In this document: piece by piece, positions 1-64,000 of the stretch
Position numbering within the stretch: the stretch's first letter is position 1
Layout of the letters: every line of letters begins with the position of its first letter
Origin: Phorcus lineatus
Taxonomy: Eukaryota; Mollusca; Gastropoda; Trochida; Trochidae
Reading direction: 5' to 3'
Assembly (NCBI GenBank): GCA_921293015.1
Contig: OV121085.1
Coordinates: 13,603,731 to 13,667,730 of the forward strand
DNA length: 64,000 bases
Notes under the pieces: model-generated
Seen by the model: the letters and a program-made list of their open reading frames with translations, nothing else
Database searches by the model: none
What the model was told of the DNA's origin: nothing
Program-made: the position numbers and the translations under genes

Positions 1-667
1 AGCCTATTCACAAATTTGATTCAATCATCATAAGATAGATATTATAGTTCCGTTGTTAAGGACTGTACAAGCGTCAACCGGGAGCCTCCAGAGTATCAGA
101 GTACTACGTATATATAAAATTGGCGATATGTGAGAAACATGAAAATGTCACCACTCCACTCAGGTCTGATAGTGCTTTTCATTGATAGACCTAATACATC
201 ACAATTTTGAAATTAACAATAAAAAGAAAGTTTTTTGTAACAATTTTATACTTCTCAATTACTACTTAGATACCAAAACAACTGCTGACCTATTTCACTG
301 AGGGAGGTAGATATAATTTTGTTCACGAGTGGCAGTCAAAATTTTTTCTCGCCTACATGTACGAGATTATATATATGTAATTTGTCAAGGGAAACACGTA
401 TTTCTATTTATTGTATGACTACTTGTAGTTTTATACAAAAATTGACCTCTTTTGAAGATATATTATACACCCTTCTGATTCAAAATTTCTAAATGGCGTC
501 ATGGTATTGTACTAACGCCAAGCAATTTGTCTTGACTTTATCGCTACCCAGCTACCCAGCAGAGTAACCAATGTTATTGCCACTGTAGCAATATAGTGGG
601 GGTATTTCACGGATAAAACAGAGTATCCTACTCTCAACGACGCAATTCAAATTTCGCAATATGACAC

Positions 668-789
668 GATTAGACCAGGAAGTATAGTCGTCTCAAATGC
701 ACTTTGTCCGCATTGTGTCATTGTGAAAAGAGCTGGTTAGGTAAATCGTGTCGACAGAGAAACATTCTTCTCGCGGGGAGATACTCACA
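668..789 (+). promoter_or_regulatory. Conserved 5' block of first exon 1 (promoter/5' UTR)
   Basis: This stretch is shared, with substitutions, by all six signal-peptide exons. Common landmarks are GACCAGGAAGT, CATTGTGAAA, GGTTAGGTAAA, a CGTCG-like element, GACATTCTTCT and GGAGATACTGACAATG. A further GATAAAACAGAGTAT-like box lies about 55 bp upstream, at 613. Conservation outside coding sequence suggests a 5' UTR plus core promoter; the transcription start cannot be placed from sequence. Confidence 0.6.
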
Positions 790-850
790 ATGCCTTTAAG
801 TTTACAGTTTGTGCTTGCCCTGATAGTTTATTTATGTCCTTGTGTTGCAG
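790..850 (+). CDS. First exon 1: signal peptide (receptor A)
   Basis: ATG at 790, 61 nt, donor GTAAGT at 851. It encodes MPLSLQFVLALIVYLCPCVA plus one nucleotide, so phase 1 matches the lectin exon at 9189. A hydrophobic core followed by small residues is a classic signal peptide. Chosen over the 4648 copy because only this one joins in frame. Confidence 0.8.
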
Positions 851-3800
851 GTAAGTTTTCTTTTTCTTCCCTAAGGGGATACTCTGAATATAGATTTATT
901 TCACGATACAGAATGTTGTTTATAGAATGTAGTGTAGAACTTAATAGTATACATTCATAAAATTGGTATGAGCAGTAGATATAGAATTTACCCACTCATG
1001 CGTGAACAGTTTAGATAATTACTATTTTTACCATATTAAACATTGTATCAAAAGGTGATTTGGCTTTTCAAGTGCGTATATTTTATGATGATCAGAATTT
1101 ACTTATAATAATTGTTGTTATCAAAATGTTATTCATACACTCTAGAAGTCATGTACATACAAGTTGAACAATTCTACAGCGATCTCGCCTTCACAACAGA
1201 TACTTCTTAAGAAATACCGTAGTGACATCTCTAAAGTCTATAAAATCAGAAGGCAATCAGGTTAAAGTAAAAAAAGACATCGTTTAAAGCCCATTCATTT
1301 CTTCCCTCTACGAAAAAAGCGCTTTAGAATACATCTAGTCACAGCATATTTCTTTTCAAAACTGATTGTAATGTTAAACGTGTAATGCAGTGTTAGATAT
1401 CGTACACCGTTATTACATTATGGGTATTAACATAATCTGTCACGTGGATGTGAAAATAAACCAAATATAACAGAGCTGGCGTGGCTGATGCAACTCCATG
1501 ACAGTAAGTTGCTTATGGACGTCTCATGGACATCCATATAAGCATCGTTTGTTTCAGATGTTTTCCGGCGAGCTTCGTGTAAGACTATGGTGACATATCA
1601 CAATGAGCTATGTACGTTGCCAATTGTTGAAGGAGTAAAAAGATAATGACCAAGGATAAGATTTTTTTTCATAAAGTATAGAATTATGCCCTGTTAAATA
1701 AGAACCAACGTAGGACTAAGACAGATTGATTGCAAGCTATTGTTTTTAAAGGGCATAAGACATCATTGGATACAAGTAGTGGTTAGATGTTTTGACGCCG
1801 TAGAAAATTACATTTAAATTTGCTGAAATTGAGCACATTGGTGCAATATATAGAATAGATATAGAACAAATCGTAACATAGAGGTGTATCGATAGTCATG
1901 ATCTGTTCTGAATAACCTTTTAATCATTCAAAAGTAACATTCTATACCTAATATCGATGATAAGTTATTACAATGATAACGTTTTTCTTTGTAAAATCTA
2001 CAAACTCTTGTTACATACTATATGAATGAAATTCAATCTTTCTTACCAAAGAAAGCAAATATGTCTTGGTTAACGTTGTTCGCGATACTGGTTTCGACCA
2101 AATATGTTCTTTGTTATATGTGACATTCTAATTGCTATAACGTTTGAAAGTAACTTTTAACCTATTTTCTCTAACTTGGTCAATAAATAGACTGAAGCAG
2201 TATCAACCTCTGCTACAAACACTCAAGTAAAGAATTTTTAAAAGTCTGCAACACAAGAGGCACTAATAGCATATTAGCCATGTCTTTAATTCTAAAGGAT
2301 GAAGGCCAAACAAAATAGCATAAAAATCACGGAGCGTCTCTTGAAAATTGCAGCAAGGATTCAGATTTTACCGAAAACTGCTCACCGTATCAAAATGTTC
2401 ATCATATTAAAGTACGGTTTATAGATGATATTGTTCTCTTAGCTACCTAAATTCCTTAACAGCATAACATAAAATATAATTTGTGGCAGATCAAATAATT
2501 TTCAAAGTTGGAATGGCTGGAGTCCGGTTAACTGTTGAGTGTCTTTCATTTGGCATGCAATTTAGAAAAAGTAATTTCACTGATGAGCCACTGCTGCCGC
2601 CAGTAATAACCTGTTAAAATAATGATGAAGGAAATATGCATGAGGGATTCCCATGTTGTACCCTTATTCGTGATAGCCCGTAAGGATTTCATCACAATTT
2701 CTTCGATTAATGTTCAAGTAAATCTGAACAAAAGCACTGAACGACAAAATAATGCCATCAGATAAAGCATTTAATATGAAAGATAGTTTAATCCACGATG
2801 GATAAATACAACTTATAAATAGCTACATTGTGTCTATCGTTATTTATAAATCTTGAAACATAATGTAGTTAGGTTTCTAAAGAACACGCTTTAAGAAAAA
2901 ATGTGGTTTTGGGATTTCCTTGATAGGCGAGAGAGGAGAGTGAAATATGAATTTTGGTTTGTTTTAAGATGTCCAATATCTATGAGCCGTCAATAGGCAT
3001 CAACAAGGTCAAAGAAGTTGCAATGTGTCAACAGCATCTTTTCTTTATGTTAAAGTCATATGTGATAAATGTTTGACTTAATTATCCAGCGAATTTATCA
3101 ACCCTTTTGTGTTTAATTAGGTTTGAAAATTTTATGGTCCATACTGTTAGAGTAACTTTGTGTATTCCTATTTACAAATCATAGACATTTACAATCAACT
3201 TTATCTGGCAGCGGTATTTGTTTTTTGACTCTGAAGAAAATTAAGTGACGTTCCTTTTGCCGTTGAGTATAGTACTTCTTAGACCAATGGGTTAACGTGT
3301 ACAACTGGGTTAAGTGTCAACATACACGTATAAATATCCAACACTTCGTTAGGCTTTGACTAATGTTTAAAATAATGTCTGAAATATATACAGTTTGTAA
3401 AATGAAACACGTTTCTTAATTCATTATTTTGTGATGTTGTTGTGCATCAGTAAAATCTAGACTTGCTGAAAGGGCGGCTAGCTGTATTAAAGGCTCCAAT
3501 TTAATAACAGTGTTTAAGCATTCGTATTTTAACTTAAGTTTAACTCATTGTATTGAATGCTTAACGAATTATTATAAACGATAGTGTTCTATATCAGGGT
3601 TAAACTTATACAAAGTGACAACCTTGAACAATTAAAAGTCCACTTAAAGTATCTATCAGCATTTATTTCAACTCATTTGTGAGATCTAATATAAATTCAA
3701 TTTATTTTTTCGGGACATTTATGAACACTTGTTATTTGTCATGTCCCATGTTTAACTGTCTGTATTTGATATTGCAAGTCTTTTATAAGGCTAGTCAAGA

Positions 3801-6800
3801 GTAAAATTTGATTATTAATATGAATAGATTCAAAAGTACTTTTGAAAATACTTTTGTATCGACTGAACAATGTCATGTATTTTCGACCACCAGGAGTCTC
3901 TATAAGTTTTGTGTCGCCATAGCATTGTTATACGAGGGACAATAAAATGTAAACAGGCCGCCGAAGTCGGATAGTGTTTATTTGACTGATACAACCTATT
4001 ACGTCAGAACTATTAAACCGATTCAGTGCTTAAAAATATGTCTCCTTTTTGCATCATGTCATTAAACTAAAATTAAAGATTATAAAAGCAATTATGTTAC
4101 AATTTTGATTGCTCAATGGATAAATAGAATAACCTGCTGATATAAATAGGGTGTCTCTTTTGAGGATAGCATGACTATCTCGTGCAGTGAGGAATAAAAG
4201 TCTGTTCTTGACAAGAGGCACAGTTTTAAACTGTTCTAGATCATGAAATGCAATTATCATTGTATTTGGCATAACTGGGAAAACAGACATTCTATTACTT
4301 GTGACACTAATTTAAAACTTACCTCCTTTTACGGGCGACTTAAAAAGTCTAGTGACGTCATAGCATTTTATTGATTACGAAACGCGAGTGGCAATAAAGT
4401 CTATAAACGGTAAAGCACTATCGCCAATGTGGTCACGTGACCGTATAGAGGGTTTCTTTCAATTCAAATAAAAGAGTATCTCACTCTAAGTCATGTAATA
4501 AAACGTTATGTGATATATCAACTGGTTACACCAGGGAGTATAGTCGTCTCACTTGTACCTTGCCCGCATTGTGTCACTGTGAAAGGAGATGGTTGGATAA
4601 ACAGCGTCGGCCGAGGAAGACATTACTCTCGCAAGGAGATACTGACGATGACTTTAAGTTTACAGTTTGTGATTGCCCTGATTGTTTCTTTTTTTGCCTT
4701 GTTTTGCAGGTAAGTTTTATCTTTTCTACCCTAAAGGGTTACTCGGTGTATAGATTTATATCACGACATCGAGCAGTATAATAAAGTATAGTGATTTAAG
4801 CAGATCATGTAGATTTGACTCATACGTGGGCATAACATACTCATAACGTTACCTCGTACAAATTGTATAAAATATATTTTGCTTTACTTTGAATGTTGGT
4901 ACATTTCAAAGTGATCAGAATTTAAAAACTTGTTGCTGCTGTCAAAATATCAAGTATACAGTAAATCGATTGATTCAGATGTTTTCCAGCGAATTTCGTG
5001 TAAAAATATGACGACAAATCATTTGAGTTATTTGCGTTGCCAATTCATTAAAAAGAGTAACCATAATGATGAAGGATAACAATTAATGAGTGAAGTATAA
5101 AAAATACCCCGTTAATACATGTAGGGCTAACCAAGGACTAGAAGCAAAATTACATGTCAAAATTAACCATTGGTGCTTTAAGTAGTTCGCTAGCTCTAGA
5201 TGGTATTACGTAGCAAGTTACACTAAGTTTCGAAGATATTGAGTACGTAAAAATTTAAATGAATCTGAAAATAGTTTTATCATCTACATTCATTTTTTTC
5301 CTGAATAACCTTGTGTCGTTAAAAAGCACTAACATAGACCTCAAGTTTAGAACAAAGGGAGTGGTAGCTGCCAGGTATCCAGCAAAATTAGTCAAGAAAA
5401 ACGTAAAACGTTTACAATAGGATTATCAAAGCATTTTCTAACAGTTAAAAACATGCTAACCTACTTACTTTATTCTATCATTTTATTTTGCTAAATAACT
5501 CGTTAACGAGAAACACTAGTAACGTGTTTTGAAACACACAGGCTGTGGCATGAAGAAATCTATACACAGAAAAATAGTTATCAGAAGGAGGTATTTCTAT
5601 CAAAATTCAAGCAAGCCATTTGACTTCATCACCTTAGTCAGGTGCTAACTGCTTTGCAACATCAAGAACTCATCAGATGATCAATCGCTTTACAAAACTA
5701 AAACTGAATATATCTAAAAACATTACACTTTTGAAAAACAGAAACGTAAAAGTGATGTCCCCCTCAACGGAATGTTATAACTAATGATATACCTCTGCCC
5801 AAGGCACTTATATTGCTAACGCCCTCTGCCCTGGGCAGTTATCTTAATAACGCCCTATCGGATTTTATATCCCTCTTCAAGTAACTGTGATTATTGGTTT
5901 TCATTTTAAGTCAAAGTATTTACTAACTTTAGGGAGTTCGCGTCAAATTCCTAAAACCAAAACCCTTGAGTTAATAATTTTGAAATTGGTGGTGGATACA
6001 AAAACTTATCATTATGAAGGCTGTCCATACCTTAATGAGTGTGTAATCATTAAATGAACGTTTTAATCCATCATTTCGTTTCGCTCTCACGAACAACTTA
6101 AAATGTGTTTCGTTAAAATGGCTGAATAATCCGCCGTGTTGGTTCCGGAAGTCTATTATATAGATTGTGCTATATAAAATGTTACGTGCTTACGAAGCGA
6201 AATATTCCTTTTCAGTTATATTGCATTTTATGGTGCTCTATTAATTGGTGTCAAGCTTTCACCCACTGTTAACTTTCATGATGTTTTGTTTCGTACCTTG
6301 ACTAAAAAAAACAGAAAAAAATTCGGGGTTATATGTTTTTATTTCCATAAAATATCACAAAATGGATTATATATATAATGTACTTTATATCACATAATAT
6401 GTTGTAATATTTATCACATTGTGGTTTCATATCAAATATATCAGTATAAATGCATTTTACAGATTCAATCACAAAAATTACATTTTTTCACAGAGCAGAT
6501 ATTGCACATTATATTTTTATAATATCAAAATTGACGCATTTTGATTATTTACAAACTCATTTATAGACATTAATATTTACACTTGTGTAAAAATCATAGA
6601 ATAAAGAGCTCACAAGGGTAGAAGCATATGTCTGAAGTCTTCATAAGTGCATAGCTACAGACATGTTGAATTAAAATGAACGTTAATCAAGTTACGATTA
6701 TCTATCATCTAGATTGTTATGTGAATTACTGATAATGTTCAGGTATATATTTAGGGTAACTTGATAATTCTTATTCAATTATAGCATCCGGACACAGGGT

Positions 6801-9800
6801 GAATATTAACTAGTTATTGACTAAAATATCTTATGATGAAAATTATTATTCACTGTCATTTATCCTTCGTCTTAATTTGATCTTAAAACAAGAATGGTAT
6901 TACTATGAAATATAACTAAATATAGATATAAATTATCGAACCATCATTGGGAACATATTGCTATGCTTAAAATTTATGTACGAGAAAGTGAAGTTCCTAT
7001 GAGAGATGGAGTTCAGTTACTTAAAGTCATAGTCTCATTTTTGCAAGGCAAATTGTAATAATTGCCGGACAAATAGTTCACTTCTCACAGAAATCTTTCC
7101 CCTGACGTTTGCATCAACTTTCAGAACTCTGCAGGCATTCTAGCCCTCAATAATGAAGTTCAAACTACCCTACCCTACCCGAATATTATGTATTTTTGCG
7201 ACCGTTAGTCCTTACCACGTCATTTTGCTAAGGCCCTGACGAAGAACACATAAAATTTCCCAGCTGAATATCCAATGAAAATAGCTAATAGGTTACGCTT
7301 TTTCAAATACAGAAATAACAAAAAGGTGGTAAACTCAGTGAAGAATGCATCTGTCATAAGTATCGGCGCTGCGATGACTAGATTTCCGGTGTTTCGTACT
7401 CGCGATAGGATTGCACTTGATTCGGTACCTCATCGGTCAGAAACGGCATACGCCAATAAGCTGCTTCATCCAAAATTGTAAAACGGGCATAAAAATTAAA
7501 ATCTTTGCAAATGCGAATGAAAATATTTGTGTTAGTGATCAGATTTTGTTCGTGAAGAATAATTAGTTCAGTTTAGTTGCCTTACAAAAATGAGACTATG
7601 ACTTTAATCATAATGTATTGAACGTTAGGGAATAAGTATGCATTAAAAGCTAGATGACTGTTTGTACATATGTACCCAGTTTAAAATCCCATATGCCTCG
7701 TTAATACGCATTCGTTCTGTGAAGCGTTTCAATTAGGAATACTTAAAACGTGAAAAAAAGAAAATAGTTATTAAATTACAGAATTGTCGTAGTGAAATGA
7801 ATGAAAGGCTATCGCAAATAGAAAAGCGTAAGCATGTCTACTCAAATCGTTCAAATATTAAACTGCAAATTATAAGAAGCATATGTGTCATTTTCAATAA
7901 TGTCTCACATGATAATATTGTTCCGTGTGAATTCAAGAAACGTTGGTGTAAGATGGAAACATGAGGTAGGGGGAAACATTGTACAATCGTTCATACATCT
8001 GAAAAGAGCATGCGTCAGAAAATGTAATGTTAATGACAAAATAGAACAACAAAACAACGATGTATTACAATGAACTTTACAGTGGCAACATATAAAGTCT
8101 ACACACATAAGATAACAAATGTGGTTGGCGAATGACATTTTCCGGATTGTAAAACGTAAAATATGTTTATACTGTCCTCAATCATCTTATTTAGAAGCAG
8201 CAAAATACGTAAAATATTGACATATATGTATGTACAGGGTTAAAATAATGCTTGTGGACGGTACAAAGATATATCATCAAAATATGTCACTGGAAAGGTT
8301 GACCAATGAAATCGTTAGAATTTATTATTTCCAAAAATATCTGATGAAGAGAAATTCGACTTACTCATATTACTGGCTTGATGCGTTCATCTTCCCGAAA
8401 AATATCCGAATAGGGGAAATGATTTTTTCAAGCGAGATTTAATAGTCGGATGCATGTCAATTTCTCGCGACTTGCACGTAAAATTACGACAATTGTCGTA
8501 AGTTCGATGTGACGTCACAACCGCGACCGAATCATTTTGTACAGGATCGAAGAGAGAGGTAGGTTGCTCGAGGCGAACTCCCTACTAACTGCCACTTTTG
8601 AAAAAATTACTCAAATGTTTAATCTGAAATGCCCTCGAACCAGTATACACATGTACTTTATAGACAAACATGCCAAACTCAACGATGATACCAGTATACA
8701 GCAACGGCTTATAGGATGACCCGGGTTAGACAGAAAATTAATTAAAAGAATTAATGTTTTTACCTGACACTTCTATGATAACTATTGGGAGCGGGTGGTT
8801 AATGAGTGAGCTTTGCTAACTAATTCTGTTGTTTGCTATTTAACAAAACATGAGAAGCTATCGATTATCAAATAGTTCAGCATTCTGAAGTATGTGTCGA
8901 CATCCTCACATTTGTCAAAGTGTGAATTTGTTGTCCATATATCTAACGATCAGTTTGTAGCAATTATTTAACCAATGATTTTACAATATTTGTCTGAGTT
9001 ACCCAGTTTTATAATATCATTATAATTTAGGACAGGACCATCTGCGTATCAACAGTGATTATCAACACAACGCCATTACCGTTGTCACATTTACCATAAC
9101 ATAAGGGACATGAAATATGTATGGTACATGGATCACTTGTAATTTCCTCATATTACAAGCATAACAAGATATTTTTTTATTTCAACAGAGTTAGAAAGCA
9201 AGGCTTGTTATGGGACACCTGGTCTACCATGTACAAACCACACCCTGAGATGCAGCAGTGGACATATAGCCATACAGGAAGCCTTCTACACGGACAGTAA
9301 AGCTTGTGGTAATGGGGTCTCTAACTGCGCTAATATCAGCCTCAGCATTATCCCACTCAATGGAACAAGATATAACTTCAATGTTACAGAGCTGGCGTCA
9401 CTGAATTCAGATTGTTTTTTACATGTAACTTGCAGTTACCAAGCACGACAGAGAAACAAAGTTATCCGGAGTTTTTCTGCGATTTTATATCAGTGCATAA
9501 ATGGTAGGTTAACTCGATTTTCATGGTAATATTTAAAGCTAGCATCTTAAATCAATGATCAAAAGAACATAACCACAATTAGAAAACATTTACGCAGGAT
9601 GATGTCGATAGGATACGATTAAAATTAACTTTATTTTAATAAATAAAAAAGAAAAAAAAGAAAGCAAGTATTATTTTGTAATAGAAAGAGTCACCTGAAA
9701 TAGAAGAGTATGGAAAAGTAACGGTAAAGTCTTTTTCTCTATGTTCTTCTTTAATAAATTAAATTTTTACCAATTACAATGTCACAAGGTCAATAATTAT

Positions 9801-12800
9801 TATGTCATTTGAATACGAATTGTATCCATACAGAGGCTATTTCAGTTATTTCGTCCCTAGTGAAATATTATTTGCGCAAGCACTTATAGAAAAACACCTT
9901 GAAGGGTCCGGTGATGGGGCAACCTGTCCTCTTTGAGACGTAGCTCAAGTTATCTCCTGCTTACCTTTGTTTTGATTCGAGCACTCTCTTGCCTACAACT
10001 TGAGGCTGTCATATTGGAGTCTCCCTTTCTCTAGGTTTTTATAGGAGCTTACAGAGATCGTCCTTTCTGTCTTTGGAAAGCATGTGTTGGTGCCTTTTCC
10101 TCCGATGTAAAAAATAGAAATGTGCCTTTTGCCTTTTGGATACGGTGCCTTTCACTAGAAGAAAGAACGCACGTTACTCCTGGATACATGTCGTGCACAT
10201 ATAATTTATCAGGTGAATTATGATGAAATATAGAATAATGTCTTTAATAGTTGAAATTTGAATTAAAAATCAAACTTAAAAATGACTTCATTTTCCGCAT
10301 TTGGTTTACACGGGGATATGATTCACTTACCATCGTAGACATAGGTTATCATAAACTACATAATCGAATCCCTCCGATCGCACCTCTCGTGATAATGAAA
10401 CAATACTTACAAACAATTTGATACCGTCAGTTTTAAATGCACCGTTGCACGTTTTTTATAGTTAAGAGGTCCCAGGAGAAGGATGAAAATGGTAACAATT
10501 ACAAAATAACAATAGTTTGTTAACATTTATAAGAGTTCTAAAACCAACGAACAATTTTCGAGTAAATTACAAATATCCATTTCTTTAACTCAAATTACAT
10601 GCTAAAATACATGGCAGTTTTTTTTTAAATTACGGATAATCGGATAATCGATTAAAGTAATTAGATGGTACAACAACCAGTCTGTAGAAACTTCTATTAA
10701 AAGAAGCAAATTATAACTATTTTAACATCCACGAGGCGTGTTACAATGCCTTTTATATGATGTCAATGTTCATCCAATTCAGATACATCTGAAGCAAATT
10801 ACACGTACACCAAAACAAGTATTTCAACGCATGCAACCACGGCACAGAATACTGAGAAACTTCCGTCTACTGATACTGCAAGTAAGTGTACCATAACATA
10901 CATATCAAATTTAGTTTACATGCAAGTTGTTTGAGAAAATGAATTAAATGATTCAATAATCAAAACATCGATTGCCCATCTTTGTAATTCAACGCTCATA
11001 TCAGTACTTGACGTTTCATTTCTAATTTTTCCGCATGTATTTGATAAAGGAAAACACAATTGCAATGTTTTTTTCTCTTTAGTTTGATATATGTACATAT
11101 AGATATATTTTGATAAATTTTAACAGTATGTGATATGTCAAAGCATTTCAAACAAGTCAGTCCTTAACACAAGATCTATATTTGTTTTCGCATTTAAATT
11201 GAAAAGTTATCTATTTATTATATAAGCTTGCATAACATGATAAAGACTTGGCTTTCCAAATTTGTGCTGACGATTTATTAATGTTTATAAAACTCGTGCT
11301 TAAAAAATAGATATGAGGACATTGAAGAAGCTAAGTGGATAAAAATACACTGATGTAACAGGGTGACTGTTTAGTTTCTTAATAATAAAATAAATAAATA
11401 GATGACAAACTCTGATCTTTGTTCAGCTGGTGCCATTGCTGGGGGAGTGATTGGTGTTCTCGTTGTCTGCGCTGTTGTGGCTGCTGTTCTTATATGGTTC
11501 AAGTTCCTGAGGTGAGGAAACTGTAAAGCAATGTCTTTGATAAACATAAAACATAAAGTATCAAAAGTTGAATTTTTTCGGAGATGTCAAACAGGTGAAA
11601 ACCTTGCTTCTGGAGTCCAAGAACGCATTAAGGGACGTATGTACTGAAAAGCAGTCTAGTCTTTGATATGTAGATGGAATATGTAAAACAGCACGGGAGG
11701 GAGATTTCAAAGACTGGTTTAAGAAGAAGAGGTATGATACAAATCTTGCTAATTATACTCTAACTTCATGGTATGAATATTTTAAAAATCTTTTAAATCC
11801 ATTGGTTTCTGCAAATCATCATCCATTTGATGAAACAGTGGAAAGTGTTTTGTCAAACCATGAATACAATGAGTGTGAAGAATGTCTTAATGTTGATATC
11901 CTATCAAAACCAATATTGAAAGATAAGATTGAAAGAGCGTTTAACCTTTTAAAAACAATACAATCCCATCTGAAGTTTATAAAAAAACTTCCTTTCTGAT
12001 TTCTTTTCTAGAACTTCTATACGTTGTGTATTAGATTCAGGAATCTTGCCAGAGATTTGGAATATAAGGATCAAAATCATTCTACATAAAAGAGGTAATG
12101 TTCAGAGTCCGATTGAGTCGCTCGAGTCCTTTTCAATGCTATAATATTTGATACATATTGATATCTAATAGCGTCGATAGTTTTATATGGTTCCAGACAT
12201 TTGGGCTATTTTGTGCGAGATAAGATAAAAAAGTGCAACGTTCTTTTTTTAAAGAAATATTTTGGTGTCAGTAAATTTGTGTCTCAACTCAACTATACTT
12301 TATGAGGCTGGAAGTTATGACTATGACTATGTATCAAATATTTCCAAAGATGTGTAAAATATTGGACCGGGCTACTCAACATGGAAACAAATCGCCATCC
12401 AAAGGCTTATATGATATGACGACGATTTTAGTATTAGTTGGGTGTCACATGTTCGTACTTTGTTAAATGAGAATGGTTTTTCATATGTACTGTGGTATAC
12501 CGTCTTTTATGCAATGTTTAAAACAACGGTGTAAAGATATTCAGTATCAAATAAAACATAGTAAATTTTGTTCGTCCTTGTATTTGCATTAATTCAAACT
12601 ATCAACTTAATGTACAGCAATATCGATATGATACAAATGGAAATACTGATCTATAGATGTGTAGAAAATGTAATTATAACGTTCACATTTTGTGAATCTA
12701 ACCATAGTATAATTTAAATGGAAAAATTGTGTTACAATGGTATTTTTGTCATACCTGTCCGATACGGGAAATATGCTAAAATCTTTAAAGAATGTTGAAT

Positions 12801-15248
12801 GCTTAAAAGATCTTACAATTTACCTGAATTGTAATATACCTATACAATCATCGACAATCAGGCGAAGTGATCTTATATAAATAGTCTTAAAAGTGCCATG
12901 CTTCGATGATTGTGTAAGATAAGAGTATAATCACATGAAACTTAATTATGGAAGATTGAAAAGAATTCTATGAATTAGACTGCAAATGACTACTCTCTGA
13001 CCCCATGATATATCAAAATTTTGGTCTCACTAAAGGGGTTCAAAATGGTTTAAAAAAAACCCAACAATTTATGTATGGTCATAACTGTAATTAAAAACAA
13101 TAACTAGGATTGGTTTTAAGGATAATTCGGGGAATTGAAGTTTGAAGTCTTCGCCTCATACCCCTCACCAGACGTCAAAATCGTCTTGTTGCAATCGCTG
13201 CCACCCCTTACTTCCTTTTCATGCAAGTTCTGAAGAGGAGGATCCCTGCGTAGCACCAGTAGTCCCAAATGTCCCAAAGATGTTCAAGCGGAATAAGATC
13301 CGGACTCATTGCAGGCCAGGGGAGGTGTGTCAGGGCATAGTACTGGATTACCTCGCAGGTCGTGAACGCTGGTCTTGCATTATCGTCAATGAATATTGTT
13401 CTTGAAAGTGGATGGTTGACGAAATAGGGCACAAAAACAGGTTCAAGGACTTCCCGGATGTAGCGATCTCCTTATAAGTTACCTCTTATGGTCACAAGAT
13501 CATGTTTGCAGTCAAAAAAAAAGCACCTCCATACCATCACAGATCCCCCACCATATAAGGCAATGTTGGTTTCATGGTCTATACGATAAGATCGATATTC
13601 CTGGGCGCCTGCAAACTCTGATCCTGTCATCCACAGAGTGCAGCAAGAACCTGCTTTCGTGTGACCAATGAACCTTCTTCCATGATCTTAAATTCCACTC
13701 AATTTTTTCTGTACACCATGCGGGACGCAAATGCTTGTGGTTGTACTTGAGTTTGATTGCATTTCTGGACTTCAATCCTGTGCCCTTTTTCGTCGATTTC
13801 TAAAATTTTGGTGACTGAACAGACAGGTGTGGAAGCGAGTGCCATTCTCGCATCATTCGTTCTTGCATGTTTTCTGGCTAAACGATTTATGGTAGATTTA
13901 TTACGTCCAGTTCTTCTTGCAATTTCCTTGAAAGAAAGACCGGCTCCGAGAAGACCATTTATCAGGCATGTGACAGCCTCTGACATTCTAGCACCTGGCA
14001 TTCTTAGTTACAATAGTGTAAACGGAAATTGATAACAACCCCATATTGCAAATTTCGGAAATCGTGGAGAACAAAGTGCACGTGAAGCTTGTTGCGTTAG
14101 GATGAAGAATATCACTACAAAAACATGATAAAATCAAACCTACTAAATAGCAGGTTCGTGGATACAAACAACAGCAAGGAGGATTAGGTATGTGCCGAAA
14201 TAACATAACGTCCAATTGAGGCGTGCAACACTTTTCAACATGTATATGCACACGGGTTTGTATTTTAGGTCACTCCTTCATTCACTCAGGTGCAATAAAT
14301 AAACATTCGGCCCTCTAGATTCTTCTATATCTTTATATAGAACAAATTAAAAACACATATAAAAAGTATGTTTTTGGAGACATATATAATGATACTGACG
14401 TCAATATATATTAAAATAAAAAAATTCAATATTTGGAAATAAAGAGGCAACTGTGGGTTATTTATAATTTTCCGTGATGCAGACATTTTAAGGACGATTA
14501 CCTCCTAGACAACTCAATCAAGATCAAACTCGGAATTATATAATAAATCAGACACATAGACATATTCTTTTGAAAGTACAATTACTTTTCATTGGCCAAT
14601 CTGATTTCATACACTTTATGATGTATAAATTAAAAGTATATAAACAACATATGAATTTTCAGGAACAGGAAGGAAGACAAGAAACCAGAAAGAGGAAGAA
14701 CTAACCACACTTATGCTGCTTCAATGTCAACAACTACTACCGAGCACAAAAGCAGCAGAAAGACGACAAGCAACTATGACTACGCAACAATACACAAGGG
14801 AGACAATCCTGTAGGACGCGTCCAAAATCACTACGTTCTTGCTGGTAAACCCAGCACCGAGAATGAAACAACTGTCCTTATGGAAGACGACTACAACCAC
14901 ATCAATCACAACCCTCCACAGGGTGCCTCGTCCCCTGGGTACGACACCACTGCTTCTGCCGTCGCGGCAGTGAAGAAGTTGAAGAATGCATCATCCAATA
15001 GCATCGAGGACGATGACTACAACCATCTCGGAGATGGGAAACCAAGTGTTGTCTCCAGTGACTATGACACAACATTGTCTGCTTCCAAGGCTGTGGCACA
15101 TCTCGGGGAGATGAAGAACAGTGAAGATGACTATGATCACTTTAAAAGATCTGAAGACAGAGTAATTGATTCGCCCTATAATATAGCAAATCACCAAAGT
15201 AGTGTTTCTGCTGATACGACACACAGCCCTTATGACCTTGCAAAATAG
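790..15248 (+). CDS. Receptor A: lectin-like single-pass receptor with Tyr-motif tail (5 exons, spliced gene)
   Basis: Gene model joined from exons 790-850, 9189-9503, 10783-10881, 11427-11511 and 14663-15248. Phases agree at every junction (1,1,1,2), giving 382 codons including the stop. Residues 1-20 are a signal peptide; 21-125 an eight-Cys domain with four N-glycosylation sequons (NHT, NIS, NGT, NVT); 126-158 a Thr-rich stalk; about 160-183 a membrane helix (GAIAGGVIGVLVVCAVV); 187-381 a basic juxtamembrane stretch and a tail with 11 tyrosines. The ectodomain resembles a divergent SUEL/rhamnose-binding lectin domain (LRCSSGHIAIQEAFY, ending in ILYQC) but lacks the usual YGR and DPC motifs. 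I infer a cell-surface recognition receptor that signals through phosphotyrosines. It is the most diverged of three paralogues. The 8.3-kb first intron contains a dead duplicate first exon at 4648. Further small stalk exons could have been missed. Confidence 0.78.
851..4524 (+). other. Intron 1 of receptor A, 5' part
   Basis: Non-coding. The first ~100 bp after the donor is conserved with the intron starts of the other five first exons. A segment near 1553-1660 (CAGATGTTTTCCGGCGAGC onward) recurs after the second first exon near 4976-5085, showing that exon plus intron start were duplicated together. I see no other gene; short open frames here lack codon structure or paralogues. Confidence 0.6.
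4525..4647 (+). promoter_or_regulatory. Conserved 5' block of first exon 2
   Basis: Second copy of the block found before 790, with ACCAGGGAGTATAGTCGTCTC, CATTGTGTCACTGTGAAAGG and GGAGATACTGACG, preceded by AATAAAACGTTATGTGAT at about 4498. It is close to copy 1, indicating a local duplication of about 3.9 kb. Confidence 0.55.
4648..4709 (+). pseudogene. Relic first exon 2 (frameshifted signal peptide exon)
   Basis: ATG at 4648, donor GTAAGT at 4710. The sequence reads MTLSLQFVIALIV then a T-rich run. The exon is 62 nt instead of 61, because one extra base lies in the T run at about 4685-4695. It therefore ends in phase 2 and cannot join the phase-1 lectin exon in frame. Reading back in the needed frame meets a TGA at 4679-4681 with no ATG after it. 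It is most likely the front of a dead duplicate. Confidence 0.75.
4710..7020. other. Intron 1 of receptor A, middle part
   Basis: No exon seen. Between about 5785 and 5865 there is a degenerate repeat with CTCTGCCCAAGGCA, GCCCTCTGCCCTGGGCAG and ACGCCCTAT units. The same repeat family occurs in the other orientation at 51085-51175. The rest is AT-rich unique-looking sequence. Confidence 0.45.
7021..7606. mobile_element. Non-autonomous DNA element with ~30-bp inverted repeats
   Basis: The left end reads TTAAAGTCATAGTCTCATTT and continues to 7051. The right end at 7577-7606 is its near-perfect reverse complement (AATGAGACTATGACTTTAA). The ~525-bp interior has no transposase. Superfamily is unknown because the target duplication is not clear. 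Confidence 0.55.
8484..8517. promoter_or_regulatory. 18-bp perfect palindrome next to a CRE-type TGACGTCA site
   Basis: TTACGACAATTGTCGTAA at 8484-8501 is a perfect palindrome. TGACGTCA, the canonical CREB/ATF half-site pair, lies at 8510-8517. They sit in intron 1 of receptor A about 0.7 kb before the lectin exon. Function is unproven; chance or a transposon end is possible. Confidence 0.3.
9189..9503 (+). CDS. Lectin-like eight-Cys domain exon (receptor A)
   Basis: Acceptor ...TTTCAACAG, donor GTAGGT; 315 nt, phase 1-1. It opens ELESKACYGTPGLPC and ends AILYQCIN. The eight cysteines match those in the paralogous exons at 30365 and 58956. A symmetric single-exon domain is typical of a shufflable extracellular module. 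Size, cysteine number and the LRCSSGHIAIQEAFY core suggest a divergent SUEL-type (rhamnose-binding lectin) fold. Without a profile search this assignment is tentative; exon identity is firm. Confidence 0.8.
9504..10782. other. Intron 2 of receptor A
   Basis: An A-rich low-complexity stretch lies at about 9640-9665. No coding sequence is visible. An extra stalk exon cannot be excluded, but I found no Thr-rich phase-1 segment flanked by good splice sites. Confidence 0.45.
10783..10881 (+). CDS. Thr-rich stalk exon (receptor A)
   Basis: Acceptor CATCCAATTCAG, donor GTAAGT at 10882; 99 nt, phase 1-1. It encodes 33 residues rich in Thr, Ser and Ala (TSISTHATTAQNTEK), as in an O-glycosylated spacer between ligand-binding domain and membrane. 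Confidence 0.7.
11427..11511 (+). CDS. Transmembrane exon (receptor A)
   Basis: Acceptor TTTGTTCAG, donor GTGAGG at 11512; 85 nt entering in phase 1 and leaving in phase 2. It encodes TGAIAGGVIGVLVVCAVV then AAVLIWFKFLR. This is one hydrophobic helix with a GxxxG-like start and a basic cytosolic edge, fixing type I topology. Confidence 0.82.
11640..12840 (+). mobile_element. Degenerate LINE (reverse-transcriptase fragment) in intron 4 of receptor A
   Basis: Broken frames give LINE-like text: WYEYFKNLLNP near 11780, then ILDSGILPEIWNIRIK near 12030-12080, a typical reverse-transcriptase palm-entry stretch. SWVSHVRTLLNENGFSYV follows near 12435, and the VKDIQYQIKHSKF-type segment that follows the RT domain in non-LTR elements comes next. 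Stops and frameshifts are frequent, so it is dead. Orientation is the same as the host gene. The clade (CR1/L2-like or RTE) is not resolved. Confidence 0.7.
13142..14001 (-). pseudogene. Tc1/mariner transposase remnant in intron 4 of receptor A
   Basis: On the minus strand the frame from 14001 begins MPGARMSEAVTCL and contains a helix-turn-helix (LSFKEIARRTGRNKSTINRL). Shifted frames then give HWSHESRFLLHSVDDRIRV (around the first catalytic Asp) and IDDNARPAFTT (second Asp). WPAMSPDLIPLEHLWD follows (third acidic residue present). Domain order is that of a DD34E transposase, broken by at least two frameshifts. Terminal repeats were not identified. Confidence 0.75.
14002..14662. other. 3' part of intron 4 of receptor A
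   Basis: Non-coding, AT-rich. It probably includes the outer end of the neighbouring Tc1 remnant. It ends in acceptor ATGAATTTTCAG at 14662. Confidence 0.4.
14663..15248 (+). CDS. Cytoplasmic tail exon (receptor A)
   Basis: Last exon, 586 nt, starting in phase 2 (RNRKEDKKPERGRTN) and ending SPYDLAK-stop at 15246-15248. The tail holds 11 tyrosines. Motifs in order: NYDYATI, HYVLAG, EDDYNHI, GYDTTASA, EDDDYNHL, DYDTTLSA, EDDYDHF, SPYNIA, SPYDLAK. The pair (acidic-DYNH[I/L] then YDTT[A/L]SA) is repeated. Acidic-xYxxL/I resembles the hemITAM of vertebrate lectin receptors; that is analogy only. There is an internal ATG at 14724, but splicing evidence puts the exon start at 14663. Confidence 0.85.
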
Positions 15249-17819
15249 AACAAATAGTTACTAGAGCAATATGATACAGTCTTTGAAGTTGCTGGGATAT
15301 TACAACTTAGTTCTCTTATCTGAAAGGTTCATTTCATTGGATTATTTGCCATTCCCTTTTGCTTTTAGCCGATTGATATAACCCTTAGCACCTTTCCAAA
15401 TAGAACAAATCGTTACTGCAGGAATATGATGTGAAGTTTATTCAATGTTTATAATATTGAAATAGTATTTAATTGGTGAAATATAAATTGAGACACTCAC
15501 TTATTTTAAGAATTACATACTTAAACCTCGCAATTGCTTTCGAAATGAGTGCAAACAATTCCAGCGAACTGCAGAGTATCTTCTGACAATTTTTTTTTAC
15601 GGTTATAATATTTTAAAATTGTAAATATTTATTTTGTTAATTATTCATATTTTACAATTGAAATTAATTTTTAGATTAAAATGTTTAAAAACAGTTAATA
15701 AATTGACTATTTTTTACTTTGTGCAAACTTTGGCCATATTGACATTGACCATGAAGTCTATTAAGACAGCTTGTATATTTCAGCGGGGTGCATCACGTGC
15801 ATCACGCTCATCGCGTTGTTTACTGACATAGACACTGTGTCAAGGTAATTTAATTATGTTAAGCAAACGAAGCCTGCATATTTTGCATTAGTAAGCTAAA
15901 ACATGCTTGAAGGCATGGTGAGCAAGAGAGTATAATAGTTACCGGTTGGTTGACTCCCCACTCAAAAGGGTCCCGATATCTGTCATGCGGACAATTTCTG
16001 AAACCTCGTTAAACATGGCTACAAATGGCATATCGCTGACAAAGACATCAACACAATATACAAGCTTGACTGACTAAACCCATTACTTGATAAGATCTTG
16101 AAAATGCTCCATTTAACATAGAAAATATATGAATGAACTTATTACGTTTATTCGGAATTACCGTAAAAACAATGAAACCAACAATTTTACAAAGTTAACG
16201 ATACACCATGTCACCATACACCGTACCACATTCGCAGTGTATTGTTTTCAATCGGACTAAGTAAATAATGGGCCGTAGCACGATTTCTTAGATGAATCAA
16301 GTGACAATGTTTATTTAATCCAACGAAGATTTATCAACGAACATACCATGACTTCTTAAGCTATATGAATCCATTTTACAACCTCAAATGATGTAAAAGG
16401 TGGTCACACAAAAATGGCCATCAGTGGTTTTTGCTTCATGCTCATTAATTTCCTCTACGGATGATCGGGTTGTGTAATTATATGTTTTGACCCTCTAAAG
16501 ATGATACATTTGGCTTAAACTAATGTTTATTGGCCACAATTAAAAAAATTATCTTTCAAAAATGTGTTACTGCCCCTTTAAATCTATCATACAGATTCTT
16601 CATTGAATAGGGAAGTGACTGTACTGATATAACCCGATACCCGGAAAGTATTCTACTATTACTCACAGGGGGACAATAAAATATTACTGAATATCATTGT
16701 ACATGGACAATAGTTGCCATTTTATTTGACACTATGTTAATTCAAAATTAGATAGCAGAACAAAATAACCGAGGTCACCCTACCCTACATGTATTTATCT
16801 GTTAGAAGTAAGAATGTTTGCTATTCCTAAATTTCTCAAACGCTCAGTTTCAAAATAAAAACGAAACCCTGCCACCTTTTTCTATAAATCAGATAAGTAT
16901 ATTTGACTATCAATTTTACTTTGAAATATTTTTTCTTTCATTAAATTGCCTGGTGAGGTACATGTTTACTCTGTGTTTCACTTATAGTTAGAAAAAGCAA
17001 GAAGGCAAGCCATTATGCAAATATAAATGTACATGAGAATTTTTGCCAGAATCATTATTAAAGCAACTTCTTAAATACAGCTATTACTGTTCTATTTTTT
17101 ACTATCTTGCTGTCCCGCTCTTTGAGGGTTTCCGGTTTTAAAACTTTCTTTGAGAAGGCAGAGTTTACTCATATTCTTCATGAATGATAAATCTAAAATT
17201 TCTCATTTATGAAATAAAAATACATAAAGTTTCTGTGTCAAGACTTTAACATGCAATCTTCCGAGATTTTATCATCTCGACTGCGTAGGACTAACAGATA
17301 ACGAAAGCTAGCTGCCAGAAAGTTCTTCAAAGTGGAACTTACGTTAGTAACATGGGAAGCATAATTCAAGTATGTGAAATTGGCGGCCCTGATATCTTGG
17401 TACTTAAAAAATTGGCAATGAACGTGTGATGAATCCTTTTCAAGAGTGTCTTTAGGTTGTGTCTCATTTCCGATAAGTTAGCACCAAACGTTTTTCATTT
17501 TTAGAAAAATATTTTAGAAAAACGTCACATGCATTCGGGTAATGAACTCGCCCTCTCGCGGCTACTTTATTATTTTCGTAAATCAACTCCTCCTTTTTCA
17601 CTCTCCATCACATTATCACAACAGCATGATTTGAATTTTAACTCATCTTTCTTTTTTAAAACTCATTTAACTATCTGATATCTGTCTCAAACCGATGTTA
17701 TATTTGTTTCTTGACTGTTTTTGAAAGCTTTATCATGGCATTTATTCTTAATACCACCTCATTATTAATGTCCTCATATGATAATATGAATTATCTGTAT
17801 TAAATTCAAAGTAGTACTA
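15249..17819. other. 3' flank of receptor A and duplicated intergenic DNA
   Basis: Contains A's 3' UTR, whose polyadenylation site is not placed. From about 16460 on it is a diverged copy of the DNA upstream of receptor B, with segments matching 22680-22900, 26486-26570 and 27160-27450. No gene seen. Confidence 0.5.
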
Positions 17820-17821
17820 TA

Positions 17822-18043
17822 CAGCTGCATGCCAAAAGTTTGTTCACATACCTGTATTAACTTGTGAAAATATCATGTAATTTGAGATGCCTTTGAGGTA
17901 TCGTAGAAGAACAAACGTATATTATTGAATTTTCAATTCACATATGCAGATCCATTCTTCTTTCAAATGTTTATCGTACCAAACAATTACACTACGTGCA
18001 CTACGATTCAGCGCTAAGTGAACAAACTTTCGGTACGCAGCTG
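17822..18043. mobile_element. TA-flanked MITE (CAGCTGCAT... family), copy 1
   Basis: 222 bp bounded by TA. Left end CAGCTGCATGCCAAAAGTTT; right end is its reverse complement with a few changes (AACTTTCGGTACGCAGCTG). Other copies lie at 28031 and 49241, and one at 63852 runs off the window. TA target and short size indicate a Tc1/mariner-driven MITE. Confidence 0.65.
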
Positions 18044-18389
18044 TACAGTTTTAAGCCTTCCCAGTATAAAATGTTTGAAAGTACATAAATTTAGTTTTTT
18101 TGTTGGTTTTTAAGCCTCGTCACGAGTGAAATTAAGTTTATCCTAAAATTAGATTTTTCAGGTCAGAAATGTTTCCGTTGAAATCGACTAAACATAATGG
18201 CTCTTTGTGATTGTCCGGAAGCTCTACTCTACAAAGTGTCGCAATATAATAATAATAATAATCTAATGACGTCATGTGACAAGAAACTGTCAACAATTGA
18301 TTAAACCTGTCACATTACAGTGTTTTCTTTTTGATACTTCGCAGATATGTCGCTAAACATTTCGTATTTTACGAATAAACGTATTATGT

Positions 18390-18960
18390 AGTAAATAATG
18401 ACCCGGTGCCGAGCGGCTATGGCAAATAAACTCGCGGGCATTTGGGTCATTATTTGGCTTACACCCCCGCGGAACTTTCCTTCAAAGTTTTATGAGTAAA
18501 CATTTTATTTATAATGATTTATGACCGCTTTACTGAAATGCTTTGCGGGTTGATGTGTCCTGGCCTAACCAGTGCAATAGAATATATACTGCTTGAAACC
18601 TAGAAGCTTGATAATTGATTTGTTTAAAACAAAATATACAAAACCTATAACCTATAAATATATATTTATACAGGTTGGAAACAGTGCAGACATGACACCA
18701 CAAAATCTACCCCAATTGACATGGATCCTCGTTAGCTAAAGCGGTAGAGGTATTGCTTATCTACATAGAGGTCCCTGGTTCGAATCCCACTTTCGCTGTT
18801 TAATAATCTTACATTTCTAATTTGTCAAATCTGAAAATTTTACAACTCCATGTGTTTGCGTAGGTTGAATGGTCATAACTAACAGTGGTGGTTATGAAAT
18901 AACCAACCTGCGCAGATGGTAGTTAGAGGCATATATCGTTCAAATAAAACGAAGGAAATA
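18390..18960 (+). repeat. Composite repeat with tRNA-derived SINE head, copy 1
   Basis: Begins GTAAATAATGACCCGGTGCC with an internal inverted repeat (GGGTCATTATTTGGC). It runs into a tRNA-like unit with pol III A box TAGCTAAAGCGG at 18733-18744 and B box GGTTCGAATCC at 18777-18787. It ends with ATAACCAACCTGCGCA. The whole unit recurs at 23405-26170, where a Tc1 element has split it. The cloverleaf does not close, so this is not a functional tRNA. Confidence 0.6.
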
Positions 18961-19094
18961 ACGTCCCAATGGTTGAAAATAAGCAACTTTGTTCCTTATC
19001 GAACACTAATAACTTCTCTCTTGCTATTTCGGATATAATTCAACCAGCTGATAAAAAGTTATCTGATATGACAAGCGAATCACTCTCAGCAAGA

Positions 19095-19217
19095 CATGTA
19101 CACAAGGAAGTTTATTCGTCTCTCCTTACACCGACTGTACGCCATTGTGAAATTTGATCGGTTAGGTAGACAACGTCGATGCGGAAGACATAACTCTATA
19201 ACGGGGAGATACAGACA
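19095..19217 (+). promoter_or_regulatory. Conserved 5' block of first exon 3
   Basis: Third copy of the shared upstream block (AAGGAAGTTTATTCG, CGCCATTGTGAAAT, GGTTAGGTAGACAACGTCG, GGGGAGATACAGACAATG). CAGCTGATAAAAAGTTAT at 19044 is the counterpart of the upstream GATAAAACGTTAT box. Confidence 0.55.
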
Positions 19218-19278
19218 ATGGGTCTGAGTATGAAGCTTGTGTTTATCCTTATTATTCCATTATGTCCTTGTCTTGCAG
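19218..19278 (+). CDS. Orphan first exon 3 (signal peptide)
   Basis: ATG at 19218, 61 nt, donor GTAAGT at 19279. It encodes MGLSMKLVFILIIPLCPCLA plus one base, so phase and reading are intact. No lectin exon follows before the next first exon at 29103. It could splice to the lectin exon at 30365 as a distal alternative first exon of receptor B. Alternatively it is the surviving front of a truncated copy. Confidence 0.6.
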
Positions 19279-22200
19279 GTAAGTTTAAATTTTCAATCCA
19301 TTAGATATATATGGTATATGGGTAAATATATATATCATGACACCGAGTGTTGATAAACGAATCAATATATTATATGTCAGCATATGACCGGGAGTTTGAT
19401 ATGGAGATATAACATGTGTCCCTGGGAAATTTCAAACTCGAACTTCGTTCTGGTTATATATTTTACTCGAACAGATGATATATCTCCATATCAAAGTCGT
19501 ATTGGTAACGTATTTATCTAAAAAAGAACCCTTAATTTCAAATTTTGAATATGGCTTGAATGACTGCTTCGTTCGAAATGGCGGCTGGTCTTGTCTGTGT
19601 TATTCTATTATTAATAATTTCACTAATATGATTTTTATATCACCGTTTAAAGAACAAAAAAACTAGTATAATCTAGAACTGGCAGTGGTACTAGGCTGAA
19701 ATTAACGAAATTAAATAAACATAACAAGATTTGCTGGGTTTTTTTAGTTTTAAATGTTTGGTCACGTGACCTATTGTATTAGCCCCACTTTGGAAACGTT
19801 ATTTTGTAGTGGAGTTCAAACAATCATGGCTGACCATTCTTAAAGGAGCTATTGATTTTACAAGTGTCGGACGCACAGAACATGCAGGCGTCACAGCATA
19901 ATGCATAGGTTTGTTTGAAAGTTAAATATGCATGAAGAGTCGGCGATGAACCCGACTAATGTGTGTAGCCTATAGATTGATTTTCTGCTTAACCATCTCC
20001 AGCTCGCTGTTGGCCAATCTCACTGCGAGAGAGTGAACCGATATTCTGTTGGCAAATCTTTTGACTTCTAAAGGGTTTTTCGCGCCACCAACAATCCTTC
20101 ATTTCAACAAACCAACGTAGCGTAACCTTGTGTTACCTAACAGTGGAACTTGGGAGATAACTCTTGGCAGTACGTCGTCTCTCGTTACAAGGGTTGTGCA
20201 GTACCCAGTTTAACATAGAAACATATACCTACGGCACATGACCGCTTTTGGCCATTGAGAGGTCGACATATTGCTTTGCATATCAAGACAATGTAGTGGT
20301 TAAGTATAGTAAATGATATAAGCAGACTGTAATAGGCAATATTTATATCATCCAAACGCTTACTGAAACAGAGCTTAATGTAACCTAAATGTTTATAAGA
20401 TACGTCGATAATTTAATATACATACCAGTAATCATGAAGATAATAGTATATCGCTTTCATTAGATCAATCGTATCAGTTTCAACGATCTAGCCTTCACGT
20501 GTACTTGTTAACGTTTGTCTTGAGTGGATGTCTCTTTAATGTTTATTTTCTTTTGGGCTGAGGGATGTATCAAGTAACTGCACCCTGTCACAGCAAAATG
20601 CTAATCAATTAAAATCTCCTTCAATTCTGTCATTACTTCTGGGATATACTCCGACTGTTACGTGTCAAGAAATGAATAATTTATTTATCATAATCCAAGC
20701 CCTTGTATTTTGGTAAAGCTGTCAGTGTGTTATTCTTTGAAAGGTCTTGTGGGCCTCAGTTAACTGTTAGTTGTTTCAGATTTTTCTGAAATATGAAACG
20801 AAATTTAACAAGCATACGCCGTCGAATGAATGTGTAATGCGTTCATTGTTGCAGGAGAAACTAGCAGGGAGTATGCAAATCACAAGGGAGTATTTTCAAT
20901 TTCCGTTACATACATACTCACGAATGACTTACAGATGCAGGCAGTAAAACGTATAAGACTATTTTTACATATTCTTTGTTTATACAGTAAACATTGGCTA
21001 AAAATAAAACAAAATAAGAAAAATGATTAATGAAAATAGGGACAAAAAAGAAAAGGTATCACCATATCAGTTTACTACTGTAAATAGAAAGGGGCATATA
21101 TTTACAGGGCCGCGCAAAGGACTTTGGGACGTTAGCACATTTAGAAGCATGATCTCAATGACGCTACATTAGCAAAAACTAGTACTGTTTCGAAGGGAGG
21201 ATGCATTTACACTGTCATTTGACATTCATTGCCATGAAGGAACTAGTAAGGATAGTTATTCCTGGCAAGTAGAAATGACTGTAATCTATAACACAGTCGC
21301 AGGGATGCTGAAGATAAGCCGTAAGCTTTTTATTTCATTGATCTGCAAAGGTCAATCATAGCTTTACAGAACAAGCAGTGGTTCACTAGATGTTATGACG
21401 GACTTCTGGCACAAATAAAAGAAATCTTAATTTTAAAAAATTGAGCACGTTGAAACAGAAGTAAAAAAATATTACACAACTATTTTATCTTCCTGCATGG
21501 TCTTTCAATAATAATCCTTTATTGTAAATGTAAACGCTGATAGCATATCATTTAACGTCATATTAATCATCCTTTTTACAAATTGTCCCGCGTACCGACC
21601 TCTACAACAATCCAACTCCGCTAAACTAACATTGCTACAGGGAATTGCTATTTTGGTAAAAAGACAGATCTCGGTGATTAACGTCAAGATGCATAGTCAG
21701 GCTAGATAGTTTAGGTACATACATTTATTATCAGTCAAGGTTAAACACTCGGGTAATTAGGATATCATCGAAATAAAATAAATGTAATATTACAATTAAT
21801 TCTATGAGATTTAACTGAAATGCTCCCTTGTGATTTAGTTAAACAAGGTCATGTGACAGGTATAATTTAGATAGATTAATGTCAAACACATAAGATTCAA
21901 AAGAAACACGAGGATAGAACAACTTATAATATTGTACTATATTACAGTCCCTTAGTTCCGCCCACAATAGTGGCACATCATGAATGAATGAATCAGAGAC
22001 AATATTACCAAAGTACTAATGAGCTGTATTAACCAGCCTCACTATGAATGTTATGTCTCACACGTTAACAAAGACAAATAAGGAAACATTCTGTGATAGC
22101 TGTGTCATTAATTCGCAATGATGCAGTGACAAAGTACAAGTTGTTCCGGCGGTTATTTTGTGTAACCCTTACAGGAGGTTATCCTTTCAACGTTTTTTAT

Positions 22201-23404
22201 AATTGGATTATGAATTTTAACTTTGAAATTAAAGCGATATGCTACCGTCTGATTAAACTGTACATGGTCACGTGTTTGGTAAACATTTCAGTTAACCCTA
22301 AATTGCAGTTTCCAAAATATACCCGACGTATTTTGGCTTATACATAAAGTGCTGATGGACGAAATATAATCAGGTGATCGTCTGGACTACTTAGTTAATG
22401 TAGCAGTGTGCAGTGATGAAACTACCACAAGAAGCTGTTTTCACGAACATAGTTTTGAAAATACAAAGACAAGACGAAATAATCATAATTGAGTTTAAAT
22501 TCTGACTTAAATAGATAAATACTTTTTATAATTAATTTCTGTGAACTACGTTTTGTAAGTGATATCACATGATTGAATGTATGTACGGTGCACTTATGTG
22601 GGCGGAGCCAAGAGCCTTTTACATAGAAGTCAAAATAGTTGTTTGGATTTAATTTATTTATGCATTAAATGAAGTGAGATGTTTTGACCCTCAAAAGATA
22701 GTACGTTTGGCATAAATCAATGTTTATTGGGGGAATTTGATCCAAATAAATCTGAGTAGTTTGTTCGTTGCATAGGTTAGTGACTGTATTGATATAACCC
22801 GATTACCCAATAACCCGATAAACTATTCTACTATTTCTCATCTCATCTCAGTCTCATTGTACATTGACAATCGTTGCTTTTTTATTTGATACTTAAAGCA
22901 GTACTTTTGGTATTCGATTATTTTCTTAATGAATCGTTTTGAATAAATTTGCATTACTCTATTATATGACATTTTATTATGGTTAATATGTTTGTTTTTG
23001 TTTATTTTTTTAATTAGGAAGATTCATATTCGCGTTTTAACTTAGCTATGTTTTCCCTATGTGTATTATCTTACACCCATGACATAAAATCAAATAAGTG
23101 ACATGTTTCAGTTCCTATGTTTCTAACTGAAATACCTTTTTTACTGTTTTTGTCACCAAATTTGTGAAACTGTGGTGTCTCAGTCTATGAATCCGGTTCA
23201 AAACTTGTCAGTAGGATAGTCATAAAATTGACATACCGAACAATAGCTTTACCGATTACAGACTACGTATTCAACAACACTGATACTGCCCTAATGATCC
23301 CATTGGTGTGAACACGTTTAGTTATGAACTTACATTTTAAAAAGGTTCATCTTCAGTCTGTCATTTTTAAAAGATCCATCTAGGTGACACTTCTAACGAA
23401 AGAT
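19279..23404. other. Intron-1-like DNA after orphan exon 3, then upstream flank of unit B
   Basis: Segments at 20770-20910, 21480-21690 and 22210-22450 match intron 1 of receptor C (56008-56130, 58200-58400, 58405-58620) in the same order. The match stops near 22.5 kb, where the expected lectin exon would lie downstream; from about 22680 the DNA matches the flank at 16460 instead. A short inverted repeat (TTTGATATGGAGATATA at 19392 with its reverse complement at 19478) is also present. No coding exon is visible. Confidence 0.55.
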
Positions 23405-23980
23405 CAGGTAGTAAATAATGACCCGGTGCCGAGCGGTTATGGCAAATAAACTCGCTAGGGCGAGTTTATTGTTAATAACGCGAGGCAATCGGGTCATTGT
23501 TTGGCTTACACACCCGCGGAACATTGGTAAAACAATTTTAAACTAAATTATTTAAATATATTGCATTTATAAACGTTATATTTTTACACTTTGCGGCTTG
23601 ATGTTTTTTTGACCGAACAAGTCCTATAGAATACTTACAATACACGCCTGCTTAAGATTTTAAAGGTAAACACTAGATCCTTGACATCAGAAATATACAA
23701 AACCTATATGTATATATAAACTCTTCAAAAAAAGAAACTTGACATTCATGCGAAATTGATTTTTTCGAAACGGGTCAATTGTTTTCAGGATACATACCTG
23801 TAATTTAAAGAAAGGCTTGCTCAAAAGTATAAATTTACCAAAAACAATGGCCCAAAATGTTTACGTTGTGTTCAGGGACGAAAACGAGCGATTCGTCCAA
23901 ATGCATTTTCTGCCAAAGCACGTGCAGCTTTGGATCATGAAGGTTTACATGCAGAGACGTCTGCTTTAGGGGTATAAATA

Positions 23981-24616
23981 TATAGAACGTCATTCTAGTG
24001 CATTTTTTCGTTTGTATTGAACGAGTAGATGTCACAAAGAGCAAAGAAACAACGAGTTCGCAGAACGAGTTGTTTCTTTGCTCTTTGTGACATCTACGAG
24101 TTCAATGCTAACGACAAAATGCACTAGAATGACGTTCTATATTTATTACATACCCTTTTTTCGTTTAATTTACTTCAAATAAAGCCGAAGAGTGTTTACG
24201 CGTTGTCTTGACCTAAAGAAATTACTCCGCCAACCCTTTCACGTAATATTACGTCATCACATTCCTCCACCTATGACGTCACATTGCAATAGAGTGCACA
24301 CGAAACTGTGATAATTATTTGAAAAAAACAGACGCAAGATATTTGATCACATGATTAAAATTTCTTTAATGACGCGTGCATATCACTTACATGTATATCA
24401 ACATTTCATTCGAATACAATTTAAACATTCATAACTTGAATCATTCGTTGACGTTCGACAAATTCTAAATATAGCTGACATGACAGCTCTCTCGCTGAGA
24501 AAGTAGTTCCGTGAGAAGTGCAATACGGAGTGCAATACGGATTGAGGAGTGCAATACGGAATTCATTGTATTTCATTACGTATTACTATCGTAAGATTAC
24601 ATGGGTATGTAATAAA
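23981..24616. mobile_element. Foldback palindrome plus TTACATACCC MITE, copy 1
   Basis: Two linked parts. A long palindrome (arms about 23983-24059 and 24063-24140, short loop) starts TAGAACGTCATTCTAG. It adjoins a 471-bp MITE with 12-bp ends TATTACATACCC (24144-24155) and GGGTATGTAATA (24603-24614). The same pair occurs reversed at 34516-35043, so the two parts probably move or were copied together. No coding capacity. Confidence 0.7.
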
Positions 24617-24673
24617 AAGCCGTATCAGCCGCTGTTCATTCAGACCACACAACATCGGTACAGCGACCTGAAG

Positions 24674-25621
24674 AATGCCAAAACTGAACAGAGCGCAACG
24701 CAACAACGCTATTGGCAGACTGCAAGCAGAAGCGACGCAGCGAGATGTTGCAACACACTTTGGCGTGTCTCTTCATTGTGGACCTGTTTCAACACCCGAA
24801 ACAGCGTTGATGATAGCCCAAGGTCAGGCAGACCAAGGGTGAAGACTCGGGCCTAAGATCGGTACATCCAACTGCTCCACCTTCGGGAATGCACCAGGAC
24901 AGCAACGTCAACAACAACGCAGATACCAGGCCTGCGTCGAATTTCCGACCAACAGCCTGAGAGAGGCTGGACTTTTTCCACGACGACCGGTTGGACGTCC
25001 CGTTTTAAAGCAACGTCGTCTGGCGGAACGTCTCCAGTGGTGTCAACAGAGGATGAGATGGGCACGTGCAAGGTGGAGAACCGTTCTCTTCACTGATGAG
25101 TCCCGTTTTCTGCTTCGACGAAGTGATGGACGAGCACGTGTATACAGACGTCGTGGAGAACGTTATGCTGCCAACTGTGTTCAGGAGGTTGCCAATTTGG
25201 AGGTGGGAGTGTCATGGTGTGGGCCGGGATTCGTGCATGGTGTGGGTAACCTCACAGGAGTACGGTATAGGGACTTGATCCTACAGCCTTACGTTATTCC
25301 TCACGTCAACGTCCATGGTGGTCTCTTTCAGCAGGACAATGCTCGACCACATGTTGCACGTGTTTGTCAAGACCTTTTACAGCGTAACAATGTCCAGACA
25401 TTGCCATGGCCAGCCAGGTCACCAGATTTGTCACCCATTGACGAACTGGATCGACGCGTGCGCAGTAGGAATCCACCACCCAAAACACTTCCAGGACTTC
25501 TTGCAGCACTTCTGCACGAATGGCAGAACATTCCACAGGCTGTGATTGACAACTTGATTGCATCCATGGGTCGTCGGTGCCAAGCAATAATCGATGCCAA
25601 TGGTGACCATACCCGATACTG
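24674..25621 (+). pseudogene. Tc1-like transposase, decayed and missing its third catalytic residue
   Basis: Start MPKLNRAQRNNAIGRLQAEA at 24674, followed by the DNA-binding part in shifting frames with stops near 24855. From 25053 a long frame carries the catalytic domain: LFTDESRF (first Asp) and FQQDNARPHVAR (second Asp). The usual SPIE-H-L-W-DEL box reads SPIDELDRR, consistent with a four-residue in-frame deletion that removes the catalytic Glu. Ends DANGDHTRY-stop at 25621. Neither frame integrity nor the active site is preserved. Confidence 0.85.
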
Positions 25622-26175
25622 ACATTTGTGCACCCCTGTGATGTTGAAACACTTGTGCACCTGTGCATTTCAAGATCATGCTTATTCTGAATAAAATTTA
25701 CTGAACAGAGATCTTCAAACAGCGTTTTAGTTTTCATTTCAATGTTTAACTTGCATCTTTGGTCTTTATCTTGAACTTTGAAAGTCAGTGTCAAGTTTCT
25801 TTTTTGAAGAGTTTATATACAGAGGGAAATCAGTGTAGACATGACACAACAAAAAGTACCTCAGCTGACATAGATCCTCGTTAGCTCAAGTGGTTGATGT
25901 GTTGCTTAAAAAAAGAGGTCCCGGGTTCGAATCCCACTTACTCCCTTTATAAATCTTATATTTCTAGCTTGTTGACATATCATAATTTTACAAGTCCATT
26001 TGTTTGTATACATTGAACATTTAGTAACCGGCACAGGGGTTTAAGAATTGAACTGTTGTTCAAAACACAAGTTAAAACCCAACTCATCTACTCATTTATA
26101 TGAGATAACCAACCTGCGCACATGGTGGTTATGGCATATAACCTTCAAATAAAACAAAGGAAATAACTTCCCAAG

Positions 26176-28028
26176 GGGTGTAAAGATAGATGAAGTCATT
26201 GTTTGTTAAACGTCAACTCAAAACCAACTATCTACAAAGTGCAAAATGTAAATCGGGATCAACATTGATGATTATATTGTTTTGAAACTGTGCAAATCTT
26301 AATTGAGAGTCATTGTGGAAAGTTTTGTGTGTCTATAATTGACCCTGTTCTCGTGCATGTAACGTGATACTAGGCACAGTTCACATCATGCGGCAGTCAG
26401 CATGTATAATCTTACAATCTAAGATGTCAAATATACCCCTAAAGTCTTAACTTACCAGCTTCTAGTCTGAGAAAATGTGCCACATCAAAATTAGATAGCA
26501 GAACAAAAAGACCGAGGTCACTTGACCGCTTAAACGTGTTTATTTTAGATCATTTTGAGACGGTTGGTTTTGTATTTCTAAGTCTGATGCAGGTAAGCAA
26601 AATTACAATCGCGATTCAGTGATAGCATTAGCGATACGGCTTCAGCTGACTGATGTAAATAAACCCGGACTCTATATGCGAATTACACCGTAACTACTCA
26701 ATTTCATAACACAACTCTACAACCCCATCGTTTCCTTGTTCAATTACGCTTTCAATGCAAGCATGTACAACTAAATACAATTAGAAATCGCAAAGTAAAT
26801 CATAAAAAATAATACTCACCTAAGCTTGAGACTGCTCAATCCAAACTATTTTTAGATGCGTTTGCTTCCGCTGTCGACCGAGAATTCACGGATATTACCG
26901 ATGTTTCTTCCGAAGTCTACCGATTTCCTTCAAAAGTGGGACGAACTTGCTACCGTTAGGGACTAAAAATCTCTGTTATTACCGTTTTTCACCGATGTTG
27001 ACTTGTTTGTTTCGCAATTAAGCTGATTATCTTCCATTATGGAAGCTTTTCCTTCTATTAGGCACTGTTTTCCTTCAAATTTGATGCATTTCCTTCAATT
27101 ACTTAGGGGGGCCTGTTCGAGGTCTGACTGTAGTGAGAAAATGTGTCACTTTCAGTCCACAATATAAATGTGCATGAGAAATTCTCACTGTTCGCCTTTA
27201 TTTGTCAGAATTGTGATGAAATCAACTTTTTGCTTCAATATAACATTTATAACTTTTTTACTGTCCCGCTCATGATGGGTGTCAGGTTTGAAACTTTCTT
27301 GATAATGCACAGTTTACTCATTTACTTAAAAAATGATTAATCTAACATGTCTCATTAATGAAATGAAACTTCTGAAAGTATGTGTAACATTTCGAAATTA
27401 TATCAACTCGACTAAGGAGGACTAACAGATAAGGAGAGCTAGTTAATAATTAAGTTCTTCTGCGGACGGACAAAGCGTGGAGTTCACGTTGAAAACATGG
27501 ATAGCATAATCTAAGCACATGCAAGTGGCGTTCAATCATATCTCGTGCATTAGCAATGCATGAGCTTCGATGAATCCATTTCAAAAGTGTCTAAAGGTCA
27601 TGCAACATGTCCGATGTCCGAAACTGTTATAAGTTTTAGCAAAATATTGAAGCACGGTTATTATATTCAAGAAATGCATGATAAGTTAACACCAAAGTAA
27701 AATTAAACATGACAGGTTCTAGATTCGTGATATGCAATGTGCACTTTATTATTTTCATGAATCAACTCCGGATCCTCATCTTGCATTCTCAATTACATAA
27801 TCATAATAACAACATGATATTTATTTTCACTCATAGCTGCTATCGTTCTCATACTCATGTAACATTGGTTTCTGGACTACTTATGAAAGCTTAATCATCA
27901 TTCAGCTTTATTTTTATATCCCAATATGACAATATGAATTATGTAACGTTGATATCACTTATTAAATGTTAAGAGAATTTAGCATATCTAAAATGTTTGA
28001 TGAAACAAATATTTGCCTTTTCTTAGCC
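26176..28028. other. Upstream flank of receptor B
   Basis: Diverged copy of 16745-17820 and, at 26385-26450, of 53010-53090 upstream of unit 5. At 26043-26090 a fragment (TTGTTCAAAACACAAGTT...) resembles the inverted-repeat element at 45336-45516. No gene seen. Confidence 0.45.
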
Positions 28029-28030
28029 TA

Positions 28031-28657
28031 CAGCTGCATACCAAAAGTTTGTTCACATACCTGCGTATCCTAGTGCAAATATCATGTAACTTGAAATGTC
28101 TTTTCGGCATCGTAGCATAGCAAAAAAGAAACGGATAAATTTGAAATTTCAATACAGAAGTGAAGGTCCATTGTACCTTAATGCAATCTTATGCCATACC
28201 CGACAGTTACTTGTAATAGTTGTTGTCCGATCACTGAAGTGACCAGGGGTCAAAATTTCGAAAACAGTAAAATTCATTTTTCTCCACAACATCCTTTGTA
28301 AGTAACCAACAGCTTTAAACACAAGTCATATTTGATCCTTTGTATCAAGTCAATATGGTTTTGTTGATATCTTTCTCACAGACTCAAAATTGAATATTTT
28401 AATAAAAATTTAAGGAAATCAGAATTTTGAAAATGTGACCCCTTCTGTCTCTATATTAACGCCAAAATTCTAATTTTTGCACCATATACTAGAAAATCCA
28501 ATAATAGTTTAACGAATGACCATTTTATACATTGACAATGGGAGATCCTTTCTCAGTTCTGCTGATGTTGTTTTATTGACGCTCAAACCAAGCCTAAATT
28601 ACACGATATTTGCATTAAGATACAGTAGTAAGTGAATAAACTTTTGATATGCAGCTG
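28031..28657. mobile_element. TA-flanked MITE (CAGCTGCAT... family), copy 2, with empty-site evidence
   Basis: 627 bp with ends CAGCTGCATACCAAAAG and its reverse complement, flanked by TA on both sides. The flanks read AGCC-TA-[element]-TA-GTCACGAG. The paralogous unoccupied sequence upstream of first exon 6 reads AGCCTAGTCACGAG (about 54505). Insertion with TA duplication is thus shown directly. Confidence 0.75.
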
Positions 28658-29047
28658 TAGTCACGAGTGAAAGCCAATTCATCATAAGATAAGATTTGAG
28701 AGATCACAAATCATTTCATTGAAATGGACTGAATACAAAGGCTATATCGGTAATGCCTGGAGGCTCTACTCTACAAAGTGGCGCGACATCAATGGCCTAA
28801 AAACATCATCCTAGAGACAATGAACTGGCAACACATCATCTAAGACTGATAGTGTCTTTATTTCTATTTGATACTTCCTAGATTTGTTGCTGACCATTTC
28901 GTATTTTCTAAATAAAGTGATTAGAATAAAGAAACCCTGCTTTGTTCCTTATCGGAAACTTCATAACTTTCTATATCGGATACAATTAAGCCTGTTGATA
29001 AAACGTTATGTGACGAGGCAGGAATAACAGTTATCAGCTACACGACG

Positions 29048-29102
29048 CGTTTAAACCAGGAAGTTTATCGCCTCTCCTTACACTGACTATACGCCATTGT
29101 GA
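29048..29102 (+). promoter_or_regulatory. Conserved 5' block of first exon 4 (receptor B)
   Basis: Carries AAACCAGGAAGTTTATCG and CGCCATTGTGA of the shared block, with GTTGATAAAACGTTATGTGAC at about 28993 upstream. The downstream half of the block (29103-29165) has become open reading frame in this copy. Confidence 0.55.
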
Positions 29103-29226
29103 ATGGACTGGTTAGGTAAACAAAGTCGGCGGAGAGAGTTTTCTTCTTGCCTGGAGATACTTTCGTTGGATTTATTTCTAACGTTTGCGTTGACCCTGGT
29201 TATTCAATTATGCCCTTGTTTTGCAG
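29103..29226 (+). CDS. First exon 4: N-terminally extended signal peptide (receptor B)
   Basis: At the position where all paralogues have ATG, this copy reads TTG (29166-29168). An ATG at 29103 is in the same frame with no intervening stop. It adds 21 residues (MDWLGKQSRREFSSCLEILS, then one more) before the hydrophobic core LFLTFALTLVIQLCPCFA. Donor GTAAGT follows at 29227 in the correct phase. A charged n-region before a hydrophobic core is compatible with a signal peptide or signal anchor. Loss of function, or TTG initiation, are the alternatives. Confidence 0.55.
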
Positions 29227-32200
29227 GTAAGTTTTCATAATGGATACTCGGTAAATAGATTTATATATGTCACCAAACCGAATGTTTAACCACTCATACA
29301 TATACAGACTATTGCCTTTGTACATGCAATTTCTACTTTAAGAAGCATCATTTCTCCTGAGATTACTCCTAGGAGTATAAGGATACGTACTTTACGTTCC
29401 AGTGGGATTAAACGACACTTAGAGTTAAAGCATCACTTTAGTGAGAACTGACAATGGGTAAATGGTTTAAACGTTTTTGTATTTCAACTTAGATTTGCGA
29501 ACAAGCCATTTGGCTTATCACATGCTGTTGTGTACGCCTCGTTGTGGGGTTGACTGCAGCTTATGGTCATAAATTGAAGTTAAATTCAAACTAATTTGAG
29601 TAATTTAATTTCACTGAAAGCGTGTGCTTTAGTTAATAAACTCGTGTAAGGAATTGAGGATGTTACTGATCGTAAAGTAGCTCAAGCTGCCTATACCATG
29701 AACATAGAGATCCATATCTGTTCTTAAATTTTGATAGTTCAGGCAAATTAAGAGATATTGAAATGCATCTTCTTTAGCCTGTCCGCATGAACATCTGTAT
29801 GTGTCTATAAATGATGAATCCCCATATCAAACTTACGGTGACATAGGTGTTCCAAGTGTAAACGGCAACAACATGGCAGCACCAGCTGAAGCTAAAGGCG
29901 ATTACTTCAAACGTAAGATTCGATAATCTGTAATCTTACCTACAACTTTTGTCAACGGATATCAATGTCGACTTACGATGCATATGACGTAAACAACTCA
30001 CAGCTTTTTGTTCAATCCCCTCAAAACATGCTACAGAGGCCGTGCAACCCATAGTTATTTTACAGCATTTCAAACTTGTGAAAGTCTGACAGTGCAATGA
30101 ATACCAAGCCATTATTTTGGTCAAATTGTCAAAGCATGAATGATTTGTTGAGTGTTTGTTGTTTATACCACATTCAAGTTGTAGGATGCTCTAATTTATC
30201 TCCGGATGAACTCAGTAACACATTCGTATCGACTAAATATTATTACAAACGAGACTCACTCAGTCACATTTACCAATACATGAATAAATGTGGATATCAT
30301 TGTCGCATACTTCACCTATCTCCCTCATATCACACGCAAATAAAATGTTCTTGTGCTATTTCAGCAACTGAAGTAAGCAAGGCGTGTTATGGAGTACCAG
30401 GATTATCATGTACAAGGCATAATCTAAGGTGCAGCAGTGGACGTATTGTCATACAGGAAGCCTTCTACATGGAGAATTCAGTGTGTCTCATTAGTGGAAT
30501 CTCTGCATGTGTTAATATAAATTTCAGCATTAGCCAAATTCCTGGTACAAGATATAACTTTAGTGATACAGAACTGGACTCACTGTTTAAAGACTGTTCT
30601 TTACAATCAACATGCAGTGTTCAAGCTAATAGAAGCGGTGGAAATCCTTTTTCTACAATAAAATATCAATGTATAAATGGTAAGTAGACATACGTATCAA
30701 TATATATAATGTTAACAAACAATTGTACAGATCATAAATTAACATCACTTTCATCTTTCAAGACATATATGACTGTGATCTTTATTTGAAGAGTAATTGA
30801 ACAGTCATATGATTGTTTAATGATTGTTTGATTGAAACAAATTGATGCCACTGGATATGAAAAAGGTTAGTAAAAAAGTGATACCTTTTTATCTCTATGT
30901 TTATCGAAGTTCAAATTGATTCATATCTGAAGAACAGACGAACTTATTTTTCGGACTTACCGCAAATAAAAATGACATACCTAAAGCGTCAGCGCTTATG
31001 GCGTAGGCATTTGAGACAGCGACTGCGACGTCAAGGTCACAAAGAGAATATTCATGACTTCCTATGAATGATAAAATGACAAGGGAGGTATTTTTATAAA
31101 GACAAAAAATGCCTTCTTTTGCGGCCTCTGCGGTGGACGTCTCACATGCCAACGATGCTTTGAACTTAACATTATCGTAACACAGCTTAACGCAAACCAA
31201 AGTAATTATAGTTACTCGAAGAACAATCATGAAAAGAGCGTCCTTTACATCAGTCAGCACGAATCATGAAAAAGGCGTCCTTTAAAACAGTTAGCACTGT
31301 TACATGTTGGTATAGTTTGGGTTAAGCCCAGGTACAATAAACTTCTGAAGTATGACAAAACATTGTCTCGGAGTTCATGGGCTTCTTTAATCAATGGCCG
31401 ACATGTTAGACAACCCAAGTCATGTCGTAATACGCAAGTATGCTAATGACATCACTCGCACTTGCTTACATTAAATTCATACCACGTAATAAGCACGATG
31501 CACAACGCACGAGGCACGGTGCAAAATAAATCGAATATAATTTGCCGGTAGCTAGTGAAATCAAAATTGTAGTATTGCGATGCTAAAACATGCTTGCAGT
31601 TGAACCATAATACGGAGGTTGTATTCAGCAACCAGGAACAGCCCTTGTCTGTAACTTTCATCATTCACAGCAAAGCATACTTTCCCGCCTGTGATAACCT
31701 TATAAAACATTTGATATAACGAAAGATCAACCCAATGACGTAATTACTGAAAGCCATAGTTTCAGAAATCGTCTGCATCAGCATGGAATGTCATATACGT
31801 TAACATAATCATGAACATAGACTATCTTTACAGATATGATCATCATACGAGGGGAAGTCAATAGATCATAGAAGTGGATATAAAACAAGAGGCCTTACTG
31901 ACCGTCGGCCATCGTCCAAGGAGCTGCCACCCAACTTAAACTCAGCTAAAAATTTGCAACAGTAAAACATTGAGGGGCTTCTTTTCCATACACATTTGTC
32001 ATATGTTTATGCATTTCGGTCGCATTTACCTCTTCTCTGGTTAACAAAAGGATAACCGTACGATGCTCAGTCTTAGAACTTTCCATGCTTACAAGAGGGT
32101 ACCTGTGTTCAACAGGCTATAAATCTCACGAAAATGAATGGGAAGGGTTGTGTATGTCTATTAACTGTCGTCAGTTGGCATTCTTAATAATGACATGCCT

Positions 32201-35200
32201 TCAGGAATATATCGATACTTACTTCTATGAACTTATTGACTCCCCCTCGTATTTGATTAATCATCTGTTGCCTTTCTTTTGCATCAAATGCATTTATTTT
32301 TTAAAAGATTAAGTTTTCTTTTTGAACATCTGATTGATATGTCAGTCACAATTGAATATTGTCTTAATCTCAGTAATTTAAAATTACAGCATCCAGTTCG
32401 AGGCCCACCAGACCAAATGTATCACCAATGACAGCAAAACAAGGAACAACACGAACACTCACGATTCCCACACCCTCAGGATCGTCTTTCGTGATTCCAC
32501 TAGACCAAACAACTATAAAAGAAATTGGGACTGGTATGATTGGTGCTAAACCACTATGATTTCTTTAATGTTCATATAAATTGAACCTTGAAAGCAGCTG
32601 TAAAAAAATAAAAGTATGCTATTGAGGCATCAATATTTAAATGAATTCGAAATAAAAATCTATTACCTCTGAGAAAATATATTTATCAAATTGAGAGTAC
32701 ATATTTGGAAAGTTGGAGAAACGTAACTAAAATTCTCAGTTCTACAAGACCTGTATGTCCAAATATTTTAAACATACTCCCCCAAAAAAGAAAGTGTGCA
32801 TGCTAAAAATAACACTAACAATATATATACATATCGACTTTTATTTCATGGTAATGTCAATAAATCACAGATCAATCAATTTTTTATCCACACGAGTAAT
32901 TTCATTACGCTACAGCGAAGAATCTTGATGCCATTGAGAGTCAGAGACACTACGGGTCAAACACAAAAGTCACACACTCAATATCTGGTAAGACCTCCGT
33001 CAGCATCGACTACTGCTGTGCATCTATGCTCATGGAAGCGAACAGGTTATTATGGAAGATTTGTGGGATGTTGTTCCATATTCTGATAAGCTCTCTTTGG
33101 AGTTCCACAAGCGTTGACGGTGCATGGGGAAGCCGGCGTAACTGACGTTTCATTTCGTCCCAAACGTGCTCAATGGGTGAGATATCGGGCGAATTTGCGG
33201 GCCAGGAAAGAAAATCCACTTACTTTTGCTTCAGATACTGTTGAACAACACGAGCTGCGTGGGGTCGCTTGACTAGCCTGTCCAAAGTGTTACGGTGGCA
33301 GTTGAAATGCTTGGTAACCTCTCTGTGTGTCCTGCCAGCTCTCATCATACACAGGGCAAAGAGACGTTGATTATTGGCCAATGCTTGTGTGGAGTCGTTG
33401 TAACAGCAGCGCCAGTTTTAATGTGAACGATAGGATGGCCTACCGTTAAGTGTTTAAATACCCAAGGATTCACACTGCTGCATGAATTTTCAGACTCTCC
33501 ACGTGTAAAACATGCCTTTTTACAAACGTGCAGCACGTCCTTTACATAAATGCAAGTTTCACGAGGAAAACCCGTTTTTGTGTTCAATATGACTTATTCA
33601 GGAACAGGTTTACATTTTGTACACTTACGAAATAATATTTAAGGAGTTTGATCAATTTAAATAATGCACACTTTCTCTTTTGGGCTAGTATATGTAAGGC
33701 ATAATCCCAAAATCAAGGCCCAAGTTCTTGTCAATATTTTAATATAATATTCCGATTGAATATTCATAAAATAAAATCATATTCCATTTCGTCATCTTTA
33801 ATAAAATCAATAACATAATATGTTACGAGAATTTCAAGAGTATGAAAACATATTTGAAAATTCATTTTATATTTTAATTCAAAGTTTCTTAAAGTTGTTA
33901 TTTTCTTCTACAGAAAATAGTTGACCTCCGCAGAAAACAACATACCAAGTCATAGCACGAATGACTTTCTCTTCACAATTACTTTCATCATTTTTGTTTC
34001 AAACAGTACAACTACGCTTATCGCAACACATGACAAAGATACCAGAGTGCAAGTTGAGAATATATGACAAAGATTAACAGACCGTTACAAACACAAAATA
34101 TTTTTGTCAATGAATCTAAGACATTGAACAATGTTAGTTTAATGGTTGCTACGTTTTGATGATTTTATGACATCCCACAAAGGTTTTCAAATGCATAAAT
34201 AGCTCAGAAACTTAAGTCACCATATTAATGTAAAAGCAAAGTCTCCGACAAAAATAACTTTGAATAGAATGTTGAATGCACCTAAAATTAATCTATGCAA
34301 AATCTATTCAAAGAATAGACATCGGTCAACAATTCTTTTATTTCTTTCAAACAGAAACTGACAATACAACTACGCCTATCACAACCACTGACAAAAATGC
34401 AACACTGCACAAAGGTGGGAATAACTGCTAAAATTAAACACTCTTACTCACTCACTCCCTAAGTCATTAGGACTTAAGCATTCATTTAAGCCTTCTATAG
34501 ATGCGGTAGAATATTTATTACATACCCATGTAATCTTACGATAGTAATAGGTAATGAAATACAGTGAATTCCGTATTGCACACCTCAATCTGTATTGCAC
34601 TTCTCACGGAATTACTTTCTCAGCGAGAGAGGTTTGATTACGTTGTGGACGAACTTTGCCGAATGTCAACGAATGTTTCAAGTTATGAATGTTTATATTG
34701 TATTCGAGTGAAACGTTGATATACATGTAAGTGATATATACGAAAATTTAAACATGTGATCAAATATCTTGCGTCTGTTTGTTTTCAAATATAATTTCTT
34801 AAGGTCAAGACAATACGTTACCACTCTTCCGTGTTCTGCTTTATTTGAAGTAAATTAAACGAAAAAAGGGTATGTAATAAATACAGAACGTCATTCTAGT
34901 CCGTTTTTTCGTTTGTATTGAACTCGTAGATGTCACAAAGAGCAAAGAAACAACGAGTTCTTCAGCGAACTCGTTGTTTCTTTGCTCTTTGTGACATCTA
35001 CTCGTTCAATACAAACGAAAAAAATGCCCTAGAATGACGTTCTATATATGTATTATTCTTTACAGTTATCCGACACTCAAGTTTAGACGGCCAAAGTCGG
35101 CTAAAATATATAAAAATAATCTAAGGTCAGCTGTGAACAAAAAGGTTTGAAATGCAAGAAATAATTTTACCTTAATACTGATTTGCCAAATACCTTAAAT

Positions 35201-37195
35201 GGTTGAACACCTGATTACGTGTCAGGCATACAGACGGGGAGGCTGAGCGCTACATGTTCTTACACCAACTTCTTAGTTTATACCATTAGTTCATCCAAAA
35301 TATACTGAAATTAATTTGATGGAACAAACAAAATTATTCAGATATTATACAAGAAAGATTTTCAGGTGTAACATTTGCAGTGATATTTGACAGATGCAGA
35401 ATCTAACACTGGAACAGTTGTAGGAATAATCGTCCCGCTTTGCATCATAATGGCTGGAGTCGTTACTGCAGTTATCATTTTTCGAAGGCGGTAAGATTGT
35501 CACATATATATATATATATATACTAAGCATGCCTTTTAATGGGTAATTTAAGTTAAGGGACAGAAAGAAATATAATTATAACAATTAATTTTAATTTCAT
35601 GTTGGATATTCTGAACTTAGGTTTATAGGTTCTTAAAGAGCCACTCCGTGAGTTGTTGGAGTCATATATGCCAAACTTAATCAATAGTGTCATTAGATCG
35701 CCAAGTATCAACTGTAACCAAAACTACACATGTTAATGCTTATTGGTTTGGTATTTGTCATATATATGTCTTTTGGACATGAAAAGTTAAGATGTTTTGA
35801 TTTTATATCACCATATATTACATTTAGGTTTGTTTCAAAAGTAAATAATATGTTATTAAAAGCACGGAGTGGCTCTTTAAAGATTATATATGCATAAAAA
35901 ATGTTAAAGAGTCTCGTAAATCAATAAAAAGATGTTATGAAATCGTTAGATCTTGTTTGTAACTCATAATCCTTTAATGAAAAATAAACAAATATAATTG
36001 TTATTTCAGAAAATTAAGACAGAAGTCTGAAAATGGTAAAGTTGAACCAAACCCACAGGAAGTTTATTCCTTGGAGAAGAAGTTCTCACCCGAATATGAC
36101 TATGCCACAGCCAATGAGTATCTGGACTTGGTACCTCAGACACACACGATACGGTCCCCTCAATATGGCGATGCTGATGGTGATCATTATCATCAAGTTG
36201 AACCTCTGCAAACTAAGGCAGGTTTGTCTGAATCAAACCATTCAAGTGGAAATAAAAAAGATAAGCTGAATCTTCAATCTTCTGTACGCGACTGTCCTGA
36301 TGGGAACTATCATGAGCTAGAACCACAAACGGAACTAGGCTCATCTGAATATAACTTGGCTTCCAAAATGGAAAGTCATAATGTGAAAACGCAACCCGGA
36401 AAGAAAGGTTCATCTGAATACGCCTTAGCTGGGAACATCTCAAAAGGAAGAAAGGAATTCCAACAGGTTAAGACGGGATCATCTGATTACGACTATACCG
36501 GAGGTAACACCTATCATGTATTGGAACGGCAGTCGGCACTAAGAGGTTCCTCTGATTACGCCTATGCTGGAGGAAATGACTATCACGAAGTAAACCCCCA
36601 GGAATCAAATACATCAGACTACTACTATGCTACTTGTGGTAACCAACAAGCAAACCATTCTTCATCCAGGAACACTCCAACAAGACACAGTGACAATCAC
36701 CATTTCGGATGTCAACCTGCAAGAGCAAATGGTCATTATGACAAAACTTCATCAGTTGCTTGCCCTTCGGAAGGACGTAGTGCCAATGAAGAGGTCTATA
36801 GTTACAATCATCTAAATGAAAAAGCTGTCACCAACACTAATGCTGATTCGACTTACAACACCACTGCCTCTACAAGACACAAAATGGATTCTTCAACCAA
36901 TGACATGGAAGACGACTACGGCTACAACCATCTGGGTACTGAGTCCAAGAAGAACCTTCCTCAGAATGATTATGATACCACTGCATCTGCTATTCGAGAT
37001 CTTGCAAGAATGAATGGAGATATGGAGGACTCAACGTACGATCATGCACATTTATTAACTTCGAATAGCTCGCCATCTGGAATGACCAATGCAGGTTTCC
37101 AGGAATCGGATTATGACCATGCTTCAACAACGACTGCCCACAAAGATGAATATGAATCCAACGCATCCCCTAATCGAAGCCACCAGGATGAATAA
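29103..37195 (+). CDS. Receptor B: lectin-like single-pass receptor with long Tyr-motif tail (6 exons)
   Basis: Model joined from 29103-29226, 30365-30679, 32390-32533, 34355-34414, 35394-35490 and 36010-37195. Phases fit throughout, giving 642 codons with the stop. Residues 1-41 form an unusually long signal region; 42-146 the eight-Cys lectin-like domain; 147-214 a two-exon Thr/Pro-rich stalk; about 222-244 the membrane helix followed by RRR; 247-641 a tail with about 28 tyrosines. It is the closest relative of receptor C, sharing tail, transmembrane exon and 3' flank. Oddities: the ancestral ATG is now TTG and an upstream ATG is used in the model. A premature TAA removes the conserved end NPYQLAK. 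An alternative front is orphan exon 19218. It may be functional or in early decay. Confidence 0.72.
29227..30364. other. Intron 1 of receptor B
   Basis: Short (1.1 kb) compared with 8.3 kb in A and 4 kb in C. The first ~60 bp matches the other intron starts. The reading frame stays open from 30097 into the lectin exon, by chance. Acceptor GTGCTATTTCAG at 30364. Confidence 0.5.
30365..30679 (+). CDS. Lectin-like eight-Cys domain exon (receptor B)
   Basis: 315 nt, phase 1-1, donor GTAAGT at 30680. Reads ATEVSKACYGVPGLSC, LRCSSGRIVIQEAFY and, at the end, IKYQCIN. Eight cysteines align with A and C. Variable residues concentrate in the middle (after EAFY) and before the last Cys, where ligand contacts would be expected in a lectin-like fold (inference). 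Confidence 0.82.
30680..32389. other. Intron 2 of receptor B
   Basis: Contains two tandem ~37-bp units (31223-31260 and 31261-31297; AAAAGAGCGTCCTTTACATC-like). An open minus-strand frame of 119 codons (30901-31260) overlaps the first unit; it has no recognisable domain and is not called as a gene. Confidence 0.45.
32390..32533 (+). CDS. Thr/Pro-rich stalk exon 1 (receptor B)
   Basis: Acceptor AAAATTACAG; donor GTATGA at 32534 (weak but usable); 144 nt, phase 1-1. Encodes 48 residues rich in Thr, Ser and Pro (TLTIPTPSGSSFVIP), a mucin-like spacer. No equivalent was found in A or C, so stalk length varies between paralogues. Confidence 0.6.
32777..33688 (-). mobile_element. Internally deleted Tc1/mariner element in intron 3 of receptor B
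   Basis: 912 bp flanked by TA (32775-32776, 33689-33690). Left end CTCCCCCAAAAAAGAAAGTG matches the reverse complement of the right end (CACTTTCTCTTTTGGGCTAG). On the minus strand a helix-turn-helix remnant (CMMRAGRTHREVTKHFNC) is joined almost directly to the C-terminal SWPANSPDISPIEHVWDEM stretch. The middle with both catalytic Asp residues is missing. Non-autonomous. Confidence 0.8.
33689..34354. other. 3' part of intron 3 of receptor B
   Basis: AT-rich. Contains the decayed duplicate stalk exon at 34007-34053, listed separately. Confidence 0.45.
34007..34053 (+). pseudogene. Decayed duplicate of stalk exon 2 (receptor B)
   Basis: After an acceptor-like TTGTTTCAAACAG the sequence TACAACTACGCTTATCGCAA closely follows the true exon at 34355 (TACAACTACGCCTATCACAA). 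The first ~10 nt are lost and the donor GT is gone (AAGTTGAG). It marks a tandem exon duplication followed by decay. Confidence 0.6.
34355..34414 (+). CDS. Thr-rich stalk exon 2 (receptor B)
   Basis: Acceptor TTTCTTTCAAACAG, donor GTGGGA at 34415; 60 nt, phase 1-1. Encodes ETDNTTTPITTTDKNATLHK with two N-glycosylation sequons. Same length and phase as the stalk exon of C at 60375. Confidence 0.7.
34516..35043. mobile_element. Foldback palindrome plus TTACATACCC MITE, copy 2 (intron 4 of receptor B)
   Basis: Reverse orientation relative to the 23981-24616 copy. MITE with ends TATTACATACCC (34516-34527) and GGGTATGTAATA (34868-34879), directly followed by a near-perfect palindrome. Its arms are 34885-34960 and 34967-35043 with a 6-nt loop. 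As RNA this would form a ~75-bp hairpin. Confidence 0.7.
35394..35490 (+). CDS. Transmembrane exon (receptor B)
   Basis: Acceptor ATATTTGACAG, donor GTAAGA at 35491; 97 nt, phase 1 in, 2 out. Encodes DAESNT, the helix TVVGIIVPLCIIMAGVVT followed by AVIIF, then RRR as stop-transfer. Nearly identical to the exon at 61007 in C. Confidence 0.85.
35632..35882. mobile_element. MITE with CTTAAAGAGCCACTCCGTG ends (intron 5 of receptor B)
   Basis: 251 bp. Left end CTTAAAGAGCCACTCCGTG and right end CACGGAGTGGCTCTTTAAAG are perfect or near-perfect inverted repeats. A diverged left half occurs at 55715-55800 (AAAGAGACCATCCATCCGCG, then GAGTTGTTAGAGTCA). No coding capacity. Confidence 0.65.
36010..37195 (+). 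CDS. Cytoplasmic tail exon (receptor B), prematurely stopped
   Basis: Last exon, entered in phase 2 after acceptor TTATTTCAG. Motifs in order: PEYDYATANEYLDL, PQYGD, HYHQVEP, NYHELEP, SEYNLA, SEYALA, then GSSDYDYTGGNTYHVLERQ, GSSDYAYAGGNDYHEVNPQ and SDYYYATCG (a ~30-residue repeat unit). VYSYNHL, STYNTTA, DDYGYNHL, DYDTTASA, STYDHA and SDYDHA follow. The frame stops at TAA 37193-37195. Beyond it 37196-37258 still encodes the equivalent of C's final 20 residues, ending NPYQLAK-stop. Compared with C, two base changes (GGA to TAA) created the stop. Confidence 0.85.
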
Positions 37196-37258
37196 GTAGC
37201 GGATGTATACACGCTTGCTGGGGAGGCAGACCCTAATCCATATCAACTAGCGAAATAA

Positions 37259-38047
37259 TCAAATGACTTCTTGTTTATTACTTTTTGTAATATTGACGTA
37301 AAATATGTGTTATTTAGGACATCAATAATGTTTGTTTAGAGGGTTGATGTAGATTTTCATTCACGGCTGTTCAGACCCCTCAAACATACACACACATCCC
37401 GTCAATACGGAAACGTATTGTGACCATGACGTCAGCAGCAGCAACGGCATTAGGGCACCTTATAAGGTAACATATGATATGGGATTCAAGCATATTGACT
37501 CGTATATCGTACTCTGTAAAAGCAAAAGTCAAATGCCTGGGCAAAGAAATCATATGTTATAAGAGGGATGATAGGTAACGCTAAGGGTTCACGGTTGCCA
37601 TTAGATAGATTGTCTGTACAGGTATGACTTTTTCCAGATGTGTAGGTGAACTAATCTTCGGATATCGTAGTGTTCAAGGGTAAAGAAAAACCTGCTAGAC
37701 ATTGAAAACTAGAAATGTAGTGATGAGAATGCACGATAATACATTTTTGTGATATTGCTCATTGTTGGATCCAAATGTTTAAACCGGCATTGGTCGTCCT
37801 ATAGGGTATCGCCAGCGTAGGAATACAGTGTGTTGGCGAAGGCTTTAAGCCATAACACGCCGTGGTATGAGACATATCTATCTCAGTAAAATGTAGATCT
37901 TCCTCCGAATACACTTTAGTTTCTGCATTGAAATTATTACATACATGGTCTACCTAAATTGATAAATAATGGAATAATATCTCCCTTAATAAGGCAACAG
38001 ATCGCGCCTTTCGTAAATCGTCATCTGATACAGAAATGAAAAAGAAA
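37259..38047. other. 3' flank of receptor B, proximal part
   Basis: Closely parallels 62534-63290 downstream of receptor C (shared ATCAAATGACTTCTTGTTTA and ATCGCCAGCGTAGGAATACA-type stretches). It includes the 3' UTR. The match breaks at 38048, where a 10.6-kb element is inserted, and resumes at about 48695. Confidence 0.65.
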
Positions 38048-40623
38048 CACTACAAGAAAAGGTGGGGTTTCCTCATGCATTATACGGCATTAAACCCTAA
38101 GAGTTTAATGCAATTTCCTCTGGAGGAAACCCTAGGCGTTTAATGACATTTCCTCAGCATTAACCAGGGAATTTCCTCAGCGAAGGAAATGCCATGAAAC
38201 TTCATTAAACTAGAGTAAACTGCAGGAAATTTTTGTGTTTGTGTCAAGTTGAAATTTGTTTGCAATTATGTGTTGAAGAAATGTTTAGTAGAGCTAACAT
38301 GAAATAATAAGTTATGTTAAAGAATTTTTGTGTAACTTTGTTGTACAAATAAAAAAAAAAGATACTGAATAATCTGAATAAATATTTATATATATTTTTT
38401 TTACTAAATTACATAGATAGTGATAAGAAGCATTAATTGAATTTTATATTCTAACCATATACTATACTAAGTGAAATGGACATTAATAAAGATTAAAAGG
38501 TTTGTACTGGTATATTAAAGGGATGAATGGTACATTTCATTCATAGGCATAATCTATACGTTACAACATAGAAATATGATTTTAGTTTTTAGTTCAATTC
38601 ATTGATGTGATCGTTATTGGAGACATTGCGTAGCCCGGTGACAAAACTTAGTAAATGTTCATGGCTGTGACTGAAGACTACATTCAAAAGATGTTCTACA
38701 AATGAAATGCAAATAAACCGCATATACATAAGAGAAAGTATACTGATTGTTCAGCTGCAACACAAACATATGAAACTTACCTTTTTCAGAGAATGTATCC
38801 ATACAAACACAAATATCCAAATCCTGTTATAGGTAAGAACATATATTCAACTATTTTGACTGATCTTTGATAGCACACGTTGACGGCAGCAACTTTAACC
38901 TACCACGACCAAAGTTTTTTCACTTTAGAGAAGTCATGAACAAATTTTATGACTCTCTAATGCTTACTAAAGTTCATTGGTTGTTATTTAGCCCCTGAGA
39001 TCTCATTGGACAACTTGTTAATGTTGAGTTACTTTTTGTTTTTATAAAGCAGTCACGTGACGCGCCACCCTAATGACATAGAGATTTAGAGGGGGTCACC
39101 TCTCTGCACCTGCATGTGTTTATACAGCGTCTTTGACATCTATCTAACGAGTGGTCACCGTCTGGCACGTAATTGGTCTGAGTGACTTGTCTGAATGGAA
39201 ACAGACACTAACAAAACAAATACTGTCTCTGTGAATACAATGCTTTATTTCTGTATAGAATATGTATGTATAGTATATTTTACAGTTCATAGATATATAA
39301 TTTTTTTCAACAACATTTGTTTGCAGTTTAATTTTGTACAGACTATTACAGTTTACCTATGATTCATGATCATTTGTGTGTGTCATTGCTATCATTGATA
39401 TTCTTTTGAATCACCTATCAGGGAAAGAAAGGGGTTTTGGCGTTGATTTAATAGGGACTGCGCCTGTGAATGTCTTCATTTTTGTAGGCATGACTGGTGT
39501 TTTCCGGTTTGCAGGAACCAATACAAATAATTGTTAAAGCTTGTTTAAAACAAGTAGACGCTTAAACCCCAACCCAACAACAACGAACAAAGTTTAGATG
39601 TAAACAGTTTATCGTTAACGCATAATAAATACAAGCAATAATCACTCTAAAAATAATCAAGTAATGAGGCAAAGAAACAAGGTGACAGTTATATTGAAAA
39701 TGTATACCTAATTATAGTTCACTTTTTGTGAATCTTGTACAAATTCCTAAAGAGATTCGGTTCATTACCGGGAAAGCAACATTTGTGATGTTTTAACTAA
39801 CAGACCAGGGGATTATACTGGCCAACTGCATCTTGCGAACAATAGCGGTAATTGGTGAGTTAAAATCGAAAAGTCAATCAGTGAGTAGTCAGTGCCTTCA
39901 GTCAGGGTGAGCGAAAATTCACATATATTCATTCCTGTATTATAACACAACGTTTTAATCCATTAAAACAACATAAGTAACCTTCTGTGAAACTTCGAAG
40001 GGTTTTGACTTTCATTGTTGCTTTCATTGTAAATTTCAAAGATCAATCAGTTACTACTTTTGCTAGAAAATTAATATCTATCTGGAATCTACATAAGATA
40101 TCACAGACAGTGTATTTAAAGCAAATGTTGGTACTATTTCATAACAGTCAGTAAGAAGGGATTAATGTAGAATTTTAAAGATAATTGTGCTCTGTGTTTA
40201 GACTCAAATCTATCAAAAGTGTAGGGGAAATACGTCATTACCACTCTATACTCAAAATCAAGATTTCTTACTACGGACGCTTCTTAACTTGTGCTTGAAA
40301 TGTGTCCTTCACGGCTAGCATTGAACTCACTACCTATAAGAAATTGATATGTATAGCGACAATGAATCCATTATAACATTTCATAGATAATAACTACCGC
40401 TTCTATAATCATCTGTCAAAGTTTGGTTCCTAATGAAAATCTTAATTAGCAAAACATTTTCCTATTCACAATAACAATGCATAATAAATTAGATACGAAA
40501 GTTAGAGATGTGAGTCAAATGTAATTGTTTATAACATGAATTATGATAATTTCAATTATTTACATATGGTTTAAACATATTTATTTCGAAAAAGAATTGT
40601 ATTGGTAAACAAGCTAGAACCTT

Positions 40624-40992
40624 ATGTTAATACCGCTCCAAAATACAAAATATAGATCATGTCATGGTGATTGTACAATGAATATATATGCTTATCTATA
40701 CAAACGCCAGCAAGATAAAGAACATGCCATGGTGTATTTACAAAATATATATAAAAATTATTTACATATTGATAAAATACTTATTAAAAGTAAAATCCCT
40801 TACTTATCATTATCAAAAATACAGATAGATGTTATACGATACCATGGTAATAGGTTGTCAGAAATATGTCTTTATTTTGAAAAAAAAAGCATATCACATG
40901 ACATTTTTTTCAGAGTAAATTTTGAAACATGGCATGAAGAAATAGAGGCCGAAAGAAGCATTGAAGAGTGTTATATGATTACTCTCACCTGA
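40624..40992 (+). CDS. Unrecognised 122-codon open frame inside the 10.6-kb insertion
   Basis: Begins MLIPLQNTKYRSCHGDC and ends IEECYMITLT. Lys-, Ile- and Tyr-rich; no motif I recognise, no signal peptide or membrane segment. It could be a chance frame in AT-rich DNA or a remnant of the element's own protein. Listed because it is the longest frame in the insertion. Confidence 0.15.
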   Translation: MLIPLQNTKYRSCHGDCTMNIYAYLYKRQQDKEHAMVYLQNIYKNYLHIDKILIKSKIPYLSLSKIQIDVIRYHGNRLSEICLYFEKKSISHDIFFRVNFETWHEEIEAERSIEECYMITLT

Positions 40993-42834
40993 CCTATCTG
41001 AGACGTTGAAGACAGCATTCATCTTTGTATTTTTTCTTGGAGCAAAACTAGTGACCTTGGTATACCGTACGCATCAAAACAGCATGTGGTCACGATGATA
41101 GACAAAGTGAGTAAAGGATTTGAATACGTTTAATTGTTTTCATAACTATTATCATGAGTGGGCTCGTTAACCTTAATCCTCAAATCTTAATCTTCAAACA
41201 ACAGGAAATGTTAAATATCGGGACAGTTTCACAAACATCTTTCTCAGGTTGTTGCTATAAAGATTTGGATTATATGCGCCTCTCTCGATCACACATATTA
41301 TTTTTTCTTATTGGCATCTACCTTTAAATAACATATATACAATATACCTCGTCATTTCCATATTACCCACTCTTTTAGACAAAAGGAACACAATGTGGAT
41401 AACATAGTGGAATTAATTCTTCATAATTTATTTATTGTTTTTCGCAGAATATGTTGTAATGTTCAATAGATTATTCAATTTGCAGTTACTATTTACAAAG
41501 AATAAATCAACTTTTTACACCAGTTAATTAGTAAAAGTAACCGTTTTCTTTAAATCTATAACCAAATTATTACTTACATCTTTCCAAAGCACAACTGATA
41601 CAATTAACTTTAAGCATCAGTCAGTCATTAGGTAAACCCAACAAGTTAATGATAATATTGATATCTCACTTGCATTTGATTACAAAGACGTTGTTTTCTG
41701 TTCATTTTATGAAACAATATATGTTTAACCAAATCGAATAATCTGTGACATTTCTTAACTGCCTACACCATGAGGTAATATTGCTGACGTTGTTATGTAA
41801 ATCTTTAAGTCAAAGGGGAAAGTTAATTTAGAAAAGGAGTTAAATAACCAAAGGGATGTATAGATGAATAATCAAAATTTCACCGATTATTTCCGATCCT
41901 TTGGTAAAGCAAAATGAATGGCGCCGATTATATAAATCGGCAGCGGTGATAGGCTCTGACAATAAACAGGTTGAGATGCATACAGATTGGTCGCTGACAC
42001 TAATTGGCATATGTCCTTTGATTAGGTGACCATAAAGCACCGAAAAAGACAACCGTCGTAAACTAATTACCTTGGCGTCTCAATGTCTGAATGAAGGTGG
42101 GACTTGTCTGTAAGAACTGTCGCTTTCCGATTGACTTTATCATTTTTATTACTAAAAGAAAATATATACTGCCTGATATTTTTAAACTCTCAACTCATGC
42201 AAGCAAGCTAATATTGTTGCCTTAGAACAATCTTTGATATGGTTTGATGCAAACTTATTTCTATTCAACAAACTGACGGTCGATTGGTATAGAAGTGTTA
42301 TAGTAATACCTTTCCAGTTATGTATCAAATACATATATCAATGAAATAAATATACTCAGATAGGAAGAACAAAAATCCTATGTATTCAACGAAGTGAATT
42401 ATTTGTGTGTAAATGTATTACGAAAATATGTATCGATTGAAGTTTTATCAAAGTTTTAATCTGATACAAGAGACAATTGCACATTCTTAATAAATGTAAA
42501 CTTCATTTCTTATGTTTGAATTGTATGGACGAAACAATGTATTTTATGACCCGATTCATTAATTTTTTAATGAACGCATTCTTTGATATAAGCTACCTTT
42601 TCAATATTCACGATTATTCATTCATGATTCTTAGAGTGAATTGGTAACATCAGTTTCTTAAGATGGTAAAATATAAAGACTAATTGATACATTCATTCAT
42701 TTTTAATGAAATTATTAGCATACAGTGGTGGTGAAAATATGCTCTTTGGTATATTTAACTTCTGATTTTAATTCGTTAAACTTTTGTGTTAGGCACGTCT
42801 GCTTAGCGCCTGTCACTTCTATTGGTGACTCCAC

Positions 42835-44100
42835 CTCACACACCCGCATCCAGCCCAACAAGTTTATTGTCAAATTGAGATCAGAGAGACACCCTTGATT
42901 GTCGGCTAGACTAGTAAACGAACGGTTAATTACCATGCAGCATAAATGTGCAACTGCTTTCTCACAGTTCAAACAGAGACCTTGTAAGACCTCAACGACA
43001 AGGTAAGCTGTAATATTAGATTATATATATAAGACCCTTTCACATGTGATGATATGACATGTGAATATATCATTCCAAATTTCAAAATTTCAAAATTACC
43101 CCTTTTGGCACTTGGCTCAAAATTTACCACTTTTTGAACAATTTCGGAACTTTACAAATGGTCCTAACGGACACAAGTGCGAAATCAGCTGTGCTGGAAG
43201 CGCTTGTAAAATCTCCAATCTCATCATCATCATGTGATGAAACCTGTATGTCGAATGCCTGACAGTCACCAATAAACATGGAAAAAGGAATGATGACTTA
43301 TTATGAGAAATATAAAATGTCTTTGAAAATGTAAGAAATCTGTCGTTGAATGATCCAAACATTTACTTAGTTTACTGTTAGCAAGTAAGTTTCAGTCTTT
43401 TCATAGTTTTTATACATTTGATATTATATAATCATCCAAAGGTGACCCAGGAAAAATCCCTCATTTCACTAAATTTTAATAAGAATTGATATACGTTAGT
43501 AAACAATTTGTTACTTTTACAAACCCATCATCTATGAATATATTGTTCTAAACACTGTGTTCTGGAGAAGCGTCATTGAGTCGATTGAGGTTAACAAATA
43601 ACAAATAAATATGTTTTTGGACATTTCAATTTAACTGTTTTGGTTCAAGTATGATGTTCTTGTGGTTCTATATATAATAAATTGACCTCTGAAATGAATG
43701 TTGTTAATAAAATAACGAATTGCTAACGTACTAATCTTGTTAAATTGTAAACTCGTTTCCATATCATTTTGATATGATGAACAGTTCTCATGTGACTTCA
43801 CAATGAAAATCGCATTTTTTATGAAACCAATAAGGGTCACATGTTATCATCCAGTATTACAGGGAAAATAGACATGGGCATGGCGGGAATAATTTCTGTG
43901 TCTCACAGACCACTGAATAACAATAATAAACTAATAAACTAACTAACAATAAAAGCATCCCGTCAGAGGCTTCTGCCTAGTGAGTGTCACCCTTCACTCC
44001 CCCTCCTGCTCCACCATCCACACTAATTGCGTCCAGTTAATTACCAATTTGAGATCAAAGAGGCATCCTTGATTGTCGGCTAAACAGATTAACAAAATGT
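42835..44100. repeat. Two diverged copies of an interspersed repeat
   Basis: Sequence around 42840-42915 (TTGAGATCAGAGAGACACCC, then TTGATTGTCGGCTAGA) recurs at 44015-44090 (TTGAGATCAAAGAGGCATCC, TTGATTGTCGGCTAAA) in the same orientation, about 1.17 kb apart. Family unknown. Confidence 0.5.
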
Positions 44101-44544
44101 GTATTGTATTGGCTATTCTATTCGCCCAAAGCAGAAAAGGATATTTGTAAACAAAATTATTGAAATATTTTATTTTTATTTTAAAACAGTGTAAATAAGG
44201 ATAAAGTATATTTGTTTTTTAATGCTGGAGTAATATGGATGCAATGACTGTTAACAACAAAAACATTTTAATATTCATCTTAATATAATGTTATCTGATA
44301 CATTACTTAACTTTTGATACGCATTTTCTTGACCAGTCTGCACTTTGCATTTGAGCTTCCTTTTCATGAACAATTGGCTAGCGAAGACTTAAAATTAATT
44401 TTGGTATCTTTGAATCACAACAAATAGTCGAAGGCTTAAAATTAATTTTTGTAAGGAAAATTGCAAGACACTTTCGGATGATACGCTAATGTACTGAATC
44501 TAATATCTCTGGAACAGAAAATAAGTATATGTACATAGTTAACG

Positions 44545-45172
44545 GGAGTAGAGACAGACAGACAAATATTTTATTAAAGTCTCACCTCTTTGCATTAAAA
44601 ACATTAATACAGGTAAACAAACATAGATTAAGAGCCACCGATTGAGGGTTATGAGAGACTTAAACAAACAAAAATAATCATGGCTACATACGATTAAGTG
44701 TAAAACATGTTAAAAGGTACCATATACAAAACAAAGGATATACTGTGTCTTTTAGTTGTTTTGTGTATCTTTACATTATTATTAATCATTCCGCGACCAT
44801 TTGACTCAACGTCATAGTGTGGTGGTTTGCGTGCGTCAGACACCGTGAGTTATGCTATGCTATGCAACATTAAAACTTATAGCTTTAACTGTTAAAACTA
44901 AGCTAAGGTTTCAGTCTTTTACTTAAAATCTTCTTTACATCTTATCTTTTTATCACCTAGTATTTTAAATCATCGCATGTATTCTGATTTTTATTATCTA
45001 TTTATCTATACCTTGTATACTGTATATATGTGTTATCTTTTCTAACAGTGTGTCATAAGCCAAAATTTGACTGGTTGTTAACAGGCTTACCTTATATTAT
45101 ATAATGTTTTATCAATGTGCTTGATTAACTTGTGACACTTAAATAAACTATTTCTGTCTGTCTGTCTAGCTA
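44545..45172. repeat. Retroposon-like tails with (CTGT)n in opposite orientations
   Basis: At 44555-44575 ACAGACAGACAAATATTTTA is the reverse complement of a (TCTG)n tail. At 45141-45172 TTAAATAAACTATTTCTGTC, continuing as (TGTC)n, is a forward tail. Such simple-repeat 3' ends are common in LINE/SINE families; no coding part is visible. Confidence 0.4.
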
Positions 45173-45335
45173 GCCGAAGCTAACATTCTCTTGGTTAAGG
45201 CCTGGCGTGGAAAACCAACTGTTTCTCTCTCACTATGCCTCTATTTCACTCTTTCCCTTATCCTTTCCGTTATCCCTGATCTGTCCACTCTCTTTTGGAT
45301 GGATGCTTGTCATCAACGTCTTTTATTAATTGAAA

Positions 45336-45516
45336 TATTGTTCAAAACACGTTATACCCAACCCACTCACTCTTTTCATCCACCAAACGACTGTAGTAAT
45401 GAATCTGAGGAAGTAGTATTCAGATACAGTTACACATATTGGCACTTGGTAGTTTTTCCTCGGCTTGTTGTGAGTGAGTGAGTTGGGGTTTAACGTGCTT
45501 TGAACAATACGTGCTA
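45336..45516. repeat. Short inverted-repeat element with GAGTGAGTGAGT ends
   Basis: ATTGTTCAAAACACGTTATA and the following CCCAACCCACTCACTC (45343-45378) are inverted at 45470-45512 (GAGTGAGTGAGTTGGGGTTT, then AACGTGCTTTGAACAAT). GTGAGTGAGT-type repeats are frequent in gastropod genomes, which is weak support for a molluscan host. Confidence 0.5.
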
Positions 45517-46044
45517 AATGTCATTCAAATGCTTGACCTCCATTCGCCTTCCTTTTCATATTTGTAAATTAATTGACCGTGAATTACTCATACAACTGCC
45601 CCTTGCATACTGGCAGCATCAGTAGGCAACATTTTTTCTGAGTAGATAATTTACGAAACAAAACATTCTGTGAATACTCAGTGTTATTTGAACAATGTTA
45701 CAAGTCGTTTATTATAATCAGAATATAAATTGTAAACGGTATCCATTACACATTTGCCCATCCTTTAATGGGAACTACTTATATCAAATGTATAAAAACT
45801 AATAATTACGCCAACACCAAATACGGAAATAATCTAGAATGTATCTTAAGTAAAGTTTTTGTATACAGTTCAACACAGTTTAGAATAAGTATTATGTAAA
45901 CATGTCTTTGGAAATAATTACGTCCCAAACAACGCCCATACCAAAATGTAAACTGAAACTAGACGTCTTAAGAATAATTTCAGAGCTATTATACCATTTA
46001 TACAATCGGTGATATACCGATATCTAATGGCGAATAGATAATAG

Positions 46045-47155
46045 CAATCTCATTGAAATCAACCCGAAACTAATCGCTTGTACCTCCCTGCGTTTCTTGA
46101 TCCTACCACGGCTCCGTAAGAGCCGCGTCAGACGGCCTTGACCGCCAGACTGTGCCAGCCAATAAGAATAGAGGCTGGAAAGACTTCGGCAACTGTTGAA
46201 TTCACATTCAAAACATCACATCTAACCTTTGTATCTCGGGATTCGAGCTTTTTCTGAATGGACCCGAGAAAAGCCGAGCTGTGATGAATGCAAAGTGATC
46301 GTGGGTGTGTTGACTATCATGATGAATACGCTGGTCGGAAATTTAGCCATGTCTGCGACCCAAGGAGAATAGTGATTAAGATGTATTATCGTGACAATAT
46401 TTGCGTTTGATTTGCCATACTCTTCGTCAAAAAGACGTTTTAAAAAAAATTAAAAGTTATAGTGAAGAAATTTACCAAAAACAAACTACGACACATTATT
46501 GAATAGGTCTAAGTTTATATCAAAATTAGGTTGACAACAATTTTGTCAAAGGGTTTCGAGGAATTCATATAAATTTTTAAATTTCAAATTAAGTATTTTT
46601 GTGAATGGGGGCAGGTAAATAAATCAGAAAATGCAGAAACAGAAACCTTTGCAATTGTATTTGATAAGTGACATACTGTTATTTATTTAGAACTCTGAAG
46701 TGTGCAATGGCTGACCATTCACCCGACCCCGACCCTCTACCCCCGGGGGTTATCGACAACCAGGGTGCCCCCTCTCGCTCCTTCGCTTTCATTCTAATTT
46801 CCTGGATCCGCCACTGGTGTGTATCTCATGAGTAACAATTATGTTTTCAGTAAAAAGCTCATCATACAACTCAAAATGATAGATCTCAGTTGCAACAACA
46901 ATGATGTTCATTTTTTATGCCATCTTTTCAAAACTTTTGCAAAACATTTTTCAGGTCGTCCCTTATTTTCAACTTTCCGCAATCTTTCATGATCAAACGA
47001 AACCGATATGTACGCGGACCCGTGATCGGTTAGAATAATTGGAGGTGAAAGGTCACGGTCAAGGCCGTCTGACACCGCTTTTATGGAGCCGTGGTCAGAT
47101 CAAGAAACGCAGCGAGGTACGAGCGATTAGTTTCAGGCTGATTTCAATGAGATTG
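46045..47155. mobile_element. Mutator-like non-autonomous element with 9-bp target duplication
   Basis: 1,111 bp. Ends CAATCTCATTGAAATCA and TGATTTCAATGAGATTG; inverted repeats extend about 100 bp (to about 46145 and from about 47054) with roughly 10-15% mismatch. Flanked by perfect direct repeats AGATAATAG (46036-46044 and 47156-47164). Long terminal repeats plus a 9-bp duplication are the hallmark of Mutator-like elements. The interior holds a C-rich stretch and no transposase. Confidence 0.75.
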
Positions 47156-47761
47156 AGATAATAGTTAATTGCACTTTATCTGTAAATAGAGATTCAGGTT
47201 CAAACTTTCATGTTCATTATAATAAATACGTCACAATATTGACGATGGCATGATACACGAGACAGTACAGGCTTAGGATTGCTGCCAATTTGATGTCTTT
47301 TTACATAATTAAAGGAGCCAGACTGAATATATCAATATGCCTCCTTAGAGTTCTAGCAACAAGATAATATTGTGCCATGTCCTTCAGAATGCGTATCTGC
47401 ATCAAAAGAAGACCCTTGCATATAGATAGCAGGGTAGTCGTGTCACTTCATCATAATACACACCCTGATATACATAACGACCACAAATACACATCATTGC
47501 TCCCACTGTAATTGCTGGTAAAAAAGTAAGAGAATCACTAGGTGCAAAATATAAAAACTGGTATTGAATTAAAGTGATATTCAACGAATGTCTGTAATAA
47601 ATTTGCATGTAGTTTGTATATTGTCAGATATAATGTGTGTAAGAAAGGCTACTTTGAAAGATTATTCACAAAGGAAAATTCAGATAAGGATAAGTCATAT
47701 TTGATTAGTATTAAGAAAGAATATTATTTTACGTGTTATTAGTGTATATTAGTTTCAATTT

Positions 47762-47785
47762 ATTATTATTATTATTATTATTATT
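47762..47785. repeat. (ATT)n microsatellite
   Basis: TTATTATTATTATTATTATT, about eight units. A short (AAT)n run also occurs at 18248-18264 and (TA)n at 35506-35522. Confidence 0.8.
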
Positions 47786-48691
47786 TGTTTACCTTCTACA
47801 TATTCCTTTTTGTAAACATGTTGTGACTGTAATAGTTGAATATTCAATGATCATACATAAAGAAGTTGCAACGTTTCAATCATCATATTGTTATGTTAAG
47901 CGGAATCAACACATGGTTTTGTATCCAATATGTATACTATAGTACGTAAACTATTGGTCTGACTGATGTAACAGGTTTTGCAAGTCAGGTCAAATAGATG
48001 TCTAAATACTAATTTTGACGCTCATGTCAGTGATTTAACTACAGTTGATAAAAACATTTGATAAGACGTTTTTTGAAGATCTAATTGTATAATAAATCCA
48101 AAATAATATATAACTCTGCCAACTTGAAATTTATTTTATATACACATTTTCCTTTGTAATTAACATTTTAGGTTATCGAGAAAATTGTCAAGTCAATAAT
48201 CATATTTCGTTTAATCTGCAATGCTTTATGAGTCAGTGTGGAGTCAGATTCACTACGTTATCTAAAATTTTCCAAAAAGTTCGTTCTTTCCTGCCACAAG
48301 TTTGAATAAGTTAAGACTTCCGTTGTTCTACATTTAACCTTTGAATTTTGTTCTTTTGTCATACTACCACTAGTAATTGTGATGAAAATGTTTGACAATG
48401 CCATTCAAACTCATGATATTAACGTCAAACTACCTATCTTTCAAGTTGTAAATCAATAATACCTTTTGCATATTGTTTTGTTGAAGTAAAGAATGTTTGT
48501 AAGAATTTTCAATAATTTCCTCTAGTTTCATATAGTTTAATATAATTTCCAAGAGTATCCTTCGTTTGGAAACTAGGCGTATACTGTGCATGAAATTATA
48601 CGAAACTGCCAGTTTCCTCTCGTATACTGCATCTGAAATTCGGCATTTCCTTCTCATGAAACCTCATTAAACTACTCTATTTTCTCCTGTG

Positions 48692-49238
48692 AAAAGAAAC
48701 TGAAATTTGTTCGTTTGTGAGATAACTACAGACTATGACAGAACAATTCTTGTGATGTCAGTCAAGTAGTATTTGTGACTTATTATGGGTTGGTTATGTG
48801 TACTTTTACTTATGAATTGATATCAAACAGTTAAACATGTTTTTGAATAAATAACTATATCCTTCCAATATGATTGTCTGTGTTTCCATGTTTATTCAAA
48901 CACAATGTATACTTGATTATGATCATTAGCTACCATGTAAGAGAACATGACTTCTGAGAATGCGAACCAGTTACTTTTTATTACGTGTGCAACTTGAATT
49001 TGTATATATGAATTTATTCAACACTTAAAGGACACAGGCCTAATGTATACGTATGGTACAAAAGTAACAATCATTTATTAGGTCAACAACACCTTCAAAG
49101 GGATAACATTCATATACATGATCATACCAAACATATCATAGGGTCACCTATTTACATATGTACTATATATATGTTATCACAATTCATCGTAAATTTGTAT
49201 CAAATTTCGTCATATAGGGGGACCAATAATCGATCAAT
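48692..49238. other. 3' flank of receptor B, distal part (displaced by insertion)
   Basis: Resumes the match to the C flank: CTATGACAGAACAATTCTTG here against CTATGACAGCACAAGCCTTT at about 63316, and TTATGGGTTGGTTATGTGTA against TTATGGGTTGGTTGTGAGTA. No coding sequence. Confidence 0.6.
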
Positions 49239-49240
49239 GT

Positions 49241-49410
49241 AGCTGCATCCCGAAAGTTTGTTCATATACTTGTCCATCATAGTCCACATATATATTTTGG
49301 GAGGTTTTTAAGCATCATGCATACATAAATCAAAACCGACAATGATGTGTTTCAAGTTTGAACGATTGAATGTTAATAAAATTTCACAACAAAATGTAAA
49401 CTTCAACTGC
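49241..49410. mobile_element. CAGCTGCAT-family MITE, copy 3 (degenerate)
   Basis: Left end AGCTGCATCCCGAAAGTTTG after ATGT. It sits at the same paralogous position as the copy at 63852, so insertion predates the B/C duplication. The right end is eroded. Confidence 0.45.
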
Positions 49411-52400
49411 TTATGAACCTCTTTGAAGTGAGCAAGGGTCACTCGAAAACACCAAACTCCAGTTTCCATTCTTACTAATAATTGTTAAATCACTAAGAGG
49501 TGATCGACAGCGTCATACATTATAAAATAATTTATCTCATAACTTTTTAATGTTTTCATGCAATGATATATTGCAGCCAAGTAAATTTGTCTATCTATTC
49601 TGGACGAATTTCGATAAATTGTAATAACCTTTCGCAGATCCAATGTTGAGTTGCAGAATAATCATGCTACACGTGGACATAAGAAGGTTTATTGCAAGAG
49701 CCAAAACATTAAAGCAATTATCCTATCAAGAAAATCAAAATTACATGACATTGCTCACAGGTAGGTGAACCAAATGTAAAATCCAATCATATATTAAGTA
49801 GCATGCCATGATAAATTAAAGTTGGTAAGAAGCAAATAGGATAAGTATTTATAGTATTCAACATGAGAGAATTTGAACTTGTTTTGATGAACAAAATAGT
49901 GTTGTTTGATATAGTTTGCTAGATAGTGGGATTGAGTACCTGAACATTCAAATGGATTTAGGAATTATCATATTATAAAAGTGGTTGTATTTTAAACATA
50001 TCAGTCAAAGGGTGAATCAGTAGATTTATTTAACAATACTTGGGTGAATCCTCCAAAAGAGTGTGGATAGATCAGAAAGGGGATAGAAAAAGGTTCAGGG
50101 GTGGAGGGGTTACAGACGGAGAAAAGGTGAGATGGAGACAAAAAGTATATTAATGACATCCTCAGTCACCGAAGGTCCAAGTTTCTAATACTCTTAATAA
50201 CTCAAATTACACGCCTTTAAGTCTTGCAATGAATGAAACTGTTTGATAGGAGAAAATGGAAACAAGTGTTGAAAGCGCCGATTTTAAAAGTGTGCTTTTC
50301 ATCGCTTACTCGGGAACTTGAATGTTAAAGGTTATTGAAAGATTTATTTCTTAATATTTTCTTAAATAAATATCATTTTATGCAAAATGTATTAGATTCA
50401 GTGGGTCAAAACGTCTCATTTTAGAAACTGATCATCTGTAGGCGTAGAGAAAAGAATCAAGTAGAATATAATGATCACGGTATATTAGATTGAAAAATTT
50501 TTCTTTTGATAAAAAATCATTGTCTTGCAATTTGAAATCTTTTTGTTCATTTAAGTGAAATAAAGTTTTTTATCTCACAAAAACATGCTACTTATCATTT
50601 AAAGTTCAAAGAAAACTTTCCCTCAAGATTGGCTCTGAACAGTAAAGATTTAAGTCAATAGCCGCAAACCAATTTTCTCACAAAGACTAAAGCTTTTTGT
50701 TACACGCTTCATCGTAGGCTCGCAGGTCCAATCAACGCAGCAGGTAATTGGCTTTTTAAAACCCAAGGGTGGGTAGTTTGTGTAGGATAAAACATGACCC
50801 GCCGGCATTATTGAAAAGTATGCCCGACGAAATGACTGAAACAGCGGGAAAACTATTTTTTACTGAAATATTAAGTGGTCGACACTGTAATGAGAAGCCG
50901 ATCCAATGTGTTTTTGGTTTTGAAATGCATCTGTATTGGGACATTGAATCGCGTACTTTTCACTTAAAAATTGACTAAAAAGCCTAGATCGTCAAATAAT
51001 GTTTAAGAATGATTAAAATATGTTCTTAGCCCTAGTTTACTTTCAAATAAACATACTAATATCAAATATCAAACCACTCAAAGATAATTGCTCGGGACAG
51101 AAGCCATTATCAAGAGAATTGCCCGGGCTAGAGGGACATTATTAATATGATTGCCCGAGGTAGCGTGATTGAATCAGGTATGAGGGAAATTACGGAAAAT
51201 AGTGTCCCGCGAAGACAATGGAGTAACGTCACTGGAGGTTCATAAGAGTACATATTTCCGGATAAAAGGTCCCAGTGCTGGTAAAGTGGAGAGCATCGGA
51301 TCTTTCTGCTCTGGGAAATGAAGGTTCCTTCAATGCTGATGTTCTAACAAGACTATTTCATATGTCTTTCATTCAGCAAGGATTGCCTAACATACACAGA
51401 GAAAAAACTGATAATTTCTTAAGTTGTAACATTTAACGCATTTGCATACCTGAGTAACTCAGAGCTTTTAAATATTTTTTTAAATTTTACTTCTTTTTCA
51501 GGTATACATACAGAGTGACTTGCAGGGTAATATATAAAAACATGTTATTCCATATACATACATTTCAAAATAAATATATTGTTCATTATATAATTTAAAC
51601 CGTCTTTTCATTATTTCTAAATAAAATATGCAAATTAGACCACAGTTTAAGGAAATATTATTCCTGGTCTTGATAACTATAGATATATTTTGTTATATTA
51701 TAATATTGTATTTTTTGTATTTTGATATATGGATACTTGGAATAAACCCCTTATTACTAAAATACTATATATATGATATTTTAACTTCTATGACCACAGC
51801 ATAAAAGACATAATTATTTTGTCATTTCACTCCAAATACTACTTGAGAGATCGTAATACTGATTTGTACAGCAAGAGTGTTTAGCCCCATTTTAAGTTCA
51901 CGCCATGTATTTTTCACCTTGCTTACCTCCCAGAATATGTGTTAGATAGCTCTGATTCATTGCAAAAAGCGCAAAGTGTTATTAGTACATTTGTTTGCAC
52001 TCGTTCTAAGGCATTCCCATTTTGAATCAGTATAGTGCGAACCAGTGACATATTCCCATTTGTTATATCAAGGGAGTTTAACAAAGCCTGAGTCAAGTAA
52101 CAGATCATACATGTATAGTTTCTGATGACCCAAAAAATGTTTGTACATTTGATTGTGAAAGAATATACAGGATTGTATAGCTTACTATCGGACAGAGTAA
52201 AACCTATTGTAATTATAGAACTGCACGTGTAATACCTTCGTAAGAGATTATGTTAGTATCAAGAGAATACACGATACACAATTCTTCCTTGGATTAAGAG
52301 TTTCCATTTTCATTAAATAAATCAGTCACAAGTATTATACCGTTTTTAACCCAACTTCTGTATAAAATACTCTCATTTCAAACCTTTATGCAATCATTAT

Positions 52401-53872
52401 TCCATATAGCTAGTATATCATAACTCAGAGTTTGTATAACATAAAATTCCGGCATCGTTTGAATTCTGCAACATGTTAATGCAGGCAATAATGGTTGATG
52501 TTCTAATAGTTGTAAGTTTACAATCAATCATTTCATGTTTCTTTTAGGTTTTCAAAGACGTTTGCTCAAGTAACACCATTGAATCCCTTACGGTCAGCTA
52601 AATACAGATATCCTCGACACTGAACAAAAATCTCCTTTAAAACCAATGAGAAATAAATTTAAAAACAGGGGTTAACAATATAAACACAATGATCATCATA
52701 TACATATTTAGGTCACGTCATAACAGAAGGGGTTAGATCAGTATTATTGCTAGAAGTAAAGACAAATAAAGATAAAACATACTTTAAAAAATTTTTTTTT
52801 TCATTATGGTTATATTCATCTCTTGATAAGAATTGCCCTCAAGGTACGAAATGTTATTCGGAATCAACGTGGGTAACTCATACAGTTTAGGTTATTAAAG
52901 TGTTAAAATCGTGATTGAGAATCATAAGAGAAATTTCAAGTTTCAATTTGTATTGTGTATTATTAACAGTTTGCAACGCACATTTAGACTTCAACTCTAT
53001 CTCAATATGTCGACAATTTGCATAATCACAGTTGTATAGTCCTACAGCATAAGATGTCAAATGCACCCTTAAAGTCCCGACTTATATATATCCTATTTTC
53101 ATTTAAACGTCATCTATAAATTGTTTGACAGGACACCGAAAAGACACCTTGATTAAGGGTCTTGACAATATCCATACTGACATTATAACAGTTGAAAATC
53201 TTAAATCTTTATGTTGAAAATGAATTAATGATCAAATTTAATTTGAAAATAAAATAAGAAATTAATTTGAAAAATAACGACATGTCAAGATAAACTTGTG
53301 CAGAGTAAAAACCGGTTATTATCTCAAATACATATTTATTTAAGCTCATATCTGATATTTGTCTTAAACTGGTATTATATTTAGTACTTGAAATTTTGTT
53401 CACACCAAATATTAAAATATATTCTTATCATCACCTCAATGTATACATGTACCAAGAGGAAAAATGTAACATGTTAGTTAGTAAAGCTTTTAGCCTTCCA
53501 ATTGTAAAAGGTTAGATCATACAAAGGAGTTATTTTGTCGTTTCTTACCCGAGTAATTTCAATGACGAGAGCCCTTACCAGAACTATAGTCGTCATATCA
53601 TTGACTTATTGACATTTTGTTAGAATTTGTCACTAAGCCAAAGCTTGGTATGCAATATAAATAACCTATCCTATAACAATATGAAAACCAATCTAATCTT
53701 TTGAAAATGTTTATCTGATCATTTGATAGTTCGTAAGATGATAGTTTTAATACACTTTAAAAGTAGGGCTTTCCTATTTCATACAATTGGAAAGTTTTAC
53801 TTTCTATCTCGTATACAATGTAACCTGCTGATAAAACCGTATATAAGACGGGTCCATTAGTTGTCAGTCACA
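49411..53872. other. Intergenic DNA between receptors B and C units
   Basis: No gene supported. A three-unit ~33-bp degenerate repeat (GCTCGGGACAGAAG, GCCCGGGCTAGAGG, GCCCGAGGTAGCG) lies at 51085-51175. From about 53000 the sequence matches the flank at 26385-26450, marking the start of duplicated upstream DNA of unit 5. Confidence 0.45.
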
Positions 53873-53992
53873 TGATCAGACCAGGAAGTGTATTCGTGTT
53901 ACCTTGCGTTGACTGTAGGCCATTGTGAAATGGCTGTTTAAGGTAAACAACGTCGGTGGAAAAGACATTCTTCATGCGTGGAGATAATTGCA
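53873..53992 (+). promoter_or_regulatory. Conserved 5' block of first exon 5, with a TATA box
   Basis: Carries AGACCAGGAAGTGTATTCG, GGCCATTGTGAAAT, AGGTAAACAACGTCGGTGG and AAGACATTCTTCATGCG. TATATAAGA at 53840-53848, inside CTGCTGATAAAACCG-TATATAAGACGG, is the best TATA-like element among the six copies, 145-155 bp before the ATG. Confidence 0.55.
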
Positions 53993-54053
53993 ATGCATTC
54001 AACTGTAATTTTTGTGTTTGCTCTGATCATTTCATTATGTCCTTGTTTTGCAG
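53993..54053 (+). CDS. Orphan first exon 5 (signal peptide)
   Basis: ATG at 53993, 61 nt, donor GTTAGT at 54054 (weaker than the GTAAGT of the others). Encodes MHSTVIFVFALIISLCPCFA in the correct phase. It lies 0.87 kb before first exon 6, so it is either an alternative first exon for receptor C or a leftover of a truncated unit. Confidence 0.6.
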
Positions 54054-54810
54054 GTTAGTTTTTCTATTCTTCCCCAAACCGATACTCTGAATGTACATCT
54101 ATGTATCGCGACACCTTGTGTTGATCTGTGAATGTATAGTAGCATTATTACTTCAGCATAAGAAGACTGTAAAACGCAACACTGTATATATTCAAACGTA
54201 GCCTGATACGTATATTGTGTAGTGCCTACCATAAAGTAATAGCTAAGTGAATAAAGCAAAAATATATCTTTTAATTAATTTCTAATCTTTTCCTATGATT
54301 GACTTTCGCTTTTTTTATATGCTGCCATTAAGAACGTTGTAGTTAATATTTTTAACCTCGCTATAAAAAAAATGATCGTTACCTGATCATATCAACACCT
54401 TGGGTCTTTAGTTTTGTTTTCCAACTTTGATATCATATCTAATAATAAGAAATTTTAGCCTTCGTAGTGTAAAATGTTAAGTAATAATATATTTTCGTTT
54501 TTAGCCTAGTCACGAGTGAATGCCAATTCATCATAGGACAAGATTTGAAAGGTAAGAATTGTACATGTTTTGTTGAAACGACTATATATGTGACCTTTCG
54601 GAGGCTCTACTCTACAAAAAGTCAAGATAACGATGACCTTATGACGTCATTTAGAATTTAATTTCTGTGTTGATAAGTCTGTTTAATTACAATTTAAACC
54701 AATTTGATACTTAAAGATATATCTGTATAAATTTTCTCTTCTGACATTTTGGAGACAATTTAACCTGCTGATAAAACTTTATATTATATGACAGGTACAG
54801 CCCTTATCAG
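54054..54810. other. Spacer between first exons 5 and 6
   Basis: Begins with the shared intron-start sequence, then passes into the shared upstream sequence at 54505-54620. That sequence (CCTAGTCACGAGTGAATGCC, GAGGCTCTACTCTACAAA) also precedes exons 3 and 4. It provides the unoccupied site for the MITE at 28031. Confidence 0.55.
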
Positions 54811-54920
54811 CGACACCATTGAACCTCTCCCCTATCACTGACAATAGGCATTGTGAAATTGACTGGTTAGGTAAATAACATCTATTGAGAAGACATTCTT
54901 CTAGTGAGGAGATACTGACG
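54811..54920 (+). promoter_or_regulatory. Conserved 5' block of first exon 6 (receptor C)
   Basis: Carries GCATTGTGAAATTGACTGG, GGTTAGGTAAATAACATC and GAAGACATTCTTCTAGTG, then GAGGAGATACTGACG. CTGCTGATAAAACTTTATAT lies at about 54765 upstream. Confidence 0.55.
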
Positions 54921-54981
54921 ATGGATTTTATGTTAGATGTTATGTTGGTCCTGATTATTCCATTTTGTCCTTGTTTTGGAG
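54921..54981 (+). CDS. First exon 6: signal peptide (receptor C)
   Basis: ATG at 54921 within GACGATGG, 61 nt, donor GTAAGT at 54982. Encodes MDFMLDVMLVLIIPFCPCFG plus one base, phase 1. Chosen as C's first exon because it is the closest intact copy. Confidence 0.72.
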
Positions 54982-57900
54982 GTAAGTTTGAAGTTTCTAT
55001 CTATTTGAGATACCTGGAACACGGCTTGATATATATCACGACGCTGACTGTTGATTGCCGAATCAATTGTATTGGTTTAGGTTCAATAAATGATATAATC
55101 AGACTGTAAAAGGCAATATGTATATTTTTCAAACGCATACTGGAACAGTATCGTAACGTAATCAGTATATGTTTCGTGTTTTGGATTACCTTACCTGTGT
55201 CCTTTGGTCAATAAATAAAACAAACCTTCTAACACAGTGTTTCAAAACGTATATAGTTTCATGAGATTAAGTGAACAGAGTTAAATGTGACCAGAATGTA
55301 TATGAAATATATAGACATTTTATTAGATATACTAGTAACCATGTTGATACAAGTATATCGCTTGAATGTCTTTACAATAATAGTATCAGTTACTATGATC
55401 GACCCTTCTTGTGTACTTGTTAACAATCATTGTCTTGACAGCTTTGAAATCTCATCAATATTAGGTGTTTACGATTTTAAGTGAAGAGAACTCAATGTGA
55501 CCAGAAAGTATATAAAATATGTCGACAATTTAATATAAAGACTAGTAATCATGAATGTACAAGTTTATCGCTTGAAGGCCATCACTATAGACTTATCTGT
55601 TTCAACGATCTGGTCTCACATATACCTGTTTACAATTATGATCTTGACAGCTTTAAATTCATATTAGGAATATGACTGTTTTGTTTTACTACAAGAGGCC
55701 GTAACGTAAGTTTATTAAAGAGACCATCCATCCGCGAGTTGTTAGAGTCACAAGTACCAAACTTTATGAATGGTGTCATTTTATAGAGAAAAATTTAATG
55801 TTGCATTTCAATACTAATTCAGATGAAATACTATGAAGAGGTAACAATTCTAGATTCAGATATAATACCAGTCAATGAGTTAAAGGTAAGTTTAGAAGCT
55901 GATCTCAAGCAGGAAAAGATAAAATTGAAGTTGACTGGCATTTGTAAAAGCTTGTCAATGTTTTTTTTCTTTGACAGTCTTCCGGGACGCAATTAACCGT
56001 CAATTGTTTTAGATTGTTCAAGGAAATATGAAATGAATTTTACAAGCATATGACCTGGATCAAATGCTTGTGTAATGAGTTCATTATTGCATGAGAAACT
56101 ATGCAAATTGCAAATCACAAGAAGTTATTCTAAATTCGGTGATATGGGCTACACACTCACGAATGACTTAAGGATGCATGCAGTAAAACAATCAATCAAA
56201 AATGAGAAGCGCAACACTCTTTCGACCGGAAGATGTTTTTGCAAGTGCGTTGCCATAGCAACTGTGCAATTGACAATAATTGCAGTGAATGAATTAGCAA
56301 GGATAGTTATTCTAAGCAAGTTAAAACGACTGTTAAAAAAAACTGCTTTCATTTTCCGATCGTATCTCTTAAATATATAAGTTTTGGTATTATACTTCAA
56401 ATTACGATTAAAATTTTTGTCGTCGATAAAAAAATTATAATTTTGATGGCAAATTATTAGTAAAAGATTATTTAAAATATAGTTGGATACGCATTTGAAA
56501 ATCGTGTTGTGGCCGTGTCGATCGTGTAGCAATTGTATGGTGATTGTGTGGTGTATGTGTTGTTATTGTGTTGATCGTGCTTCAACCTTAGGACACGATA
56601 AAATCACAACCTAAACACAACCACAACATGATCGATAAATTCTCCTCTTGCACTCGTACTATCATCGTACTCATGTTCAATTAACCCTTATCGTGCTTAA
56701 CTTTAGGACCACGATGACAGCTCGTACATAACACGGTGTCACACGATTACTGTACGATCAGAATACAATCGTTACCCGATATTGGATTGAACTTGCACCG
56801 AAAAGAGCATTTCCCATCAATTCCCATTGATTGATTGATTGAAGAGCGTTTCCCATCAAAACGTTTTCATCACGTGTGCTTCGCGTATCCTTTTTTCAGT
56901 CAACATATCAGCACAAACGATAGTAAGGTATAGAGTGTAAGCGATGGAAACGAGCGAATCGCCCCGTTACTGCCAACAATTCTCTATCCGTTACACAACC
57001 AATCTTCTCATATGTGCTCTTCTCGGGCTTCACGTAGGTTCCCCCAACGGCAAAATACTGCACCATAAACTGCAATGCAATATTTTGGCCAATGGACACG
57101 CTGCATACAGGTGTAACACATATGTCGCCACACAGGCCTCTGCAAAGTCGCTTCGTCGGTAAAGAAGACTCAAAGTTTAAAGTGCGTATTAGATATTATG
57201 TAGTTGTGTACTTTTGGGTGTATCAGTTATTTGAAATTATATTTTGTGCAGAATACAAAATTAATGCATAAATGGGCACTATGTGCGAAAACCAACAATG
57301 AATATTCAACATAAAAGTATACCTTCACATGATAGAGAAGAAAAAGCTTACGAGTTACTGCTCCAAGATTATGATTCAAGGTATGATAACATGCATCAAT
57401 AATTCATAACAAAAACATTATGCGGTAGCCCGTCAAAGGTATGGTATTGCTATAAACTGTATACTGTAAAATTGCATATAAGAAAAATGAGTGTTTAAGA
57501 TCTACATGCTATTCTGAAGATTATGTACATAAGTATCACCTTTATGTATAATTTGCATAAACATCGTACGAAACTTCAAATAAGTAAATAGAAACCACCT
57601 CCTCAACACATTAGATAAAGAAATAGTGATTTCACTAGAAAATGGAAATTGTTTCCTTTGGTTTGTTCTTTGTGATAATGAATCACACATGTACTTGTTT
57701 TCAAACTGAATCACTTGAACAAAGCATTCAATAATGATAATAATGGGGTACTTATAGTGCGCTGAACTCACGCGACATTACTTTCTCAGAACAAGTGTAA
57801 AGTATTTACCAAAGACTCACGTTTTTGGAATGATAACAATGAATGATCTAAACTTCGAAAATGGTAATTTGGTAGGAAGCGAAGTATAATGTACATGTCC

Positions 57901-60900
57901 TCAATTATCGATCGACTTTGCCAGTTTCTCAATGTCAAGATGTAAACTCCCTTACATGGTCTGGAAATTCAACTGCTGTGAGTCAGAAGGAATGTCTGTG
58001 AAAACACCATCGGTAGTTATTTGCATAAAGCAAGAAGATGAGAGAAAAATATTAGCATTAGTAATTTATGCCCTCTTGTCGTTATCGCGATGAAATTGTA
58101 TTTGATAAGACAGACTTCTGGAGCAAATATATAAATCTTCATCTTGCAAAATTGAGCACGTTGAAACAGATTTAAAAATAATTCACAACTTTTTTTCTAC
58201 CTGCATGGTCTTTCAGGAACAATCCATTATTGTAAAGTGCATTTTTTCTGTAACGTTGACAACATATTATATAATGTCATATCAATCTCAATCTTCATTT
58301 TGTCAAATTGCAACTGCTATAACCATCCATTTCCGATACGTGCCATTTTGGTAAAAAGACAGATCAGAGTGATTACAGTTAAGAGGCGTAGTCAATATTG
58401 ATATATGAATTTAAACTTGGAAATTAAAGTGATATGTTCCAACAAGGTTGCGTGATCGGTTAACATTTTAATAACCCCTTAACTTCAGTTTACAAAATAT
58501 AACCAAGGTTATTTGGCGTTTAAATAAAATGCTACCTCCTGATTGTCGAAACAGGATCGCGTGCAGTGATGAAACCACCATAATAAGCTGTTTTTACAAA
58601 TGTTGTTTTAAAATACTTTGATAAGCCTTGATACTCATACTTCAGTTAAAAGTTAGATTTAGACATCTTATCAAAAAGATTAATCACATACTTGCCATTA
58701 ATTCCTTTTTGTGATTAATATTAATTGTTAAAATTGTACCCTTTCGACTCTTTAAATGCCAGTGGAGAAACACATTACGACATGTTATTTCAGTGATGCA
58801 GTGATCCTTTCAGACGTCAGTTAGTGCATAGCTCATATATTTATTTAGGTTTTCTTTCTCCTACAACAGTTATATCCTGCAAAGAAATAGTCCTGTCCAA
58901 GTATACAATAACCACACCTACACAGTCATTAAATGATACTTTACTTTTTCCGCAGTTGAAGTAAGCAAGGCATGTTATGGCTCAGAAAGACTATGTACAA
59001 AGCACAACCTCAGGTGCAGCAGTGGGCGTATAGCCATACAGAAAGCCTTCTACACGAACAGTACAGATTGTGGTATTGGAGTCTCAGCTTGTGTTCTTGT
59101 CAATACCAGCAGTATTTCACTCACTGGTAAACCATCTAACTTCAATGATACAGAACTGGGTTTACTATACAGAAACTGCTCTACACAATATGCATGCAGT
59201 TTTCCAGCACCAAGGCGTCATCGTGGTTCCCTATATTTTTCTGTTTTCAAATACAAATGTGTTAATGGTAAGTTAACATAATTCTATTAGAATCACGTAA
59301 CGAACTGTATTATTTCACATTTCATAACAATGTGATTGCTTTTAAAGTAATAATACCGAATAAGTCCGACAAAAACTGAAGCTGGTAAGAAACTTATTTA
59401 ATTCATACTTCAACATATATGCACCTCATTATGATCAACGTACAGCCCTCTACTTACCTAAGCAATTGCATTATCATAGATAGCTCATGTGAGCGTACAG
59501 TCTGAAAAAGACATAGCATGGCCGAATCAGAGGCCTTATTGGGGGTTTAATACGACCCATACAAGAGACAACGTAAATTATATTAATAATGAATACACTC
59601 GTCGGGTTGACAAAAACTGGTCAACTCAGTATCTATTGTACATTTTCAACAGTCCCCATGCTCTTTAATGCTATGTTGGGATAATCTGTTGCCACTCATC
59701 ATGCATTGGTCAATTACTGATGGTTGGAAACAGAAGAGTTCCTTGCTTTCACCCTACGACCCTATATGTCCAACAAATCAAAAAGAAACGTCACAAACGA
59801 CCTATGGCCAACATCAGAAAATCCCGTTTAAGTAAGAGTAAAGAGCTTGAAAATAGCTGGCAATATTTTTGAAGAAATGTGTATTGTAAAAAATTCTCTG
59901 ACATTTATTTGAACGTATCACCAATTGATGAACGAATGAAATTAGATAATCGTTTTTGCAAACTGTCTCCACAAAAAATCCCAAGTTGTTGTCATTACAA
60001 AAGATGTTAAATGAATATATTTATCATACGTTTTTAATCAGAATTATGAATAACAAACGCCTATTTGAAAGCACGCAATTAATCGAAAAACGTAGAAAAA
60101 ACATGTTATACAGTTATAAATTGTCAGGCCCTTTCTCTTCATGTATGACTAACTAAAAAAAAAACGTCTCAAATTTCGTCAAAATGACAGTTAATAGCAA
60201 TTCAGAAGCTTGAAAAATATCACGAAAATACGTTTATCATTTACATAAAACGTGGTTAATACCCCTTTCGTACAAGTATTATAGTCATCAACAACGACAC
60301 CAATATGTATAACAAAAGAACAAGGCTTTCATGTATCAGTAAAATGCTTCTATTTATCTTTTTGTTTCAAACAGAAATTTACCGTAAAACTACACCAGTG
60401 CCAAATCAAGAAAATGATACAAAAGCACAAAAAAGTAAGTTTGCATGACAAAACTTCATAATGCTTTTGGACCAAGGCCCACTCTTCTTTGCAACTAAGA
60501 ATTGGACAATGTGTACAATGTCACTTTAAATGTTGAAACCTTTCTTAACCTTATCTTTGAGACACAGTAATAAGTAAATGATATTGGATTTGATGACGTC
60601 ATAAACGTAATTTCTCTAGTCTCTAATAAATAAAGAGTGTTATGTAAGGAACGTAGGTACTTAAATTAATGTTCGAAAATCGAAATACTGTCATACAATA
60701 ACAGAGTTTCTGACAAAATACACTAGAGATACGATGTCAAATGTATTTAAGATATTGCTCAAAATGATACATTTCTGAAACTAAAATTGATCGAGAATGA
60801 ATTCTTAACATACCATGTGGGTATTTCAGAAATTGTTGGATATTGAGTTTCAATGTATAGACAGACTTTGGGAGTATGTAAGAGAAGGTTAAAGATGATA

Positions 60901-62533
60901 ATGTGGAAATTTTATGATTATAACACTAATCAAGATTTCATTGTATTATCTATTGGCTTTTAGGACTTTGTTTTGATCTGATGAGTAAAAGCTTGACATT
61001 ATACAGGTGCAGATTCAAATATTGGAACAATTATAGGAATAATCATCCCACTATGCATCATCATTGCTGGAGTCGCAACTGTTGTTATCATTTTTCGAAG
61101 GCGGTAAGATTGAAAATCATTAAAAATATATTGTTAAAGAAAAGTATTGGTTTCGGGACAGCATATGTTATAAATATAGCAAATATTCCAGCCAATGTTG
61201 AATATTTTGAACCTATTATCATACTCTCTATATACTCTCTATGCAAAGACAACAGTTAAAGTATCATATATTAATGAAACGATGTAATAAAATGGCTACT
61301 TGGTGTAAGGAAATCATAAGTTTTTTTTAAACATAAAATAAAACCATTCTGAATTTCAGAAAATTGCAACGGAACGGTGGAAATGGGAAAGTTACAGAGC
61401 CAACATCAACCCCTCTACAAATATACCCATCGGGAAAAACGTCTTCACCTGACTTTGGCTATGCCAGAGCCAATGATTATCTGGACTTGGCACTAGAGAC
61501 ACAAAAGTTGCGGTCCCCTCAAAATGCCGATGCTATTTCAGGGTTGCCTGAATCACACAACTCAAGTGAAAGTAAGAATGATAAGTTGAATATTCAAATA
61601 ACAAAGGAACTAAGCTCATCTGAATATAACCTTGCTTCAAAAATGGAGAGTCATGATGTGAAAACGCTATCAGGAAAAAAAGGTTCGTCTGAATATGTCT
61701 TAGCTGGGAACATTTCAAGAGGAAAGGAATCCCAACAGGCTAAGAAGGGATCATCTGATTACGACTACACCGGAGATAACACCTATCATGTATTAGAACG
61801 GCAGTCGGCACTGAGAGATTCCTCTGATTACGACTATGCTGGAGGAAATGATTATCATGAAGTAGAACCCCAGGAATCAAATACCTCTGACTACGACTAT
61901 GCTACTTGTGGTAAGCAACAAGCAAACGATTCTTCAACAAGAAACACTCAGACAAGAGACAGTGACAATGATCATTTCGGTCGTGAACCAGCAAACGCAA
62001 ATGTTCATCATGAGACCACTCTATCCGTTGCTGGCACCTCGGAAGGAATAGATGCCAATGAAGAGGTCTATAGTTACAATCATCTCAATGAAAAAGCTGT
62101 CAGCAACGCCAATGCTGATTCGACTTACAACACCTCTTCCTCTACAAGACACAAAATTGATTCTTCATCCAATGACATAGAAGACGACTATGGCTACAAC
62201 CATCTGGGTACTGAGTGTAAGAAGAGCCTTCCTCAGAATGAATATGATACCACTGCATCTGCTATTCGAGATGTTGCAAGAATGAATGGAGATATGGAAG
62301 ACTCAACGTACGATCATGCACATCTTTTAACTTCGGATAGCTCGCCATCTGGAATGACCAATGCAGGTTTCCAGGAATCGGATTATGACCATGCTTCTCT
62401 GTCAACGACTGCCCACAAAGATGAATATGAATCCAACGCATCACGTAATCGAAGCCACCAGGATGAAGGAGGAGCGGATGTAAAGACGCTTGCTGGGGAG
62501 GCAGAACCTAATCCATATCAACTTGCGAAATAA
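54921..62533 (+). CDS. Receptor C: lectin-like single-pass receptor with long Tyr-motif tail (5 exons, intact)
   Basis: Model joined from 54921-54981, 58956-59267, 60375-60434, 61007-61103 and 61360-62533; 568 codons including the stop, all phases compatible. Residues 1-20 signal peptide; 21-124 eight-Cys lectin-like domain; 125-144 short stalk; about 152-174 membrane helix with RRR edge; 177-567 tail with 23 tyrosines ending NPYQLAK. It is the best-preserved member and the reference for judging B. It may have a second, upstream first exon at 53993. No exon matching B's 48-residue stalk exon was found between 59268 and 60375, so C would stand closer to the membrane. Surface recognition plus phosphotyrosine signalling is inferred from architecture. 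Confidence 0.8.
56505..56770. repeat. Strand-asymmetric TCGTGT / ACACGAT cryptic repeat
   Basis: A G/T-rich part (about 56510-56580, many GTGTTG, TCGTGT and GATCGTG words) is followed by an A/C-rich part (about 56590-56640, ACACGAT, AACACAACC). Partial self-complementarity could allow a hairpin. Origin unknown. Confidence 0.35.
56908..57195 (-). other. Unrecognised 95-codon open frame, possible exon or transposon fragment
   Basis: Open on the minus strand from about 57195 to a TGA at 56908. Text includes LCGDICVTPVCSVSIGQNIA and YFAVGGTYVKPEKSTYEKIG. GC content is higher than its surroundings and it looks protein-like, but no start codon lies near its head and I recognise no family. It could be an exapted fragment or chance. 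Confidence 0.25.
58956..59267 (+). CDS. Lectin-like eight-Cys domain exon (receptor C)
   Basis: 312 nt, phase 1-1, donor GTAAGT at 59268. Reads VEVSKACYGSERLC, LRCSSGRIAIQKAFY and FKYKCVN at the end. All eight cysteines of A and B are kept; one residue shorter. Central segment differs strongly from A and B, as would be expected if ligand specificity diverged. Confidence 0.82.
59268..60374. other. Intron 2 of receptor C
   Basis: AT-rich; no Thr/Pro-rich exon equivalent to 32390-32533 was found. Acceptor TTTGTTTCAAACAG at 60374 is nearly the same as that of B's stalk exon 2. Confidence 0.45.
60375..60434 (+). CDS. Stalk exon (receptor C)
   Basis: 60 nt, phase 1-1, donor GTAAGT at 60435. Encodes EIYRKTTPVPNQENDTKAQK. 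Same length, phase and splice context as B's stalk exon 2 but with fewer Thr residues. Confidence 0.68.
61007..61103 (+). CDS. Transmembrane exon (receptor C)
   Basis: Acceptor CATTATACAG, donor GTAAGA at 61104; 97 nt, phase 1 in, 2 out. Encodes SADSNIG, then the helix TIIGIIIPLCIIIAGVAT followed by VVIIF and RRR. Confidence 0.85.
61360..62533 (+). CDS. Cytoplasmic tail exon (receptor C)
   Basis: Acceptor GAATTTCAG; enters in phase 2 with RKLQRNGG; stop TAA at 62531-62533. Twenty-three tyrosines. Motifs in order: FGYARANDYLDL, SEYNLA, SEYVLA, then GSSDYDYTGDNTYHVLERQ, DSSDYDYAGGNDYHEVEPQ and SDYDYATCG (repeat units). VYSYNHL, STYNTSS, DDYGYNHL, EYDTTASA, STYDHA, SDYDHA and NPYQLAK follow. 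YxxL/V/A spacing recurs, as in receptors that dock SH2 proteins; which kinase or adaptor is unknown. Strongly similar to B's tail, but B has an extra YHxV/YHxL pair near the start. Confidence 0.87.
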
Positions 62534-63851
62534 TCAAATGACTTCTTGTTTATAACTTTTTGTAATGTTGACGTAAAATATGTGTTATTTAGGACATCAA
62601 TTATGTGTATTTAGAGGGTTGATGTAGATTTTCATTCACGTCTGTTCAGGCCCCTCAAACGAACACATATATCCCGTCAAGATTTCTCGGGAAACGTATT
62701 GTGACCATGATGTCAACAGCAGCAGCGGCACTAGGGCACCATATAAGTTAACATACGATATTAGATTCGAGCATATTGACTCATATGTCCTACTCTGTAA
62801 AAGCAAAGACGTCAAATGCCTGGGCAAGGAAATTATATGTTGAAAGAGGGATTATTGGTGAGGTTTTAAAGATTGTCTGTACAGGTATGACATGTTTCCT
62901 GATGTATCAGTGAACTTATTTTAGGATATTGTAGCGTTTTAGGGTAAAGAAGAAACATGTTACGAATTGAAAACTAGACATGTGGTGACGAGAATGGTAG
63001 TACCGTAGGGTATCGCCAGTGTAGGATTACAGTGTGTTGGCGAAGGCTTCAAGCAATAACATGCGGTGGTATGTCACATACCTATCGAAGTAAAATGTAG
63101 ATCATACTCCGAATAAATTTGATTTTCGTTTTTAGAATTATTACATATATGGGCTAGCTAAATTGATATATATGCAGACTAGCATTGTCTGTTATCACCT
63201 TTCAATAATGGAATAATATCTGCTCCAATAAAGGCAACAGATCGCGCTTTACGTCAACCGTCATCTGATACATTTTGAAAGAAATGGTATTTGTTCGTTT
63301 GTATGTAACTGCAGTCTATGACAGCACAAGCCTTTTGATGTCATAGTCAAGTGGTATTTGTGACTCATTATGGGTTGGTTGTGAGTACTTATACTGTTAC
63401 TGTTACTGTTATACTGATATCAAACAATTAAACATGTTTTTGAATATATAAATATATCCTTCCAATATGATTGTCTATGTTTCAATGTTTATTCAAACAC
63501 AATGTATACTTAATTATGAGCATTAGCTACCATGTAAGAGTGCATGACTTCTGAGAAAGCGAACCAGTAACTTTTTATAACGTCTGCAACTTGAATTTGT
63601 TTCCTCCGCCAGTAACTAATTAGTGAAGCTATGCCTCGAATTCAATAAACTTTGTTTGCTTATTAATGGAATACCTCATATATACACATTTATTCAACAT
63701 TTATAGGACACAGGCCCAATGTATAATTTACATAAGTAACAAGCATTTATTATGTCAACAGAACCTTCAAAGGGATATAACATTCTCAAACATATTTTCA
63801 TACCAAACATATCAAATTTCATCATATAAAGAGACCGATAATCGAACAATG
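62534..63851. other. 3' flank of receptor C
   Basis: Parallels B's 3' flank in two blocks (37259-38040 and 48695-49238) and thus represents the uninterrupted state. AATAAA within TTCAATAAACTTTG at about 63650 is a possible polyadenylation signal. No further coding sequence. Confidence 0.55.
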
Positions 63852-64000
63852 TAGCTGTATCCCGAAAGTTTGTTCTCATACACATATATATTTGGGAGGT
63901 TTTGAAGAATTTCAGCATGATAAAAAAAAACCCGACAATGATTTGTTTAAGGTTTGAACGGTTGAATGTTGATATAACACAACAAACTTTCGGAATCCAG
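63852..64000. mobile_element. CAGCTGCAT-family MITE, copy 4 (cut by window end)
   Basis: Left end AGCTGTATCCCGAAAGTTTG. The right end AACAAACTTTCGGAATCCAG runs into the last base of the window. At about 150 bp it is the shortest copy. Confidence 0.55.

Follow-up and report, generated by a model that had tools for sequence, protein, structure and literature searches.

The DNA analysed here, referred to as the window, is a stretch of 64,000 nt from Phorcus lineatus (contig OV121085.1 of assembly GCA_921293015.1, positions 13,603,731-13,667,730, forward strand). It carries three related intron-bearing genes, all on the plus strand, and their modelled spliced span of 790-62533 is exactly that of the three-gene cluster proposed in an earlier note. 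The exon joins are models from genomic DNA, with the following features:

790..850 (+), gene 1 exon 1, signal peptide, ending in phase 1 with donor GTAAGT
4648..4709 (+), additional copy of the signal-peptide exon, whose frame does not fit a phase 1 donor
9189..9503 (+), gene 1 exon 2, 8-Cys SUEL-like domain, phase 1-1
10783..10881 (+), gene 1 exon 3, Thr/Ser-rich stalk, phase 1-1
11427..11511 (+), gene 1 exon 4, transmembrane helix, phase 1-2
14663..15248 (+), gene 1 exon 5, cytoplasmic tail with 11 Tyr, C-terminus PYDLAK-stop
19218..19278 (+), gene 2 exon 1, intact signal peptide
29166..29226 (+), ATG-less signal-peptide exon copy preceding the gene 2 body, with TTG in place of the start codon
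30365..30679 (+), gene 2 exon 2, 8-Cys SUEL-like domain
32390..32533 (+), optional additional stalk exon for gene 2, 144 bp with an open frame, phase 1-1
34355..34414 (+), Thr-rich stalk of gene 2
35394..35490 (+), exon for the gene 2 membrane helix
36010..37195 (+), gene 2 cytoplasmic tail with 28 Tyr
53993..54053 (+), first of two intact signal-peptide exons for gene 3
54921..54981 (+), second of these, an alternative leader for gene 3
58956..59267 (+), gene 3 8-Cys SUEL-like domain
60375..60434 (+), stalk of gene 3, which at 15% T+S is not Thr-rich
61007..61103 (+), exon for the gene 3 membrane helix
61360..62533 (+), gene 3 cytoplasmic tail with 23 Tyr, C-terminus PYQLAK-stop

The modelled products of genes 1, 2 and 3 are 381, 572 and 567 aa long, each with a single, terminal stop. 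All introns in the three models are GT-AG and follow the phases 1, 1, 1, 2 (derived for gene 1 from exon lengths of 61, 315, 99 and 85), so the joins do keep phase, as previously claimed. The genes share one architecture, in which a signal peptide is followed by a head domain contained in a single exon, then by a stalk, a lone membrane-spanning helix and a tail of hydrophilic character. There is one domain exon per gene, the head is 104-105 aa long with eight cysteines at near-identical spacing in all three, and besides the signal peptide each protein has one hydrophobic 19-mer (mean at least 1.6). Signal peptide, eight-cysteine domain and membrane helix were thus found as expected in 3/3 models, while the expected Thr-rich stalk is present in gene 2 and, as a Thr/Ser-rich stalk, in gene 1, but not in gene 3. 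The paralogous domain exons match one another with tblastn E values of 8e-29 to 2e-34. Even the tail of gene 1, though diverged, still hits those of gene 3 (E 8e-10) and gene 2 (E 3e-10). At the DNA level, the gene 1 region 9514-16472 matches neither of the other two genes at a blastn E of 1e-4. Rfam and tRNA scans of the whole window returned 0 matches. Architecture, splice phases, coding constraint and paralogy together show three predicted paralogous type I membrane proteins in tandem, and the sequence gives good support to the proposal of a clustered surface receptor family with multi-tyrosine tails.

The signal-peptide exon occurs in six copies in the window, versus three genes. The region of the copy at 4648 is 81% identical to the gene 1 leader region. 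The copy nearest the gene 2 body, at 29166, was ruled out as the gene 2 start for lack of an ATG, and the usable leader is therefore that at 19218, 11 kb upstream. At the other end, the gene 2 tail stops before the gene 3 stop position, and the frame beyond is otherwise open. As a side observation, the acceptor of the 32390..32533 exon was missed by a pyrimidine-filtered splice-site scan. One could read the cluster as decaying, with at least gene 2 a pseudogene or truncated: besides the ATG-less leader at 29166 and the out-of-frame leader at 4648 there are a gene 2 tail that ends sooner than that of gene 3, a second stalk-exon copy that looks decayed, and a transposon-like element in the 11 kb first intron. 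We regard such decay as very improbable, given the intact leader at 19218, stop-free tails of 394 and 390 codons and, in head and tail, dN/dS below 1 with gaps in threes.

The three domain comparisons gave dN/dS values of 0.54 (95% 0.32-0.86), 0.41 (0.25-0.70) and 0.52 (0.32-0.88), and the gene 2/3 tail 0.51 (0.37-0.72). Random change, with dN/dS near 1, together with a lack of expression had been named earlier as a ground against the family; both the domain (0.41-0.54) and the gene 2/3 tail (0.51) have lower values. The leader and the stalk are uninformative in this respect (gene 2/3 stalk, 20 codons: 1.21, 95% range 0.43-4.08). Gaps fall in multiples of three in 5/5 cases in the gene 2/3 tail and in 4/4, 3/3 and 1/1 in the domain, versus 2/9 in the 3' noncoding flank. 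Differences were not significantly skewed by codon position (tail P 0.16; domain P 0.19, 0.33 and 0.96), and the tail shows the same identity (86%) as the noncoding DNA on the 3' side (86-87%), so that constraint is weak.

Between genes 2 and 3, synonymous differences are more frequent in the domain (30/72) than in the tail (53/255; P 6e-4, rounded counts), whereas genes 1 and 2 differ in the opposite direction (domain 34/71 vs tail 92/121; P 1e-4, rounded counts), although gaps in the alignment of the gene 1 tail may have inflated its synonymous saturation. This disagreement between head and tail suggests exon exchange or gene conversion between copies. The family had been called diversifying; the differing synonymous distances of head and tail agree with this, but we found no positive selection, dN/dS being below 1 in both.

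The head had been described as SUEL-like and an HMM comparison with SUEL and other Pfam profiles proposed. A Pfam scan set to E 10, with filters that remove most matches above 0.1, gave no SUEL (PF02140) match for any of the three heads, the gathering score not being reached; as a control, a typed SUEL consensus scored 103.6 bits against the cut-off of 31.4. With the SUEL HMM, by contrast, the three head exons rank 1-3 of 579 window ORFs (at least 40 aa), albeit with weak E values of 0.023, 0.1 and 0.22 and the next, unrelated ORF at 0.5. Cys-preserving shuffles attained the real score in 1, 0 and 0 of 1000 cases. Aligned by hhalign with eight SUEL domains, the three heads gave P 1e-4 and a probability of 57.6%, and 0/200 column shuffles scored as high. 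The C-x5-C and LxC..G.I.I..A.Y patterns of the heads coincide with SUEL positions, and the similarity lies mainly in the first third (unrealigned hhalign path 24 columns; gene 1 HMM match 27 positions). The eight cysteines do not correspond one-to-one: an extra one lies between SUEL Cys1 and Cys2, and SUEL Cys7 (DPC) is absent. In the SUEL/RBL sandwich fold the disulfides are Cys1-3, 2-8, 4-7 and 5-6, according to PMC2430599; with Cys7 missing and one cysteine added, the 4-7 bond could not form as such.

A head that is an independent cysteine-rich domain, convergent with SUEL over a similar stretch, would account for the missing Pfam match in all three copies, the non-equivalent cysteines and a similarity strongest only in the first third; the HMM ranking, the shuffle tests and the hhalign P value nevertheless make convergence rather unlikely. 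We conclude that the sequence supports a SUEL relation only as a remote, sub-threshold one. In addition, all three heads lack the YGR Arg, the DPC loop, the KYL Lys and the Glu after Cys1, and carry CYG and AFYT/AFYM with neither DPC nor KYL. Since these are the known sugar-binding residues, with roles assigned in latrophilin RBL (PMC2430599), binding of rhamnose or galactose by the heads is unlikely.

Other searches gave no relatives. A reverse search of the head profile against PDB found no SUEL chain; its match to major prion protein (E 0.62) was rejected as chance, as were DUF3079, Menin, ribosomal L13, TMEM154 and other Pfam matches, all far under the cut-off. Heads and tails had no sequence match beyond chance in Pfam, NCBIfam and PDB. 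The contig collections searched for head relatives were those of viruses and prokaryotes, not animals, and their 82 and 20 pattern matches, respectively, yielded 0 confirmed. The tail had no match in phages.

The tails, 194-394 aa long, contain 11, 28 and 23 tyrosines in genes 1, 2 and 3; the background frequency of Tyr is 3%. The repeated motifs described earlier are real in that repetition of Tyr-containing trimers reached the observed value in 0/1000 shuffles of each tail. YNHL, YDTT, YDYA and YDH blocks are common to the three tails (these four were chosen by reading the tails, and their shuffle counts are post hoc), and YHx[LV] blocks occur in genes 2/3. An acidic residue stands at -1/-2 of 5/11, 18/28 and 15/23 tyrosines (no significance test). 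Between genes 2 and 3, Tyr columns are kept in 22/26 cases vs 261/342 other columns, which is not significant (P 0.24). None of the tails contains ITIM, ITAM, ITSM, YxN, YDxP, NPxY, YxxM or YxxQ. The ITAM/ITIM reading is thereby ruled out, and recruitment of SH2 proteins can be proposed by analogy only. Strict hemITAMs number 0 in all three tails, and there is one relaxed hemITAM, in gene 1, where EDDDYNHL fits [DE]3xYxx[IL]; its counterpart in genes 2/3 is DDYGYNHL.

The core Yxx[ILV] occurs 3, 7 and 5 times per tail versus shuffle means of 1.3, 2.5 and 2.5 (fractions of 0.14, 0.014 and 0.094 of the shuffles reach these counts). These counts, together with a stalk that bears a single small head, would fit uptake or scavenger receptors whose tail tyrosines serve mainly endocytosis and kinase-linked phagocytosis of particles rather than a recognition decision. 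We consider this unlikely, as Yxx[ILV] covers a minority of the tyrosines (3/11, 7/28 and 5/23) and NPxY is absent from all three tails.

The best reading of the locus, in our view, is that of fast-evolving type I recognition receptors with putative phosphotyrosine signalling. The whole explanation, to which we assign a probability of roughly 0.55, combines tandem type I receptors, a diverged SUEL/RBL head, phosphotyrosine tails, head/tail exchange and a recognition role. The outer head would be a SUEL/RBL-type domain, very diverged and deprived of its sugar site, that binds a protein or some other ligand. Ligand binding would cluster the receptors, Src-/Syk-type kinases would phosphorylate the acid-flanked tyrosines, and several SH2 proteins might then be recruited simultaneously. 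With the head on a phase 1-1 exon of its own and the tail on another exon, both could be swapped among copies, placing different recognition modules on different signalling tails. On blood or epithelial cells, such receptors would most likely serve to recognise microbes, cells or self/non-self. More speculative, and rather doubtful, is an exon-shuffled system, neither Ig nor C-type, in which sugar-blind SUEL-derived heads and a tyrosine code distinct from ITAM/ITIM form an immune or self/non-self repertoire; that code would consist of YNHL, YDTT, YDYA, YDH and YHx[LV].

If confirmed, these genes would add a new class, a SUEL-derived head with a long multi-tyrosine tail, to the invertebrate phosphotyrosine-type surface receptors, and would provide a case of a sugar-binding fold that was co-opted for a different ligand and is exchanged by way of one phase 1-1 exon. 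Multivalent tyrosine signalling, too, could be studied well on such a natural tail, whose repeated blocks hold more than 20 tyrosines but no textbook motif. Among the literature matches listed, in which subscription journals are thinly covered, there was no single-pass SUEL receptor with a multi-tyrosine tail.

Among known systems, SUEL/RBL domains (PF02140; CSL3, latrophilin RBL) resemble the heads in size (~90-105 aa), eight cysteines, LxC..G.I.I..A.Y core and C-x5-C, and differ in that the heads have no Pfam match, no sugar residues and one relocated Cys. The latrophilin 8-Cys construct coincides with exon boundaries, as the heads do (PMC2430599). The earlier statement, which placed SUEL lectins mostly among secreted proteins or in adhesion GPCRs, is incomplete, since it overlooked EVA-1/C21orf63, which PMC2430599 and PMC4133157 describe as a single-pass membrane protein with a SUEL/RBL-type ectodomain, like the genes here. 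EVA-1 also makes it conceivable that these are guidance or adhesion co-receptors whose head binds a secreted protein cue beside another receptor: it binds the protein MADD-4 via two lectin-like domains and requires its tail (PMC4133157), and receptor RBL domains often lack the sugar residues (PMC2430599). We think this quite improbable, as EVA-1 has two SUEL-type domains and a short tail, whereas the genes here have one head, a multi-tyrosine tail of 194-394 aa and tandem copies.

For the preferred reading, recognition receptors, parallels are the Botryllus fester co-receptors (FcoRs) and Hydractinia Alr, which are allorecognition receptors of invertebrates, grouped in a locus and bearing tyrosine-motif tails. 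FcoRs are likewise type I with a long tail containing core Yxx[ILV], but have an Ig/sushi ectodomain in place of a SUEL-like head (PMC12065747). No Ig family appeared among the Pfam matches. The Alr ectodomain is Ig-type. Such clustered allorecognition receptors are also marked by strong polymorphism tied to fusion/rejection; the DNA analysed here represents one haplotype. The fester/Alr tails carry canonical ITIM/hemITAM, whereas those here have no canonical ITIM/ITAM. CLEC-2 and Dectin-1, finally, combine a C-type lectin head and type II topology with one motif only, a hemITAM, which the gene 1 site EDDDYNHL resembles.

Splicing the predicted exons at GT-AG sites gave three same-strand gene models with products of 381 aa (gene 1), 572 aa (gene 2) and 567 aa (gene 3), each with a single, terminal stop. 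The coordinates in the earlier note, which had described tandem lectin-like receptors with multi-tyrosine tails, were exact, and our models match them. Intron phases are 1, 1, 1 and 2 in all three genes (for gene 1 derived from the exon lengths of its model), and each protein has two hydrophobic segments above 1.6, namely a signal peptide and one membrane helix. At the level of these models, the three predicted genes are paralogs of common architecture. The surrounding DNA is of animal type, with GT-AG introns, remains of mobile elements and a GC content of 32-40% per 4 kb across the window. The features are as follows:

790, intact leader (signal-peptide exon)
4648-4709, leader copy, out of frame for a phase 1 donor
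9189-9503, cysteine-rich exon (head)
14663-15248, tail exon
19218, intact leader
29166-29226, leader copy without ATG, adjoining the gene 2 body
30365-30679, cysteine-rich exon
36010-37195, tail exon
53993, intact leader
54921-54981, intact leader
58956-59267, cysteine-rich exon
61360-62533, tail exon

The leader thus occurs in six upstream copies, two per gene, the second being broken in two of the three genes. As both leaders at 53993 and 54921 are intact, gene 3 has two possible first exons. Either the promoter may have been duplicated repeatedly together with the leader exon, or the paired copies may act as alternative first exons. The claim of a Thr-rich stalk held for genes 1 and 2 (Thr+Ser 42% and 40%) but not for gene 3 (15%). 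Gene 2 may have an additional stalk exon at 32390-32533. The regular stalk exon of gene 2 has another copy, apparently decayed but with the same TTTCAAACA tract, at about 34007-34060, which was absent from the open phase 1-1 exons in the exon scan.

The lectin-like character of the head was borne out only in part. A Pfam search returned no match to SUEL (the RBL-type lectin domain, PF02140) for any of the three head copies, while a typed SUEL consensus, used as a control, scored 103.6 bits; nor did a PDB search with the head profile find a SUEL chain. On the other hand, hhalign comparison of the three copies with a profile of eight structurally solved SUEL domains gave P 1e-4 and a probability of 57.6%. 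Among 200 shuffles of the columns (100 of them with the Cys columns preserved), none reached the real score. With a SUEL HMM, the three head exons, which as paralogs are not independent, ranked 1, 2 and 3 among the 579 ORFs in the window that are 40 aa or longer, albeit with modest E-values (0.023, 0.1 and 0.22; fourth ORF 0.5), and 1, 0 and 0 per 1000 Cys-fixed shuffles scored as high. The signal peaks in the first third of the head (24 columns in the unrealigned hhalign path, 27 positions in the gene 1 HMM match). The head is probably a remote homolog of SUEL, not a member.

Gaps point to coding constraint: between genes 2 and 3, all five tail gaps are multiples of three, as are all head-exon gaps in the three gene pairs (4/4, 3/3, 1/1); of nine gaps in the noncoding 3' flank, two are. 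By the Nei-Gojobori method with bootstrap, the three head-domain comparisons gave dN/dS of 0.54, 0.41 and 0.52, and the tails of genes 2 and 3 gave 0.51 (0.37-0.72); comparisons with the gene 1 tail were saturated. Exons too short to tell gave 1.21 (0.43-4.08) for the gene 2/3 stalk, 0.49 (0.18-1.41) for their membrane exon, and 0.71-1.1 with wide ranges for the leaders. Strong constraint is argued against by the lack of significant unevenness in codon-position differences, and by noncoding 3' DNA being as similar as the tail. Weighed together, these comparisons indicate genes that are under constraint, held open and evolving fast.

Head and tail differ in divergence. Between genes 2 and 3 the head carries the higher density of synonymous differences (rounded counts 30/72, against 53/255 for the tail; P 6e-4), whereas for genes 1 and 2, the other pair covered, the tail (92/121) exceeds the head (34/71; P 1e-4), although the alignment of the gene 1 tail contains gaps, which may exaggerate its divergence. 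At blastn E 1e-4, gene 1 DNA matches genes 2 and 3 in the leader and head exon regions, and 9514-16472, with its stalk, membrane and tail exons, has no match to them. In DNA, genes 2 and 3 are 84% identical over the membrane exon, 67% where the tail begins and 83-93% through the remaining tail and 3' flank. If the genes shared one duplication history, head and tail should show similar values; the simplest reading of this mosaic is exon exchange or gene conversion, which the phase 1-1 exon of the head makes easy.

Several repeats lie among the genes. Within gene 2, the long first intron holds a Tc1/mariner-like element (23713-25819); the element's transposase-like ORF (24843-25622; DDE_3 E 4.8e-5 and HTH_Tnp_Tc3_2 E 2.7e-4, neither reaching its Pfam cut-off) is flanked by a perfect 20-nt inverted repeat with arms 2067 nt apart. 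A MITE-like foldback element occurs twice, at 23980-24142 (arms 80 nt, 91% complementary) and 34881-35047 (arm pairs of 57 nt, 96%, and 29 nt, 86%), with one arm 94% alike between copies. A helix-turn-helix ORF at 13699-14007 on the minus strand (HTH_38 E 4.2e-6, just below cut-off), located in gene 1 within its final intron, is perhaps a transposase remnant. A 203-nt repeat, 91% identical, is found 14.6 kb apart at 48801-49003 and 63398-63600, one copy downstream of gene 3. The ORF at 11667-11999 had no Pfam match up to E 1; by eye, we take it to resemble part of a LINE-type retroelement.

The tails are hydrophilic (mean hydropathy -1.1 to -1.3) and rich in tyrosine, with 11/194, 28/394 and 23/390 residues in genes 1, 2 and 3 (P 0.03, 3e-5 and 0.002 against an assumed 3% background); repeated Tyr trimers exceeded all 1000 shuffles in each. 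The gene 1 tail, although diverged, is homologous to those of genes 2 and 3 (E 3e-10 and 8e-10). All three share YNH[LI], YDTTASA, YDYA and YDH, and genes 1 and 3 a PY-x-LAK terminus, before which the gene 2 tail ends in an otherwise open frame. A motif search of the three tails found no ITIM, ITAM, strict hemITAM, ITSM, YxN, YDxP, NPxY, YxxM or YxxQ; EDDDYNHL in gene 1 is one relaxed hemITAM. Acidic residues, typical near the tyrosine of many tyrosine-kinase substrates, occupy -1/-2 at 5/11, 18/28 and 15/23 tail tyrosines. Tyr columns were conserved between genes 2 and 3 in 22/26 cases and other columns in 261/342 (P 0.24). The proteins would be surface receptors with a recognition role, and their tails may signal through phosphotyrosine.

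In latrophilin, according to PMC2430599, the residues that hold the sugar are the Glu after Cys1, the YGR Tyr, and a Gly and a Lys in loop 2, which carries PDPCPG; the YGR Arg stabilises a loop. By comparison, the heads have Tyr instead of Glu after Cys1, keep only the Tyr of YGR, lack the DPC loop and the Lys, and have one added Cys between Cys1 and Cys2. Sugar binding would thus have been lost, which fits the argument in that paper for noncarbohydrate ligands of membrane-receptor RBL domains. According to PMC8878817, the role of lophotrochozoan SUEL lectins is elusive, and bdelloid rotifers have SUEL domains within large membrane-associated proteins. Known relatives in kind are EVA-1, with two SUEL-type domains and a short but required tail (PMC4133157), and the invertebrate receptors with tyrosine-motif tails of Hydractinia and of Botryllus, the latter with Ig and sushi ectodomains (PMC12065747).
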